Shown piece by piece: positions 1-64,000 of a stretch of 64,000 nt of DNA. The DNA is from Glutinoglossum americanum. Taxonomy: Eukaryota; Ascomycota; Geoglossomycetes; Geoglossales; Geoglossaceae. The notes under the pieces were generated by a model that was not told the DNA's origin, did no database searches, and was given only the letters and a program-made list of their open reading frames with translations. The stretch is taken from NCBI GenBank assembly GCA_020080175.1, contig JAGHQL010000007.1, forward strand, positions 186,001 to 250,000. Reading direction: 5' to 3'. A program made the position numbers and the translations under genes. How positions within the stretch are numbered: position 1 is the first letter of the stretch; each line of letters opens with the position of its first letter.

Positions 1-2527
1 TACCGAATATAGACTCCGTCAGTTAATAGGCTGTACAGCATTCTGTCACCTCTTAGCTGAACTTGAGGGTGCTGATGACTATTGGCAAGGTAGTTCTATA
101 TATGGCATAGCTATCTAAAACATTGGGATTCATTTTCTGGCTGACTCTCTGTCGATATTGGTTGAGATCTAGCCTTCAGTTGATGAAAACGATACATCTG
201 GAATCTAGGCATTGGTCTAGACCTGACCCTTGGAAGTGTGTGCTTTAGGTGATCCCTCCATACCAACTATGTGGCAGTATAGCAATGCAGCGAAGAGGTG
301 ACAGAGCTGGGGGTCAAAGCACTAGTCTTCCTATTGAATTAGCCAGATATTGAAAAATCTCCAGCTCCGGTATAACCTTTAGAGCATAGTGTCTCATATA
401 TTGTCGTCTTAGCCCACATAAAAGCAATGATGCTAAACTGGAGGTTCCCTTGCATTAGGGGAAGCACCTGATCTTGCGATGGTCAGGAGTGTGGGAAATG
501 CCCCTACTAAGCACTCCTATTTGCTCAGGAACTACTCTTCGGTTGAGTTTCTCTGGTGGAAACCGATCTCAGTATACGAGCTGTGCGGTGATATATCGAT
601 ATAGCAAGGATGTGAAGGATCTAGAATGCGAGCTAATTCAGCTTGCATGAACAGTTCAGGTAACAGAAGTGGAGGTCAGAGCACTAGTCTTCCTGTCTGG
701 TTGACCCGTCGTTAAAGAATCTTCAATCCTAGCACAGCTTTTACTTCTTATTACTATTGGAGCCAGTGATTGTAGGAAATGAACCACTATGCCAAGAGTT
801 CTAGGACGGGAAGTAGTCATGCAGAGACCCTCTCAAGACTGCCAACGAGCTGGTGCTAGATAATGCAGCTGACGGCATAATGAATGAAATCTCTTTGCTT
901 TGATAGCAGCTCCTTCTATGCCTTGCTGAGGTATGATTACTCGTCCCTACCAGATGTGGCATATCTAAGACTTTGACATTGGTCCTGAAGTGGGATTCTG
1001 TTTTGGGGGCAATAATACGAGGGAAGAATCAGAGCTAAGAGAAATATTTTTCAGATTAAAGCGACCTGTGCTGGGAGAGCGAATTAGGGTTACTTCAGGG
1101 GTTCTACGGTGTAGCGAAGACCTTCTAAGTTGACTTGGGTAGGGAAAAGGTGTGTTCTCAGGCCTAGATCTACATTCTAAGCCCACAAGTATGTTGCTTG
1201 ATCATACATATCGGTAATTTCAGCACCAGTTCCGCAGCGGCCTAGCGATGAGGTACAGTGCAGAATTGGGATGGCCAGAGGGTGTGGCAGGGGGTATCGC
1301 CCATGTTTCATCTGCCTTGTTCTAACTTTTCCCCTACATAGCCATTGAGAAAAAGGGTCACACGAGACTCAATGAGTTTGCAGGATGATGTAGTACTATT
1401 GGCAGCAGTGTCAGGCCTATTCATGGCTTTAGTAGCTAGAATGGTCATCTGGAGACCTAACTGCATCGCTTCTATATATTGTATTGACTTTGGATCGACT
1501 TTGGGGGAAGGAGGGAAGGAATGGCACCCTTGTCTAGGTCCTGAACCACACCTGCAAGCATTTCGACTGATCACATATGTATGTGATATGAGAACATGAG
1601 CTAGTTCATCAGTATGAGTAGAGTAGGGAGCAGGGAGTGGGAAGCATCATTCCTCTTTCAGCATCAAGAATTCGAACTTAATACAACTTACGTACGTCAT
1701 TTTCAGAAAGTCTTTCTGAGATGATGAGCTGGAAATTCTCTTACATGAGTAGAATTGTCTCATCTCCTGCTTTGGTTATTTAGTCCTACAGGGCGCTTCT
1801 GCAGTCTAGCCCACTCCTTCATACACCGACCTTACCAATCAGGTGGTGATAAAGGATCTCGTTCCCAGTATTGGACATAAGTTACATGAACGAAGCACAC
1901 ACAATGCATAGTGGCGAGCCTAATAGGGTGTAGGGATAGGAAGAGCCTGGATTTGTTTAGAACACCTCATTCTACACTGATGGTATGACACTGCTAACAG
2001 TGGCATTAGAACCCCCTATTAGACTAATTTGCCTTGTCTTGGGGCCTCCGGCATCTGACTCTGCCAGAGATAGTGTGATTAATTACGCCGGTGATAGCCT
2101 GATGGGATGTGTGGGTCAGGCAGTTTCATTGAACTCAAGGGTCTAGCAATTGTATGGCACACCCCACCTCTTACTTGTTGCTTGATCCTTCATACAGCGC
2201 TGTGCTATGCAGTGCATTTCGCTGACAAGAAATTTCTATGGAAGATGTAGTGTGATGAGTGATGGAATGGTTGGCATATGGCAGGGCGACAGGTCCTGCC
2301 CTGGCCACAACGGGGGGGCTGGGAAGCTGGAGAGCTGATCTTAAGAATTAAAGGTTCTGCCCTTCTGTCCTTTGGTCGTGAGAATCTACAACAGCAGCAG
2401 CATCATTATGAACCCTTCAACTCTAACCTTTATCTCTTACAATCCTATTTTATCGAAGACAAACTGCGGCAGTGGCGACCGACACTGTGACAAAGATGTA
2501 TCCATGAGTACCAACGAACCCTAAACG
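1..2527. other. Gene-poor stretch, nothing recognised
   Basis: No reading frame here has a recognisable domain, a plausible splice pattern or convincing codon use. Short open frames exist on both strands, but none is longer than about 90 codons and none resembles a family I know. The bases are AT-rich and stops are spread through all six frames. This is probably decayed repeat or intergenic DNA. Confidence 0.5.
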
Positions 2528-3230
2528 ATGTCGAGCAACCTGCTAATCGATATGCCTCAAACACAGTCAACAGCGTCTACTCGGGTAAGCTCGATCCGGA
2601 GTAGTTCAGTTAGTAGAGATGAGTTTGAGGATAGTGGTAGTACAGGTAAGTAGTATTCCTGATCGGGCTGCGATGAGAGAATATAGTTCATGTCTAACTC
2701 ATTCTCAGAAAACAATATGGAGATCGGCTCTCCTTTTACCAAGATTCTCAATAGTATTAGACTTAAGAACAACAGTCTCATGACCAAAATTAGAACTGAT
2801 GCTGAATTCAAGGGTAATGGCTCTGAGATGCAGGGAATCAGAAGTGAGACAGGAGGACAAGGAAGTCAAGGTAAGTACAGAAATTTTGGTCGATACCTAC
2901 ATATCTAATCATTCTTAGATAGTCCATTAGTGATTGACAGTGACACCGATGACACTAAGAGTGAAGATGATAGCCTTATATAGAAAAGACAAAAATTAAC
3001 TTGCTCTCGGACCAGAGGTCAAGGTAAGCACATATCTCCAGCTGAAAAGGAATGAGTATATCTAACAGCTCATACAGTGGCTGGTGAGGATGCAAGGCTT
3101 AAGGGTGAGTCACCATTAGATAATAATTATTTTAACTTCCTCTACAAGACATATCGATAGAGTTGGAGGGCTGTGTTTAAATTTCCAAGTGGCACTACCA
3201 GAGAGAATGATGCTATAGGTAGGATACCGC
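2528..3230 (+). pseudogene. Intron-bearing gene remnant of unknown family
   Basis: Four short coding blocks join in phase through introns with good GTAAGT/GTAAGC donors and TCTAAC-like branch sites (about 2636-2708, 2871-2919 and 3023-3078). The first blocks read as a Ser-rich, polar start (MSSNLLIDMPQTQ) followed by a Lys/Asn-rich part. A third, acidic block (SPLVIDSDTDD) is followed by an in-frame TAG, and the block after it has another TAG. Both can be explained as CAG to TAG, a C-to-T change at CpA. The preserved introns say this was once a host-type gene. I do not recognise the family and cannot give a function. It is called a pseudogene because of the two stops. Confidence 0.4.
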
Positions 3231-3239
3231 TGAATATCA

Positions 3240-4639
3240 ATGGGATTTAGGAAGTAGTTATTTTAAAAACTCGATAATGCGTGTTGGCTACTCTAAGAAA
3301 AGGTTAGTGTTAGAAGGCTTTACGTAAAGGGGGGGCACATGTTGCTAAGCACAGTGCTATCAGAGGATGCAGGGAACCGACGGTATAGGATTGATTGGAT
3401 AGTAGTGCCCCTCTACTGGCACCGTAGAGGAAGGAATACCTCATTCCTACCCTTCATATCAGCTAAACCTGTGCATGGCATAAAGGAATCATACATGACC
3501 TTGTCTCTAAGGTGTATGGAATAAGTTCTTAGCACTAGTAAGGATCGAGTTTAGCCAGGAATAGGAACACCCTATTGGGAAAGATGAATAGACATTAACA
3601 TTACGTCGAGTCTTGAGCCAATTCCATGCCCACTTCCAGGCTCCACAGTACTGTGGACTTCGTCTTTTTAAGTAACTCACATCTCAACATTGTTTCTAAA
3701 AGTATACTAACATCCCTTCCTGCATGCCGAGACACTCTCCGTGCCAAAATAAATAAGAGATACTTTGACTTTAAGCAACTCGATTTCAGCATACCTATTA
3801 GTATATATCACAATTCTATATAAACCGTATACTATAGCTATTCTTAAATATCTAAGACTCCTCCTACCTAAAAATTACGTTCATATTATTATTTTTACGC
3901 TTAAGTTATAAAGAACCTTCTTTTCGTATAAAATAATGTTCCTTTGCTATAGCAATACTATTAAGCTCTTACTACTTATAATACTTATAGAGGGGTCTTA
4001 TCCGAACCTGAGAGGCTTACAATAGCCTGGTAAGTCATCATCAGCCCCCTGTCTGCTATTGAGTGCAAATTCATGCAAGGTCGCCACTCCGATTAGTACC
4101 TCTAGCCAGAGGAATTACTAATTCTGACTAATGCGAAACAGCTACATAATCATTACATTGTACTTTACTTACAGCAGCTGCTAAGCAAGCTTGTGGCAGT
4201 CACACCTGTGGCTGTGCGAAGTCTTGGCAAGTAGTCCGACCTAAGCCCCACGATCCAACTCAATCTTAGCTACTTTATGCCTCCCCATCAACCAACTCAT
4301 CTAAAGTTGTAGATTTGCCACCTCACAAGGCTATGACCAGTGCGGGTCGGTCACCCTCCCTACTAGTGCAGCATAATGTTAAAGTGCGTTGCTACTTCGC
4401 CTCATAGTTAAGCAGCAGACCTAGCATCGCACACATAGCAACATGACTAAGAATATTTACTACCCTCTGGTGACTCTTATATTGCTTGTTTTTAAGCAAT
4501 GACTTAGGAGAACTAGTAGAACATGATAGAATTCAAGTAGCAAACACGACGACTATATAGGCATGCACTCCCCTTGACCCTCTATGAAATAGAGGTATGA
4601 AGAAAATAATATATTATGAATGTTAAGACCATTATAACC
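3240..4639. other. Gene-poor stretch with a dispersed repeat
   Basis: No supported gene. The region from about 3800 to 4010 is very AT-rich. One copy of a short dispersed repeat lies at about 4325-4365 and is listed separately. Small open frames on both strands show no domain. Confidence 0.45.
4325..4366 (+). repeat. Dispersed short repeat, copy 1
   Basis: The string GACCAGTGCGGGTCGGTCAC followed by CCTCCCTACTAG is shared, with a few differences, with a direct copy near 5629-5662 and an inverted copy near 10017-10056. Such shared ends could be terminal repeats of a small DNA transposon or solo fragments of one. No transposase lies between the copies. Confidence 0.4.
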
Positions 4640-5650
4640 TCACCAATTATCTGCCACTCTTTCGTTACTACACATATTTGCCGACTTGTCGAGTGCTAAG
4701 TGCAAGCTTCTACGATCAATCTCGAAGCTTAAGACATGACCATTTCTGAACCCGATAGCCACTTGATTGCCTCCCACATAACATCGTAGCTCGAAATCTG
4801 ACGTCAGCGGAAATACAGGCATTGCTCCATAGTAAATCTACTGATTACTAACCCAAAGATCTTCTAACAACTCATAGTCAGTGTCATAACTCACAGTCGG
4901 TTACTCGGCGAGGTGCTTAAGAGCCTCTGAGGCCGGGTAATCTGATAGTGTTATGCGAGGCGATGTGGTTCCATATGGTTAGCACGACGCTCGATCCATT
5001 GTGGGGAGGACCCGCAGGAAGGGTATTGCAATCATGTATATAAGCAGCGCACTGGCCTCCGGTTGGGAGGTTAGCGATCAGTCTTCTACATTTCCCGTCT
5101 CACTAGAATTGAGTCTATTCCCATTTTACTTAGTATTGCAACCCTGGCTGACATCAGGTCACCCACGCATCGTCAACCTTATCTATAGTTATCGCACCTT
5201 ACCTTATTACCTTAGATGGCAAGCAGGTGGCTAGCTTTCGAGGATCTTGCGACCGGTGTCGTTACACTGCCATCAACCTCCCTAGAACCCTTGATGACCT
5301 AGGACCTTTCTGGGCTCTTGGCATTAAGGGTTCTTACAGTCAGGCTATAACTATCTGTAAGGATGCTTTCGATCTTAATCGGACTAAGATTTGTTATAAG
5401 GTGTAAACCGTTTTCAGAGAATTTTAAAGAGTAGACAGTTCCGGAGGTCTTGATTTCCTTCCATGTACAGAACTTGAGACTACTACCAATAGTGCTGCCA
5501 AGCAATCTTGAGACTTTCAGGGACTTGGCAACATCCTACAGCTTGATGGTCCTGTCACAGGATCCTGATGTGATCTGCTTGCCGTCGGGCAAGAACGCTA
5601 TGACAGGTGATCCTTTCAAGGCTGTGGCCAGTGCAGGTCAGCCACCTCCC
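4640..5650 (-). pseudogene. C-terminal remnant of a STAND-type WD40 repeat protein
   Basis: On the minus strand the segment reads as the last WD40 blades of a fungal NACHT/NB-WD40 protein. It has a propeller strand around TSGSCDRTIKL at about 5545, a later blade with GTVYSLKFSENGLHL near 5400, and a closing blade with GGNQVAIGFRNGHVLSFEID near 4730. These endings are characteristic of HET-E-like WD40 STAND proteins, which act in heterokaryon incompatibility and innate immunity. The Trp expected after IKL is a TAG at 5536-5538, a G-to-A change equal to CpA-to-TpA on the other strand. The NACHT and N-terminal domains are absent: a different gene, the TPR STAND remnant, begins about 230 bases upstream. 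It is a truncated, inactivated gene. The domain call is fairly sure, the exact limits are not. Confidence 0.6.
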
Positions 5651-5662
5651 TGCCGGCAGTAG
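5629..5662 (+). repeat. Dispersed short repeat, copy 2
   Basis: The sequence GGCCAGTGCAGGTCAGCCAC, followed by CTCCCTGCCGGCAG, is a diverged direct relative of the repeat near 4325. It sits at the broken upstream edge of the WD40 remnant, so it may mark the insertion or recombination point that truncated that gene. Confidence 0.35.
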
Positions 5663-5881
5663 TGATGGTGAGTAGCAAAGAACTTAGATTATCATTTGAC
5701 ATCATTCTCAAGCTATTCCACACTATACGCATCCTGCCACTTTAAACAAGAAAACCCGAATTCCTAGTCTTCACTAGCTCTATCAGCGAAGTGATTTCCC
5801 AAGGTAATGCCTAAAATACTTGTAAATATACAATGTACAAATAGGGTTCTCTTAAATCTCAATCTTTACATTCTCCAACTA

Positions 5882-7770
5882 CTACTCATTTAAAGCTCTA
5901 AGTGATGATGTTGTATATGGATGTTGAGGGCCAAGGACTTTTTCCTGCAACTTAAAGCATTTCTCCAGCAATAAAATAGCCTCTCTATTGCAGTCTTGGA
6001 ACTTGAACATAAATGCCAGGTTGGTCATACTAGTCAGCGTGGAAGGATGCTTTGCCCCTAACACCCTCTTACTCGTCTCCATTACTTGTACCTCCAGCTC
6101 TTTGGCCTCCTTCCACCGCCCTTGATTTCTGTATGTCAATGCCAGGTTAGCCATACTGATCAGCGTGGAAGGATGCTCTGCCCCCAGCACCCTCTTTCTT
6201 GTCTCCATCACTTGTACCTCCAGCTCTTCGGCCTCCTTCCACTTCTTTTCGAGATTGTAAACTAACCTTACCATCGCCATACTACTTAATGTATCTCCTT
6301 GCTCTTTACCAAGCTGCTTCTTTCTTACTTTCATTGACCTTACTGACATCTTCTCTGTGTCTACAGCACTTCCTTATTGCCACGCATACCATGTCACATT
6401 GTACAGTAGTAGGGCCCACTCCTTGGGTGACTCCTCCCCCTCAGGCTGCTGTGCCAATGCCGACTTTACATGTGGGAATAGCACCCGGCATTTGGCCCAG
6501 TTCTCATACTTCTCAGTTGGAAACTCCCTGCAAAGATTCGTAATATACTTCTTCTTTAATTCTTTGAGCTGTCCCTGGCCTTCCAGCCACTTCCGGCTAG
6601 CTAGCTGTACAAGTGCATGCATCTCAAATATACTTGCATCGGTAGTAAAGGAGATAAATAAGTAGTTTCTTAGCGTGAGAACATCATCGTCAAATCCATC
6701 ATCGATGCTGCCTTCCGATGTGTTATCGTCGCTATTACTCTCTTTGCTCTCCACGCTATTCGCTCCTGGGTTATATTCTAGTCCACTTCGATTATAAATC
6801 AGGGCTTCAGGAATTTCTTGCCAGTCAAAAAAGTTCATGAGTGATAGCTAGTCAGCTGCTGATTGCCTTATATCAAGTATATAATTAAATGATATTTGCC
6901 AAGTTGTAATAATCGAGTTTTCGGCCTCCCAGTCTCTATGAAGATGACCCCCGTCGTAGTTTAAGAGACTCGTCTTTTTCCTATCACTCTTGTAAAACAT
7001 CTCTAGGTACTGCTGTATGGAACATCGTACTGCCCACTCCTTGATGTACGCAGCTGCCTGGACGATGGCAAGTAGCATGAACTCAAGTGCCATCACTAGC
7101 TTAGCCACCCCATCCTTGTCCATCTGCTTTCTCAGCTTCTTTTCAAAGAGCGCCAGTGCTTGGTCTTTGTCCATCGGCTCTACAACAATTATGTTGCTCT
7201 CTTCTACTAGCTTCAACGCCACATCTCTGCTTCACATTGTAATAAGAATCGACCCGGTCACGCTTGAAGGCAAATATTGAAAGAGCAGTCGTGCAAAACA
7301 GCTACTTAAGCCGCCTTCCTGTGTGCCCTGGCTCGTGGTAGGGGGCTTAAGAAGGAACCTGATATCGTCGACGTTGTCAAGGATAAGTACCCACTTTCCC
7401 CTCCTTTCATCGTGTAATCAGTCGTGGACAAGCTTGAAAACATTCACCTTCAGATTCCTCCGGCCAGGAATCTTAGCTTGATCTGTGATTTCCCGAAAAC
7501 TTTGCTTAAAACGGGCTGCATTACTCCCATGCACCCAGAAAACTCATGTATCTCGTGATTCGTCTCTGACCCGGTAGGAGTATTCAATGGAAAGTTGCGA
7601 CTTCCTGCATGCAGGTCAGCACTTAGACTAAGCTCTCAGCTTTTGGAATTGTACCTTACTCCACCAAGACCGACAAGTGCAGTCCTAGATGCTGGTATGG
7701 ATAGCTTCTCGTAAATCTGATCGAGTAGCATTCCGCAATTGACGAAGTCATGGTCGCGAAGAAAGGGAAT
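5882..7770 (-). pseudogene. NB-ARC/TPR STAND (NLR-like) gene, inactivated
   Basis: Read on the minus strand, the order is: a lead-in typical of fungal NB-ARC proteins (PFLRDHDFVNCGMLLDQIY, near 7760), the P-loop region (ALVGLGGV, near 7680) split by an intron whose 3' side reads KSQLSIEYSYR, then WVFWVHGSNAARF, the Walker B site WVLILDNVDDI, the sensor ILITM.SRDVALKLVEE, the ARC region, and at least three kinesin-light-chain-type TPRs (GAEHPSTLISMANLALTYRN and relatives, 5900-6280). Stops interrupt it at 7544-7546 and 7418-7420 (TGA where the family has Trp) and 7232-7234 (TGA where it has Arg), and the glycine before the P-loop lysine seems changed. There is a further break near 6840. Intact members are nucleotide-switch immune or incompatibility receptors. 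This copy is dead. The changes are transitions, consistent with repeat-induced point mutation. Confidence 0.8.
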
Positions 7771-8640
7771 GTTGGCGGACGAATTCGAGGGTGTTTCTGG
7801 TCATTCTGATGTGGGGCGCAAAGCCGTTAGCGTGCTGTTGAGCCTGGGCCTCTAGATACGGTAACTCACTAGGCACGAGATAGATCTCAGACTTGCGAGC
7901 AGTGGTCTATATTGTATATAGAATGAGTTGGATCACAATAAGGCTATGGGCATGATAGTATACTCAATTCAATTGCAGGTAAAACGACTGACTAGCTACA
8001 TCGTAGTACATCATTAGCCTGGGTTCTTATATTCATTCTGAAGTATGCATGAGTCACGGCGAGTCACCGTGACTCCTCCTAGGTACTGGTGACTCTTCTA
8101 GGCACCAGCAACCTTCCGTTTAGGCAACGGCGCCACAGCATACTCACAATACTCAGCATTAATCGGGCCATAGTTCTGCCCTACTTGAAAGCCGTAGTTG
8201 CCATCTCCGAAGGCAATCGTTGCGTTGTATTGTACCATGTCGAACACGTGGGCGGAGAAGTCATTCTAGGTTGTAGGACTGGATGTTGTCAGGCTGGTAT
8301 CTTGAAGGCGGTGAATACTCAGCTGAGCTCGTTTCCCAGCCTCGCACCTTCATCCCTCTCCACCTCTTCCCTTTTGAACAGATATTTGGCCTCCTCAGTC
8401 TTGGGCACGTTGACTTCTACTCATTAATATGCCTGATCCTCTTAGTGTTGCCGCAAGCATCATCAGCATCACTGTCCCCGCTCTGTATGATACACGCCTT
8501 CTTGTTGTAAGGTTACAGATCGGACTCAGTTCATTTTAATCTATCTACTGCTGGGGCTGCCGGCATCTTTTATAGACAGCCAGGACATATCACCACTATG
8601 GTAGCAATGCTGACATATCGACGAGCAAACCACCTCAAAG
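7771..8640. other. Gene-poor stretch, nothing recognised
   Basis: No supported gene. A compact near-palindrome built on the motif GAGTCACGGCGAGTCACCGTGACTC without its middle lies at about 8050-8072. The remaining open frames are short and lack domains. Confidence 0.4.
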
Positions 8641-8689
8641 GTTCACCATACGTCTAGATGGTGGTGCCAAATCACTACTTACAATACTT

Positions 8690-9475
8690 CTTTTGAATGA
8701 CCTTAATAAGATTATCGATGCTCCACAGGCTATCCAAAGCCTGAAAGACGATGTTGCATCAGCTGAAATGGCCCTTCAATCACTGCAAGCTATAAAAGAC
8801 CCTGAGTGGGAGGTCCTTGGTCAAACAGTAGCCGGTCAGTCCAAAGCAGCAAGCAAGAATTGTGCAAGAGTATGTGGCGTATTCCGCGACAACCTACAGT
8901 CCTGGACAAGACATTCTCAAGAAGGAAAGATGTCATGGCAAGATAGGGCAAAAGTTGGCTTCTTCAAGAAGTATTAAATCAAGACCATGTCCAAGCAACT
9001 TCAGAGCTGCAAAGTCACTTTCAATTCAGCAGTTAGCATAGCGACCTTATATGCAATCTAATAGAGCATTAGAGCATAGCAATAATACTAACTATGATTA
9101 TCTAGGTACAGCTCTATCTGCTATACTTGTATCACTAAGGAGATAAGGTAGACAATCTCAATCAAGGAGGCAGAGATTTTCAAAGTTATCACATCGACGA
9201 ATACACAGCTGATTGAAGTGGATAGTAGCTTGGGAGAGATTCACCTTACCAACTCTACCCATGAACAGGGTCCAAAGGAAGAGGATGTGAGGAATGTAGT
9301 CAAGCAAATTGAAGAGGAACGGGTTGCACTTGATTGTTCACGAAAATTGCTCAAGGAATTACTGTTAAAAGTACAGGAGGATGCTGTAGCAAGAGCTTGT
9401 GAGGGATGCCAAGACGCCTGTCCGCAGGTGTCTCGTCGTGGTGCCGGTAGTGTGCTGACTATAGTGTAGTCTAAA
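8690..9475 (+). pseudogene. N-terminal domain of a fungal STAND protein, inactivated
   Basis: The frame from about 8690 carries the helical N-terminal domain found in front of many fungal STAND and ankyrin proteins: ALQSLQAIKDPEWEVLGQTV, then SWTRHSQEGKMSWQDRAKVG and FFKKY. The family continues with QIK, and here a TAA stands at 8975-8977 where CAA is expected, another C-to-T change at CpA. The frame then goes on as TMSKQLQSCKVTFNSAVSIA. After a gap the second half of the domain is still readable at 9155-9470 (EEERVALDCSRKLLKELLLK), ending at a TAG. Nothing resembling the NTPase or repeat domains follows. It was probably an immune or incompatibility receptor, now a fossil. The domain assignment rests on recalled family sequence, not on a search. 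Confidence 0.65.
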
Positions 9476-12167
9476 TGTCTTGTAGGCAATGAATCAAGGG
9501 GCAGGCAGTTAGCTATGCCATCAGAATACCGTAGGTGGTCCGTAGGAGTGCCGGTTACACTTCTAGTGATGAGAGATGTTGTTGAGGCAACTTCTTGATG
9601 ACTTCTGAATAAGAACTAATTGCTGGCCCCCAAAAGAGCTGCCAGCAATGAGGCTAAATACATCATAATCATGTGCCCCTGGCGGACCGCCCTCGGCCCT
9701 CAGCCAGTCAACGGTCATTACTTTAAGTGACCGTTACAGAGCTGCAAATGAAAGTCAAACACAGTTAATGAAAGTAAAATTTAAAGACTATAATAGTGAG
9801 TTTCAGGCAGGAACTATTAATGGTCCTATTAATGAAATCAGTTTTGGAGCTAAGTGAGTACTGCTAGACGAACTATGTTGTAACTAGTTTCTGATTGGCA
9901 AGATCATACTTTTATGTGCACTAATAACTATTTAGTGCAAATATAAAAGGACACAGTACAATTACAAATGGTACCTAATGTAATGTAAGGGATTTGGGCA
10001 TTTAATATCGTCACTAACTAGTAGGGAGGGTGGACGACCCACTCTGGCCATACCTTTGTTAAGATATATAGAAGCATGCAAACAAGCGATATCACTACAG
10101 CTTTTTTTTTTCCCTTGGACAGAGAGTAAGTAAGTAGTCCTGCTGCAGCAGGCTAGTTGAAACAGAAAGCTGCTATCGTACTATTACATTTAGTATGCTT
10201 ACACTTTTTCAGAATCTTAAAATTGCTCCTTCATTGAAAAGGAGCTAAAACAGCCTTTGTAATTATCTTGGTGGCTTTTTAAGGTAGTGAGGGGCACCAG
10301 TTAGCATGTAAAATGGACGTGCCGTATAATAAAGCCAGTGTGAAAAAACTTAATTATTAAATACAATAGATATTGCAGAAAGGACGAAAAGTTAGGGAGG
10401 CAAGCCTTTTGGGTAAAAACATCGTGAAATACAGATATGAGATTAGATAGCCACATCATGGCTGTTAAAGCTAAGACCTGGTTCCAGCTCTAATAGTTAG
10501 ATTTCATTGTCATTCAGAATCTCTCCAAGCTTAGTACTCTCCTTTAGTACAATATATGCCTTTTTTCTAGTAATCTTCATATCATCTCTGATGTAATAGT
10601 TGGTGGGAGGCCGGCGAGTTACGGGCGTGGGTATGTAGGTATGGTATGGGTTGTTCTAGCCTGTCGGCTAGCACTGTAGTCTTTTTGGCTCTGATTATGG
10701 CGCCCGTGCGAAACCCACCTGAGCGACTCATAATATCTGATCAACAAGATAATCAACTCAGGTATAAGAACGGTAAGAATATAACTAGTAACTCCAATAT
10801 TGGCAATAAGTGTATGCCTAGAGGTTATGTCACGGATTTGTTGCCCAAAGTGAAATCCAATATAATCAGACCTATTCGACTAGTCAGTATGGATGGTTCA
10901 AAGATTGTGTGAATAGTTACATAAGTTCTTGCCCCTTAGGCCCATAGTAGCCTGCTGTGGCTAAGGGTATTTGATTGGCAATATTTAATCTTGACTTTTT
11001 TTATTTGTTGTCTTGAACTCCTTTAGAAATGACCTGATTGAGGGCAGAGTGAAAGCTTCTAAAACGACTCTTCAGACTTCTCTAGTTGATCTTTGGATAT
11101 TCTCATTTTCTCTATTCAATCTTTGCTGACCTTTTTGTATGAACTAGACAAAAGTACTTTTTATGCCTATAGTTGCTTCGTTTATCAAGTCTCCAGCCGA
11201 TTAACCATGTTCGATCAATTTCCACTCCACATAATAGACAATTCGTAGTAAAAGATTCTGACTTATTATCTTCACCAATGCTCTCAGAATGAGAAGAAGG
11301 GCATTCATTGGCTTGAGAGATAAATATACTTGTATCATTACCAGAAAGCTTTAAAGACCCCTCATCTAGGCCATCATCGGTTGGATCTCGAGAGACTTAC
11401 ATATCTGAAGTCTACATTTACTCATAGGTACGTATATATAGGAATTTCGTGATGTAAGTTTATAACAAACAACTACAGCATACACTTTAACTAATAAGCC
11501 TAAATCTTAAACACCGAAGAATTAATAAATAAGCTCTTCATTATATTTAGGAAATCTAAGTTTCCTGCCCCCAGACCCCCTGTTTCCCACTCCCAGAAGC
11601 ATTAAAATCAAGGAGCCTAAACATCTTTAAGGAACCAACAGAGACTGAGAAATAGAGTAAAAATTATTATATTTAGCTACTAGTATCCATATGTAGGCGA
11701 TTCGACTGCCAGATCTGGGAGGTCTATACCCGCTGTTTTTAAACGCGTGCTCGCTCGCTTAATAGCCCTTACCAGGCTGACTTCTTGCCGCTTCAACACT
11801 TCCTCCAGCCGCCCTTGGCGAAAGAAAAGAAACCCGGAACCCGTAATTCTGAAATCGCAACTTCACCAGAAAGATGTCTCATGCGCTGCTCCCGCGCTGG
11901 GATTTGTATTTAATTCAGTCACCTCACACTACCTCTGGCCCTCAGCACTTAGTTATTCAGCATCATCACTCCTGCAGCACTGCCAGCAACACTCTCTTAT
12001 TTCGGATAACATATCTCATCCTCCTGCCTCTCCCAATACCTCCCTGATTCTGCGTCAATCGGGTCTCTATCTCGCATATCATTCGATTCCTCTTGTGGGA
12101 AGCAGCACCGTCTCGTACTTCTCTTGAACCTATCGCCCTTCTCGCACGATTACGGCGTTTGAGCTAA
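9476..12167. other. Gene-poor stretch upstream of the recombinase; likely holds the left edge of the mobile element
   Basis: No supported gene. It is AT-rich, with short frames only. An inverted copy of the dispersed repeat lies at about 10017-10056. From about 11700 the base composition rises toward that of the recombinase gene. In known Starships the recombinase is the first gene inside the 5' end, so the element boundary would be expected in the last one or two kilobases of this stretch, but I could not see a terminal repeat or a target duplication. Confidence 0.4.
10017..10056 (-). repeat. Dispersed short repeat, inverted copy 3
   Basis: TACTAGTAGGGAGGGTGGAC followed by GACCCACTCTGGCC is close to the reverse complement of the repeat at 4325-4366. 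With copy 1 it forms an inverted pair about 5.7 kb apart that encloses the STAND remnants. This could be chance placement of two solo elements or the ends of an old composite insertion. Confidence 0.4.
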
Positions 12168-14656
12168 ATGAATTCCTCACGGTCGAGACTACCACGACGT
12201 CATACACAGCGTCAAGCTCTCCGTTCCGCTCGAAATGCAGCCCCGCAGTGTGATTTACAAAGTCTGGAGAGCTCTGAGGCACTGGAGCAACGGATTAGAA
12301 GAAACAACAAGTCAGATTCCAACTGGGATACCGATTCTGTTTCAGACCGGGAACGAGACTCTGGATATAGTTCCCACTCTAACCATGAGGTTGAGGCTGA
12401 GGCTGAGGCTAGATACTATGACCAAATGATGGACAAGTTCGAGGAAGAAGGGCCAACCTTGTCTAATCCTGGTGACGGTACACTGGGCATGATGCGGGGG
12501 GAAAAGCGAAATTGGCAAAAGTAAGTCTACCATATTAAAAGAACAAGATAGAGGCTTACCTGTTATTTTTCTCCCTTAGATTTTGCGAGACTATGAAAAT
12601 TGATGCTGAACAGGCCCTTATTGCATGCGAAGCGAAAAGATTCAAAGCCTACCTTATCTGGCGGGTTAGACATTCTCGCGTTAAAAAAGAATCTACCATT
12701 ATAACCTATTGGAAAGTCCTTAGCATGGTATATGCACGATCGGCCTATCGCTATATGGATGAGGGCGTCTTGTATGACTTGAAAAATGTGAGTAGACTAT
12801 CTTGATTCTGAGTTTAGATGCTGACACTTGATAGTGGATTCCTTCATATCTGACGCGCCTTTTCGGCCTGGACGATTCAGAGAAGGAGAAAGCCTGTTTA
12901 TTTGTTGATGACCTATCGGTTCTGCTCAACTGCCACTGGGTACGCGACACTGAAGTATTTGCTCATGAGAGGCTTCGGGTACAAATGGCACTTCTTCTAC
13001 TTATTAGTGGCTGTACAGCTACAAGACCGGGTGCCCTCGTTGGGGAGAGGCCTCTGTTGTATAGCGATATCAAACTGTTCTTGGTCCAGGGTGAGGGACT
13101 AGTTCCAGTAATTGCGATGAGGCTTAGCCTCAAGCATATCAAGAGATCGGGTGGGAAGTCCAGAGAGTAAGTGTCTTCCTTCGTACTTATTCACTTGTTT
13201 GATCCATATGCTGAGTATCGCAGAAAGGAATTCACATTCTACGAGGGAGCCGACCTTGTCATCTGTCCCATTATACCTTTTCTGGCTCTGGCCTTTGCTG
13301 ATGATGCATTTGAGGCCAACATTACCACCCCGACGGAGATCTACGATCTTGTAATTCCAACTAGGAAAACCCGCATGCATCTAAAGTGGAAAACGAAGTG
13401 GGCCGAACGTCCTATTTTCCGCGATGTTGAAACCACTCCTACTGGTGTACGGATGTCCAAGACCAAACACCTCCAGTATTCAAAACACAGGCATCATTTT
13501 ATCCGTCTTGGTCGGGCATGTGGTTTCGAAAAAGTTCTTCAATTTTATGATCTGCGACGAGCCTCAGGAAAGAAGATTACTGGTAAGAAAGCTGTCATCT
13601 CTTGTGGAATAGGCTTTAACATATTGCTAATCACATATGTTAGAGGCCCTTACTCCTGAGGAGTGCAACCAAATAATGGGCCACCGACATAGGGGCACAT
13701 ACACACGATATTATATGCCAGGGTTTATCGACCGGGACTGTCAGGCCATCTATCTTGGCAGTCCATCGCGAGATGATCTTGTAAGAGCAGTGGGACGGCT
13801 GGCTCGTGATACACTAGCGCCTACAGCCTTAACTGATGCCCAAAAGCTCGAAATCAGCAATGACTCAAGGGTGCTCAAACTCTGCCGGAGGCGTCAACGT
13901 TATGCAGATAAGATAAAAGAGGATCTGAACTTCTCCACCATCAAGGCTGCTGAGGGGACAGAGTGGTATCAACGGCACAAAGCGACACAAGCTGACATCA
14001 ATAACTTGAAGCGTCAACTGAGTGACGCGCGTCTCAATCAGGCTATTCAGGAGTTCCACGATACGATCGATACGATTGAGATAAATAACCAGTTACAGGG
14101 AATCAGGCCAAGTGAGGTCCTTGCACCGTCAACTATAGAATACGAGCTTGAAGAGCGAGCTATAGCGGCCAAATTATTCTTCAAGTCTCTCGATAACCTT
14201 GACGAATCTCGAGTCTTCCGAATACGCGCCAAGCTTATCCGAAATTTGATTGCACTCTGTAAACGGCAGGAGACTCCTCACGCGTATAAAATGTCAACCT
14301 CACGAAAGCGGCAATGTATCTCATATGAAGATGAATACATCAAGGACATTCAGAAGCCCAACAAAATTCTCAGAATAGATGATACTATCACGGATTCCAA
14401 AAAGCTGCCAGAGGGTACTGCTCTGTACTGTCCCTTCTGCAGATGCGACAAGGAGGCCGGACCACGAAAGCGTAATTTTCTGTTCGCCCGCATCGACGGA
14501 CTCCGGAAGCATATTCGAGAACAGCACCTGGATCTGAGGGTGACCAATGAGGAATTGATCTGCCCATTCCAAGGCTGCTCGGCTCCCTTGGCTGGGACTA
14601 TGCACTTCTTCAACCATTCAAAACATCAACATGGTTTGTGTCTGGGGTATACATGA
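12168..14656 (+). CDS. DUF3435 tyrosine recombinase, Starship captain-like
   Basis: Five exons (12168-12520, 12580-12787, 12835-13166, 13224-13582, 13644-14656) join in phase to 754 codons, all introns with GT-AG ends. The product is a DUF3435 tyrosine recombinase, the family that cuts and integrates Starship giant transposons. Landmarks are HWVRDTEVFAHERLRVQ near residue 230, the box-I arginine in TATRPGAL near 252, ALAFADDAFEA in the middle, YDLRRASG near 407, MGH near 431 and the likely catalytic tyrosine in TRYYMP near 441, followed by DRDCQAIYLGSPSRDDL. The C-terminus adds a Cys/His-rich segment (CPFCRCD ... LRKHIREQH, then CPFQGC ... HFFNHSKHQH) that looks like paired C2H2-type fingers, as in other long captains. 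No stop or frameshift is seen, so it may be active. As the first intact gene, pointing into the gene-rich side, its position fits a captain at the 5' end of its element. Confidence 0.9.
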
Positions 14657-16503
14657 TTCTATATCGGAAGGGTCTTGTTACCATGCTACAAAGCTTTTTC
14701 AACACTGTTAGCCTATAATTTTGGTAATTAATTCTTTATAATTCACAATCTCCCGAAGTATATTTCTTTTATCTCTAGATGATGATAATTCATAGATTGC
14801 ATGATGTTCTTCAAGTCGACAGTGACAGGTTTGAGTAGGCTGAGGGCGGCCCTGCAGAGTGACGAGGCTGAAGGCGATATTTGCGCGGATGAAACAGCAA
14901 GTTCCCTCCTCCACAAGCTAGCTATTTGTTCTGCACTTTTGGAGAGCTTCCTGGAATCTATCTGACTTCCCTCCGCAGCATAGCATTGTCTAAGAATATA
15001 TATTAAAGCCTTGCCCTTGTCGGCTGCAGAGGTCAGTCACTGTACTATGTATTGTACTACTATGCTACCTAAACGCCTTGCTCCTGTCGGTCGTAGGGGT
15101 TAGCCATTGCAATGTGTCGTGTTGATCCGACATTTGCACCGCCACGCCCCCTAGCGCCTTGGCCCCTTATCAACCGCCATAGATAATTGATTCGGCTATT
15201 GTACGAAGCTCGGCTGCTAGGTGTTCACTATGTGGGAGCTGCGTACTCAACGGTATAAACGCCTACCCGTTAACCGCCATAGAAATGCCAATCTAAGAGA
15301 ATAATCTAATAATTAACCCTTATGTTTGGAGAGGGAATTTAGTGGATAACGCTAATAGAGGGGAGAGTGATCACTTTACCGAGGGTGAATTTTTGTATTA
15401 GGCATCATGGGAAACTTTAGAATTATTTTTTGGGATGGAAATGCGCGCGCTTCAAGAGGTGCGCGCGTTTGGCAGATATCTGCTAAATTCAGTGGGTTTG
15501 CTGTCCCGATCAGGAATGGTTGAGCACCACATTCTATTCGTGGGCTCGCTTAGCAGGATGCTAAGCCATATTCGGCTCGGAAGCCCCAACACCATAGTTG
15601 TAATGTCAACACTCCAAGCTGATGATTCTGTCAGGCGTGCGGGCTGTACACATAAATTGCGACCCGTATCCCCATATAGATAGCTAAGAATGCAAGCAAG
15701 TTTCACGTATTCTATTTCTGAAAATTTGTCTCTTATAAATACTATTTCACCCCTTGCAGTTTCCTTATGAGTTCAGACAAGCTTCTACCTCTACTTACCA
15801 CAGACTAAGTCCTGTCCCACTACAGCTTGGAAGACTATATGGTCTGCTAACTTTACGTAGAAATTAGGCATCATGTTCAACGGCTTTGGAGTAGCATTCC
15901 AGTTACGATGGCCTCTAAAGATTTCCTTAGGCTTTGGTATGGCAATCCGATGCTCCAAAGATGACACCGATCCTCTTGTTATTGCTGAATATTCTACTTC
16001 GGATGGAACTACTTCAAAGAAAGACCTATTAGATCCGTATGAAATTCTCGACAAAATTCGCAACGCGAGACGAGCTGCATCCCAAAAAGATTTTCTATTA
16101 GAACAGGAGAGTCTTGATAGCAGCATCGACTGCAAGTCTAAAGAGGGATCTTTGGCCGACATCAAATGTTGACAAGTATAACGAGTAGGGCTAGCTTTGG
16201 GATGGAGGTGATATCTTTGCAGGTCGAGGAACAGAGATTTTGGATTGTTTCGAATTGTTATCCCTTTTAAACTTCAAATAACCTCTAAGTTGTTTCAGTT
16301 ACTGTTGATGTATTTGGGATTTCTCTAATGCAATTGAAATTATATCGATGTTTAGCTTCCAACTAATAAAGAATAGCCTTTTTTGCTCCTGTATTTTGAG
16401 TATGTGAGCACTTTTTAGCTTTGCTTCAACTAAGCTAAAACTTCCTTGAAAAAACCCTTCGAATCTAGGACAGCTGACAGCCTTTTAGCGGTGTTGCCGG
16501 GCC
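14657..16503. other. Spacer with degenerate tandem repeat and one weak reading frame
   Basis: At about 15005-15180 a unit resembling CGCCTTGCTCCTGTCGGTCG followed by an AGGGGTTAGCC-like tail recurs two to three times with divergence. A reading frame at 15873-16172 (+, 99 codons, with KKDLLDPYEILDKIRNARRA) has plausible codon use, but the opposite strand is also open and I recognise neither. No other gene is supported. Confidence 0.35.
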
Positions 16504-17056
16504 TCAGGAAGTGAAAAGAGTCTTCAACTCCTCCAGCAAAGTTGCCACAAAATCTCCATCAATTTCCTGGTCAGCTGCACGCAATGGCGAGTCAGAAAGA
16601 AGGTCTACCAAATTGTCGAGTTCGCTGCCATTTCATTTGCTCCAGAGGTCGGCAGGAGGCTCCATTTCAATGGTATTAATATCATATCCGATACATACAA
16701 TCGCGAGACGTTGTTCCGCGGAGAAACGATTCGATGCAAAGCCTTTATTCGGGGACATCTCTTTCAGCCTGATTAGGATGGTGCAGAATTCTTCTCTTAG
16801 ATCATTACCCGTGATTTTGCTCCGATCGTCAATAAACATGATGTGGTTCTGGAGGGATGGAGCTATCTTATTCCAGAAGGTACGTTTCGAGACGATTGAG
16901 TGTGCCTTCTCCCAAGTGTTGATTTTTCGGTTGGCCAAGTCGTACATAGAAGGAGTGGCCTTAGAGGCAGATTGATAGTAGGGACTCTTTTGGAGAAGCC
17001 GCAGGCCACAAAGGAGTAGAATTTGAGGGAGATGAAGATTCTGAACTGAAATAGAT
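16504..17056 (-). pseudogene. Decayed gene of unknown family
   Basis: A minus-strand exon begins after a good acceptor (ATTTCAG near 17057). It reads LLLCGLRLLQKSPYYQSASK, then TWEKAHSIVSKRTFWNKIAP, HIMFIDDRSKITGNDLREEF and SAEQRLAIVCIGYDINTIEM. After DLWSK there is an in-frame TGA (16633-16635), beyond which the same frame continues as NGSELDNLVDLLSDSPLRAA to a natural end at 16504. A single stop, explainable as CGA to TGA, therefore separates two clearly coding stretches. I do not recognise the family. It is a soluble, helical-looking protein of unknown role. No convincing first exon was found upstream, so it may also be 5'-truncated. Confidence 0.5.
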
Positions 17057-17204
17057 TCCTTATGAGCCAGATTTTAATTAGCGACTGAGCAAATAGTTTG
17101 GATGGGACGTTCTGACCATTTTAAATGCCTTTGAGTTATCTGCGGAAGCAACACCGGTGCTTGACACAGAAGGGGGGCTTCTTATATTTCCTCTTCTCAA
17201 GTAA

Positions 17205-17594
17205 ATGGGGTGGTCGTGGTGCTGGTTGATTGGTATATCAGCACTCTTGATAGGAAGTCTATTGATACAGCAACTAGGATGTTGCTTCTATACACATCGT
17301 TTCTCCTATTGGTTTTATGGGGTATGTGAGATAGGCGTGCAGTCAACTGCCATGTCCACAGTTTCACCTAGCGTGGAGATAGGCATCTGGCTTGTTATTG
17401 GCAGTCAGGTATATCAAAATTCCAACACTTTCCAGATACAACGATTAGGAGGACGTTTCCTCTATGCGCGCCTTCCCTTTAAGCACGCCTCCCTTCCAAT
17501 CTGGTTTGGAGTCTTGTTATGGACCGCCATATTTGGTCACTTGATGCTGCTATTTTCACCATTACTTCATGAACCAGCTAGTAAAAGAAGATGA
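17205..17594 (+). CDS. Possible small membrane protein (weak)
   Basis: This is a 129-codon frame opening with a hydrophobic stretch (CWLIGISALLIGSLLIQQLG) and with a second near residue 105 (WFGVLLWTAIFGHLMLLFSP). Such frames can be the mirror image of coding sequence on the other strand, but here the opposite strand carries several stops. No family is recognised, no intron is needed and no conservation is known to me. It could be a real two-pass membrane protein or chance. Confidence 0.25.
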   Translation: MGWSWCWLIGISALLIGSLLIQQLGCCFYTHRFSYWFYGVCEIGVQSTAMSTVSPSVEIGIWLVIGSQVYQNSNTFQIQRLGGRFLYARLPFKHASLPIWFGVLLWTAIFGHLMLLFSPLLHEPASKRR

Positions 17595-17676
17595 GAGCTG
17601 CTTGAAATTCTATGGTAGCTACTAGTATAGACTACAAGAAATAAAGTATTTCTTGTCGTACCTATCAATGCTACCA

Positions 17677-18734
17677 TCACTGTCCCCCTGTCTCGGGGGT
17701 TTCAGTTCCCTTGAGCTTTATTTCACTAGTAGTTGGTTAGATTAAATCGTGAAAGCATCTATCGGATAGTATTTCTCACATAATATACCCTGATAGAGAG
17801 CCTGTGGGGCGCGCTCGCACCTTCTGGCCTGGAACCATAGCCCTTAGACACGTCATTATTAGGTCATCAGATTTATCTAGAACAAGAGTTTCGTTATGCT
17901 TGTTACGAAACCTAGAAAGATATTAGTTTCGATGAGTGATATAGACCATTGATAACTTACAAGTTGCCTTTATAATTATTGTCAGGCCGGCCATTTTCGG
18001 TCTCCCATATCCAGTAGTCCACAATAAGTTCACTTCCTACTGATGGCCTACTGACACTCCCTTCTTCTCCTTCCAAGGTAACCATCCATTCAAGAGCAGA
18101 GCAACGCTCAATTTGTAACCCTTTATCATTGATACGTAGAACCTGCACGTTCCTGATTCTTAGTTAAAATATTGCTCCCACATAATATAAAGGGGTTTCT
18201 TACATATAAATTGTTGTATTAGGGCGTATGTGATATTCGATATTGCTATCATTTGTATAAGACTTCACGTACCCTTTTTCACCAAAGGCTAGTTTACTAA
18301 TGGAATTCTGTTAGTACCAGCAAGATTAAATTTCTTTAAACGTACGGTGGAATTCTCAAAATAGCTCGCTCTCCCATAGTCATGCTCATGACCCCTCTTC
18401 GTAAGCCTGCCCCTAACATTAGTAGACTGTAAGTATAAGAGAACTAAGATGGTACATTCCTTCCATCGTGAGTTCCTTGTCCATTGTGATAATCCACTTA
18501 TCCTCTTTGAGATCTCTGGAACGAGTGTCAGCATTGAGCCTGTTAGTGACTCTATAGAGGTTCATCTACTCACAATTTCTTAGAGTCACTATCTGTGCAG
18601 CTGGGGTCGCAGAGAAACACTTCGAGCCAGATTTCCACCTTATCGCCTCTCTTTGGCATCGCTAGGTCATTGTTACCGAGCGTCAATATCGTTTTATCGA
18701 CTTCCGTCTCTTCTATATCAGGATTCTGTGCCAT
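17677..18734 (-). CDS. Two-domain FKBP-like protein
   Basis: Starting at the ATG at 18734-18732, six or seven short exons give two FKBP-type folds in tandem. Domain 1 has MPKRGDKVEIWLEVFL, then GVMSMTMGERAILRIPP, KLAFGEKG and RPNTTIYM, a close match to the FKBP core (the family has GVxxMxxGExAxLxIPPxxAYGxxG and PNxTLxFxVEL). Domain 2 has SVGSELIVDYWIWE, LIMTCLRAMVPGQKVRARP and a last strand, IEIKLKG, added by an intron-spanning exon that ends at 17677. FKBPs are peptidyl-prolyl isomerases or scaffolds. In domain 1 the aromatic pocket residues and the Phe-Asp of the catalytic cleft are not conserved, so isomerase activity is doubtful. The splice between the 18574-18734 and 18350-18430 exons is uncertain. 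A second, single-domain relative lies at 32980-33729. Confidence 0.65.
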
Positions 18735-19616
18735 AACGAAGAGGCAATATTGAGAATCAGGTAAAACATTAGGTTGAGTGAGAGGCTATTACTTTTACCC
18801 TGTGGCTCTAAAGTTCATCCGCCTTAGAGAATGCCGGAGGAAAGAGGGTGAGGGGGCGGCTTATGGATTCACCCGGAAATCTGACCCTCAAATCAATACA
18901 GGTAACTAATGTAGTGTAGAGGCTATGACAAATATATTATGTGATAGCCGTGCTTCTAGACTTAGCCGCCGCTGTCTTTACACTTGGCACGTCAATCGTG
19001 GACACTCCGAAGGCAGCCTAGAGACAACTAACTTACCGATCCACTGCATACAACCTACAGATAACCCCTTCTAGCCAATACTATTCCCAACACGAAGCAA
19101 CTAGTTGCCGAATCCCTACCTGACTTCCGCGAACTAGTTCAAAATATAATGGCTGAAGGAATCCACTCATGCTCTCTGCAGTATCTCTGTGAGAGATTAG
19201 GGATAGCAAGTAGACATCAACGGATCTGACTTCCGTATCTAGTGCATTCGGTTAAGACTTTAAAGTCATTCTGATACACCATAAGGGATCAGCGAAGTTC
19301 TTCCCATTTCAGCAATATACATGCATATGGAGCTCAATAATGAGTCTAGAAAAAAAAACAACTACCTTTTGCTGCTGGTCTCTTAGGCGAAAGGATCAAT
19401 ACAACAGAATTAAATTGAAACAGAAGGAGCTAAAAGGCCTCAGCGCAGAAAAGTTCCTTGTATTGATAGCTATTTGCATTGCCTCTTCAGTTCTTTGTAA
19501 GCCTTGTTCGCGCTAGATCAATGTCCCATGTTAAACTAAAGAACAAGTGCTGTAGTCTCTAAAAGGGGCAGGTAAAGTGGATAGGTTCAAAAAGTTCTGA
19601 ATAGGAAGAAATGAAA
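18735..19616. other. Intergenic, nothing recognised
   Basis: No gene or repeat is supported between the FKBP-like gene and the 3' end of the glycosyltransferase gene. Stops are frequent in all frames. Confidence 0.45.
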
Positions 19617-20982
19617 CTACCACGACAACTTCTGCCTCCAATCGCTGAAAGATGCCTGTTTACGCTTATCAATAGGAATCATGCGATATCCATCGTCCAC
19701 ATCTGCTCCTTCGCGGGTTCCCCACGCAGTCTGGTATAGTAACACTAGTTAGTATGGCAATTTAAATATTTAGAGCGGGTAGGGGCTACTTACTATATTG
19801 AGAGTGAAGAATGCATAAACCTTTATAAAACCATGGAAGTACCCAAAAAGTATTGAAACTGGTAAGAGGACAACATCCTCAGGATACCGCACAAAGTGGC
19901 CGAGTAACTTCACAAACTTGCTTATAAGCATCCAGAGCAGTAGCACACTAAGAGCGCCCCAGTTTTGCGTGGTTTTGATCAGGAGGAACACAAGAAGCCC
20001 ATCGCCGATAATGGCTGGAGGGGAGAGGGTCGCTAAATGAAGCGCATATGCGCACCACGGCTGCTGTCTTTCTCGCCCGGGTCCATATTAGCAATCGCCT
20101 TGAATCCTCTTGTGGGAAGAACCAACTAAACACTTACTTCCAGATATATCTCTCGCGCAACATGCTTGTTAGATTGCTCCTCCAGTTACTTCGTGACCAC
20201 CGCAAGCACTGTTTCAAGAACCTTGGATTGTCCTCTAATGTCGTTTGTAGTTCAGCCTCTCGGCAGTATTGTATGTATGTCTTCCATCCATGCGATACCA
20301 TCCATCGCGTGATGAAGTTGTCGTCATCAGTGTTGAGCTGGTATCTGCCAAGCCAAGACTCATGTGTGAAGCCGTAGGTAAACTCCAGATCTTGTAAGAT
20401 GTGTGTGCAATAGGTAACGGTTCTGCCTGAGAGGCATGAAACTCTTCCATCTATATGGGTTGTAGCCGATATCTCAAAATTCCTTCGTTCTAAGTAAAGT
20501 GCTCCGAGAAACCCCCAAATGTTTGGGCAGTCAGCGCGCCGTAATCTTTGGGATGTTCCAACACCACCGATATCCGGCTTCTCAAAAGCTGCAAGAATCC
20601 AATCCAAGATCCTGGGTGGCCAGATAACGTCGTCGTCAGCAAACAGCGTGATTTTGGTCAAGACTTCAGGCAGTACTCGGCACATCTGACGGCGTTTGTT
20701 CGCATGGGCGACGCTGACCACTCGGATGCATGACGAGTGGATCAATGCCGCGGTGCTCTTCAGCCGTTCGAGGTTTGCATCTATGGTGACTAGGATAATC
20801 TCAGAGGGGGCTGCGCTGAGACATGTACAGAGTGTTTGTTGGAAATCAGGACCCTCGCCATCAATAGTAGGAATTATGATAGTAACATCCTTGGATGTTA
20901 AGGTGGGCTTCTCCGGTAGAGGAATTGGCTTGAATGTCCAGTGGGATACACAATTCACAATTAACCGTACATAGCGGTACAA
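19617..20982 (-). CDS. Family 2 glycosyltransferase, Cps1/polysaccharide-synthase type
   Basis: Exons 20982-20138, 20067-19794 and 19730-19617 join in phase. The introns are 20068-20137 and 19731-19793, each with a CTAA-type branch site. The protein is a membrane GT2 of the fungal Cps1-like kind, which uses a nucleotide sugar to extend a polysaccharide at the plasma membrane. Motifs seen: VTIIIPTIDGEGPDF, the metal-binding FADDDVIWP, the acceptor-side NTDDDNFITRW and QCLRWSRSNWRSN (the QxxRW-like site). They are followed by hydrophobic segments (IIGDGLLVFLLI; ALSVLLLWMLISKFVKLLGH) and the tail ending WRQKLSW. Family members also have an N-terminal membrane segment. A splice acceptor lies at about 21017 and a further exon up to about 21200 is possible, so the start given is the first in-frame ATG and not certain. 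No damage is seen. Confidence 0.8.
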
Positions 20983-21757
20983 CCTACCCCATAGAAGGTC
21001 AGTATGGAATGAGCCAGCCTAGAACGAAAGAAGCTGCTACTGCTTGAGCATACCACAGAACTCTGAAAGCCTGAGCAGAAGAAAGCATTGCAAGATGAGA
21101 GGATTGAGAAGAAACTGTTGTAGAAATACATACAGGTTGCAATTGAGCTCTTGGAGGCCTGGCGGCTTTGAACATCTAAATACTCTAACCGCGTGCCCAT
21201 CAGATGATGAGTACTCGCTTGAGCAAGAACTCAACTAGAAAATTTTTTTTTTTTAACTTGGTTTTCTCCTCTTTTGATTGAGACATCCTGTGTTGGGGTT
21301 AAAGTTCTGCACCATTGGACATCCCGCGTCGACGGTACTACATGCAGTCCCAATTGTTTAGCTATCGTATACCAGGGCTGACCACATAGAACTCATACCT
21401 ATCTCTGCCGTGTCTTGCTAGTCTTCTTGCTGGTCTTCTCGTTGGTCCTTTCGTCGTTACGGAAAGGCTGTCGACTAACCTTCAAAGACTGCTCCGAACA
21501 GAATCCACGCATCATAGGCTATGATCGCCCCATAGAGAGTGCTCAATAGGGCCTTGACTGTAGGACAGTTGAGAATAGCCTTTCTAGAGATAAAATGGCG
21601 GTGATGCAACGAATCAATTTCCTCAAACTCGCTTCGTGTCATCTACTGTAAGTTTCTAGGCATGAAAATTCTAAGATTAGTTCTAATGTGATTTTGTTTT
21701 TCATTCAACGAAAGAACTAGCTACACCAATAAATGCAGCAGAGTCATAACAAATCTC
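20983..21757. other. Possible 5' exon of the glycosyltransferase gene, then spacer
   Basis: Frames up to about 21200 on the minus strand could supply the first exon of the GT2 gene through an acceptor ending TTCTAG at about 21017, but the resulting intron would be only about 35 bases, which is short for a fungus. From 21241 to 21757 nothing is supported. Confidence 0.3.
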
Positions 21758-23248
21758 CTAACTACTCCCGTTTCCGGGGTCGAGACCTGGAAGGCCAGAG
21801 ATGAGAGGTTGGAGGGTTAACTTGTAAATGGTGTCAATTTTCTGATTCTCCCTACGCTGCTTCACAACCTTCGCGATACTTTGGCGGTATGCGTCCAAAA
21901 TGTCCCCGAATTCAGGCCAAAGTTTAGTGAATGTACTAGTGTATTCATGTGCGCGACAGATAATCAGGGGGATACCAGGTATCTCCAGGATCAGCCTAAT
22001 CCAATGTCCTAGCTTTTGGATATTGTCTTCGATCGTAGCTAGAAACTCCTCGTCATTGCGAAGTCCTGCGAGCGTATAGTAATTAACTCGCGTTAGGAAG
22101 TCATAGTATCTCTCAAGGAGCTGGCTTAGGCATTCTGCCCTGTAACCCTCGGCTACAGTATGTTCCTCCGCCTTGGTAATTCCATCGCAAAATTCCCGAA
22201 CGTGCCGTTGCCATTCTCTCCCCAACCTCCACACGGTCCAGTCATAGGAGTTATCATCTATGATTCCTGCTTCCGTAAATTGGCGAGCGAAGATACTTCG
22301 CAGATAGTTATAGTTTGGTACTTCGTGGGGCTCGAGGCCATGTATGTAGCTGAGATATTCTACAAGCTTCGGCCAGTCGGGAAGTTCCTGAAGGAGATTT
22401 TGTTTTTTCGTAGCAATATCATCCTTAGACAAGCCTTCCCAAGGAAGGCACCCACGGAAGAAGTATAACAGGAGATAAGCGAGCGACTCTAGGTCGTCAC
22501 AGGGATATTGCTCTGTCTCAAATTTTAGGTATGTGGCTTGTGTATGTACTGTACATGGGGTCTTGCACTTACCAGCATTGATACTAGCATAAAGATCACT
22601 AGTAGTAACTCTGTTTTCGATGCTGGTGCCTTGCAAGAGCGCCTCGAGTGAAGGTTTTTCTGCCCCAGATGTCAGGTATACAGTCTGTGTACGTAGGACC
22701 CTATGCTTACCAGTGCCCCCATCATCATTAGAGATGACATCCAAGGTTTCATCGAGTATGCCGCCATCTTGCCTCCTATAGTATTTTGCATGACTAAAGC
22801 TAATGAGAAAGACAGAATCGCCTTGAATATGAGTGGCAGTAACGTGGTCGGGCTGGATATTACAATGAACGATACCTCGCCGATGCAAGACTTCGAGGCG
22901 AGTGATGAGTTGGACCGATAGCAGGAGCACCGTCTTCAAAGAGAAGGGCTTAGGGAGTATATTCCAGATATTGGTGATAGGGGGTCCTGTGAGCTGAAGG
23001 ATCAGGCAGTCTCCTAAACTTTCGGAGCTAGAAAATCCGAGAGGGAGCGGGAAACCAGGGAGACCATCCAGATCCTTATAGACACCGTACTCATGCGTGC
23101 TACTCTGGACCTTGATAGCGACATGTTCGGTATCTCCGGATCTCATTCCTTGAGAGCACATTAGTGTGTGTGTAATGAGTATTTGGCTATAAGATACCAT
23201 ACCCTTCCATACATTGCCGCCGCATTGTTCTATAAGTATAACATCCAT
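21758..23248 (-). CDS. Casein-kinase-1-like pseudokinase
   Basis: The frame is open for 496 codons, but three stretches have intron signals, multiples of three in length and no stops: 23149-23202, 22660-22710 and 22513-22572. Removing them restores family-like sequence (for example YASINAEQYPCDDLESLAYL) and about 441 residues. The C-lobe signature CDDLESLAYLLLYFFRGCLP is that of casein kinase 1. The N-lobe lysine is present (VAIKV), but the glycine loop is missing, the HRD motif reads HCN (GIVHCNIQPDHV) and the DFG position reads SFS (ISFSHAKYY). It is therefore likely a non-catalytic relative. The C-terminal 190 residues are helical and unassigned. Similar proteins recur in fungal accessory genomes. 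No substrate can be inferred. Confidence 0.75.
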   Translation of the reverse strand: MDVILIEQCGGNVWKGMVSYSQILITHTLMCSQGMRSGDTEHVAIKVQSSTHEYGVYKDLDGLPGFPLPLGFSSSESLGDCLILQLTGPPITNIWNILPKPFSLKTVLLLSVQLITRLEVLHRRGIVHCNIQPDHVTATHIQGDSVFLISFSHAKYYRRQDGGILDETLDVISNDDGGTGKHRVLRTQTVYLTSGAEKPSLEALLQGTSIENRVTTSDLYASINAGKCKTPCTVHTQATYLKFETEQYPCDDLESLAYLLLYFFRGCLPWEGLSKDDIATKKQNLLQELPDWPKLVEYLSYIHGLEPHEVPNYNYLRSIFARQFTEAGIIDDNSYDWTVWRLGREWQRHVREFCDGITKAEEHTVAEGYRAECLSQLLERYYDFLTRVNYYTLAGLRNDEEFLATIEDNIQKLGHWIRLILEIPGIPLIICRAHEYTSTFTKLWPEFGDILDAYRQSIAKVVKQRRENQKIDTIYKLTLQPLISGLPGLDPGNGSS

Positions 23249-24088
23249 CGTCTTACAGCGATTGTTCAGAAGCTGCTACGGAATTGCAGGCTCTGGACAA
23301 GGTATGGGTAGCAGATAAAGTCGGACTATTTATGCTTGATGACAAGACCACTTCTAGTCAGGTATAAGCCATACCTTGCTGCTGCCACTAACAAAAGAAA
23401 TGACAATGAATCGAAGGATGCTTGCTGCAAAATAGGGTCCCTGATAGGACTGACAGCTCGTTCTCCGGCCTGGAGACAGGCTCGTACATGAGCTATGGCC
23501 TCTCACAGCGCGGAGGGGTCTCTATGGCATCATCTGCATCTACGCTTATCTAACCTCAGTAAGATCTACGACTCCAATATACTGTATTATGAATCATGCA
23601 CTCATACACTGCCGGAGCGGTTTTTATACCGGGTTGTGGGCATATGCACGTTTGTTGACCCCGCCTGATGGGTAGCTTTCGCACAAGCTCAGCAATCTAT
23701 TTGTCGAGGCTCTTATGCAGTAGTGGGTGCAAGCGTTTGAAGCTGGTCTTGCGACTAGCCACTCGGAGGTTGGGAGATGGTACCGGGGAAACGGGCGAGA
23801 TTCTTCTTGCAGAAAATAGAATCGGGGACATTTAACCCGATATTTGGCCCAGCAGAGAGGTAGGGATATCAGGTATCTAAACTGGTAATTGCATAGCTCT
23901 ATCAAGCTACAAAAGGTCGACAGATTACTGGTAACTGCTCGAGTGTGATCAAGTAATAGATTGTAACTTCTACAGCTTGGCCTTACATGAGTCACCTCTA
24001 TACATAGAATATATAATATGCAACGGAATAGAGGCTTTGCCTATGCATTACGTCACTCAAACAAGCCTTAACAACCTCTCGCCCTGAG
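23249..24088. other. Intergenic, nothing recognised
   Basis: This lies between the divergently read kinase-like gene and the next gene's 3' end. A minus-strand frame at 23624-23995 has no domain and poor codon character, and I do not support it. Confidence 0.4.
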
Positions 24089-25118
24089 CTAGTCCTGGGA
24101 CTCAAGTGCTATGCTAGTAATGAGTTTGGAGTCCGTTCCAGAGTGTAAACGGACCGCCCTTCCATTTTGGTGACGGTAGTCATAAACAAGCTCTAGCGGA
24201 AGGAATAAGAACGCGGAAATACGAATTCCGACCAGCTCGACCTACACAGATTTAGCCAATTAATAGTGGCCATATCATGGCAAGGTTCTCTTACCAGTAA
24301 AAATAAAAAATGATCCACAGTCCGGTAAAAAGACCACACGAAAAAGGTCAGAGCTAGTACAAAAATGACAAAGCAGGACAGTGTGCTCACAATCATATAA
24401 TATTTATCGGCCCCTGAGTGATGAAATGTGAGTTGGAAAAAAACCAAAAACGCCGAAATAGAGGAGAAAAATGTCCCTGCCTGTGAAATTGCGAAGCCAT
24501 GGACTAGCTCGACTCTTGAATTGCGCCTTCGAGGAAGGTAAGCACCAATTAGCTACAAGAACTAGCATGTGCTTACCCAATACACTGGATAACAGTGCCA
24601 ACAAGCTGCAGCACAATTCCAGTGCCTATGGTCGAAGCCACTATCAATTTCACCCCAGCTTTGACTGGTTGAACGTGGTGGATCGTAACAGGCATAAACT
24701 GTACTACGAGTCAGCAACGCGCCAAAAGGGTAGTCTCGGGATGCTCACGGTAGAAATCTGCTGAAGGAGAAAGGAAAAAACAGCTGTGCAGAGTATCGTA
24801 ATCTGCCTAACACCAGTAACTATTGTAAAATGAGCAACCGTTTTATCTCTCAGTGGTCCCAATTTACTTACTATGACTTGTGTTTATCAGTAGGCCGACT
24901 TGGACCGTCAAGGCTACGGTAAAACACCCGGTGATGAGGAATAGCCATGCTTGTAGGAGGGAGTACTCAGTTCCTGCACGGATAGTTCTGACGATGCGTA
25001 TGCATGATGCAAGAGAGCCCAAAACTATGACTATGCAGATGATAAAGTCTCGCAGAGGATTAGTCTGCGTAAGGCCAAATTTGATGCTAGAATGTTGTGT
25101 AGCCATCATGCTCCTCAC
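24089..25118 (-). CDS. Multi-pass membrane protein, family not recognised
   Basis: Four exons (25118-24872, 24703-24577, 24526-24295, 24241-24089) join in phase to 252 codons. The first intron (168 bases) is longer than usual and its acceptor is the least certain. About six membrane spans are visible, including DFIICIVIVLGSLASCI, LQAWLFLITGCFTVALTVQV, KLIVASTIGTGIVLQLVGTV, FFSSISAFLVFFQLTFH, MIVSTLSCFVIFVLALTFFV and IRISAFLFLPLELVYDYRH. The C-terminus is a short polar cytoplasmic-type tail ending IALESQD. The topology resembles small fungal integral membrane proteins such as RTA1-like or rhodopsin-like families, but no signature residue lets me choose. No damage is seen. Confidence 0.65.
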
Positions 25119-25705
25119 GAGGGTTCATATAGAATATGAATCTCACTTGAAGAGGCAACAGGTAATAGAGAAATGAATGGAAGAGGAGAACTTGCGTCCG
25201 GTAGAGACATATATATAGACAGAAGTAGTTTCAAATCAAGTTAGAACCCGCATGATTTATGCTGCACCTCTTGGTCTTGGTCTTGTCATGGATTCAGATA
25301 GATATCAGTGAGAAGAGGTCTGTGTCGAGATACAATACATCGAATTGGGAATCCCAACAATTCAATTGGATATCTTAGGAATAACTAAAGGACGAGGAAT
25401 CAACAAACGTTGAAAACCAGTTTAGTGGGGTCGCGTCACGGAAATGACAGGGGTAGGAATCAATGATCAACTAGTGGCTTTTATCCTAACGACCGATTTT
25501 CAGCCATTGCCCTAAGAACATGCATCACTACTCCTGATAAGGATCCCCATCAGCAAAATATTTTATTGAATCGAGCTAACGTCCCACCGCCGTCTCCAGA
25601 CACTTTAATTGACAAATATAGGGTGAAATGCTCTTAAGTTGTATTTTATGGAATAAGCTGTATCGACAATAGTGGGCGTGCTGTATATTGTGCCCAATTA
25701 TGCAT

Positions 25706-26512
25706 CTACTTTCCTGGAGAAGTGCTCTGTTTATTCAATCTTGGGCTCCTCCGGCGGGGGTTTTCAACAATGACGGTCCGTTCGGCTAAACCCGTAAGAT
25801 GGTCTTGGGAGTATTGGCGTTTCCGTTTAGGAATGTCTCGCTCGGGAGTATCTTGTTTCGGGCCATCTTGTCCGAGGAAGTGTTGTTCGAGGATATCTTG
25901 TTCGAGGAAGCCTCGTTGGGAGATGTACCGTTTGAGGCTGAGGTAGTCCGGATCCTACCTTTCGATTAGTTTTTTTTTTTTTTTGGAACTGCACACAGCT
26001 ATGCTCACCAGGGTTGCTCCGAATATAAGCCCAATATCCAAAATATCACGCGCGACGAGTTCTCGTGAAGGCGGTTTAGGGTATGCGTTTGAAAGCTCAA
26101 GCCACTCAACAAAATTATCCAGGTCTTCGCCGGTAGGGAAAAAGCCAGCGAACCGCCAGGGCAAGACGCTTACCCCTAGGGCATAACAATAGAGAATCCA
26201 GTTCTCCTCCCACATGAATACACATTCAGGCCCAGGAGGCGGTTCCGATTTACTTAGTGCAGGGTCTGATAATCGTTCCAGGCTCCGGGCGAGATGATGA
26301 AACTGGCTCTGTAGGTCTTCAGGAGTAGCGCGTTGGAAAGGAGCTGGACGAAGGTAGTTATATGCCGTAAGGATCCACTGAACAGCACCCCAACTCGTTC
26401 TTGGTAAGTCCTTGGTCTTGTTTACGTTCCACGATTCCGCATCTCGTCTCACAACACCTAAAGAATCTCCGCATTCGTCATATTGGCAGTGAAACGAGGC
26501 TCGTGTAAACAA
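25706..26512 (-). CDS. Hypothetical protein with one membrane span and a repeat-rich tail
   Basis: The main exon reads on the minus strand with WGAVQWILTAYNYLRPAPFQ, ENWILYCYALGVSVLPWRFA and a terminal hydrophobic span (DILDIGLIFGATLVSIAV). The first in-frame ATG is not obvious: the upstream frame runs into 26560 without one, so the start may lie in another exon. After a poly-A-like tract at 25968-25984 (plus strand T run) a second block down to 25706 is open in all three frames because it is a tandem repeat. One reading ends PRRRSPRLNKQSTSPGK. I do not recognise the family. Single-span proteins with low-complexity tails are common in fungal accessory regions. Confidence 0.4.
25825..25950. 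repeat. Short tandem repeat, unit about 15 bases
   Basis: The plus strand repeats a TCTTGTTCGAGGAAG-like unit with changes (TCTTGTTTCGGGCCA, TCTTGTCCGAGGAAG, TGTTGTTCGAGGATA, TCTTGTTCGAGGAAG, CCTCGTTGGGAGATG). Because the unit is a multiple of three, every frame of this stretch stays open, so it may be translated as the tail of the neighbouring gene. Confidence 0.6.
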
Positions 26513-27832
26513 TAGAGCAATTATTAAGTTCTTCTGGTTTAGGGTAGACCGAGTGGGACCCTTGAGGCCATGACCTTAATTAGTTAAAGGCGGCCAATAT
26601 CTTAGGTAATCGGAATGTGTTTCTCACCGTTGTTGGGCTTGACTCCATTATACCCAGCTTTTGGTTTTGTGTCCTTCAGTTGATTGATAGCTTGGACGAG
26701 TCATGGCCCTTTAGTAGTCAGTAGACTTAAGATCTTAAGACATAATGTAGGGGGTTGTGGCTTTCCCGCATTCTATCTCTCCGAAGCTATATCTCTATTA
26801 CACGTACTAATGCATGAGATGGCTCTGGTTTTGGCGACTAGATGTTGGGTGGTCTGCAGCTTGGAAAGAATCAACGGGTAGAAGTTACCGTCAAGGAGAG
26901 AAGGAAGAAGGAAGCTTCAAGTATCCTGATTGTATTTCGATGCCTCGTCAGGAGTAGAATTCGGTAAACCCCCTTAGCGATTGGCCTAGAAGTAGAGTAC
27001 ACCAAGTCGTACTGATAGACACAAGAAAGCCTGCTTCCAAGCACACTCAATTATTACAGCAATCAGAATAGTATTTATTGGGATAAAACATAGAGCGGGA
27101 ACACAGCCTCCCTGCAGCAAAAACAAACAAGCCTAGCAGCGCTTCATAGCTTGTGTATTTTAGGAGAGCCAGGCTCGAGTTCCTCTTGCATCCTTTGCCA
27201 CATGCGATGCCTGCAATCTAATCAATACAGAGCCACTAGTGCAGCAGAGATATACACTTACAGGGTCAAGTGATAAACTTTTAACACGATGCCAACGACC
27301 ATCACTAGTACCAACTGTCCCATCGGATCGCTGATCATCCCAGCTATCAATGCTACTAACCGCTCCATTGGTGCGTTGATGATCCCGGCATCGGCCCCCC
27401 CGGCATCCGTAGTCAGGTTTTCGTCCATGTAAGCTGCAGGCTGTCAGAATGTGTCAATGCCTTATGGATTTTGCAGACGCACCGAGCTTTAGGTGTCCAA
27501 TGGCTTGGTATTCTAAAGGCGTCCTGATTCTCTATTTGCTCAGCAAAGGGACGAAAGGACGAGCTTTATGTAGACAAGCTGGTTCTTGATTATCTTCACT
27601 AAGGTTGATAGCGCTTAGGAGTTTCCTCAACAGAGCGATATCAATGAAACTACTAGATCCAGAAGAAAAAAAAAAACACATCTCCCAATCACACCGGCTT
27701 GGAAGGGTATTGTGACAAGCTGATGGTATGCAGTGATACATCCCATACCTGCATTGCGATCCCAGCCACGCCTGCATGACGGCAATACAGCATTTTAGCC
27801 CAATATGTAGTCGTAGATACAGGTTGTCTAGC
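26513..27832. other. Gene-poor stretch, nothing recognised
   Basis: Short frames on both strands have no domain. I see no convincing splice pattern or repeat. Confidence 0.4.
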
Positions 27833-28327
27833 TCAGCCGGGCCGGGTGGCATGCCTCGCATCCACTCCGCCTCTCAGATCCTCCAAGATTTCTCTTATCG
27901 GTTTAATAGGAAGGGTAGAAAGCGAGCCGCAGCAGTCCAGAAAGCGCAACAGAAAGCGCAATATGGTGGAAATTTGGGGGTGCTTGTGGTGCCACTGCTC
28001 CTGGAAAGGCACTAGAGTTAGACAAGCCGAGATGGAGGACATGGTCGAGGTACCCACCCGGAGCGGAGCCTCAGCACAAGGAGGCGGACTCATTTTATAA
28101 AAAGCCGTCTTAGCCGTTTTGCTTTCGATTGTCTCGTCAGCTGGTTCGCCTTTGGTTGGCTCGTCGGTTGGCTCATCGTCTACTGGCTGGTTGTCGGCTG
28201 ACTTGTATCCGACTAGCTTGCCGGTTGGCTCATCGTCGATTAGCTCGTTATCAGTTATTTTACCTTTGGCTATCCTGTCAACTGGTTCGTCGGCTGGCTC
28301 ATTGTTGTCCAGATGCTGGAACCTCAT
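27833..28327 (-). CDS. Low-complexity Asp/Glu/Pro repeat protein (weak)
   Basis: From the ATG at 28327-28325 the minus strand encodes a run of imperfect four- to six-residue repeats of the type DDEPT/DEPAD (NNEPADEPVDR, IDDEPTGKLVG, VDDEPTDEPTKGEPADE), followed by a non-repetitive part (RFLLRFLDCCGSLSTLPIKP). The repeats are also open on the plus strand. It may be a real disordered acidic protein or an expanding microsatellite-like tract that happens to stay open. No family is recognised. Confidence 0.3.
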   Translation of the reverse strand: MRFQHLDNNEPADEPVDRIAKGKITDNELIDDEPTGKLVGYKSADNQPVDDEPTDEPTKGEPADETIESKTAKTAFYKMSPPPCAEAPLRVGTSTMSSISACLTLVPFQEQWHHKHPQISTILRFLLRFLDCCGSLSTLPIKPIREILEDLRGGVDARHATRPG

Positions 28328-28866
28328 GAACAACTGTAGCAGGTTAAAATTAGATCATTGAGTATGTAGGTCAGGGGAAGCTTACAGAAGTGACATTCGG
28401 TCCGGCTCCACAGCAGGTTTTAGATGTATGTACCGTTGTAGCAAAGTCCAGAGGGAATATTTCGCTCGACCGCCGCCCGGAGGACAGGGTGGTCAATCTC
28501 CCATGGTCCAGAGACATGTCAGCGCCACGTTATGCAAGGCAAATAAGGCAACAGTACAGAGCGGAGAGGGTAGCTTGAGAGTTTATAGCCTTGCGATTCA
28601 AGATGAATATATATACACAAAAGGAAATAGCAAATAGCTTCTAGACTCACATTCACGATTTAGGTTGGGACTTGAGACGTTGGACCATACTTTCGAGTCA
28701 ATAGTCCATCATTCCATATATCATTAAGGATACAGGTCCAAGAGGCTAGTGAGGAACAAGCAAGCCCCTAGCTTGTTGGTTTTGAGGTTGGCTCGCTCCG
28801 TACTCGTGTACCACTTGCATTGTGGGGCATGAGTGGCCAGGTGTTGAAGTTCGCCTAGCACACCTG

Positions 28867-28905
28867 TATGCAAGTACTCTTCCCGGGGGGAGGAGTACTT
28901 GCATA
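28867..28905. repeat. Perfect 13-base inverted repeat
   Basis: TATGCAAGTACTC at 28867-28879 faces its exact complement GAGTACTTGCATA at 28893-28905 across a G/C-rich 13-base spacer. It lies in a gene-free stretch about 500 bases upstream of the next gene. It may be a protein-binding operator-like site, an element end, or a cruciform. No partner copy was found in the window. Confidence 0.7.
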
Positions 28906-29334
28906 TAGGCGCGCTAACCCCTGTAAAAGCGTCTTAGCAAAACATCGCTTGGGAATCCTTGTAAAACGCATACTGAGCCATTCCTTTTTACGAGTGAGTT
29001 TGGAAAGTTCAGCCTTTCTCCCTGGGAGCTTCACTCTACATCTAAGAAGGTCTAAGGCAGAATGGGGTCTGCCAGCAGTACTGAGGTAGCTCAACGTTCG
29101 TTCACCTTATTCCGGACTACCCACTGACTGCTGTTAGCTCCAAGAGGCACGCAGTGCCCTCGAGCTACTGGCTCGTGTCGTCCGACCACAGGATGAGGTA
29201 GGTGGTAGATCTCTGGTAACTCTCGAGCCCCTACTAAATGGACTATGAGATAGGGCCTAGCAAAATTTCTTGAAGCTCTGAGCATATCTTCTGATCCTCT
29301 CGCAGATACTACCAGTTTAAACGTCAGAAAGCAA

Positions 29335-31180
29335 CTAACCGCCCGGGCAGGAACCAAGGCTCCTAGCGGTCGCAAGCGGAAAGCGACCGACCCCAGAGAG
29401 GAGGCTTTGTCCGGCCCCAGGGAGGAAGCTCTGTCCGACCCCAGAGAGACTCTGTCCGACCCAAGGGAGAAAGTTCTATCAGATCATTTCAGAAAATCTG
29501 GAGTATCAGCGTCTAAAATCCCTCTTCTCGTCTCGTCAGCTCTGTACTGGGAATCACGGCGAGAAACCCTCCTTGAATTCGTGGGGAAGGAGGCTCCTTG
29601 TTGGAAGGAAAACCATAGCCTATTCTGGGGGAAATTTGGACATTCTGCAGTCCCATTGACAGCAGTGACGAAAGCCAGATATTTGGTTCACGAAGTGGAA
29701 CATTTGGACGCTCTCAGTGGAGCGCGCCGCAGGTTGTATTTGATGATCATCGATGAGTTAATAGTTGACCAAACACGTCTACTCTCGGAAGCGGTCAACC
29801 AGCTCCACCAGCTCAACAACATCAATCAAGAGCATCTTAGTCTCGAGAGTCGGGAATCTCTTGCTGGAGAGCGGACAAAACTAATAACTCAAATTAGAGG
29901 TTATCCTCATGGGGGGGACACTCGATCGCGGGTCGTTCGAAAACTCGCCAGGGATCTTTGGGGAAATGATCAGAAGAAGAAGGATAAATTTGGTAAATAT
30001 GCGCGATGAGGTAGCAAATACAATCATCTCAACCCTGGGGGCATTATTCTCTTTATGGGAGACATGCATTTCAAAGCGTAGGGCTATGATTTCAGCCTAT
30101 GCGATAAGTTACTATGTTAACAAGCAGAACAGGTATGAAGAACAGGATTGGAACGACATAGACTACCGCGCTATGATATCATACTGGATCGAACACTCTG
30201 GTATATACCTCGATTGCACTTCGCATTCTCCCCTTGTTGCAGCTCTCAAGCAAGGATTCTGGGAGTGTTTTCCGAACCCAACAGCCGAAGAAGCCAATGC
30301 ATCAAGGTTTCTAGGTGAGTCTTGAAGTCTATCCCGCGGAATAGAGATATGCTAAAATCGTTTAGACACTAGTGGTCATACGGAGGCTCCTGGGATATTA
30401 TTGCATGCTGCCGTCATCTCACCTCGTCCTACAGATATCGGATTTGACCGGGATGACACCAACTCAGCCCTACAGACTCTAACTGCTCAAACCCGTCTGG
30501 AAGCTCAATGCCCTATCTCACCAGACGATCATACCCGCGGCCCGGCAGAAAATGAAGTATCCACAGAAGCTTCTCTGACGAGAGTTTCGAATATCCAGCA
30601 TACCCCTCGATCATATGAAACTTTATCTACAATGCCCGATACTGCAATTCAGACCTTTTCAGACCACTGGATTGATTCTGAAACAACACAGGGACTTCGA
30701 GATATACGAGAGCTTTTTGATATGGCAGGACAAAGTTCAACCCCCCCCCCCTTCGAAGTCAACGATCTCAGAACACCTCAGCAATTTACAGATCCGCCAG
30801 AGTTTAACGTTGACGCAGCGCGGTACAGTCATGTTGGAACTTTGGCTCCCTCAGTTGTGTTCAACGACCCTAGAACATCCCGGGGACTTCGGAATCTACC
30901 AGAGCTTGAGATTTATGAAGCCGGATACATCGTTGCGGATACTCCGGCTTTCTCTCTTGGATCCAACAATTCCAGAACATCCCAGGGACTTCGAGCTCTA
31001 CCAGAGCTTCAAGCTTTACCAGAGCTCACCATTGATGCAACAAACAGTAGTAGTATGGGGACTTCCGCGCTTCTATTTCAGGAGAATGGGCCTCGACATA
31101 ATCTGAGTGGAACAGGATTTTGCGATGCTATGCATTCTACAGAACGCCTTTTCCTGACATCCCACCAATTAAGCCCTTAA
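29335..31180 (+). CDS. Hypothetical protein with repeated DPRE and PRTS-LPEL motifs
   Basis: The frame enters from about 29335 without a clear ATG. It has a short repeat (SGPREEALSDPRETLSDPRE), a helical part (SGARRRLYLMIIDELIVDQT) and a block ending near 29897-30009. A second block, open in another frame to 30315, has FSLWETCISKRRAMISAYAI and WIEHSGIYLDC. A possible intron of about 120 bases, from a GTTATC donor at about 29898 to an acceptor at about 30016, would join them in phase. An intron at 30316-30365 then leads to the last exon (to 31180), a Ser/Thr/Pro-rich tail with three copies of a unit like PRTSRGLRNLPEL. I do not recognise the family. The start and first join are unresolved, so it may be intact or slightly broken. 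Confidence 0.45.
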
Positions 31181-31216
31181 CAAGTACGACAACTTAGCTT
31201 CTATATGAGAGAGTCA

Positions 31217-31897
31217 TCAGTCCCATGAGTATGATATTAGCATAAAAGCTGCACCCTCTTTGTTCACATTCTTCATTCCAGTCCGTCCCTGCCACACCAA
31301 TATGTCTCCTTCTTCTATTTTCAATTTATCTCCGGCCGATTTGAGAGGTCCATCAATGTGAGATCTTTCATAATATTCTGGCATATTTATAGTTGACTGG
31401 AGATCTCTTTCATACAGCCCCACTTTATAGAAGAATGTCTTTGGAGGCCCACGGCCTTCGACATCGTTAGGTTGATAGACGCCAACTAGCGAACCTATCC
31501 GAAGTTTGGAACCTTTTGGAGAAAATGATGCGGGTGGAACTGATTTCTACGTCAATCAGTAAAAGGATGCTTAGTGGAACCGCCGGGTACTTACCTCCAC
31601 GGCATCATAGAGGGTTTTGCACTCAGGAGGCCAGTCCCCCCCTTCATAGACAGTTACAAAGAGCCGATCTTCTGTCCCGTTTTTGCGTGCATCTTGGACC
31701 CTCCCTGTGATAGCATCTCTTGCTTTTTGCACAAGTATAGGGTCTACTCGCTTTCTTAGAACAACAAAGCCAGTAGTCTCGTATTCGGAAATCTCGGCGG
31801 CGGAAATTTCGGCCATGTTTAGGAAATACCGTTGATCGGACTTGAACAGTTGGTGGGGTGGTGGGGCCTTCGGTAGATCTGACGCTTTGGCAACCAT
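31217..31897 (-). CDS. Possible phytanoyl-CoA-dioxygenase-like small protein
   Basis: Exons 31897-31595 and 31546-31217 (intron of 48 bases) give 210 residues. The opening helix-strand, AAEISEYETTGFVVLRKRVD, resembles the start of PhyH-type 2-oxoglutarate/Fe(II) dioxygenases (DGFVVVRxxxDPxxV). Near the C-terminus SHIDG could be the HxD metal motif, and KLKIEEGDILVWQGRTGM matches the strand that follows it, but the distal histidine expected after that strand is not obvious. The protein is also shorter than typical PhyH members (about 280 residues). It may be a divergent or inactive relative. The assignment is tentative. The gene is convergent with the preceding plus-strand gene, ending 36 bases from it. 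Confidence 0.45.
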
Positions 31898-32979
31898 TGT
31901 TTGTCATGTGACCGTAGGTTTTTACGCGGCTCTTTTCGTTTCGCCACTATGGAAAAGCGTAAATATATGTATCGCCTCTGAGTTCTATGCTGCTACTAAA
32001 ATTCCTGATGACTGAACTTGCGGTCAATGCTTGCACTGCATTCTATTGTCGCCTTGTCGCCCCATTTCTATGCCTTGAGCCCAGAAAACCGCCCTGACCG
32101 GCTTGCCATGCATTTTCGGATCACCGAGATCCCTGTCCTCGCCAATTTCATAAGGTGGAAATGCCGTCATGCGGCTCTCTTCTGCACTTGCTTGACACCG
32201 ACCTTGTACACACCGGCATGAGCCAATCGGGTTTCTTTTGCATGATCCGGGTTTAGAACACTGACTGTTACCCAACACCGTTCCCAACCATTCTTTAGGT
32301 TGTTTCCGGAATAGCCAAGCTTCCCCTTTCCTCCGCACTACCTGACCTCCATCTTAATCAAACCTTTACTTCCAGACTGACATTTGCTATTTCCTCAACC
32401 AAGAATAGACCGACTGCCATGTCATATTCTGAGACGCCACAGCACTGCCTGCGATGGATATCTCGCCCGTCAACTGGTTTCTACCTGCTTTAGGATTATG
32501 CAATCGTTTTGGGAAGTAAAGAGATGTTGTGCCTATTATATAAGATCCCGAGCTCACACGTTCCAGACATGCTAGAGGTCTTCAATACCTCCAATAAAGA
32601 CGTTCCCTTAGAATGGCTTGTTCTGGTTGCCACTACTCATTCAAATTGACCAAGAGCGAGACGACACTGCTTCAGGTCCACACTGGTTCATCTTCGAATG
32701 CAAATTCTGCAACTCAAGACCTGCCACCCATGCGCTTATAGTCAAAGTAAAGCTGGGCAATAGAATCGATTGCTGCGCGTGTATAGCCGGCGAAACCAAT
32801 CAGAATACGAATCTACAAAATCAAATCGAACTATATCAAGAGCGGACTATCCGATCAGGGGCCGTTCAAAAACTCGATCGATATACCTATATAAGGCCTT
32901 ACCAAACCCATACGTTTTACGCAGATTTCTTCCAAAGTTGAGGATTCTATCTCAAAGACCTTTAACGCCTCCAACAACC
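31898..32979. other. Spacer with possible exon fragments
   Basis: A plus-strand block at about 32490-32650 (IVLGSKEMLCLLYKIPSSHV and DVPLEWLVLVATTHSN) reads like part of a real protein, but I could not build a full gene around it. Other short frames on both strands are not supported. It may be a remnant or an unannotated small gene. Confidence 0.3.
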
Positions 32980-33729
32980 ATGGTCCTCCCAATTTTCCAG
33001 GTATTGAAGAGCGGCGATCAGTTTATATTACCCAGTATTGGTAACACCGTGCATGTATACATAAATGGTTGGATGGGAGATACTACCTGCGGAGGTTTGC
33101 GCAAGGGGATTATGTACCTTAACCTATTTGATACCTAGCTACATGCTCTAGTTACTGATTCTTGGGATATTAGGCTGGAAACGTCTTCGGACCGCAAGGG
33201 TACCTACACCTGGGAATGCGTGGAGGCCCCTCACGATGCTCAATTATTTCCTCCAGGTATGACTCAAGTAATTCTCACACCTGAATTCTTAAGCGGCTGA
33301 TAATATGATGTTCGAAATATCAGAAGTCTTTGACCAAATCAAGAAAATGTATCTGGGTCAGAAAGTTTTATTCGGTATCACAATGTATGTGTTAGACTTG
33401 ACTAGAAGTTCTAAGCTGATTCGTTTGGTATTTGCAGTGTCGAACCACCTCCTCCTCCCCAGACAACTAACATCTTCATGTTGTGAGTGACATCCAAACC
33501 CTTCCCCATTACTAGAATCTTACTAAAGCGCTATTATTCTAGTGAAGTTGAGCTTTTAGTCATAGCTACTCGCAAGTATTATAGCGATGTTCATAGGGAT
33601 GTAATAGCGTACCTTAGGAAAGAAGGGAAAAGTCCTGAACAATCCCAAAACATCCTCTGGACAGACTTCAACGTCTGGGTTTCTGTCGGGGAAATTGGCC
33701 GCGTCCTGGAGCAACAATGGCGAAGATGA
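32980..33729 (+). CDS. Single-domain FKBP-like protein
   Basis: Five short exons (32980-33113, 33174-33256, 33294-33384, 33438-33482, 33516-33729) join in phase to 188 residues. The first 100 residues follow the FKBP order: SGDQFILPSIGNTVHVYING (beta strand and GD-xVxVxYxG), then the flap MLETSSDRKGTYTW, then VFDQIKKMYLGQKVLFGI (the GxxxM-xxGEKA helix and strand). The Phe-Asp and Trp that line the FKBP active site are replaced, so prolyl isomerase activity is unlikely and a binding role is more plausible. The C-terminal 70 residues are helical and unassigned. It is a diverged relative of the two-domain gene at 17677-18734. The donor of the first intron (GTACCT) is weak, but the phase and the family match support it. 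Confidence 0.55.
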
Positions 33730-34539
33730 TACTATAGCCTAACTTATCGAGACAAATCTCATGCGACAGATTGTTTTCTTAACCTCCTCGTTCCTCTCTG
33801 GTGTTAAGCCTCTTAGATTACCGGCCTTGAATCTGTGGCCTGATGACTGTTTGGGTACAGCACAGACAAATTTATTGATTTGATATGTTGTAATGCTTGA
33901 GGGTTGTTATTGTTAGGAGCACTATTTGGCAGTGGGGTGGATTTTGACGTAGATCCCTTGACTTCGGAGAAGATTCATATTGTAATGTTGCATCCAGAGA
34001 AACAGGAGGGATATCGATTTCTATGCCTAACGGAACGTCGCTTTTTGTCCGCAATATCCCGGGAGTCAACTCCCCTTTCATCCAACGCCAACCAGGGTCA
34101 AAATCAGCATTCAGTAAGCCGCCCATGAAACCCTGCACGAGCCTACACAGTTTGGCTAACTGCCTCTAGTCATTGGCGAATCCACATGCAGCATTACGTT
34201 CCCAGACGTCTGGGCTGTTCGAATTGCCGTATTACAGCTTATGAGCTATGTAGGTAATTGGCTATAGCAGGCATATGCAGTTTCTGATGTGAGGGATGCA
34301 CGGCTCTGCCTTGGTCACTTGGTGTGGGATTCCACCCCCTTGCCTAGCAGATGGCATATTGCGGCAATGCGTATGGCATCAGCAGGATTATTTCCTTTAT
34401 GATCAGTGCATGCAGTTATTGTAAGTAGCCTAAAGAAATATAAGTAAGTGCCCCGTTAACTAGCCGCTTTCTCGTACTTGTGTTAGGAATTTTCACACCT
34501 GTAAAGTTTCTACGTATAGTTTTGAATTATCCTAACGGA
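33730..34539. other. Spacer with possible small exon pair
   Basis: A plus-strand reading from the ATG near 34024 (MPNGTSLFVRNIPGVNSPFI) joins through an intron beginning at the GTAAGC near 34112 and ending CTCTAG near 34168 to GESTCSITFPDVWAVRIAVL, ending near 34266. This could be a small gene of about 60 residues or an orphan exon of the following gene. I recognise no family. Confidence 0.3.
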
Positions 34540-35632
34540 ATGGCGATTCAACATAATACCATTAACGCTACGGGGACACTAGACTTTAGTTACCGTACTT
34601 TTAGTAAGGCTCTCTGACAAAGACCCAAGATAGTATTTCATAACTGACGATACAGAAATATCTAAGCCATTTCGCATTGCCTCCACCACGGGTGAGGTCA
34701 ATTTGGTCTTCGAACTCAGTCAGGACGAAGGGCTTTTAACTATCACCATCAGTACATCCAACACTGAGAAGCGCATCGCAATCCTTAAAGTACAATGCAA
34801 TGTGCATCTGAACGATGGTGAAAATGATCCCCTCCCAGGGACTTGGTTGGGCATCAGCCTCTTCGATCGGCCAACTTTTCTCGGCGCTCTCAGGTTTAAC
34901 AACTTCCGAGGGAAGAAGTGGATTTCTGCGGATCTGACTTACTCATGGAGCGAATCAACGATTTTGTCTCAAACCCTAACCCGATCTAACAGACACTCTG
35001 TATACATGGATGAATGTGGCAAAGGTGCTACCTTCCCGGAGGGAGAATATGAGGAGCTGGAGCTGGAAATAACAGAAGAAATGGACTTTAGTAATAACAA
35101 GATTAGTGAGCACCCCTCAAATTTGTTACCAGTATCCAAGCTAACAATAGTCAAAGGTATCTATAGGCTGCTGGCTTTAACAATGCCCAACAATCAGACA
35201 CCTCACTACTTTACCGTTCGTATCGTCAGGAACCGGGATAATTCCAGCCACGGGCAGATGCAGCTGAAAGCAGTTCCCCCTAGCGAGAAAAGCTGGATGA
35301 GGGCGCTTTCGATGGATGTATCTATAGGAAAAGAGATTGCTTTTCAGGGTCATTCTCTTCCAGAAACCCAATATGAAGGAGGTATTTATATGCTTTGTAT
35401 GGACTTCCCCATACCGAAGTATGGAACTCATTTTTTAGAAGCCATATTAAAGATGAAGTTCCCTGTCGGGTCTACCATCACTGAAATGAACACAGGAGCA
35501 GTTGATCCTGAGACGGTCATGGGGGATACTGAGGAAGAGTGGGTGGAGGTAAATCTTGTGGAAAATCTGCATAAATCCGGTAGGAGTGAGAGTGGAAAGG
35601 GGATTGGACATGATATTGGTTCTCTAAAATGA
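34540..35632 (+). CDS. Hypothetical 346-residue protein, beta-rich
   Basis: The ATG at 34540 and one intron (34604-34655) give 346 residues. The sequence has many alternating hydrophobic and polar segments suggestive of beta strands (LLTITISTSNTEKRIAILKV; HYFTVRIVRNRDNSSHGQMQ; EGGIYMLCMDFPIPKY), an acidic stretch (GEYEELELEITEEMD) and a polar tail. No signal peptide or membrane span is visible. Upstream bases are also open to 34496 but contain no better start. I do not recognise the family. Codon use and the clean frame support it as a real, intact gene. Confidence 0.55.
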
Positions 35633-36291
35633 ACTTGTCTTTCCTATCCACGCTCATGAGTGAGGGCTAAAGTATGAATATAATGTTTGAAGAAATAAAG
35701 GGTTATTATTTCTTATCTTCATAGATGCTAGTAATATTTACTGTTTTTTTATTATCCCCTAATTTGAGGTATTCGCCTAACTGAAAATTTAAAATAACTG
35801 GCACACCTTCGAGCGTGGCGCCAAGTCGCGCAACTTCATTGTGATTTTTTTTTTTTGGGGGTGGGGGTAACATGACGCCTAGCATAGAAGGATCGCCCGC
35901 ACCAGCAGTGGTCTCACCTCGGCCCTTCACCTGCAGGGTTACGCGGGCGAGGGTGTAGGTCCGATAGAGTGGGCAGCAGCGGACAATGCACTCAGGAGGG
36001 GTCATTGCAGGAATGCAGCCTAAACTCGGTGGTGAAAAGGGCTAGATGGGTGGTGGTAGCACCCGGGTGATAAATACATAAGCTTTGCAGCCATGAATCC
36101 TCCTGTGCTAGATCGACGATTCTGGACACTGCCCCCCTTTCCCTGAGTGTAGGAGTTTCCACATTCTGGTGTGAGCCGTCACCCGGGAAATCGGCTGAAT
36201 TAACACTAGCTAGGTAATCTCCTAAACTTTTCAGGTCTTCAGCCTCCTTGCTTAGTGAATACTACTACTTTTTTATCACCTTGATTCAGAA
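35633..36291. other. Intergenic, promoter side of the P450 gene
   Basis: No gene is supported. The stretch contains a T-rich and G-rich tract at about 35846-35870 and probably the upstream regulatory DNA of the P450 gene that starts at 36292. I recognise no binding site. Confidence 0.4.
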
Positions 36292-38228
36292 ATGCTGAGT
36301 TCCATTGTTTATAACTTAATATGTCGTCCGATACCCCTGGGGGCTCTCTCCCACTGGGCCATCTTCATCCATGGAGAACTCAACGAATACACTCGTCACA
36401 TAACTTTCACCTATGTTCTCTTCACACTGCTCTCTATCATAATGTTTGGATTTCCAGGAGTTGCCTATATGTTCTGGTATATGGTTGGTGTATACCTTAG
36501 CATTGCAGTCTATAGAGTGCATTTCCATCGCCTCAGTGACTTTCCGGGGCCACGTATCATGAGCATAACACAGTTTTGGGCTGTGTGGAAAGCCGCAACA
36601 GAGGGAAGGAATTATGTTATGCTTTACAATCTTCATAAGAAGTACGAAGGAGATTTCCTTCGCATCGGTGGGTAGAAAATCCATCACCACAGGTCCCATG
36701 CTGATTTACAAATAAGGACCAAGGGCGCTATTAATAAACAATGTCGGGGCCATTCAGACAGTGTATGGCCAGAGCTCGGAATGCAGTCGAGGTCCATGGC
36801 ATGATGGTCTGGGGGAAAACCTTCATCGCACAAGAGACTCTATCAAACACAGGAATCAGAGAGCCTTCTGGGATCGGGCATTTAGTCACTCAGGTAAGTT
36901 GATCCCAGCACCACTAGTAACAACAAGATGACTGATGAATACTCTAGCACTGCTGAGCTATCGGGGCCCAATCAAGGCAAAGGTGGAGCAATTCATCGGG
37001 CGGGTCGGAGAATTATCCATGCCTATTGACATTGCGTACCACTCTGCCATCCTTGCCACTGAATTGATGATAACTTTAACTTTTGGCCTCGAGCTTACTG
37101 AAGAGGAAATCAAGTATATAAGGTGGACTATTAGCAAGAGCCAGCGCGTTCTGGGAATTTTCAGTGACATTCCTTGGATATACAGGATCGCTACTTTAAT
37201 CCCAGGCTTTATCTCCCGCAAATTTGCAAATGTGACAAATGAAATTATTCGGGTAAGAGAACGGATGCCAAAGGTTTGCTCCATTACCCTTAGATCTCTA
37301 CATATGTTTGGACTCAAGCTTGTTTTGCTAACTCTAATGCCTCTTCGGTATTGCATAGATGAATGAATCTAGTGACATTTATGGGTACATCCAGCAAAGC
37401 AAGTCAGACCCGAAAGCACCAGGGTTTCCACTGCCAATGGAAGCTCGTTTGGCCATTGTAGGAGGGAGGTTAGCAAATTCCCTGCTGAGAATGCTTCCGC
37501 GCAAGTGCGAAGAGTTCTGATATTAATTAGTGATACTATCTCTACAGCAATAGCCAGCGTGTGCTATTTTCTCTGCACCCACCCAAAATACATCGCAAAG
37601 CTCAGGGAGGAAGTCACTCCACTTGTCCATTTTAATAAGTTTGACATGATGGGGCGATACTCCTTACTGGAAGCAGTCATCAAAGAGTCCCTGAGATTGA
37701 TACCTCCTATATCTAGAGGTGCTGAGAGAGTTACACCGCCAGGGGGGGTTATGATAGCTGGCCGATGGATTCCTGGAAATATCATAATTAGCATTTCTTA
37801 CTATTCTATGTCCCGTGGTGAGTGCTATTTAGCGATTGCAAAAAAAACATTACCTCTGATATAGTTTGAAAAAGATGACAGATATTTTGAAAAACCCGAC
37901 AAATTTAAGCCCTATAGATGGACTTCCAAGCCTTTCATGGTTAAGAACTCCGCGGCTTATTTCCCCTTCTCAATTGGTAGTCGATACCCACCCCTACCAA
38001 ACAAAGCTGATTAAGAACAATCACTAATTTTCCTTAGGACCCTATGCTTGTGTGGGACAACAGCTGGCAATGATGGAGATTAGAGAAACAGTTGCGAGGC
38101 TCATCACCTCCTTCGACATGAGACTAGCAGATCCGAACTACCGTACTTGGGAGGACTCAGGCCGCGGCACCTTCACGCTAGAGTTGCCCCCCCTCATGAT
38201 CAAATTCGAGAGGATTTGCTGTGCGTAA
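36292..38228 (+). CDS. Cytochrome P450 monooxygenase
   Basis: Seven exons (36292-36667, 36717-36893, 36948-37273, 37359-37468, 37531-37817, 37875-37976, 38038-38228) join in phase to 522 residues, the usual length of a fungal microsomal P450. Features in order: N-terminal membrane segments (TFTYVLFTLLSIIMFGFPGV and following), the proline hinge LSDFPGP, the I-helix region VGGSDTISTAIASV across an exon junction, ExxR as VIKESLRLIP, PYRW of the PERF-like region, and the heme loop FSIGPYACVGQQLAM with the cysteine ligand. It would oxidise a small lipophilic molecule at the endoplasmic reticulum with electrons from P450 reductase. No biosynthetic backbone gene lies nearby, so the substrate is unknown. 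All splice sites are GT-AG and no damage is seen. The assignment is firm, the subfamily is not. Confidence 0.92.
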
Positions 38229-38611
38229 GGCATCACGGACATAAGCAGATGCCCTCGGGGGTGTGGAATGACAAGATTTTTCTAAAGTTTACATCCCCAC
38301 ACCTTTCGATCCCGTACTATATCTTGCTAAGAATTGCCAAAATAACTCATTCGGCTTCCCTCCAAGGCACCACCGAGCTGTTCAAGTTTGTTCTTCATCC
38401 ATGAATTCCGTTCTTTCATCTTTCCAAAGATCAACCAGTTGTACGTCTTGTACTAGCTCAAAGAGAGCAGGAAGCTGATGTGGTTCACGGAGTCTAATAT
38501 CTTCAGCACTTAACTCGAGTCTTACGGGTCGTTGCAGCGAAGCTTCTAGGTACCTATTCCAAAGCCATTTAGTTTGATGGTCATCGGCATCAATGAATGG
38601 AGGAATGTGAC

Positions 38612-38818
38612 CTACACCACAAACATCCATTTTTCTACCGTTCCATCGAATTCTAATTTATAGGTTCCTGGGTTGAGATCTTTGCAGAACCCTTGATTGC
38701 AGCTGTTCGATGTTCTAGTGCCAGAGACATGGGGACTCGAGGGCGCTCCTTTGGCAGTCCAACCCTCCACTATAAAGGAGTGTCCACAGTTAAAATTTAG
38801 GGTATAGTCCGCAGACAT
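38612..38818 (-). CDS. Small cysteine-containing hypothetical protein
   Basis: This 68-codon frame begins MSADYTLNFNCGHSFIVEGW and ends GTYKLEFDGTVEKWMFVV. It has regular beta-like spacing and four cysteines. Proteins of this size with CGH and CNQGFCKDL-type motifs are, as I recall, found near secondary-metabolism genes in some fungi, but I cannot name the family. The frame ends at a TAG within a GTAGGT string, so an intron to a longer C-terminus (toward 38405) is possible. It lies convergent with the P450 gene. Confidence 0.4.
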   Translation of the reverse strand: MSADYTLNFNCGHSFIVEGWTAKGAPSSPHVSGTRTSNSCNQGFCKDLNPGTYKLEFDGTVEKWMFVV

Positions 38819-40140
38819 GGTTCGATTCTGCTGTAGCTGTAGAAGATGGCTAGGTCACACACGTAACTTGGGCAGATATATATATTCCCGCTATTTCTAT
38901 TTAGCGTACTGTTAGATGATCTATGCATGCAAAAGCAGCTCGAGCCGTGTGAATATCTAAGCCCAAACGCAAGGCAAAGCATTTCCTTACCGCCCGGATA
39001 GAGCTGCCCTGTTAAGCTCTCCACCAGGACGGGCCAGCGCATGCTGGATGTATTGTGACCACTCGCGTCCTATTGAGAACGAATCAAGAGATGACACCGC
39101 TAATTGAATTTCTTGTCTTCCCGCTTCCCCAATTTAGATTCAACGCCTTCTCAGCATGGTCCACTGGTTCTAGATGCTGTCCAACTGCATGTCATATGCT
39201 GCACAAGCCGGATTCTACGGCCTTTGGCCCTATCCTGCCCAGTAAAAAGTGCAGCTAAAGGGTGATCCCAGATTCTCTGAAGTGTTACATCGGAGCTTGA
39301 GGCTGTAATTCCAACTAACGTGATGCCTTGCAGGCAAATGCCTCACTACTTCACCATAGAGTTAGCGTAATTCAAGCCCTCAATGCACAGAAAACTTCAT
39401 ACATACAGCAAGCCAGCGGGCACTGTATTAGACCAATTAAGAGAGCAGTTCTCAACCCGGAGAGTCCCAAGCTCCCGCCGCATGTTTTCTCAACAGTGTG
39501 AGCAAGAAGCCTGCACTGGTGGAAAATTTGTATTGATATATAGGCTTTATTTGATTCTACGGAAGGTTGTTAATGAGCGACTCTGCGTTTCATTATCAAC
39601 GAAAGAACAAATTATACTAGCAGATAAGTATCCAGCTACTTCAATTAGGGGAGAGAAATTTCAACAACTTCTTCATTTTCCAGCCTTGCGAACTTCGCGA
39701 GGGAATTGAGGATCCTTTCCCTAATTCTTAAACTCTGATCGTAGTCTAACGAATGCGCAAACGTCGGAATATGCGCGATCGATGAGCCAGGTAGGAATCT
39801 CAGGCGCACCCATCCGGCTAATGCAATTTGCTTCTAATCTTGCGATCCCGGCTACTATCGCAAACAGATGGGCTTTGTCGACTTCGCCGTTAACTCAATA
39901 TATTCACCTTTATTAGTCGGTCAACCCATTCCCAGGACTCATAAGATGTCACACCAACCTGCCAATGCAACAATGACCCTAGCAAGTAGGATGAGAAAAC
40001 CGGAGAATATAATGTGAGGGATCACCGAGTAGAATGGGATAGTGCAAGGGGAGAAGGAATATAAAAGATAAGATTCCATTCTCAGATTTAGTGGGTGAGA
40101 TGAACTAAATTTGGCTTTCATCACATGAAAGCTTGGCGCA
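38819..40140. other. Gene-poor stretch, nothing recognised
   Basis: Short frames exist (for example 39383-39709, plus strand) without domains or splice support. Confidence 0.4.
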
Positions 40141-40340
40141 ACATTGCGTGGCCTCCTGGCAACGTTGCGCGGCCTCCTGGCAACGTTGCGCACCCACCTC
40201 ACAACGTTGCGCACCCACCTCACAACGTTGCGCACCCACCTCACAACGTTGCGCACCCANNNNNNNNNNCGTTGCGCACCCACCTCACAACGTTGCGCAC
40301 CCACCTCACAACGTTGCGCACCCATCTCAGAACGTCGCGC
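40141..40340. repeat. 21-base minisatellite containing an assembly gap
   Basis: The unit AACGTTGCGCACCCACCTCA plus C recurs every 21 bases (starts at 40161, 40182, 40203, 40224, 40245, then 40268, 40289, 40310), with diverged units at the left edge. Ten N bases (40260-40269) interrupt it. The spacing across the gap is 23 rather than a multiple of 21, so the N run is a placeholder and the real copy number is unknown. The unit is a multiple of three and is open in several frames. It ends about 20 bases before the start of the JmjC gene and may be 5' leader or promoter. Confidence 0.9.
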
Positions 40341-40359
40341 TCTCATCCACGTTTGCAAA

Positions 40360-41895
40360 ATGCCAACCAATGATGCCAACACCGCAAGAGCGGCAGAATC
40401 AAACACAAGAGCAGAAGAGTTAAACAAGGAGAAAAGGCGGAAAAGGACGGAGATTGAAAAGAAATCAAGACAAGATGCCAAAAGGTGTAAACTTGACCCA
40501 GTGATTCAATGGGGCAAGTACAATCCAGACTTCCCAACTTCTGGCAAAGCAGGTGAGTTAGAGCTGCACGATTTCCTTGGGCGACTAGAGAAGATTTCGA
40601 GGTTTGCAGAATCAAGGACGAACGCCACGGCTCTGCTTCTCAGCCAGTTGCGCAAGAGTCCTAAGCTTGAAATCCTGTCGCAGCTCCAATCGAAGCTTCC
40701 TCACTTTCCACAAGACGATGTTATCCTCCTCACCGATGCAAAATCCCTTGAAACTTGCCTGAATCAACCATTCGGGGTCCCACTCTTGCACCGGGCGACA
40801 CCAAACTACCCCAGCCTTGGGTCTTATACGCAATTTGGCATTCAGGATTTCTTGAAGCATCTTGCTGAAGACGAAGAAGCCTCGATTTCAGTCTACGACT
40901 ATTCTATAGAAGATCCATCTCAAAGAACTCGCCGAACAACCGTTGGCGAGCTTCTTTCATGCTTCTGGTCAGGCAACGTTCGTGGCACCGCACTCAACTT
41001 CCTTGATATCGAGAATCGCACAAGAATCGAATTTTGTCCCTATCAGGTTATACTTCGGAATATTACCACTAGGATTGACGCTCGGAAACAGCGTGATAAA
41101 GGCAAAACTGGGTCGGAGTGGACGGCTGAACCGCGGAAGGAGTTCTTTCTATTATCACTGGAAAATGCTATATCCACAATTCATGTGGACACTGGCGGCG
41201 TAGTTACATGGGTTTTGATCCTGGAGGGACGGAAGATATGGTATTTTCCACGGCACGTGACTGCTCAAACGGTGCGTTGGTTGAGCTTTGCTGGATCGCA
41301 AACCCCTGAGGACTACCGAGATGGCTGGGTAAAAGTCGAACTACGGCCTGGAGATCTACTGTGAGTGGGAACAAAGCCACCTATTTATAATTGATTTGTG
41401 ATTGCTTACATTTTATTGAGTATAATGCCTCCATCATTCCCCCACGCTGTATATACCCCTGAGAAATGTCTAGCGGTCGGCGGCCAATCCTACACGGCGG
41501 GAAATCTGGGTCGCAGCATTGAAGGATTAAAATTGCAAGAAGATCACCCTGACATATCTAATGAGGACTTAGATGATTCCGTTTATAGCACCTTGGCAAG
41601 AATCCTCAACGAGTGCGGTCCGGTCACAACCTATTTCGAGAAAGCCCAGGTCGCCAGCGGCCAGTCTTTATTTCCTAGCCTCAGAGATCCTACAACATAT
41701 GATAAGCTTTCGAAAAATAGTCTTGCAGACATTCTGAGGTCCGGCGGGGTGGCTATCCCGTCAAAGGCAAAGAAGATTGAACTTCTTGAGCTTCTCAAAA
41801 AGAATAGCGACACTCGGGCGGCATGCACGCCTCGAGAAGAATTTCTTGAAGCGTTTCGGAAATTTTGCGACGAATTCATGGCTGATGGCATCTAA
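40360..41895 (+). CDS. JmjC-domain protein with SAP-like tail
   Basis: The ATG at 40360 and one intron (41361-41420) give 491 residues. A basic N-terminus (KRRKRTEIEKKSRQDAKRCK) looks like a nuclear localisation signal. The JmjC core has the Fe(II)-binding HxD in NAISTIHVDTGGVVTWVLIL, the usual strand WVLILEGRKIWYF, and the distal histidine in ELRPGDLLIMPPSFPHAVY, the intron falling inside that motif. A C-terminal segment (NSLADILRSGGVAIPSKAKK followed by IELLELLKK) resembles a SAP DNA-binding helix pair. JmjC proteins are 2-oxoglutarate dioxygenases, often histone demethylases. Fungal genomes carry many orphan JmjC genes of unknown substrate. The metal triad is intact. Upstream the frame is open through the minisatellite, so a longer N-terminus cannot be excluded. 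Confidence 0.85.
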
Positions 41896-42185
41896 TCATG
41901 ATACCGCTCGTGTTCTTTTTTGGGTGGGCTTCATTTATTTTTTGGTTCCGTAGTCTATAAATCAAATTTCTTTGCTAATTCATGCTAGGCTCCTTAGATA
42001 AGCTACATTGGCTGGGGTTATTCTTTTCCATAATTGAGTTGAGCGGACCTTGCTGGCAGTTGGACTGAAGGTGGGGTTAAAATATTGTAAAGCTTGAATG
42101 CTACATCACCTCAGCTATCTATATTCATGTTGTGACACTACTTGTCTTTGCTAGCTTATAAATGACCCACTAGAAACAAAATACC
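41896..42185. other. Intergenic between convergent genes
   Basis: AT-rich spacer between the 3' ends of the JmjC gene and the first nucleotidyltransferase gene. No gene. Confidence 0.5.
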
Positions 42186-42945
42186 TTAGTTGCGCCCTGG
42201 GATCTTATGGACCTTGCCTGCCTCATCTGGGGTACTGATGTAACAGGTGATAAAGTCTGGACACATCGGGGCCACGCGGCTGCTCTTGCCCTTCACTAAC
42301 TTCAACGCGAACTTGTATTCTTCCTCAAAACCAGCATTCAGATGGCTCTTGCACCAGCCTTCATCTAAATCCATCCCATCTACCAATTGCTCTGCGCACA
42401 TTGCGAACACGTAGTTCTTCGATTCATTGAATAGGCGGATCAGCCCGCTGAGAAATGGGGCAAGTCGGGGCAACGGGATAAATTGGAGGACATCTTTATC
42501 CAAAATGAGGTCTGACATTTGGTCGCTGTACTCTGCCCTCACCGGGTGCTCTCGAATAATGTTGTCTTTGAGTGGGTTGAGATGAAAAAGGGTATCAGGG
42601 AGGACAACGAAGATAAATTCTGGCCTCTTGACACCTCTAAACCGGGTGTATGTCGACTTATACTCGGTAAAGATATTCTTAGGTCCTTTCGGCCAGTCAA
42701 ACTTTTCGAAATGCTGATTATTCGCATTGATAATAGATAAAGCCTTCGGGAGCTTCTCCGTCGGAACGCAGAGTTCAATGTCCTAGGCTTAGTTAGTTGG
42801 TACAGGGGAAGACCGGAGGACACGAAACTCATACGTGGACGACCCGATTAACATTGTAATAACTCAATGCAACTTCACCTATGATGCAAACTTCGACATC
42901 GCCAGAGTCAAGAAGATTTCGCAACCGTAAAATGTCAGCGTCCAT
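42186..42945 (-). CDS. Nucleotidyltransferase-fold protein (first of pair)
   Basis: Exons 42945-42835 and 42782-42186 join in phase to 235 residues. The intron ends in CTAACTAAGCCTAG. The N-terminus has the polymerase-beta-type nucleotidyltransferase pattern: a Gly-x-Ala-Leu helix start (CIIGEVALSYYNV, residues 20-32) followed by the metal-binding hDxE (RVVHDIELCVP, Asp38 and Glu40) created by the splice. The Gly-Ser of the classic motif reads Gly-Glu, so activity may be altered. The rest (FEKFDWPKGPKNIFTEYKST and on) is unassigned but uninterrupted. Proteins of this fold transfer nucleotides to proteins, RNA or small molecules. In bacteria small members act with toxin partners or in resistance. 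The gene starts 146 bases from the divergent metallophosphoesterase gene, suggesting shared control. Confidence 0.7.
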
Positions 42946-43091
42946 TGATGTGTGGTGACGTTACTGGGATCAGCTTGGTTTCCCGTTAAGCCCAAAGCAA
43001 TTATGGGGTACGTATAGGCGAGTCATTTGTGCCGCCTTGACAAAAGCCTTCAGAACAGCGATTTTAGCAACTCCACTCCTTCAGGGCCAAT
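42946..43091. promoter_or_regulatory. Short divergent intergenic region, likely bidirectional promoter
   Basis: Only 146 bases separate the start codons of the minus-strand nucleotidyltransferase and the plus-strand metallophosphoesterase genes. Such spacing leaves room for one shared promoter, so the two genes are probably co-expressed. I recognise no specific binding site. Confidence 0.45.
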
Positions 43092-43964
43092 ATGAATTTT
43101 AGAAGCTGCTTAGCAGTAATCCAGTTCCTTCTATTTCGTCCTCCTGTTCGATTTCAAGTGATGTCCGATCTACATTTGGAAGCGGAACGGTGCTATTCTG
43201 ACTTCGATATTCCCCGGTCAGCTCCGTATCTGATCCTTGCGGGAGATGTTGGACGCCTGCTTGACTACGACGACTATTTAGGCTTCTTGCGTCGTCATTG
43301 TACCCGATTCGAACATGTGTACTTGGTCCTCGGAAACCACGAGTTCTATGGCCAATCTAGGGAGGAAGGTCTCAAGGCCGCTGCATCGCTTGAAGCGGAA
43401 CCCGACCTGCACTCGAAACTTACAGTCATGAACCGGACGCGGGTTGACATTAATTCTAAAGTCACGCTATTAGGCTGCACCCTCCAATCTAATATCCCAT
43501 CAGAATCTCGTTCGGCGGTAGAATATCGGGTGAAAGATTTCCGTTATATCAGCGGTTGGACTATCGATCACCACAACGCAGAGCACGCTCTAGATGCGAA
43601 CTGGCTCAAGACCGAAGTTCAAACAGCTCATCACGAAGACCCGCATCGGCGCATTGTAATCGTAACTCACCACGCTCCGTCTTTCAGAAACACCTGCGAA
43701 CCTCCACAAGAGAAAAATCCTTGGAGTTCAGCCTTTTGTACGAACATACTAGAGTCGGAAACTGATACTTGGCTGGGGTTAGGTTGTGTTAGATATTGGA
43801 TCTTCGGCCATACGCACTGGTGTACAGAGTTCCGCAAAGGGGACATGACCATTGTTAGCAATCAGCGGGGTTATGTCCTCTCGCAGAGAAACCCAACCAT
43901 GAGTATTTGGAAGTTATTCAAGAGAGAAGGATTTAATGTCAAAAAATATATTGTCATTTCTTAG
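43092..43964 (+). CDS. Calcineurin-like metallophosphoesterase
   Basis: An uninterrupted 290-residue frame holds all metallophosphoesterase blocks in order: DxH in QVMSDLHLE (Asp26, His28), GDVG (51-54), GNHE (81-84), VTHHAP (191-196) and FGHTHW (238-243). These bind two metal ions and hydrolyse phosphoester bonds. Proteins of this size and architecture include broad-specificity phosphodiesterases, so a nucleotide, a nucleic acid end or a modified protein are all possible substrates. The first ten residues before QFLLFRPPVR could be a weak hydrophobic lead. The gene is flanked on both sides by minus-strand nucleotidyltransferase genes, the right one starting only 37 bases past its stop. That raises the idea of opposing add/remove activities on one substrate. 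Confidence 0.9.
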   Translation: MNFRSCLAVIQFLLFRPPVRFQVMSDLHLEAERCYSDFDIPRSAPYLILAGDVGRLLDYDDYLGFLRRHCTRFEHVYLVLGNHEFYGQSREEGLKAAASLEAEPDLHSKLTVMNRTRVDINSKVTLLGCTLQSNIPSESRSAVEYRVKDFRYISGWTIDHHNAEHALDANWLKTEVQTAHHEDPHRRIVIVTHHAPSFRNTCEPPQEKNPWSSAFCTNILESETDTWLGLGCVRYWIFGHTHWCTEFRKGDMTIVSNQRGYVLSQRNPTMSIWKLFKREGFNVKKYIVIS

Positions 43965-44001
43965 TCATGCCATATGTCCTGCATATTTCCATCACGCTAG
44001 A

Positions 44002-44726
44002 TTACCCTAGAAGGCCTTTCTGAACATCTCCACTTTGTGGTGGTGGCAAATCGTTCAGAGAAATGCTTTCTACTTCTTTCTCTGCAGCCTCTGTATCAAT
44101 GCCAATACGCTGAAAGGCATACAGTAAATGAGGATATCTTTTGAGAGCCAATCCGGAATAGTAGAGGCTAAACTGGCTGGCGCTGTTCCGAAGTTTGTCG
44201 AGGAAGGTCGACTCCAGGTATACAAGATCAGCTGCATCACTGTGTTTTTCCCGCGTGGCAGCAGCTCGGAGCTTCCCCTTAAAGAGGTAGACTACGTCTA
44301 ATAAGGAAGCTGGCTTTTCACCCAGCTTTTCCCCACGAACTTGGAAGACCGTCGGAACCAGCGTTTGCATCGCGGCCGTTGAACCTGATTTAAATTGTCA
44401 TTCAAAGAGAACCTCAAAGAATGTGCTACCAGAGACTCACCCACGAACAGCTCCACAAGAACAGATTCACTACTAGTTCCATCGTTCCAAAAGAACGCAA
44501 CGTAATCCTCTCTAGTTTGAGAGATAAAGCGAAAGCCGTCTCGTCCATCCAATACCATCAGCACCTGCTGCTTGTCGCTAGCCACGAGGCAATCGATATC
44601 TTTACTCTCGCGGGGGCCACCCCGAATTGCGACAGCCCATCCACCAAATATTCCATGTTTGATGTTGTTTTCAGAGAGAACTTTGTAAAGGGCAATGGCT
44701 GCGTCATTGAGCCTCTCTTGTCGCAT
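44002..44726 (-). CDS. Nucleotidyltransferase-fold protein (second of pair)
   Basis: Exons 44726-44441 and 44384-44002 join in phase to 222 residues. The active-site pattern is clear: the Gly-Gly helix start in GIFGGWAVAIRGGPR (Gly28-Gly29) and the DxD in ESKDIDCLVAS (Asp43, Asp45), with a downstream VLVELFVG strand that could carry the third acidic residue. The C-terminal half (ASLLDVVYLFKGKLRAAATR, HSDAADLVYLE) is a helical substrate-binding part like that of minimal nucleotidyltransferases and AbiEii/DUF6036-type proteins. It is better conserved than its partner at 42186-42945 and probably catalytic. The 3' end faces the metallophosphoesterase gene at 37 bases. Such genes are rare in fungal core genomes, so bacterial ancestry is possible. 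Confidence 0.75.
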
Positions 44727-45335
44727 GGTGCTGAGGTGGAGAGTAGCTAAAGGATATCACCTTAATTATTTAGCATTATTTTAACATATCGTGGGCTGTT
44801 ATTCCTTTTATGTTCGCACAAAAACAAGGCTGGAGATACGGAGCTTATTGATTAATGATTGGCACGGGTCAGAATGTCTTTAGCCGGTTGGTATCATGCT
44901 TAAGAATGCATGTGGGCGCAGCCGCGCTGGATGCACTAGCCCGTCTTTCTGGAAATCATACGAGTCGACCAAAGAACCGATGGGAGATCCAGGGAGTAGA
45001 CGCTGGAGATGGTGGTTTCGAAATCCTTTCGAAATATCGCGCGATCGACTTATGATTTCGCCGGCGGTCGCTGCGTTCAACGCGGGAATTTGGGGTTCCT
45101 TGAGTCCTACCGGTGCATAGTACTGCGGGGTGCGCTTCCACGCCGGTCGCGAAGGACGGGAATCGGAGTGCCTTTATGTTTTGAGGGGAAAACGATGCGG
45201 TTAGGGATCAAGTCATATTCTTTGTAAGGGTGGTGTGGAATCTGCGTTCTAAGTGATCAAAATTCTGATCACTTAGCCGATGACTAATCCCGTTCCCCCA
45301 CGGCATTGGTCAAACTTTTTCAACATCGCTGCATC
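44727..45335. other. G/C-rich spacer with a hairpin
   Basis: Several overlapping frames are open because of higher G+C, but none has a domain. An inverted repeat (AAGTGATCA at 45251-45259 against TGATCACTT at 45266-45274) lies just upstream of the next gene and could be a transcription-factor site or chance. Confidence 0.4.
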
Positions 45336-47879
45336 ATGCATCTCTTAAATCTCTTAGCCGGTAGCGATGACGAGCCTACGAAGTCGATCGCGGAGAAAAT
45401 CCACGGCCAGCTCGATGGGTTGGACTCAAAACAGAAGAGACTCATAGAGGTTCTCCGCATACTAGACGCCGCGGGGGAGGTCGACGAACAGACATTGGAG
45501 GCCGTTAATGCTACTTGGGGTTACCTCATCACGAACCGATTGTGGGAGTCTCAATATCAATCTCTCGAGTCCCTCAAGGATGAGATTGACTACGAGCAAA
45601 CAGTGAAGGTGTTCCTGGAAAAGCATGAACTGCTCACTTCCAGAAAACAAGCAGATGCTCGAAAGATTCAAATCTGCTGGGGCCAACCACCTCATAAAGC
45701 TCTTCCAGATCGGATCCGCCCACCTAAATTTAGCCAAAACTTGCTGCAGCAGTTACTTCGACTAAGTAAGATCTGCCCTCTTAATGAGGCTGTTGTCCTT
45801 CTCCAGTCTGAGATAGACCGACGCATCTTAAAGGCCGGTTGTTCCGGGAGGGACAGGAGTAAGCCTTATGTCTTGAGAGGGGATGTTCTCAGCGTCCTCC
45901 ATCTACTAAAGCAACGTCTTCCAAACCATGACAACCAAGCGCAGAGCCAGCCCTCTGAAACAGCAACTCTTCCTTGTGATAACCGGCCAGACGGTGTTCC
46001 TATCGATTTCATGGTCGCGGTCAGGCAAGCAAGTATCCAAAATGGTACCGCTACTGATAAGACAGACGGTGCAGGTAAAGAAGACGATGAGGGCGGGGAT
46101 GAGGACGAGGATGGAGCGGAGGATATACATAGCGGAGACGATGAAGATGAGGAAGAAGACGAGGATGATGATATAGGTAATGGAGACAATGAAGATGAGG
46201 AAGAGGACGGAGATGAAGTGGGGGATATGCATAAAGGAAATGATAAGGACAAGGAGGGGGACGAGGATATAGAGAGCGACAAATCAGGCGAAGAGACGGT
46301 CACCAAGGTCCCAACACCAAGCTCATGCCGCTGTTCACCGACTATCATTAATGGCATCCAAGACGTGAAGGGCAACATTGACGACATCAAAGGATTGCGA
46401 CTCCTGGCCGAAGCCATTCAGACCGGTCTTCTCAACGTGTGTCACCTTCACCTCAGGATGCTGGCTAAGACGACCGTCGGCCTCCAGAATAACATGTCAG
46501 GTTGCAAGCTTCGTAAACGGCTGCAGGACGCATGGCGCAAAAGGAACCATCTCGATTATCTACGCCGTCGCAACCCTCACTGGTTCCTAAAGACACAAAG
46601 ACCGGAGATTGGCGCTGACCGTCTGGTCGTCTACCGGTATCATCCCATTCCACCGAATATCTTCCGATTTGATGAAATTCGAGTATTTGAGAGATTCGCA
46701 GGACGAGGAAGCTGGGGTACCTGGGAGCGAGATGGCACCATCATAATTCCCAAGCTATTCAGGTTCCTGTCCCGACTTGATATCCGTCAGAAAATTGATG
46801 TGGAGTTCGACCTCTACCGCCACCACCATCGCTCCTTGCCTGGCCGCTCTCGTCTTGGCTGGCTGCGGAATATGTTCTATAGCATTATTCAACAGACCGT
46901 TCGACAAGATCCTGTATGGTATGCCATGAACGCCGCAGCCCGACCCGACAAGAATTGGCGATTGATTAGTTACCCATATATCACGAAGGATACCGATCCT
47001 GGAGAGAATACCGGGTTCCTTCATCTCGACCTTAATACTACACAATACGTCAAGGATGGTAGCGGTGGCAATCTGCTATCCAGCAGCATCGCTCTAGATG
47101 ACGAACAAGCGGACGGCTGTACCATAGGGGTGCCGGGTTTTCACCACCATATCCGTGACTGGCATAAACGCCTAATCGACCGAGGAGAAGATACCGCGGG
47201 CTTCACGACAAATTGTAGCGCTGCTTACCGAGTCCAGGATCGAAAGGATTGGGGAGAACCCATCCCCATGCCATGCCCCGCGTTGGGACTGCGACTCACT
47301 CGCCCAGAGATTATCCACGGCTCCACTCCCCGCTCTTATCGTCGTCGTAGATCACTGTTCGCTTGGTATACAGGTATTGACGACACACACACCAGCCTAG
47401 ACATGAAAGGGACGCTATCATGGAACGACCTAGCAGCATGCCACCGGGACCTTGAGGCGCCGTCGAGAGAACCAAGCGGCCAGGCTCCGAGATATGGCCT
47501 TCCTGGCTTTCGCTTCCCTGGGTCCGTTATTACGAGATCGTCCTCCGCTATCGGCGATGTCTTAGTTGGTCGCCGGAAGTGGACTGACCCTCAGGCAATG
47601 CGGGAGCGAGATATTTTGCTGGGTAGCGATGATGCTGCCGCCCGCTCCTATGTTGACTGCATTCGGGAGGAGATGATCAAGCGTTATGAGGAGGCGTTCG
47701 AACAGCTCAAGATCGTTGAGACCGAGGCATTCGGTGAGAATTCATACTTTCGTCAGAAGGAGCTTGGGCTGCCAATGGAATCAAATGATTATTCTGATGA
47801 GATTGAAGTTTCAGAAGATGCCGAAGATGGAGATGAGGATCTGAGCATGAGCGGGCTGAGTTCGGAAGATGAGCTTTAG
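45336..47879 (+). CDS. Large 2-oxoglutarate/Fe(II) oxygenase-like protein
   Basis: This is an uninterrupted frame of 847 residues from the ATG at 45336. The N-terminal half is helical and without a known domain. Residues about 245-330 are a strongly acidic low-complexity tract (46070-46290, Asp/Glu runs). The C-terminal half has the double-stranded beta-helix metal set: HxD in TGFLHLDLNTTQYVKDGSGG (near residue 563), a distal histidine in RPEIIHGSTPRSYRRRRSLF (near 660) and the arginine cluster just after it. This pattern matches fungal 2-oxoglutarate dioxygenase-like proteins of unknown substrate, a group that includes nucleic-acid modifiers. The acidic tract and the basic segment DAWRKRNHLDYLRRRNPHW suggest a nuclear, nucleic-acid- or chromatin-related role, which is inference. 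No intron or damage is seen. Confidence 0.65.
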   Translation: MHLLNLLAGSDDEPTKSIAEKIHGQLDGLDSKQKRLIEVLRILDAAGEVDEQTLEAVNATWGYLITNRLWESQYQSLESLKDEIDYEQTVKVFLEKHELLTSRKQADARKIQICWGQPPHKALPDRIRPPKFSQNLLQQLLRLSKICPLNEAVVLLQSEIDRRILKAGCSGRDRSKPYVLRGDVLSVLHLLKQRLPNHDNQAQSQPSETATLPCDNRPDGVPIDFMVAVRQASIQNGTATDKTDGAGKEDDEGGDEDEDGAEDIHSGDDEDEEEDEDDDIGNGDNEDEEEDGDEVGDMHKGNDKDKEGDEDIESDKSGEETVTKVPTPSSCRCSPTIINGIQDVKGNIDDIKGLRLLAEAIQTGLLNVCHLHLRMLAKTTVGLQNNMSGCKLRKRLQDAWRKRNHLDYLRRRNPHWFLKTQRPEIGADRLVVYRYHPIPPNIFRFDEIRVFERFAGRGSWGTWERDGTIIIPKLFRFLSRLDIRQKIDVEFDLYRHHHRSLPGRSRLGWLRNMFYSIIQQTVRQDPVWYAMNAAARPDKNWRLISYPYITKDTDPGENTGFLHLDLNTTQYVKDGSGGNLLSSSIALDDEQADGCTIGVPGFHHHIRDWHKRLIDRGEDTAGFTTNCSAAYRVQDRKDWGEPIPMPCPALGLRLTRPEIIHGSTPRSYRRRRSLFAWYTGIDDTHTSLDMKGTLSWNDLAACHRDLEAPSREPSGQAPRYGLPGFRFPGSVITRSSSAIGDVLVGRRKWTDPQAMRERDILLGSDDAAARSYVDCIREEMIKRYEEAFEQLKIVETEAFGENSYFRQKELGLPMESNDYSDEIEVSEDAEDGDEDLSMSGLSSEDEL

Positions 47880-47988
47880 ACCAGGATGGATGAGGATAAG
47901 GGTGAGAGGTTGAAGATTATTGGAGATAGTTTCACATTAACTAGTTAAATTTAACAGGACATCTCTCTCTAAGCTGTACACCGAGAAC

Positions 47989-48490
47989 TCAGAACCCCAT
48001 TCCCTGACGTTCTACCCAAGCCGCAACTTTCTTAGTAGTCATCTCTTTCCAACCCTCTCCATGTCTTGGGTGACTGTAGTAGGCAAGACAGGCAGTGATC
48101 CAGCGGCGTTGTCGTTCGTGTTCTTCCCATCCAGACTGCCCGCCTCCAGAACAATACCAGTGAGGCTTATTCTTACCCCAGTAAGGCGGGGGGTCAGGGA
48201 AATCGTAGTGGGAAGCGAGCATCTCACATCTAACACATTCGCACTCTAACAGAATGGATATAGCCATTAGCTGCGTCCGGGGAAATTAGGTAACTGCAGT
48301 TGAGCTCACCATTACCCAAAGCATCCAACCAGGCGCTGGGTTCGTCGAACTGACTGATGGGTTGTTGAATCTCATCTGCCTGAATCGCGTCGATAAAGGA
48401 TTGGGAAATGTGAACTTGATGATTGACCGTGAGGGTTCTCTGGGAGCTCTCCTCAGAAGCCGAGCCAGACCCATCGGGCGACAAGGACAT
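47989..48490 (-). CDS. Hypothetical Trp/Cys-rich small protein
   Basis: Exons 48490-48310 and 48245-47989 join in phase (intron with CTAATG branch) to 145 residues. The N-terminus is Ser/Glu-rich and acidic (DAIQADEIQQPISQFDEPSA). The second exon is dense in aromatic residues and Cys (CECVRCEMLASHYDFPDPPP, YWGKNKPHWYCSGGGQSGW, WITACLAYYSHPRHGEGW), possibly a zinc site of the C-x-C-x2-C type. It lies convergent with the large oxygenase-like gene, about 110 bases from its stop. I do not recognise the family. Confidence 0.5.
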
Positions 48491-48904
48491 CACGAACAGT
48501 GCGTACTTAGACGAGATATGATGACGAGGAGTGGTAGGGAGGATATGTAGACAAGCGCAGAAAGTACTTTGTGCTCATTTGAGATTAGTTGAGCTGCAGA
48601 ACCTCGCATTCTGTTGAATATGCGCTAGCAACGCCGACTTACCCGGCGCTTGCAAGAATGTGCGCACACATTCTTGTTAGCGGCTGTACTTAGCAAGGGT
48701 TTAAACGCCGCTTGAGGCTCTGTTAATTCCGGCACACGACAACCTATACCTCCACCACTACCCCTGAAGCTCCGAACCATACTGGGCAGAGCAAGTTCTA
48801 GCTTTACCAAAGGTAATCATTTTCCTTCACGCCCAGCAGATACACTCAGAATTTTTAAGTCCCTGCTCTAACAAATCTCATACATCTAGTCAGAACTAAA
48901 CACA
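48491..48904. other. Spacer with a strong hairpin
   Basis: No gene. It contains the 10-base inverted repeat listed at 48653-48676 within a G/C-rich patch. Confidence 0.4.
48653..48676. repeat. Perfect 10-base hairpin
   Basis: CAAGAATGTG faces CACATTCTTG across the four bases CGCA. It lies midway between two divergent genes (47989-48490 minus and 48905-49132 plus), where it could be a regulatory palindrome or a small element end. Confidence 0.65.
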
Positions 48905-49132
48905 ATGCGTCGGTCACAAAGCCTACAGAGCAGTTTAAACCGATCGATTTCTACTGAAGTGCAAAAACACAGAAAACTGCTCCCAGTTCGAAGATCTCCA
49001 ACACCTATTGAGCCATTTTCGCTGGAATTTGATTTGTCGAACAACATGAATGAAAGACGATCGTCAAGCAGAAACTTGAGAAAAATCTCAACCGGCTCCA
49101 CGACGCCCAACACCCCATCAAGGGCCCTTTAG
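48905..49132 (+). CDS. Small basic hypothetical protein
   Basis: This 75-residue frame is rich in Arg and Ser (MRRSQSLQSSLNRSIS, ERRSSSRNLRKISTGSTTPN). It has a plausible fungal start context (ACACAATG) and good codon use, but no domain. The repeated RS-type and TPN/TP sites suggest a disordered phosphoprotein. It could also be the first exon of a longer gene. Confidence 0.35.
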   Translation: MRRSQSLQSSLNRSISTEVQKHRKLLPVRRSPTPIEPFSLEFDLSNNMNERRSSSRNLRKISTGSTTPNTPSRAL

Positions 49133-49894
49133 CCAAGCCTCAGCTAGACAGTACACCAAAATGAGAGCAAAAAGTGAGTGAAAATCCAAAAAGCAGTGCC
49201 AGGATCTTACCACCGCCTGCTATATGTAGTTGGCTAAACTCTAACTCTTAATAGCCCCTTAAGCGCCACATTTCTACAGCGAGCGCGAGCTTAACTTATT
49301 TTAATAAAGTAAACTTAGGCTAAGCCTAATAAGTGAGGCCATCCAAATGCATAATGTCGGTTGATGTATGTAAGTGATAGTTTTTGTATTGACTGCTATT
49401 GATTAAAACTTCTATTCTTAAGACTAAAAATACTCACTTTCGACTTCTTTTTTTTATTTGTATTCCTAAACATTTCCGAGAATAGATAGCGATGGTCATT
49501 TATACTTTCTTTCTGGAAGCACATTTCCTGAATTCCGTTAACAGGAAACGAAATCCTAGATTTTACATTCGAGAAACGCTTTCCTCAAAACTTACTCTAG
49601 CTCACAGAATGACAGTAGTAGCTCTCGGGGGGTACCCAATCAGGATCTTAACCGCTCCATGGCAGTCGGACTAGGCATGCACGTGGCCAGCATATCATGT
49701 AACTAAAAGCAGAGTTGAGGATCAAATAAAAGCCAGGCGGCTAAGAGCATCACCAGAACCTGGTATCTGATATCCACATTCTGATTCATATATTTATTAA
49801 CCCAGACATAGCCTCAAAGCCGGTTTATAAGATTGCTCGAATATAACATTTTACCTCAAATCCTACGCTATCCACTATCTCTTCCTACTTAGCA
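49133..49894. other. AT-rich intergenic, nothing recognised
   Basis: No gene is supported. It probably includes the promoter of the MADS-box gene at its right end. Confidence 0.45.
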
Positions 49895-50355
49895 ATGGCT
49901 ACCGAGGCTTTGAAAAATACAAATGAGAAACTAAGAAAGAGAAAGAATAGCCTATTCAGAAAGGCTTTGAAAAATACAAACGAGAAACTAAGAAGGAGAA
50001 AGAATAGCCTATTCAGAAAGGCTTATGAGCTTGGAACGCTGTGTAATGTTGACGTGGCAGTGATTGTCCGAAAAAATGGTCGTTATTTCACCTACAGGTC
50101 TATCAACGAGGAGTCTTGGCCACCTGGTATGAAGGATATTGTAAGTATACTTTCCTTGATCTATGAATCCTACTCAAATTGAAATAGCAAATTTCCTATC
50201 CTCTCCTTCAAGATCTACATCCGCAAGACATGCAAGTGCAAGATGAGAGCCCTACCGGGATGAATGATACAGAGGGTTATGAGAAGAAGAAATCAGATAT
50301 TGATCAAAATAACTTTGATCATGGTTATAAATTATCTCCCTGCATCCCTATCTGA
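49895..50355 (+). CDS. MADS-box-like protein with duplicated DNA-binding helix
   Basis: Exons 49895-50140 and 50188-50355 join in phase to 137 residues. The core RRRKNSLFRKAYELGTLCNV followed by DVAVIVRKNGRYFTYRS is a SRF-type MADS domain (family pattern RxxTFxKRKxGLxKKAxELSxLCxxEVAxI). The first 19 residues of the domain are present twice: the block ALKNTNEKLRKRKNSLFRK is repeated at 49910-49966 and 49967-50023 with one residue changed. MADS proteins bind CArG-type DNA as dimers. The canonical N-terminal arm is replaced by the duplicated helix, so normal DNA binding is uncertain. The second exon is short and acidic (GYEKKKSDIDQNNFDHGYKL). It is much smaller than the host's essential MADS regulators and probably an accessory paralogue. 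Confidence 0.75.
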
Positions 50356-51002
50356 ATGTAGTCTTGTACAGCAATTGAATACAAAAATGCCTTTATAGAG
50401 CAATCAGGAAAGGGAAATAGCATGCCTGAAATGGGACTTTTTTCACCAGCCCTAGATTCGACTATTAGGGAGTCAAGAAAGTTGGCATATCTAAACTAGA
50501 CTTCATCTCTCCCTAATCTCTAAAACAAGAACTTTCTCGACCATCTCCTGGCCCGAGCTTGGAGAAAGGCGTTGTGTGACGAAGATAATGAGTGTGCCAC
50601 ACAAACGATATGATAGGCCGATGTAACTCCGTGGCGTCCAGTGCGAGCGAATCGCTCGACGCGGGGACTAACTCTTTCTAAGGATCCCTAGGGTACAGCG
50701 GGTCCGCTTTCATCCATTTTGCAAGCCCAAATAACAAGACTTAATTTGTGTTAATTCGGGTCAAAATCTACGTAGTATGTTCTAGCTGGTTGAAATCTCA
50801 CTCATAATAGTAACACGCGGCGTCTATAGAAAGGGCAAAGCATATACCGAAACTTTATTGAAGACTAGACGCAGTTTAACATAAGTGTAAGTGAATAGAA
50901 CGTGGACAATCACATATTGAACAAAATATGAGGAAGGAGAGGAGATAAGAAAGGCAAAGACTTGGAAGCAACAAGAACAAGGGAGCAACAGTGCGATGAG
51001 CC
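50356..51002. other. Intergenic, nothing recognised
   Basis: No gene is supported between the MADS-box gene and the 3' end of the next minus-strand gene. Confidence 0.45.
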
Positions 51003-51642
51003 TTAGAGGATATCTTCCATTTTCAAAGGAGATACTGTCGGAGTAACTAGGCTGGTTCCTGCCATATCTTGGGCACGTTTTGGCATCGGATATGCAAGGT
51101 CTGAGTCCGCTTTCCGTTTGCTTCTGGGCTGAATATCTCGGATTGGCGATTGTACCGGGCTGAAAGAGGCCGATTTATAACTAGAAGTTGGGGTATCTGG
51201 GGTCTTTTTTTGATAGGCATTAGAGATTCGTCCTACTAAACATATGTGTACATACCACGCTTGAGTGTCGGTTGTAGAAGGTAGCCAATCGTTTGTAGTC
51301 CACCTGCAAAGTCCGCATTCTCCCCTCAGCCGTGATTCTTTTTATCTCGGAGGCTTGGACCTGTTTTTGAAGATCACGGATGACGTTTTCCAGGTCGTGA
51401 GATTGCTCGCTCTCGCGTAGTAAGGAGTTGTAGTATAGTTGAAGAATGTTGTTATATTTCACCATCTCCTCATAGAGAATTCTCGCCAGGAAATTGATAT
51501 GGAGTGCCCCTTGATCGATCTGCCACCTCTGGGGAACCCCAGTGTCTAGCGTTTGGGACTCAGGCTCCTGCTCTCTTGCCATGCTATATTGGAAGGATTG
51601 GTGGTTATATTTCATACGATTGGAATCTTGGGTTGAAGGCAT
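51003..51642 (-). CDS. Coiled-coil protein with nuclear localisation signal
   Basis: Exons 51642-51256 and 51203-51003 join in phase to 195 residues. The centre is a helical coiled coil (YEEMVKYNNILQLYYNSLLR, HDLENVIRDLQKQVQASEIK). The second exon is Ser/Pro-rich with a bipartite basic signal (RDIQPRSKRKADSDLAYPMP then KRAQ). There is no leucine-zipper basic region or other DNA-binding motif. It may be a nuclear adaptor or regulator, but the family is not recognised. No damage is seen. Confidence 0.5.
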
Positions 51643-52325
51643 GACTGGGGACAAAGTTCGACTGTAGGTAGAATATTGATAATTAAATAAAGAGTCACAT
51701 CCTCAGAGGCAAATCCCATTTATATACTTTTGCAGTCGAGGCAAAAACAGAAAGACTACTTTCCGTTAACTGAGTCTCAAGAACGGGAATTAGAACTCCG
51801 CTCTGCTTTTGCCGCCTGCTGGAACTGGCGACTAATTAGGTCGCAAAGTGATGGCGGCAAAAGACAAGGCGAATGGGTGTGCTTAGTCTGAGCATTATTG
51901 GAGCGTAAAAATACCTTGAGTGCCTATACACGCATCGGTCTAAGTAGCTAAGCTAAGCGCGCCGAAAAATTCATAGAGTTTGTGGTCATACAAGCTTTCT
52001 CCTTTTGGTAAATGTCTAACATGAACTATAATAACTCTGAAAGTGAATCATATTATCTATTTATTCCTTTCTATTTTTACGTGGGTATGAACTATTTAGC
52101 CAAAATAAACAAAAAAAGAGTTTTTAATAAAAATTGGTTAATTTTTATCGTTATTTATAGTTAAGGCTACTCTGCTATTTTTCAGACTTCTCATTTTCAC
52201 TTTTGTCATTGCACCGTGCAGCGAGCCCATCCGTACATAGATCAGTCCTAGAAGTGTGGTTGGGAGTATGCAATATTCGTTTGATAAAATACTACTAAGC
52301 AGACAAATAGGGGAACTTCTCAGTG
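51643..52325. other. Intergenic, nothing recognised
   Basis: AT-rich spacer with short frames only. The downstream side could hold 3' untranslated sequence of the next minus-strand gene. Confidence 0.4.
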
Positions 52326-53154
52326 CTAGGATGACATAACACATGTAGTAGTGACCGTGTTGTTCCAAGGGGTTGTCCAAGAAGTTATTGAAGGGTTAGT
52401 GCAAGGCGTTGAAGAGTTAGTCCAAGGCATTGAAGAGTTAGTCCAGGAGATTGTTGAAGAGTTAGCCCAAGAGAAATTAAATGTTGAAGATATAGACGGG
52501 GCTACAGGGGAAGATGCTGTTGAGGTTATTGAAGGCGAGGAGGTCAAGGAGGCCGGAGAAGACGTGGAAAAATAGGTTGAAACTATACTTTCTGTTTTTG
52601 TGGTCGAAATGCCCGTTAATGTAGAATTTGTGGTTAGTGTAGCAGTTGGTACAAGACAGCTAATCTTGCCATACTGGTCGAGCACAATTGAATTAGGATC
52701 CTCTACCCCTCCAGTAATCAATACGTGGCTACACGCAGGGGATGCCAGATTAGCACACTGCCTATAAAAGTTTAGTACACCGAGCTAATTATGTTCCTGC
52801 TGAAAACGAACCACAAGACGTAGGCATCCCCATTAGGCACTTCAGAAGGTACAGTGATTTCTGCACTCTGGGACCCGACACAGTCCAAGGACTGGAAACC
52901 AAAGTGGACAGGCAGAAAGTCTGGATTAGTGAACTTAAGGGTAGCTTCGCAGCGATTTCCTTGCAAACTATCAATACTAGTCACTGTCAGCACACATCAC
53001 TTTTCCGCGTCTTAAATACTAACATGGCTGTAATGACCGAGCCTGCTTGGATTGTAGCAGGCGGAGCTGTCATGCAGATAGCAGGAGCACCTGTCACTAT
53101 ATTCACGGCGTTAATGACCAGCATTATTAGGTATGAGCCCGTGAATAACTTCAT
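52326..53154 (-). CDS. Secreted Ser/Thr-rich cell-surface-type protein
   Basis: Exons 53154-53024, 52976-52808 and 52757-52326 join in phase to 243 residues. It starts with a signal peptide (MKLFTGSYLIMLVINAVNIV, cleaved near TGAPA). The mature part has a beta-sandwich-like domain (CEATLKFTNPDFLPVHFGFQ; PSEVPNGDAYVLWF; CANLASPACSHVLITGG) resembling the Kre9/Knh1-type domain of fungal wall proteins. It ends in a Ser/Thr/Asn/Trp repeat (NFSWANSSTISWTNSSMPWT), a heavily N- and O-glycosylatable stalk. A GPI signal is not visible at the end (TTTCVMSS), so it is probably secreted or wall-bound. The donor of the second intron (GTTTTC) is unusual. Confidence 0.6.
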
Positions 53155-53551
53155 GGTGGGTTTTGACAGTAATGTAAAGGTTATAGAATTTGGACAGTCT
53201 TGAAATGATTGAGCTGGTTGAGTGTAGTTTTGAGAGGAGTTTGATAGATGTCCGAATAAAAAGTTGAGTTGGTTTGTAGGTTTTATAGCCAGATCGAGAA
53301 CAGATTCTGGCTCTTTAGAATGTAGGAATATATTCTAAGAATTCAAATTCGGTAATGCAGAACCACCGGTCGTCATGTTCAGCGCCTATCTGCAAACCAC
53401 GAGTCTCCAAAGCCATTGAGTAAGCGCCAAAGCTACTAGGTAAGCGCCCGCAAGAAGCTCAGGATAGGAACAGAACAAAGCTTTCCCGTATAAAACGGCG
53501 ATATTTGCCACTATCTGGACAAGCAGAATTTCAGCATTATATATTAAGACA
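53155..53551. promoter_or_regulatory. Divergent intergenic region
   Basis: About 400 bases between the divergent start codons of the secreted protein gene and the acidic hypothetical gene, so it holds both promoters. No site is recognised. Confidence 0.35.
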
Positions 53552-54259
53552 ATGTCGATTAACTACTTTCCCGATGACGAAGTTTTCTCTTCTTTTCAAC
53601 CCCACCTTAACCAACAGAGTATAGACATAGACGGTATCCTGAAGGCGTGCGAACTTGGTGCAACATTCCCAGATGTGTACGATATACCCCCCTACCAGAC
53701 TCTCGGCCAAATTTATCCGACAGACCCCGACACCGGTATCTACGGAGGCGACGATAACCAGGCGGAGACTAGAATCGCTCACACTGGAGATGGAATTGGA
53801 ATTGACATCGACGAATTGTTTTCGATAGGCGAATCTCCTTACACAAGTGACGGCAAGCAGACAGGAACTATCATCGAGGTTCATCCCGAAGAGGAAATTG
53901 GCACGCTCGAGATGGACCCTCTAGATAAAGGGCCTCCAACTAAGGAAAACGAAAACGAGAACACCACCGAGAACGCCATGCTCAATTCTACTCCGTTATG
54001 GGACGTCCTAAATGCGGACACCCCATCATCATTAAGGACTAGATATTGCCACTGCTGTGATGAGGTTGCTGTTATGAGGAGGCAAGTTAGAAATATCTTC
54101 TTCGGTAATCTCCAAGCTGACTTCCATAGCGATATCGAGAAAATCCTTGTTGGATTAAGTAATATCCAGCGGGGACTTCACAGCTTTTCATATGATGTGA
54201 GCCTGGTTATTGAAAATGTGCAGCAATGGATGGTAGAAAACGATGAAAGGAAGGACTAA
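53552..54259 (+). CDS. Acidic hypothetical protein
   Basis: An uninterrupted 235-residue frame starts MSINYFPDDEVFSSFQPHLN. It is acidic and Gly/Thr-rich in the middle (DPDTGIYGGDDNQAETRIAH), with a Cys pair (RYCHCCDEVAVMRRQV) and a helical C-terminus (FHSDIEKILVGLSNIQRGLH) ending NDERKD. There is no signal peptide or span. Good codon use and the absence of stops support it as real. I do not recognise the family. It resembles the intrinsically disordered regulators common in fungal accessory islands. Confidence 0.5.
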   Translation: MSINYFPDDEVFSSFQPHLNQQSIDIDGILKACELGATFPDVYDIPPYQTLGQIYPTDPDTGIYGGDDNQAETRIAHTGDGIGIDIDELFSIGESPYTSDGKQTGTIIEVHPEEEIGTLEMDPLDKGPPTKENENENTTENAMLNSTPLWDVLNADTPSSLRTRYCHCCDEVAVMRRQVRNIFFGNLQADFHSDIEKILVGLSNIQRGLHSFSYDVSLVIENVQQWMVENDERKD

Positions 54260-54659
54260 GGCAAAGTTGAATATTTTTTTTTTTTTTTTTCCATTTTCGC
54301 AAGCCTTTTGCAAATCACATGGAGGGATTAGATTCGGTTTAGCCCTTGTATTTTTATTTTTTCCGTAAGCGCGCTAATGCAGGTCATTAGTATCTTTTTG
54401 CTATTTCTATTTACGTGACCGTACTTTCCAAAAGAGCATTTAAATCGACAACGATGTTAAAATAAGCTACGTCTTTTATTAGCATGTGATTAAGTGATTA
54501 GAAAAAGTTCTAGCTTTGCATATGCTCTTGTCTTGGCGACTCTCCGTCACCCGTGCAAGCATGCTATCGCAAACGTCTACATAGACAAGACCCTATATCT
54601 ATAGAATCAATTTCTTATCTAACCTCACGTATCTCTCCCTCCCGCTTAAACAATCAAGA

Positions 54660-55705
54660 TTACAACATTCCTCTTGAACAAGGCCTTAAAGCAGACCGTT
54701 CTGCATTGAACACGAGGGGTATTAGATCTTGCGTGGGATGTGTCATCAGGAGGAACTCATGCTAATTGGCGAGTTTTAGTATTACTTTATCGGTTTGATA
54801 CTCGCATTAACTCACCCTGATGAGCCGCTTTAGGTCACCGGTAGACATACATGTCTCAAGGAAATCTACAAAGTTCGTGGTGAATCCAGCGTTGATGTCT
54901 ATCGCATACCCACTTGAACCTAATTTCAGCATCTTTTGCTCTGAGATGTGTGCTGTTTGTATATTCGGGATCTTAGAGATTCTGGTTACGAGATGGTACG
55001 CAAAGTGGCCGATGTCTTGGCAGTCGGAATTTGGATGGCCTTCTTTAAATTCTTGTGGCTCTAGTCGAGGCCCAAAATTTGCTGTACTCATTCAGCTCAT
55101 TCGAATTATCATTAGTTAGGCGGTTCTAAGGCTTACCGAGCTGAATGAGGAGGTCCGGGTGGATATCGGAGGGACCGTAAGCTAGCGATAGAAATACATT
55201 TGATGCCTTGACGTGACCGTATTTGATACCCCTGTCCGCTGCCTTTGCCAGGGCCCGAACGACCTATCTCATGTTTTAGTAAAGCCTAGGTCACTGCACA
55301 GCGTAACTTTACTTTCTGTAAGATAGAGGATGCATGACCTTCGGTCAATGGAATAGTACAGTCGATTACGTCTGCTAAGCAAATACCTGCTACCTTAGAG
55401 CCAACGCAAATGTTGTCCCTATAGGAAAATATGAAATGCGTAGGGATAAACAGATCGCTATCTCTTGCTATTTCTGCTAATAAGAAACGCTCTTTCGTGA
55501 TATTTTTCTGACAAGATTGGAAAATATGAGGGCGAAAAGTCTCTTGTTCATAGACGATGCGAGTCAATCCAGAATGCCCTAACAAAAGGGTCTGTGAGTG
55601 ATCAAAATCCTCCCAGGATATACTAGAATACTCCTTTGGCAGGTGGGCCGATGACTCTTCTTCTTCTGGCACTGATATTAGCCGTGGTCTTTTGCGTTGC
55701 AACAT
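54660..55705 (-). CDS. Degenerate protein kinase (pseudokinase)
   Basis: Four exons (55705-55313, 55263-55137, 55081-54816, 54761-54660) join in phase to 295 residues. The C-lobe is recognisable: AAKAADRGIKYGHVKASNVF without its first residue stands at the HRD-to-Asn segment (HVKASN, so the catalytic Asp is gone), then the beta strand DLLIQL runs straight into ANFGPRLEP, a DFG motif with Asn for Asp, created exactly at an exon junction. The closing helix NFVDFLETCMSTGDLKRLIR leads into the last exon. The N-lobe (DHSQTLLLGHSGLTRIVYEQ) lacks an obvious glycine loop and lysine. It is therefore likely non-catalytic, a binding or regulatory kinase fold. The gene is divergent with the coiled-coil gene at 55901, 195 bases away. 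Confidence 0.6.
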
Positions 55706-55900
55706 TTTTCCTTTGCTAGATCAAATAGAGAGAAGAAGGATCAATTTAAGTAGCACAGAAGCTAGAATTCAAAATGCTAAAAGAGGTTTTAGGAGAATCC
55801 GTTTCGAGAATAGAGCTCCAGTAAACTAGATCTAGAATATCGTATCAACGGCTAATAAAACCCCACAACTCGCTAACTGCTGTTTTACCATCATTACAAC

Positions 55901-56371
55901 ATGCCACCCAAGTCAAGACTACTTTCTAGGCCGGAGAATGTCCAACTGTACAAAACCCTACCTCTACGGCCCCTACCACCTCCCTTACTAACATTCTTGG
56001 AGCTGGAAAATGCAAAGTTGAAAGAGGAAAAGAAAAGGCTAGAGGCGGTGGTCGAGATCTTGTACAAGCAAAATCTGCAATATTCTGAGGCATTCAATCG
56101 GCACGAAGTATTCGATAGGGAAGTCAGAAAAGAAATGGATCGAACTCTGCATGTTATGACTGGCATAGCGAAGATGCAGTTTCAGAACTATTTCAAGATG
56201 CAAACAATCAAGGAACAAACCGTAACCGACTGGGAGGAATTTTGTAGTGAGATAAAGATTGAGGAGGCTAATTCTGTCGAGAACGTTCTGGAAGATATCA
56301 AGGAGCGGATGATTGAGAAAAATCTGAGAGAGACCGAGGAAGTTATAATAGGAATGGAATTTATGATCTAG
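55901..56371 (+). CDS. Small coiled-coil protein
   Basis: An uninterrupted 156-residue frame. After a basic, Pro-rich start (MPPKSRLLSRPENVQLYKTL; RPLPPPLLTF) comes a long heptad-like helix (ELENAKLKEEKKRLEAVVEI) and a second helix ending ENVLEDIKERMIEKNLRETE. There is no known domain. The layout (nuclear-looking basic arm plus coiled coil) is similar to the gene at 51003-51642, but the sequences are not clearly related. It is probably a dimerising adaptor of unknown partner. Confidence 0.5.
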   Translation: MPPKSRLLSRPENVQLYKTLPLRPLPPPLLTFLELENAKLKEEKKRLEAVVEILYKQNLQYSEAFNRHEVFDREVRKEMDRTLHVMTGIAKMQFQNYFKMQTIKEQTVTDWEEFCSEIKIEEANSVENVLEDIKERMIEKNLRETEEVIIGMEFMI

Positions 56372-56671
56372 CCAATAGTTTCAAAGCATTTCATGTTATA
56401 TTTTAAGACGTAACATATCCATCCCTTTCTCGATAGTAACGTGATTCTCTCAAGACCGACTGGGGCCCGATGCGCTGGAGTTGAGTTTTCCGACGGCGGT
56501 TGTGGATATGCGCGCGGGAACTAATTACTAGGTTTGGTTCTAGGCCTTTAAATTTTAAATTTCCGGGAACTGTATACTAGATTCTAAATTCGGGTACTTT
56601 AGAATTTGAAGCTACAACCTTTAGCTTGACCTCTCAATACATCGTGGAATTACGGAGACAGATATACCAAA

Positions 56672-57281
56672 ATGTCTAGGCTTAAAAGTAACAAACATAC
56701 TGTAGAGCCGATGTTTATCATGAATCGCTATGCTATCATGCGTCTTCAGTCGGGTGATATTCCAAAACTACATAATATTCTCGCGTCATTCTTCACCTGG
56801 CTTCTTCTCAGTGGTTTTATTGTATTTCCAAGTACATTTACTTCCCTCCGTGATTTTAACGTACTTGAGGAGGGAGCCGGTATAGCTGTTTGGAAGGCAG
56901 TGCAAAATATACCATTGATCTGGGTTGCAGCAATTTGTTGCTCTATTGGGGCTCTTGGCATGTGTTGGCTCTGGTGGCGCTGGAATGAAAATTACGAGTG
57001 GCTTGTAAGTCACATATTCTTGTAAGTTTCGATGGTTTCTTCTACAGATATAGCTGATTTGAAGACCGGGGTTACTTAACTCAATATTCGGCCTTATTAA
57101 TACCCTTATCAGCGTCTATACCGCTAAGAATGGGCTATGGTCTATAACGGCGATAGTAACAGGTATCGTGTCGGGGTCATGTACAATTATCCTCCTTGTA
57201 CTCTACTTGATTTACAATATGTGGCTTTTAGCCAGAGTCAAAAAGGATCATAGGGATCAGGAGGAATTACGCCGGCATTGA
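56672..57281 (+). CDS. Four-span membrane protein
   Basis: Exons 56672-57021 and 57065-57281 join in phase to 188 residues. The second of two nearby GTAAGT donors is used, since only it keeps frame. Four spans are evident: NILASFFTWLLLSGFIVFPS, IPLIWVAAICCSIGALGMCW, LLNSIFGLINTLISVYTA and ITAIVTGIVSGSCTIILLVL. The N-terminal part (MFIMNRYAIMRLQSGDIPKL) and the basic C-terminal tail (ARVKKDHRDQEELRRH) look cytoplasmic. It recalls four-span hypothetical proteins that I have seen in many ascomycetes, without a named function. No damage is seen. Confidence 0.6.
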
Positions 57282-57473
57282 TGGAGAGGGATTTTGGCCT
57301 AAGTTTGCTCGCAGGCAAAGTAACCAAATGGCAATTTATTAAGATTTATCTTTCATAGTGTGGTATTGTAATTGAAATTTATTCTTGCCTATTTAACTAT
57401 CCTATGACACTTAACGAACGGATGGATTTGCCTCTGAATTTTATTTGTACTATAGCCTTCTGGACATATTCTC

Positions 57474-60400
57474 CTATACTTCCAGATGTCTTCTTTTGTG
57501 GTCCCTATGTCCGAAAACACAGTCTAAACCCTGATCTTCGATAAGAGTTTGAAGCATATAAGGGCAATTGCTGATACTCTGACCAATCTCAGTAATCCCA
57601 TCAATTTTAACGTCTATCTCGTCGCTGAGCGACGCTGCTGAGAATTCTATATATCTCGAGAATGCGATCCCTCTTTTAGTTTCTCCATAGAGCTGTCTAT
57701 TGACACATGGCACGGTTTTTTGGTCATAGTAGAAACGTGCTCCAACCTTCCGGAGCCGCTCAATCAGTACCATAAAGGCTGGTTGCGAAGGTGTCAGGCG
57801 GGATCGTATTTGCGCCCGGCAAAAGAATCCAACTGTATCAATTAGTGGCGTGCCGATAAGCTCGATGTAGAACAAAGACGATAACAAGCCATCTAAGCTA
57901 GAGGTTATTGTGTCTTTGACGTTATATTGGAGACGAGATAGCCATTGACGAGAATAATTTTTGGTAGGGTTCTCATGGCCTTTAATGCTTGCGCCAGGGC
58001 ATATAAAGATATCTGGGGGTTTTCCTACACGAGACCAGATGGAGTCCTGCTCCCACAAGGTTAGATTGATTAGGTCATTATAGGTCCCAAGATCTTTGCT
58101 CTGATAGCCGCGGGACGACTTGGGGGATCTGCACCATAGGTAAGCAGAGAAACAGGTTATGAGCAGGGGTTTCTTACGATAGGTTAGATGTAGCAGCGCG
58201 CCCACTCAGAAGATGTCAGCTCAAACTTTTCCGAGGAGCACAGGTAACTTACACCTGCCAAATAAGCATCTCGTCTTTTAACTTCTCGGAGCGAATTAAT
58301 CTATGATTTCTAGGCTTCCTTTCAACTCCGTTATAGTTTGAGAAGATACACGTCAAGGAATCTTTTGACTTTGTTGCTGTGACAGCGATTTTTGTACCAT
58401 TTGCGGAGCATTCGAATAGAGTCTTGTGTTTCCCGAAAATACTCTTTAGGTCAGAGTCAATAGTAGAAGAGCTGTGTTGATTGCTGGTGGGTAGTGCCTC
58501 TCGCCAGCGGGAGGCAAATCTTGAAAGTTGAAGATATTTGCTTTGTTCGTGACCAGCTGAAGTGCTATCTTGGGAGAACCTTGACTTGGGTATGTTTTCG
58601 GGGGTATCAGTTGCTTGGGAATGATCAAGGCAGTCATCGAGCGACCATTCTTGGCAGAAGATCTGGAGTACGAGCAAAGCACCTATAAAAAGTATTAGAA
58701 GCTGCTTCCCACTCTCTAGCTTGACAGACCTAAACCGCTACCAGTTCCCATGTCGAAATGCTCTCTAATTGGCATTGGCAATTTTAGCTCGTTCTCTAGT
58801 ACTTTAAGACTCATGATGTCTTGAAGACTTCCACCATTAATGCTTAAGCATCTAGAACCGGCTGTGTAAGGCTTTAAGGCGAAATTGACCTTGTTGGGAA
58901 TATTACACAATGGACATGTCTCCAGGGTGAAGTTCCAAGGTTCCTCCGAGGTTGTTTGACCATATATAATTACGCAAGGATCGCAGAGGGTGTGCCTACA
59001 AGAGAGTGTATTATCCGGCCCTCTAGCAATACACGAGAGACAAGTCGTGTTACTGTAAATACTTTTCCATTGCTGGAATTGAGATAACACGGCCTTATGA
59101 GCGGTTGCCGTGTCAGTAGACTTTTCGATATTTGCTGAGACTTGTTGACAAAAGATATTTTCAATTTCTCCTCGAATTTGGGTGAATAGTTCGAGGTCAT
59201 GTGGGTATTGGTCGATTTGGATATTTTTGAAGGCCTTATTATAAAGTTTATTAAAAACCTGAGCGGGTTCAAAATCTGTCTAGGTTAGAATGGAATCTCT
59301 GGTTGACCAGCTCCTACTTACTATGCATATCAGGTGGATAGCTGTCAAGACTTAACGCAGATGCTATGACGGGGACAGTAAAAGACATGAGCGTCTTTCG
59401 AGGTGTATGCTTAAGGAAGATGGTTAAGTGTGAAGAAAGATCTCGGGGCACTGGATTTGGTACTCGCGAAGCCTCCACGAAGCTAAATGGTGTGAGGATG
59501 TCAGTTGTAAAGTGATCACAAGCGGAATGAACGAAGGCCTTAAAGTGATTTGCGGAAAAGGCCACCTTTGCTGTCCGGCGATGGCCTTGTATATCTTGAG
59601 ACTCTTGTAGAAGGCGCGCCTGAAGCCTTCCGAGTTGGGACCGAACACTTTTCTCCTGTAGCAAGCCAGGGTGTAGGGGCAAAGCTAAAACTCGCATGTC
59701 ACTGAACTGCTGCCCTAGTAAGCTGTCGAATTCAGAGTCGGTCAGCTGCCCATTTACTCTCTGTCTGAAGCTTCCGTTTCTGAGATCTGTCTCCTGACGG
59801 AGCTCTTGCATAAAACATATGGTGGCCAGCTTTTCGTCAAAGGCCGCATTAGGATCGTTTGACCGTTTCAAGATCAGGACTCGGGGATATGCTGGCGTCG
59901 GGAGATCTGAAGACTGATTGCTTAAACTTATTAGCCATGATGCTAAGATTTTTGCCGTTGCCCTTGTTCCTCCTAGGTCGTCTGCAAAAAAACAAATTAT
60001 TGTGCAAAATGGAGATATAAGTTTTGTATAGATGAGATTTGCCAAAGAGTTGGGGTCAAATCCTCGAGGGACATTGCGAAGCCAGCGTATTGATCTCTGA
60101 TCAATGACTCCGGGAACAGGACCGACGATAGTTCTTTTGAAGTTCATGATATTGTGTAATTCACAGTCTGCTATAAATGTCGGGGATCGAGCTTCCATAG
60201 TACCTGGGACTAATCGAAGATGGACTTTATTGTGATCATCCTTGCTCCCAATTGAGAACAAGCTGTTCATCACTACAGTTTTTAATTTATCCCCAATAAA
60301 CATCATTATTTGAGGATCTTGTGTGTAAGGAAAACGACATTCCTGGAATGGAGCATAACAGCGATGATGTTCTTGCAAAAAAACTTCATGAAGTCGTGTG

Positions 60401-60516
60401 CGGAGGTCAATCCAGATTGAATCTAATGGTGACATAATTGCTGTGAACGTGGTGAGAGGAGATGAGCTCAGGGCTGTTCTAGATCTTGATTTTATAACCT
60501 TGTTTGGAATTTTCAT
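57474..60516 (-). CDS. Patatin-like protein with RING-like finger, degenerate catalytic motifs
   Basis: Five exons (60516-59322, 59275-58736, 58682-58253, 58204-58178, 58128-57474) join in phase to 948 residues. The fourth is a 27-base microexon. The N-terminal 400 residues are unassigned. A RING-like zinc finger follows (TCLSCIARGPDNTLSCRHTL, CDPCV, then CPLC), and after it the patatin domain (SRCLSINGGSLQDIMSLKVL; IREHFDMGTGSGALLVLQIF; DEMLIWQVGRAATSNLS; KDLGTYNDLINLTLWEQD). Patatin-like enzymes are Ser-Asp lipid acyl hydrolases. Here the oxyanion loop reads NGGSLQD instead of DGGGxRG, the nucleophile motif reads GTGSG where GTSxG is expected, and DGG/A reads DLG, so activity is doubtful. 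Fungal members of exactly this layout are a recurrent Starship cargo family, and some have N-terminal NLR-like roles. The domain call is firm, the loss of activity is likely. Confidence 0.8.
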
Positions 60517-60689
60517 ATCATGTTTTGGTTATCTGGTATTAGATTCTGGGTTACAGTAAGAAAATATAGTAATCGGGGCTTTTCTTTTCCAAATTTGGAA
60601 TGGCAAGGTAGTCCACAGCGCTAAGTTAGCCGCCCGGGATTAGATCCTACTTAGCCGCCCACTCTCGAAGGGCGACTGCCGCCAGCTTG

Positions 60690-61245
60690 GTACATATGCC
60701 ACCAAGCTACCACAAGGGTTATTGGTACTGATACCATCAAGCTGTCGCAAGAGTCATTGGTACTGGTACCACCGGGCTTGCAAGGATCATTGGTACTGGT
60801 ACCGCCGAACTGCCGCAAGAGTTATTGGTACTGGTACCACCGAGCTGCCGCAAGGGTTATTGGTACTGGTACCACTGAGCTGCTGCAAGGATTATTGGCA
60901 CTGGTACCACCGGGCTCGCAAGGATCATTAGTACTGGTACCACCAAACTGCCGCAAGGGTTATTGGTACTGGTACTACTGAGCTGCTGCAAGGATCATTG
61001 GCACTGGTACCACCAAGTTGCCGCAAGAGCCATTGGTACTGGTACCACTGAGCTGCTGCAAGGATTATTGGTACTGGTACCACAAGGTACAGCAAGAGAG
61101 ATTGGTACTAGTACCATCAAGTTGTGGCAAAGGTCATTGGCATCAGTACCACTAAGCTACTACAAGGGTCGTTGGTACTGGTACCATGCCAACACCGCAA
61201 GGGTTATTGGTACTGGTACTACCAAGCACCACTAGGTTTTATTTG
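60690..61245. repeat. 35-base minisatellite
   Basis: About fifteen imperfect copies of ATTGGTACTGGTACCACCGA followed by GCTGCCGCAAGGGTT lie head to tail between the divergent patatin-like and DUF3723 genes. Copy starts at 60721, 60756, 60789, 60824, 60859 and 60894 show the 35-base step (one copy is two bases shorter). Each unit carries the palindrome GGTACC. Divergence increases toward the right. The unit is not a multiple of three, yet all three plus-strand frames stay open for long stretches, which is a composition effect and not evidence of coding. Confidence 0.9.
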
Positions 61246-61467
61246 TCCGTGCTCTGACAGTTCTGGAAAATCGAATGTTAGTTGTAGGTTCCTAAATCTA
61301 GCAAGGTGCTTTTCTCCTACTTCTCAGACAGGCTCAGAAAACCTTCAAAACATCTACAATCTTGATAGCTGTACCAGACCGAGATGACAATACCGGGTAG
61401 CTTCCTCGCTAGCCTCTGATGCGCCCTTGACCCAGACCCCATTATCTCTGTATTCTTTCTTACAGCT

Positions 61468-64000
61468 ATGGATGAGCACTTTTCATCAGTGGCTAAATTA
61501 GTTGGAGTAGTACAGGTCGATATCTCCTCACTCGCGTTTCAGGACGAAGTCGAAGCAAGACAAATTACGGACGCTGAAGTCCAAGATTTGATCAGTATAT
61601 TTAATAAGAGCAGTGATGGGTGCGAACCAAGCAAGCCAGAAAATCAGATTACTGCTCTCATCAGCCCAAGAGAGCTAGATTATATACTCCAGATTTCGCA
61701 ACTCACAAGAGATGATCTTCAAAGATCTCTCTTGAGTGGGGAATACCCAAAGCTTAATACGTTGAATAACAAGATATATTGTCTGAACGGAAGGCGCCGA
61801 ATAAGAGCTGCTGCTGCGTTGGCAGATAAATACTGGTGGGTGATCAAATTATATACTCCCCAATCAGGTAAGTGAAACATCTGTTTTCATCAATCGTATT
61901 TTAACATAATACAATGGAGATGAACATAGAAAAGCCTTCTTGCGAGAGAAAGCTGAGGAATTCTCTCACCAAATTCCATTCTCTGACGGTGAGGTGTATC
62001 GAAAGGTCAGATATTATCAACGACAATCTAGGGAAGATTTAGCTCGAGATTGGAGGATCCGTCTAACTAGCAGCAAGCAATCTTGCTTATCTCGATTGCT
62101 AGGGAATAAAAATCTTCTTAGAGCTTTAGATGAGCTTCTAGATTTTCCTGGTCTATGGGACGGTCTTGAACTGGGCAATATCAAGAAACATTTAGCACTA
62201 CATTGTGATGAGGAAGTTGTGCGTTACTTGAGGCACGTTTATGACACGTGGAACGAGATCACTCTTGGGGACCCAACTATCCAACAGGCTGTTGATATTC
62301 GGACAGTTCAGAGCTTACAGTTACGAGCTCCTTCTGTGAGTGCCACAGACCGTGATTATATCACTTACGAGATGGACAATAAGGCTCTATTTTCGACGAT
62401 AGTAGATAGTAACCTCAGGGAATATATCAAACAGGCGCTTCTCCAGCTCCACGTTGTAATTCCTACCATCAGGTCGTTCCACGAGAACCTCAAGTATTTT
62501 GAGATTGGAGTGAGGATACTCAAAGCTCATCTCCTCGATAGGCCTATTAAAACGACCATGTACGAGACTATGTACGGTCAATGGTCTTCACCAGGAAATA
62601 CCCTGGTAGAAGTTCGAGAAGGAGAGTATCAGCATGTTTTGGTTCCGGAACGGGGGCCTCCCATGGGCTTTGCATTTGCATATAAGCAAATGTTCCTCTC
62701 CGCTCTTCGCCAATTTCCGAGTCTCAGCAAGTATACTCCGCTACAAGAGCGGGGACAGGATGCGATACAGGGAGCCGTTGATCCAACCTACTCTTTACTA
62801 TTCTTAGCACGTGCTCAGCTGCTTGGATTCAGGACCGAGAAGATAGTTAACGGTCTAGAGAATGCTCCAGAGACTGTGGCAGCTCCATATGTCGAGCCTA
62901 TATCGGAACTGAATAGTGACGGGGAAATTATTAAACGGAGATGGGGCCGCCCATTTGGTAACACCTACAAACAGTTTAAAAGGCAGCTCTTCTTGCCAAA
63001 CTTACTTGAGGCGCAAGTGGAAGTGGGTCTTAATCCATCAGCAATGTTTGTTCAGCAAGATTTTTTCAACGCATTCTTCGACTCTACTCCAGAGATTATA
63101 GTAACATCAACAGCTACAGTTTCAGTACCTCCAACCCAACAGTCTCTTGCTACACATGATACAATACCGCCACCAATTCCAATATCCAGTGCTCGAACAC
63201 CACGTGAAACAGCAGTTACACCTGAGCCAGTGGCACTGTCTCGTGCTGAAGTCCCGCTTGCTCCTGAGGCACAACGCCATGGCATCCCACGCGAGCCGTC
63301 GGTGTTGACCGAACAATCGCCTGAGCCATTGGTATCATCTGAGCCGTTGGTATCCCCTGAGCCCGTAGCATTGCCCGAACAAGCGGCCAGGGGAACATCG
63401 ATATCGCCAGGAATAGGAGAACTATTAGATCGATTCAGCCGAACGACGATGGATCTCGGATACAGCGGATATGAGGAAGTTCAAAGCCAAACGGATATGG
63501 TAGGTCAGGGCCAAAATGCGGAAACAATGGAGCAGCGTCGATCTTTCATTGAGGTAAATTCCACGACCTCAGAAGTATCCGAAATTACTATACAAAATGA
63601 TCAACCAATGTCAGAAATCGATATGATTGCTGACGAGAGTGATAACGACCTTCTTAATGATACTGAGAACCACGGCTTCTCTGGAACGTCACCGGAAATA
63701 GATACTTTGGAAGCCGAGGTCTCGCAGGATCATCGATCATTCCTCATACCTGAACCTCTAAATTCCCCCATATCAGTTGCCGAGACTGAAGACAGTCATT
63801 TACCTGAATCTCGGAGTCGGGGCCCTTCTGCTGCAGTAGTCTCCCAGCGACTCCGATCGTTTCTCTCACCTGAACCTTTGGGTTTTCTTACATCACAGGC
63901 CAACCAGCCATCTGAAGCGTGGAATTCGCGGGACCACCGGTCATTTCTTACTCCTGGACCTTTGAGTCTTCTCCCGTCAGCTGCCAGAGCTGAAGACTAT
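61468..64000 (+). CDS. DUF3723 protein, runs off the right edge
   Basis: Exon 1 (61468-61867) and exon 2 (from 61920) join in phase and remain open to the last base, about 827 residues so far. Matches to DUF3723 include KIYCLNGRRRIRAAAALADK, PFSDGEVYRKVRYYQ, LLDFPGLWDGLELGNIKKHL, VRYLRHVYDTWNEI and IPTIRSFHENLKYFE, in the family's usual order. The C-terminal part (from about residue 510) is Ser/Pro/Glu-rich and disordered, and near the window end contains a repeat built on HRSFLIPEPL, RSFLSPEPL and HRSFLTPGPL. DUF3723 genes have no proven biochemical role. They are one of the families known to travel repeatedly in Starship elements. No damage is seen in the visible part. Confidence 0.85.

Follow-up and report, generated by a model that had tools for sequence, protein, structure and literature searches.

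The window, that is, the whole 64,000-nucleotide stretch of Glutinoglossum americanum DNA that was analysed, sits in a contig of 254,784 bp (C285). A gene for a DUF3435 tyrosine recombinase, the captain, was found on the + strand at 12168..14656, and Pfam matched DUF3435 in three of its exon frames (E 1.7e-12, 1.7e-28 and 5.1e-31). The exon model (12168-12520, 12580-12787, 12835-13166, 13224-13582 and 13644-14656, + strand) was open across all five exons and gave a protein of 754 aa, with four introns that were all GT..AG. The first-pass annotation had described an apparently intact DUF3435 recombinase, and these results agreed with it. When the captain was aligned with 11 sequences chosen out of 60 matches, R251, A254, K290, Y406, R409 and Y441 were invariant in all 12. 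These residues could be matched, by order and local spacing and not by structure, to the putative active site R260/A263/K308/Y424/R427/Y458 given for the captain of Sanctuary, from Bipolaris sorokiniana, in the accessible part of PMC12506042, and on this pairing the six proposed active-site positions appear to be retained. Among 7,990 candidates scored, the closest relatives at the protein level were two DUF3435 proteins, P0001 from a 15-kb contig of Trichoglossum hirsutum (81%) and P0002 from an 86.9-kb contig of Geoglossum simile (75%).

Read from stop to stop, the window contains 188 frames of at least 75 aa. Pfam was run on 40 window frames, some of which were rerun or joined later, and the absences reported below apply to those frames alone. 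A 294-aa open frame for a glycosyltransferase family 2 protein (PF13641, E 3.6e-33) lay at 20137..21018 on the − strand, with DNA relatives at C267:50463-51957 and C262:105304-106880. Several genes that had been named from the letters alone were recovered by Pfam, all on the + strand: a cytochrome P450 of several exons at 36259..38225 (one frame E 1.2e-17; pieces joined by eye E 7.7e-48), a calcineurin-like phosphoesterase at 43068..43961 (E 1.3e-09), a MADS-box (SRF-TF) frame at 49847..50179 (E 8.8e-13), and a DUF3723 gene at 61420..64000 whose frame was open at the window edge (E 4.3e-82). The patatin-like (PNPLA) gene at 57477..60528 on the − strand also held up, with an NCBI entry from the same contig (P0064) labelled PNPLA by UniRef and with relatives (P0066, P0068 and P0069) that carry PF01734. 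This gene was without the catalytic serine (nucleophile) and without the DGG motif, and the window has a 10-base N gap at 40260-40269, so that the earlier description of mostly intact genes held only in part. Matches were weaker for the proposed JmjC gene at 40129..41892 (+), which scored 13.1 bits for JmjC_2 against a cut-off of 22 and whose 5′ part contains a tandem repeat and the N gap, and for the nucleotidyltransferase-like frame at 44301..44756 (−), which fell below the curated Pfam cut-offs. A supposed FKBP-like gene had no match in any scanned frame, and the supposed pseudokinase at 21761-23275 had no Pfam match. The NLR-like remnants said to adjoin the region were recovered as TPR repeats and a PigL_N fragment, whereas the NB-ARC domain proposed at 6851-7231 had no Pfam match, leaving TPR and PigL_N fragments as the only NLR traces, outside the captain edge. 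Pfam also identified a ferric reductase 1.9-3.9 kb beyond the window end on the same contig. Of the four accessory families that the accessible part of PMC12506042 names (DUF3723, PLP, FRE and NLR), three were found downstream of the captain, as DUF3723, PNPLA and ferric reductase genes, and Sanctuary likewise carries PLP and FRE genes.

The captain-side boundary could be tested without other strains by means of copies inside the same genome. Window positions 1-10600, 9001-12168 and 18001-64000, together with the stretch L010, were searched against the genome in pieces, and positions 12169-18000 were compared only with the C267 stretch and by the DUF3435 search. The left edge was present in two genomic places, on C285 and C267, and the DNA beyond the edge was unrelated. 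The left terminus and 5′ leader (11680..12167, +) matched C267:121317-121820 at 89%, and this comparison moved the start of the element from 12168, where it had been set earlier, to near 11680, which is 488 bp upstream of the captain ATG. The captain was therefore the first gene at the 5′ edge, on the + strand and pointing inward. In Sanctuary, too, a DUF3435 captain comes first, at about 350 bp from the edge as against 488 bp here (PMC12506042, in part). The C267 copy had in common with C285 the left edge and most of the approximately 10 kb of captain-side sequence; the common DNA at 14657..21836 aligned in pieces at 84-93%, with no counterpart of 15447-17037 and with the match stopping at 21836. 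Small Sanctuary haplotypes are described, in the same part of PMC12506042, as having only the captain-side and far-end modules in common, with differing cargo. The motif comparison gave a terminal motif of the captain end, ATATGTAGGCGATTC, at 11689-11703 (+), and the junction comparison gave a candidate 3-bp direct repeat, CTA, at 11677..11679 (+). The candidate repeat lies within a TATTATA..T..A.CTA target-like stretch, and the bases that follow it are again CTA, so that the cut can be placed only to within a few bases.

A terminus without a captain was found on C285 at 185274, 727 bp left of the window. The end module to which it belongs, probably the right one, is inverted, and in alignments to C263 and C304 its inner part occupied 1..3066 of the window. 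C285:185267-189066 aligned piecewise to C263:276453-280794, mostly at 71-76%, and C285:185266-186269 aligned to C304:76446-75439 at 71%. These alignments began no more than 8 bases from the terminus, and the outer flanks did not align. The captain-less terminus was thus present in three places, on C285, C263 and C304, with the candidate repeat at 185271, 276457 and 76441, respectively, and the DUF3435 search gave no match on C263 or C304. The captain-end motif matched the three ends, in inverted form, at 13, 14 and 12 of 15 positions, respectively, and at equal depth in all three (6 bases from the edge, compared to 9 at the captain end). The score of 14 against the C263 end was reached by 1 of 300 plain shuffles and by none of 300 window pieces. 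Asymmetric terminal inverted repeats, though short, therefore appear to be present, provided that the two kinds of end belong together as a pair. A search with the motif pattern recovered just three of the five termini, and with one mismatch allowed it gave 12 places versus 11 for a reversed control. The candidate direct repeat CTA, only 3 bp long, occurred at four of the five termini and at the empty site described below, with CTT at the C304 terminus; the direct repeat of Sanctuary is 6 bp (PMC12506042, in part). Captain families covered by the accessible part of PMC12257634 include Arwing, Phoenix and Serenity, and an Arwing-family element is said there to have CCCTA for its direct repeat, which is a lead only for the family here. 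By eye, C263:280771-281193 in the end module of C263 resembled a chromodomain, which would parallel the last gene of Sanctuary (PMC12506042, in part), but Pfam gave nothing there at E <= 1, and we make no such claim.

The DNA outside the captain end (flank F, the left target DNA, 10511..11679) and the DNA outside the captain-less terminus on C285 (flank A) were neighbours on C270, with no element between them. Flank F aligned to C270:116022-117089 at 71% for 10737-11679 and at 80% for 10511-10583. C270:116022 is thus probably a paralogous empty site, with 71-80% identity and with A and F separated by 40 bases that do not align, and it is a paralogue in the same genome and not the locus of another strain. 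The empty sites of Sanctuary were seen in other isolates (PMC12506042, in part). No further place for flank F was found in the genome beyond C270, and a search across the A-F junction gave no third place, although this search also failed to recover the copy of A known from C285, and its reach was limited.

DUF3435 gave 37 matches in 22 loci, on 19 of the 317 contigs, and it is therefore common in this genome for a captain-like gene to have no known element; dispersed repeats also surround the site. Both observations would suit ordinary accessory DNA in which an orphan DUF3435 gene stands beside unrelated genes. This explanation is very unlikely given the edge near 11680 in common with C267 and the unrelated DNA outside it, the agreement of the captain-less termini with the captain-end motif, and the joined flanks on C270. 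In addition, DUF3723 was found at two loci in the genome, one on each contig that bears this edge: on C267 it lay approximately 30 kb inward of the edge, and on C285 approximately 50 kb. We dropped the orphan-gene explanation; such a gene should have no element boundary beside it, and here one lies near window 11680.

The right limit of 64000 in the first-pass annotation was merely the window edge, and the contig extends to window-equivalent 68784. The distance from the left edge to the contig end was 57.1 kb with the one 10-N gap, at which the right half is tied to the captain by scaffolding only, and no right end was seen downstream of the captain up to the contig end. The element would thus be at least 57.1 kb long, with one scaffold gap, plus approximately 3.8 kb of the other end, and its right half runs off the contig. 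The far end was displaced: a second end on the wrong side within the contig demands an inversion or a misassembly, and the layout fits a single insertion that was split later by an inversion, or a misassembly. If C285 were misassembled at dispersed repeats between window 3066 and 10511, the element, still a Starship, would in reality be uninterrupted. Repeats at 3706-4366 and 5031-5340 with many copies in the genome and inverted repeat ends at 4325-4367 and 10017-10059 speak for such an error, but the fetched DNA had no N between C285:175001 and window 40259, and we consider the misassembly possible though not the likelier case. It is also conceivable, with a similarly minor share of our confidence, that two Starship elements are involved, with the terminus at C285:185274 left by another related insertion and the right end of the captain element past the contig end. 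Two elements would account for the shared orientation of both termini along the contig and for the related ends elsewhere in the genome. A single insertion, on the other hand, should have A on one side and F on the other, in agreement with their adjacency on C270, and the A-F junction search, within its limited reach, gave no third place.

Taken with the edge shared with C267, the three captain-less termini, the A-F junction on C270 and the accessory genes downstream, the region very probably belongs to a Starship giant transposon, of which it forms the captain side, as first proposed. Starships are set at 15 kb or more in the accessible part of PMC12134995, and a similar mobilisation is proposed there for Cryptons, tyrosine-recombinase transposons of another type. 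A Crypton in place of a Starship is highly improbable and was dropped in view of a DUF3435 captain together with DUF3723, PNPLA and ferric reductase genes over approximately 57 kb. By analogy with other Starships, the captain would recognise the element ends and move the element through tyrosine-recombinase strand exchange, and insertion would occur at AT-rich sites that resemble TATTATA..CTA, with a short direct repeat (here CTA) left behind. Both ends on C285 would derive from a single insertion between A and F, split by a later inversion (or by misassembly), and the missing part of the element would lie beyond the contig end. Like the element here, the Starships in the accessible part of the review PMC12257634 have a DUF3435 captain first, asymmetric terminal inverted repeats and varied cargo; they also have direct repeats, for which there is a candidate here, and RIP decay of copies was counted as a further likeness. 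Unlike in Sanctuary, the ends are displaced here, and the host class also differs (PMC12506042, in part). In the literature searched, outside which the main surveys lay, no Starship paper was found that named Geoglossomycetes. The example from Geoglossomycetes is new, though of an already known kind of element, and its termini and a paralogous empty site were read out of a single genome. Within-genome copies are thus able to define Starship edges where a second strain is absent.

One further gene, at 45336..47876 (+), encodes an 847-aa protein that is probably of PhyH type. The PhyH match was that of a relative, P0063 (E 6.7e-08), and the window protein itself had no Pfam match. A structure prediction from a 3-row alignment gave a mean pLDDT of 35.9, and no fold is claimed. 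The approximately 850-aa protein has an acidic stretch, and its matches in the protein search were confined to Geoglossomycetes. Relatives of the gene were dispersed over 21 contigs of the genome, and 6 of these belonged to the 19 of 317 contigs on which DUF3435 was matched. The hypergeometric p is 6e-4, with contigs weighted alike whatever their size, which is no more than suggestive of a link between the PhyH-type gene and captain contigs. We tentatively raise the idea, which we think more doubtful than probable, that Geoglossomycete Starships own a recurrent passenger in this protein, perhaps serving the element rather than the host. It may, for example, modify or mask the DNA or RNA of the element or a host protein, and the gene is a passenger candidate for testing.

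The captain, the edge with its copies, the termini and the accessory genes together give good support to the conclusion that the captain and the DNA to its right belong to a Starship, as the first-pass annotation had proposed for this region. The available text of PMC12506042 and PMC12257634 gives as hallmarks of such elements a captain as the first gene, direct repeats and asymmetric terminal inverted repeats, and likewise lists DUF3723, PLP, FRE and NLR genes among Starship features. The genome comprises 25.77 Mb in 317 contigs, and C285, the contig of the window, ends at 254784 (window-equivalent 68784). In our literature search no paper paired a Starship with Geoglossomycetes, Trichoglossum or Lichinomycetes; the main Starship surveys lay outside this search, and hence no first report is claimed.

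The captain, a DUF3435 tyrosine recombinase at window 12168-14656 on the forward strand, had been called apparently intact, and this agreed with a gene model of five exons, separated by four GT..AG introns, that yields a product of 754 aa without a stop. Pfam matched DUF3435 in three exon frames. Among 60 matches (7,990 candidates scored), the closest relatives came from Trichoglossum hirsutum, at 81%, and Geoglossum simile, at 75%, followed by Botrytis and Pseudogymnoascus at 53-55%. When the window protein was aligned with 11 captains chosen from the matches, R251, A254, K290, Y406, R409 and Y441 were invariant in all 12. Paired by order and local spacing, these residues match, as predicted counterparts, the putative active site R260, A263, K308, Y424, R427 and Y458 that the accessible part of PMC12506042 gives for Sanctuary, a Starship of Bipolaris sorokiniana. 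Genome-wide, DUF3435 gave 37 matches at 22 loci on 19 contigs, and 29 of the matches contained in-frame stops, some of them presumably introns, as for the window copy. Another DUF3435 gene lies on contig C16 (24095-25462; stretches L004, L006 and L012), with three matches that are all free of stops, and a PhyH-type relative with stops is found about 9 kb downstream; this locus is perhaps a second Starship.

A search of the genome with window 9001-12168 returned seven matches, the query itself included. C267:121317-121820 was 89% identical from window 11665 inward, and the similarity to this copy extended, in pieces, as far as window 21836. C270 aligned to the DNA outside the edge, ending at 11679, at 71%, plus a small piece at 80%, and the remaining three matches (C285:152118, C114 and C241) were short. 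Beyond the edge, C267 was unrelated to the window except for a stretch TATTATA..T..A.CTA, which is present at C285, C267 and C270. The edge was set at window 11680, directly after CTA, and is exact only to within a few bases because the bases that follow are again CTA. Over seven aligned blocks, C267 carried T/A where the window has C/G at 623 positions, versus 181 in the reverse direction, and these differences were most frequent at CpG and CpA, a RIP-like pattern of decay in the C267 copy.

On C270, flank A, the DNA outside the opposite, captain-less terminus (C285:185274), runs to 115981 and adjoins flank F, the DNA outside the captain end (window 10511-11679), which starts at 116022. Between them are 40 unaligned bases, with one CTA at the junction. 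Since A and F are adjacent on C270, the DNA outside both C285 ends resembles the opposite sides of a single target, of which the C270 junction is a candidate empty, paralogous version. A genome search across the C270 junction found only C270 itself and the C285 copy of F; it missed the C285 copy of A, which direct comparison does reveal, and a diverged third A-F place might thus escape. Relative to C270, flank A contains a 6.4-kb insertion left of the window (C285:176517-182937, mostly L009), whose flanking alignments overlap by 2 bases. The C267 captain is interrupted by two inserts, short relatives of the ends of this insertion. Both element ends on C285 face the same way, an arrangement that requires either that the larger part of the element was inverted along with F or that the contig is misassembled. 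No N lies between the two ends, and dispersed repeats do. Two of these, at window 3706-4366 and 5031-5340, between the captain-less end and F, have many genomic copies and are possible inversion or misassembly points. Chromosomal rearrangements in Starship neighbourhoods are described in the available portion of PMC12289983.

Left of the window, the C270-like DNA of flank A ends near C285:185253-185270, where the terminus starts. The same terminus was found on C263 and C304 with different outer flanks, and it is called captain-less because the DUF3435 search of the genome gave no match on either contig. Junction comparison placed a candidate direct repeat at C285:185271, C263:276457 and C304:76441. 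A 15-base motif of the captain end recurs inverted at the captain-less ends with 13 (C285), 14 (C263) and 12 (C304) bases matching, 6 bases in at all three versus 9 at the captain end. The score of 14 against the C263 end was reached by 1 of 300 plain shuffles and by none of 300 window pieces. A pattern built from the termini had three exact genome-wide matches (about 0.4 expected from base composition), each a terminus used in building it; it misses two of the five termini, and with one mismatch allowed it hit 12 places, its reversed control 11. On C304 the captain-less end is set in DNA with a GC content of 33% (72647-76446; L033 and L035), as if heavily mutated.

Among the cargo genes named in the first-pass annotation, the P450, phosphoesterase, MADS and DUF3723 genes were borne out by Pfam, which also revealed a glycosyltransferase 2 and, past the window end, a ferric reductase, whose transmembrane part only just reaches the cut-off and whose NAD-binding part matches at E 4.3e-09. 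Signals were weak for the JmjC gene and for the nucleotidyltransferase that had been grouped with the phosphoesterase. The FKBP-like gene and the pseudokinases were unconfirmed within the frames scanned, as was NB-ARC in the window frames. The patatin-like (PNPLA) gene at 57477-60528 was upheld by its NCBI entry and relatives. Glycine stands in place of its GxSxG serine and the DGG motif is missing, likewise in the Hyaloscypha relative P0065, and the two proteins perhaps represent a non-enzymatic PNPLA subfamily. Two genomic loci match DUF3723, one about 30 kb inward of the edge copy on C267 and the other about 50 kb inward of that on C285; we only infer that the C267 gene belongs to the same element as the C267 edge copy, because DNA similarity ends at C267:112500. 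As far as about 49 kb, parts of the cargo are related in DNA sequence to C70, C69, C267, C16 and other contigs; the final 8 kb of the window and stretch L010 have almost no such relatives in the genome. A 10-N gap (40260-40269) lies within a tandem repeat in the 5′ part of the JmjC-like frame, and reading frames at 60640-61230, between the patatin-like and DUF3723 genes, contain repeated peptide units.

The PhyH-type gene at window 45336-47876 encodes 847 aa. A protein search (7,985 candidates scored) gave three matches: the query, another G. americanum protein and one from Geoglossum umbratile. PhyH was matched by the G. umbratile relative, and the 847-aa protein is probably a 2-oxoglutarate dioxygenase. 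Against the genome it gave 40 matches on 21 contigs, 21 of them with stops, and only the window copy covered the whole query. Six of the 21 contigs also carried a DUF3435 match (p 6e-4, with contigs taken without length correction).
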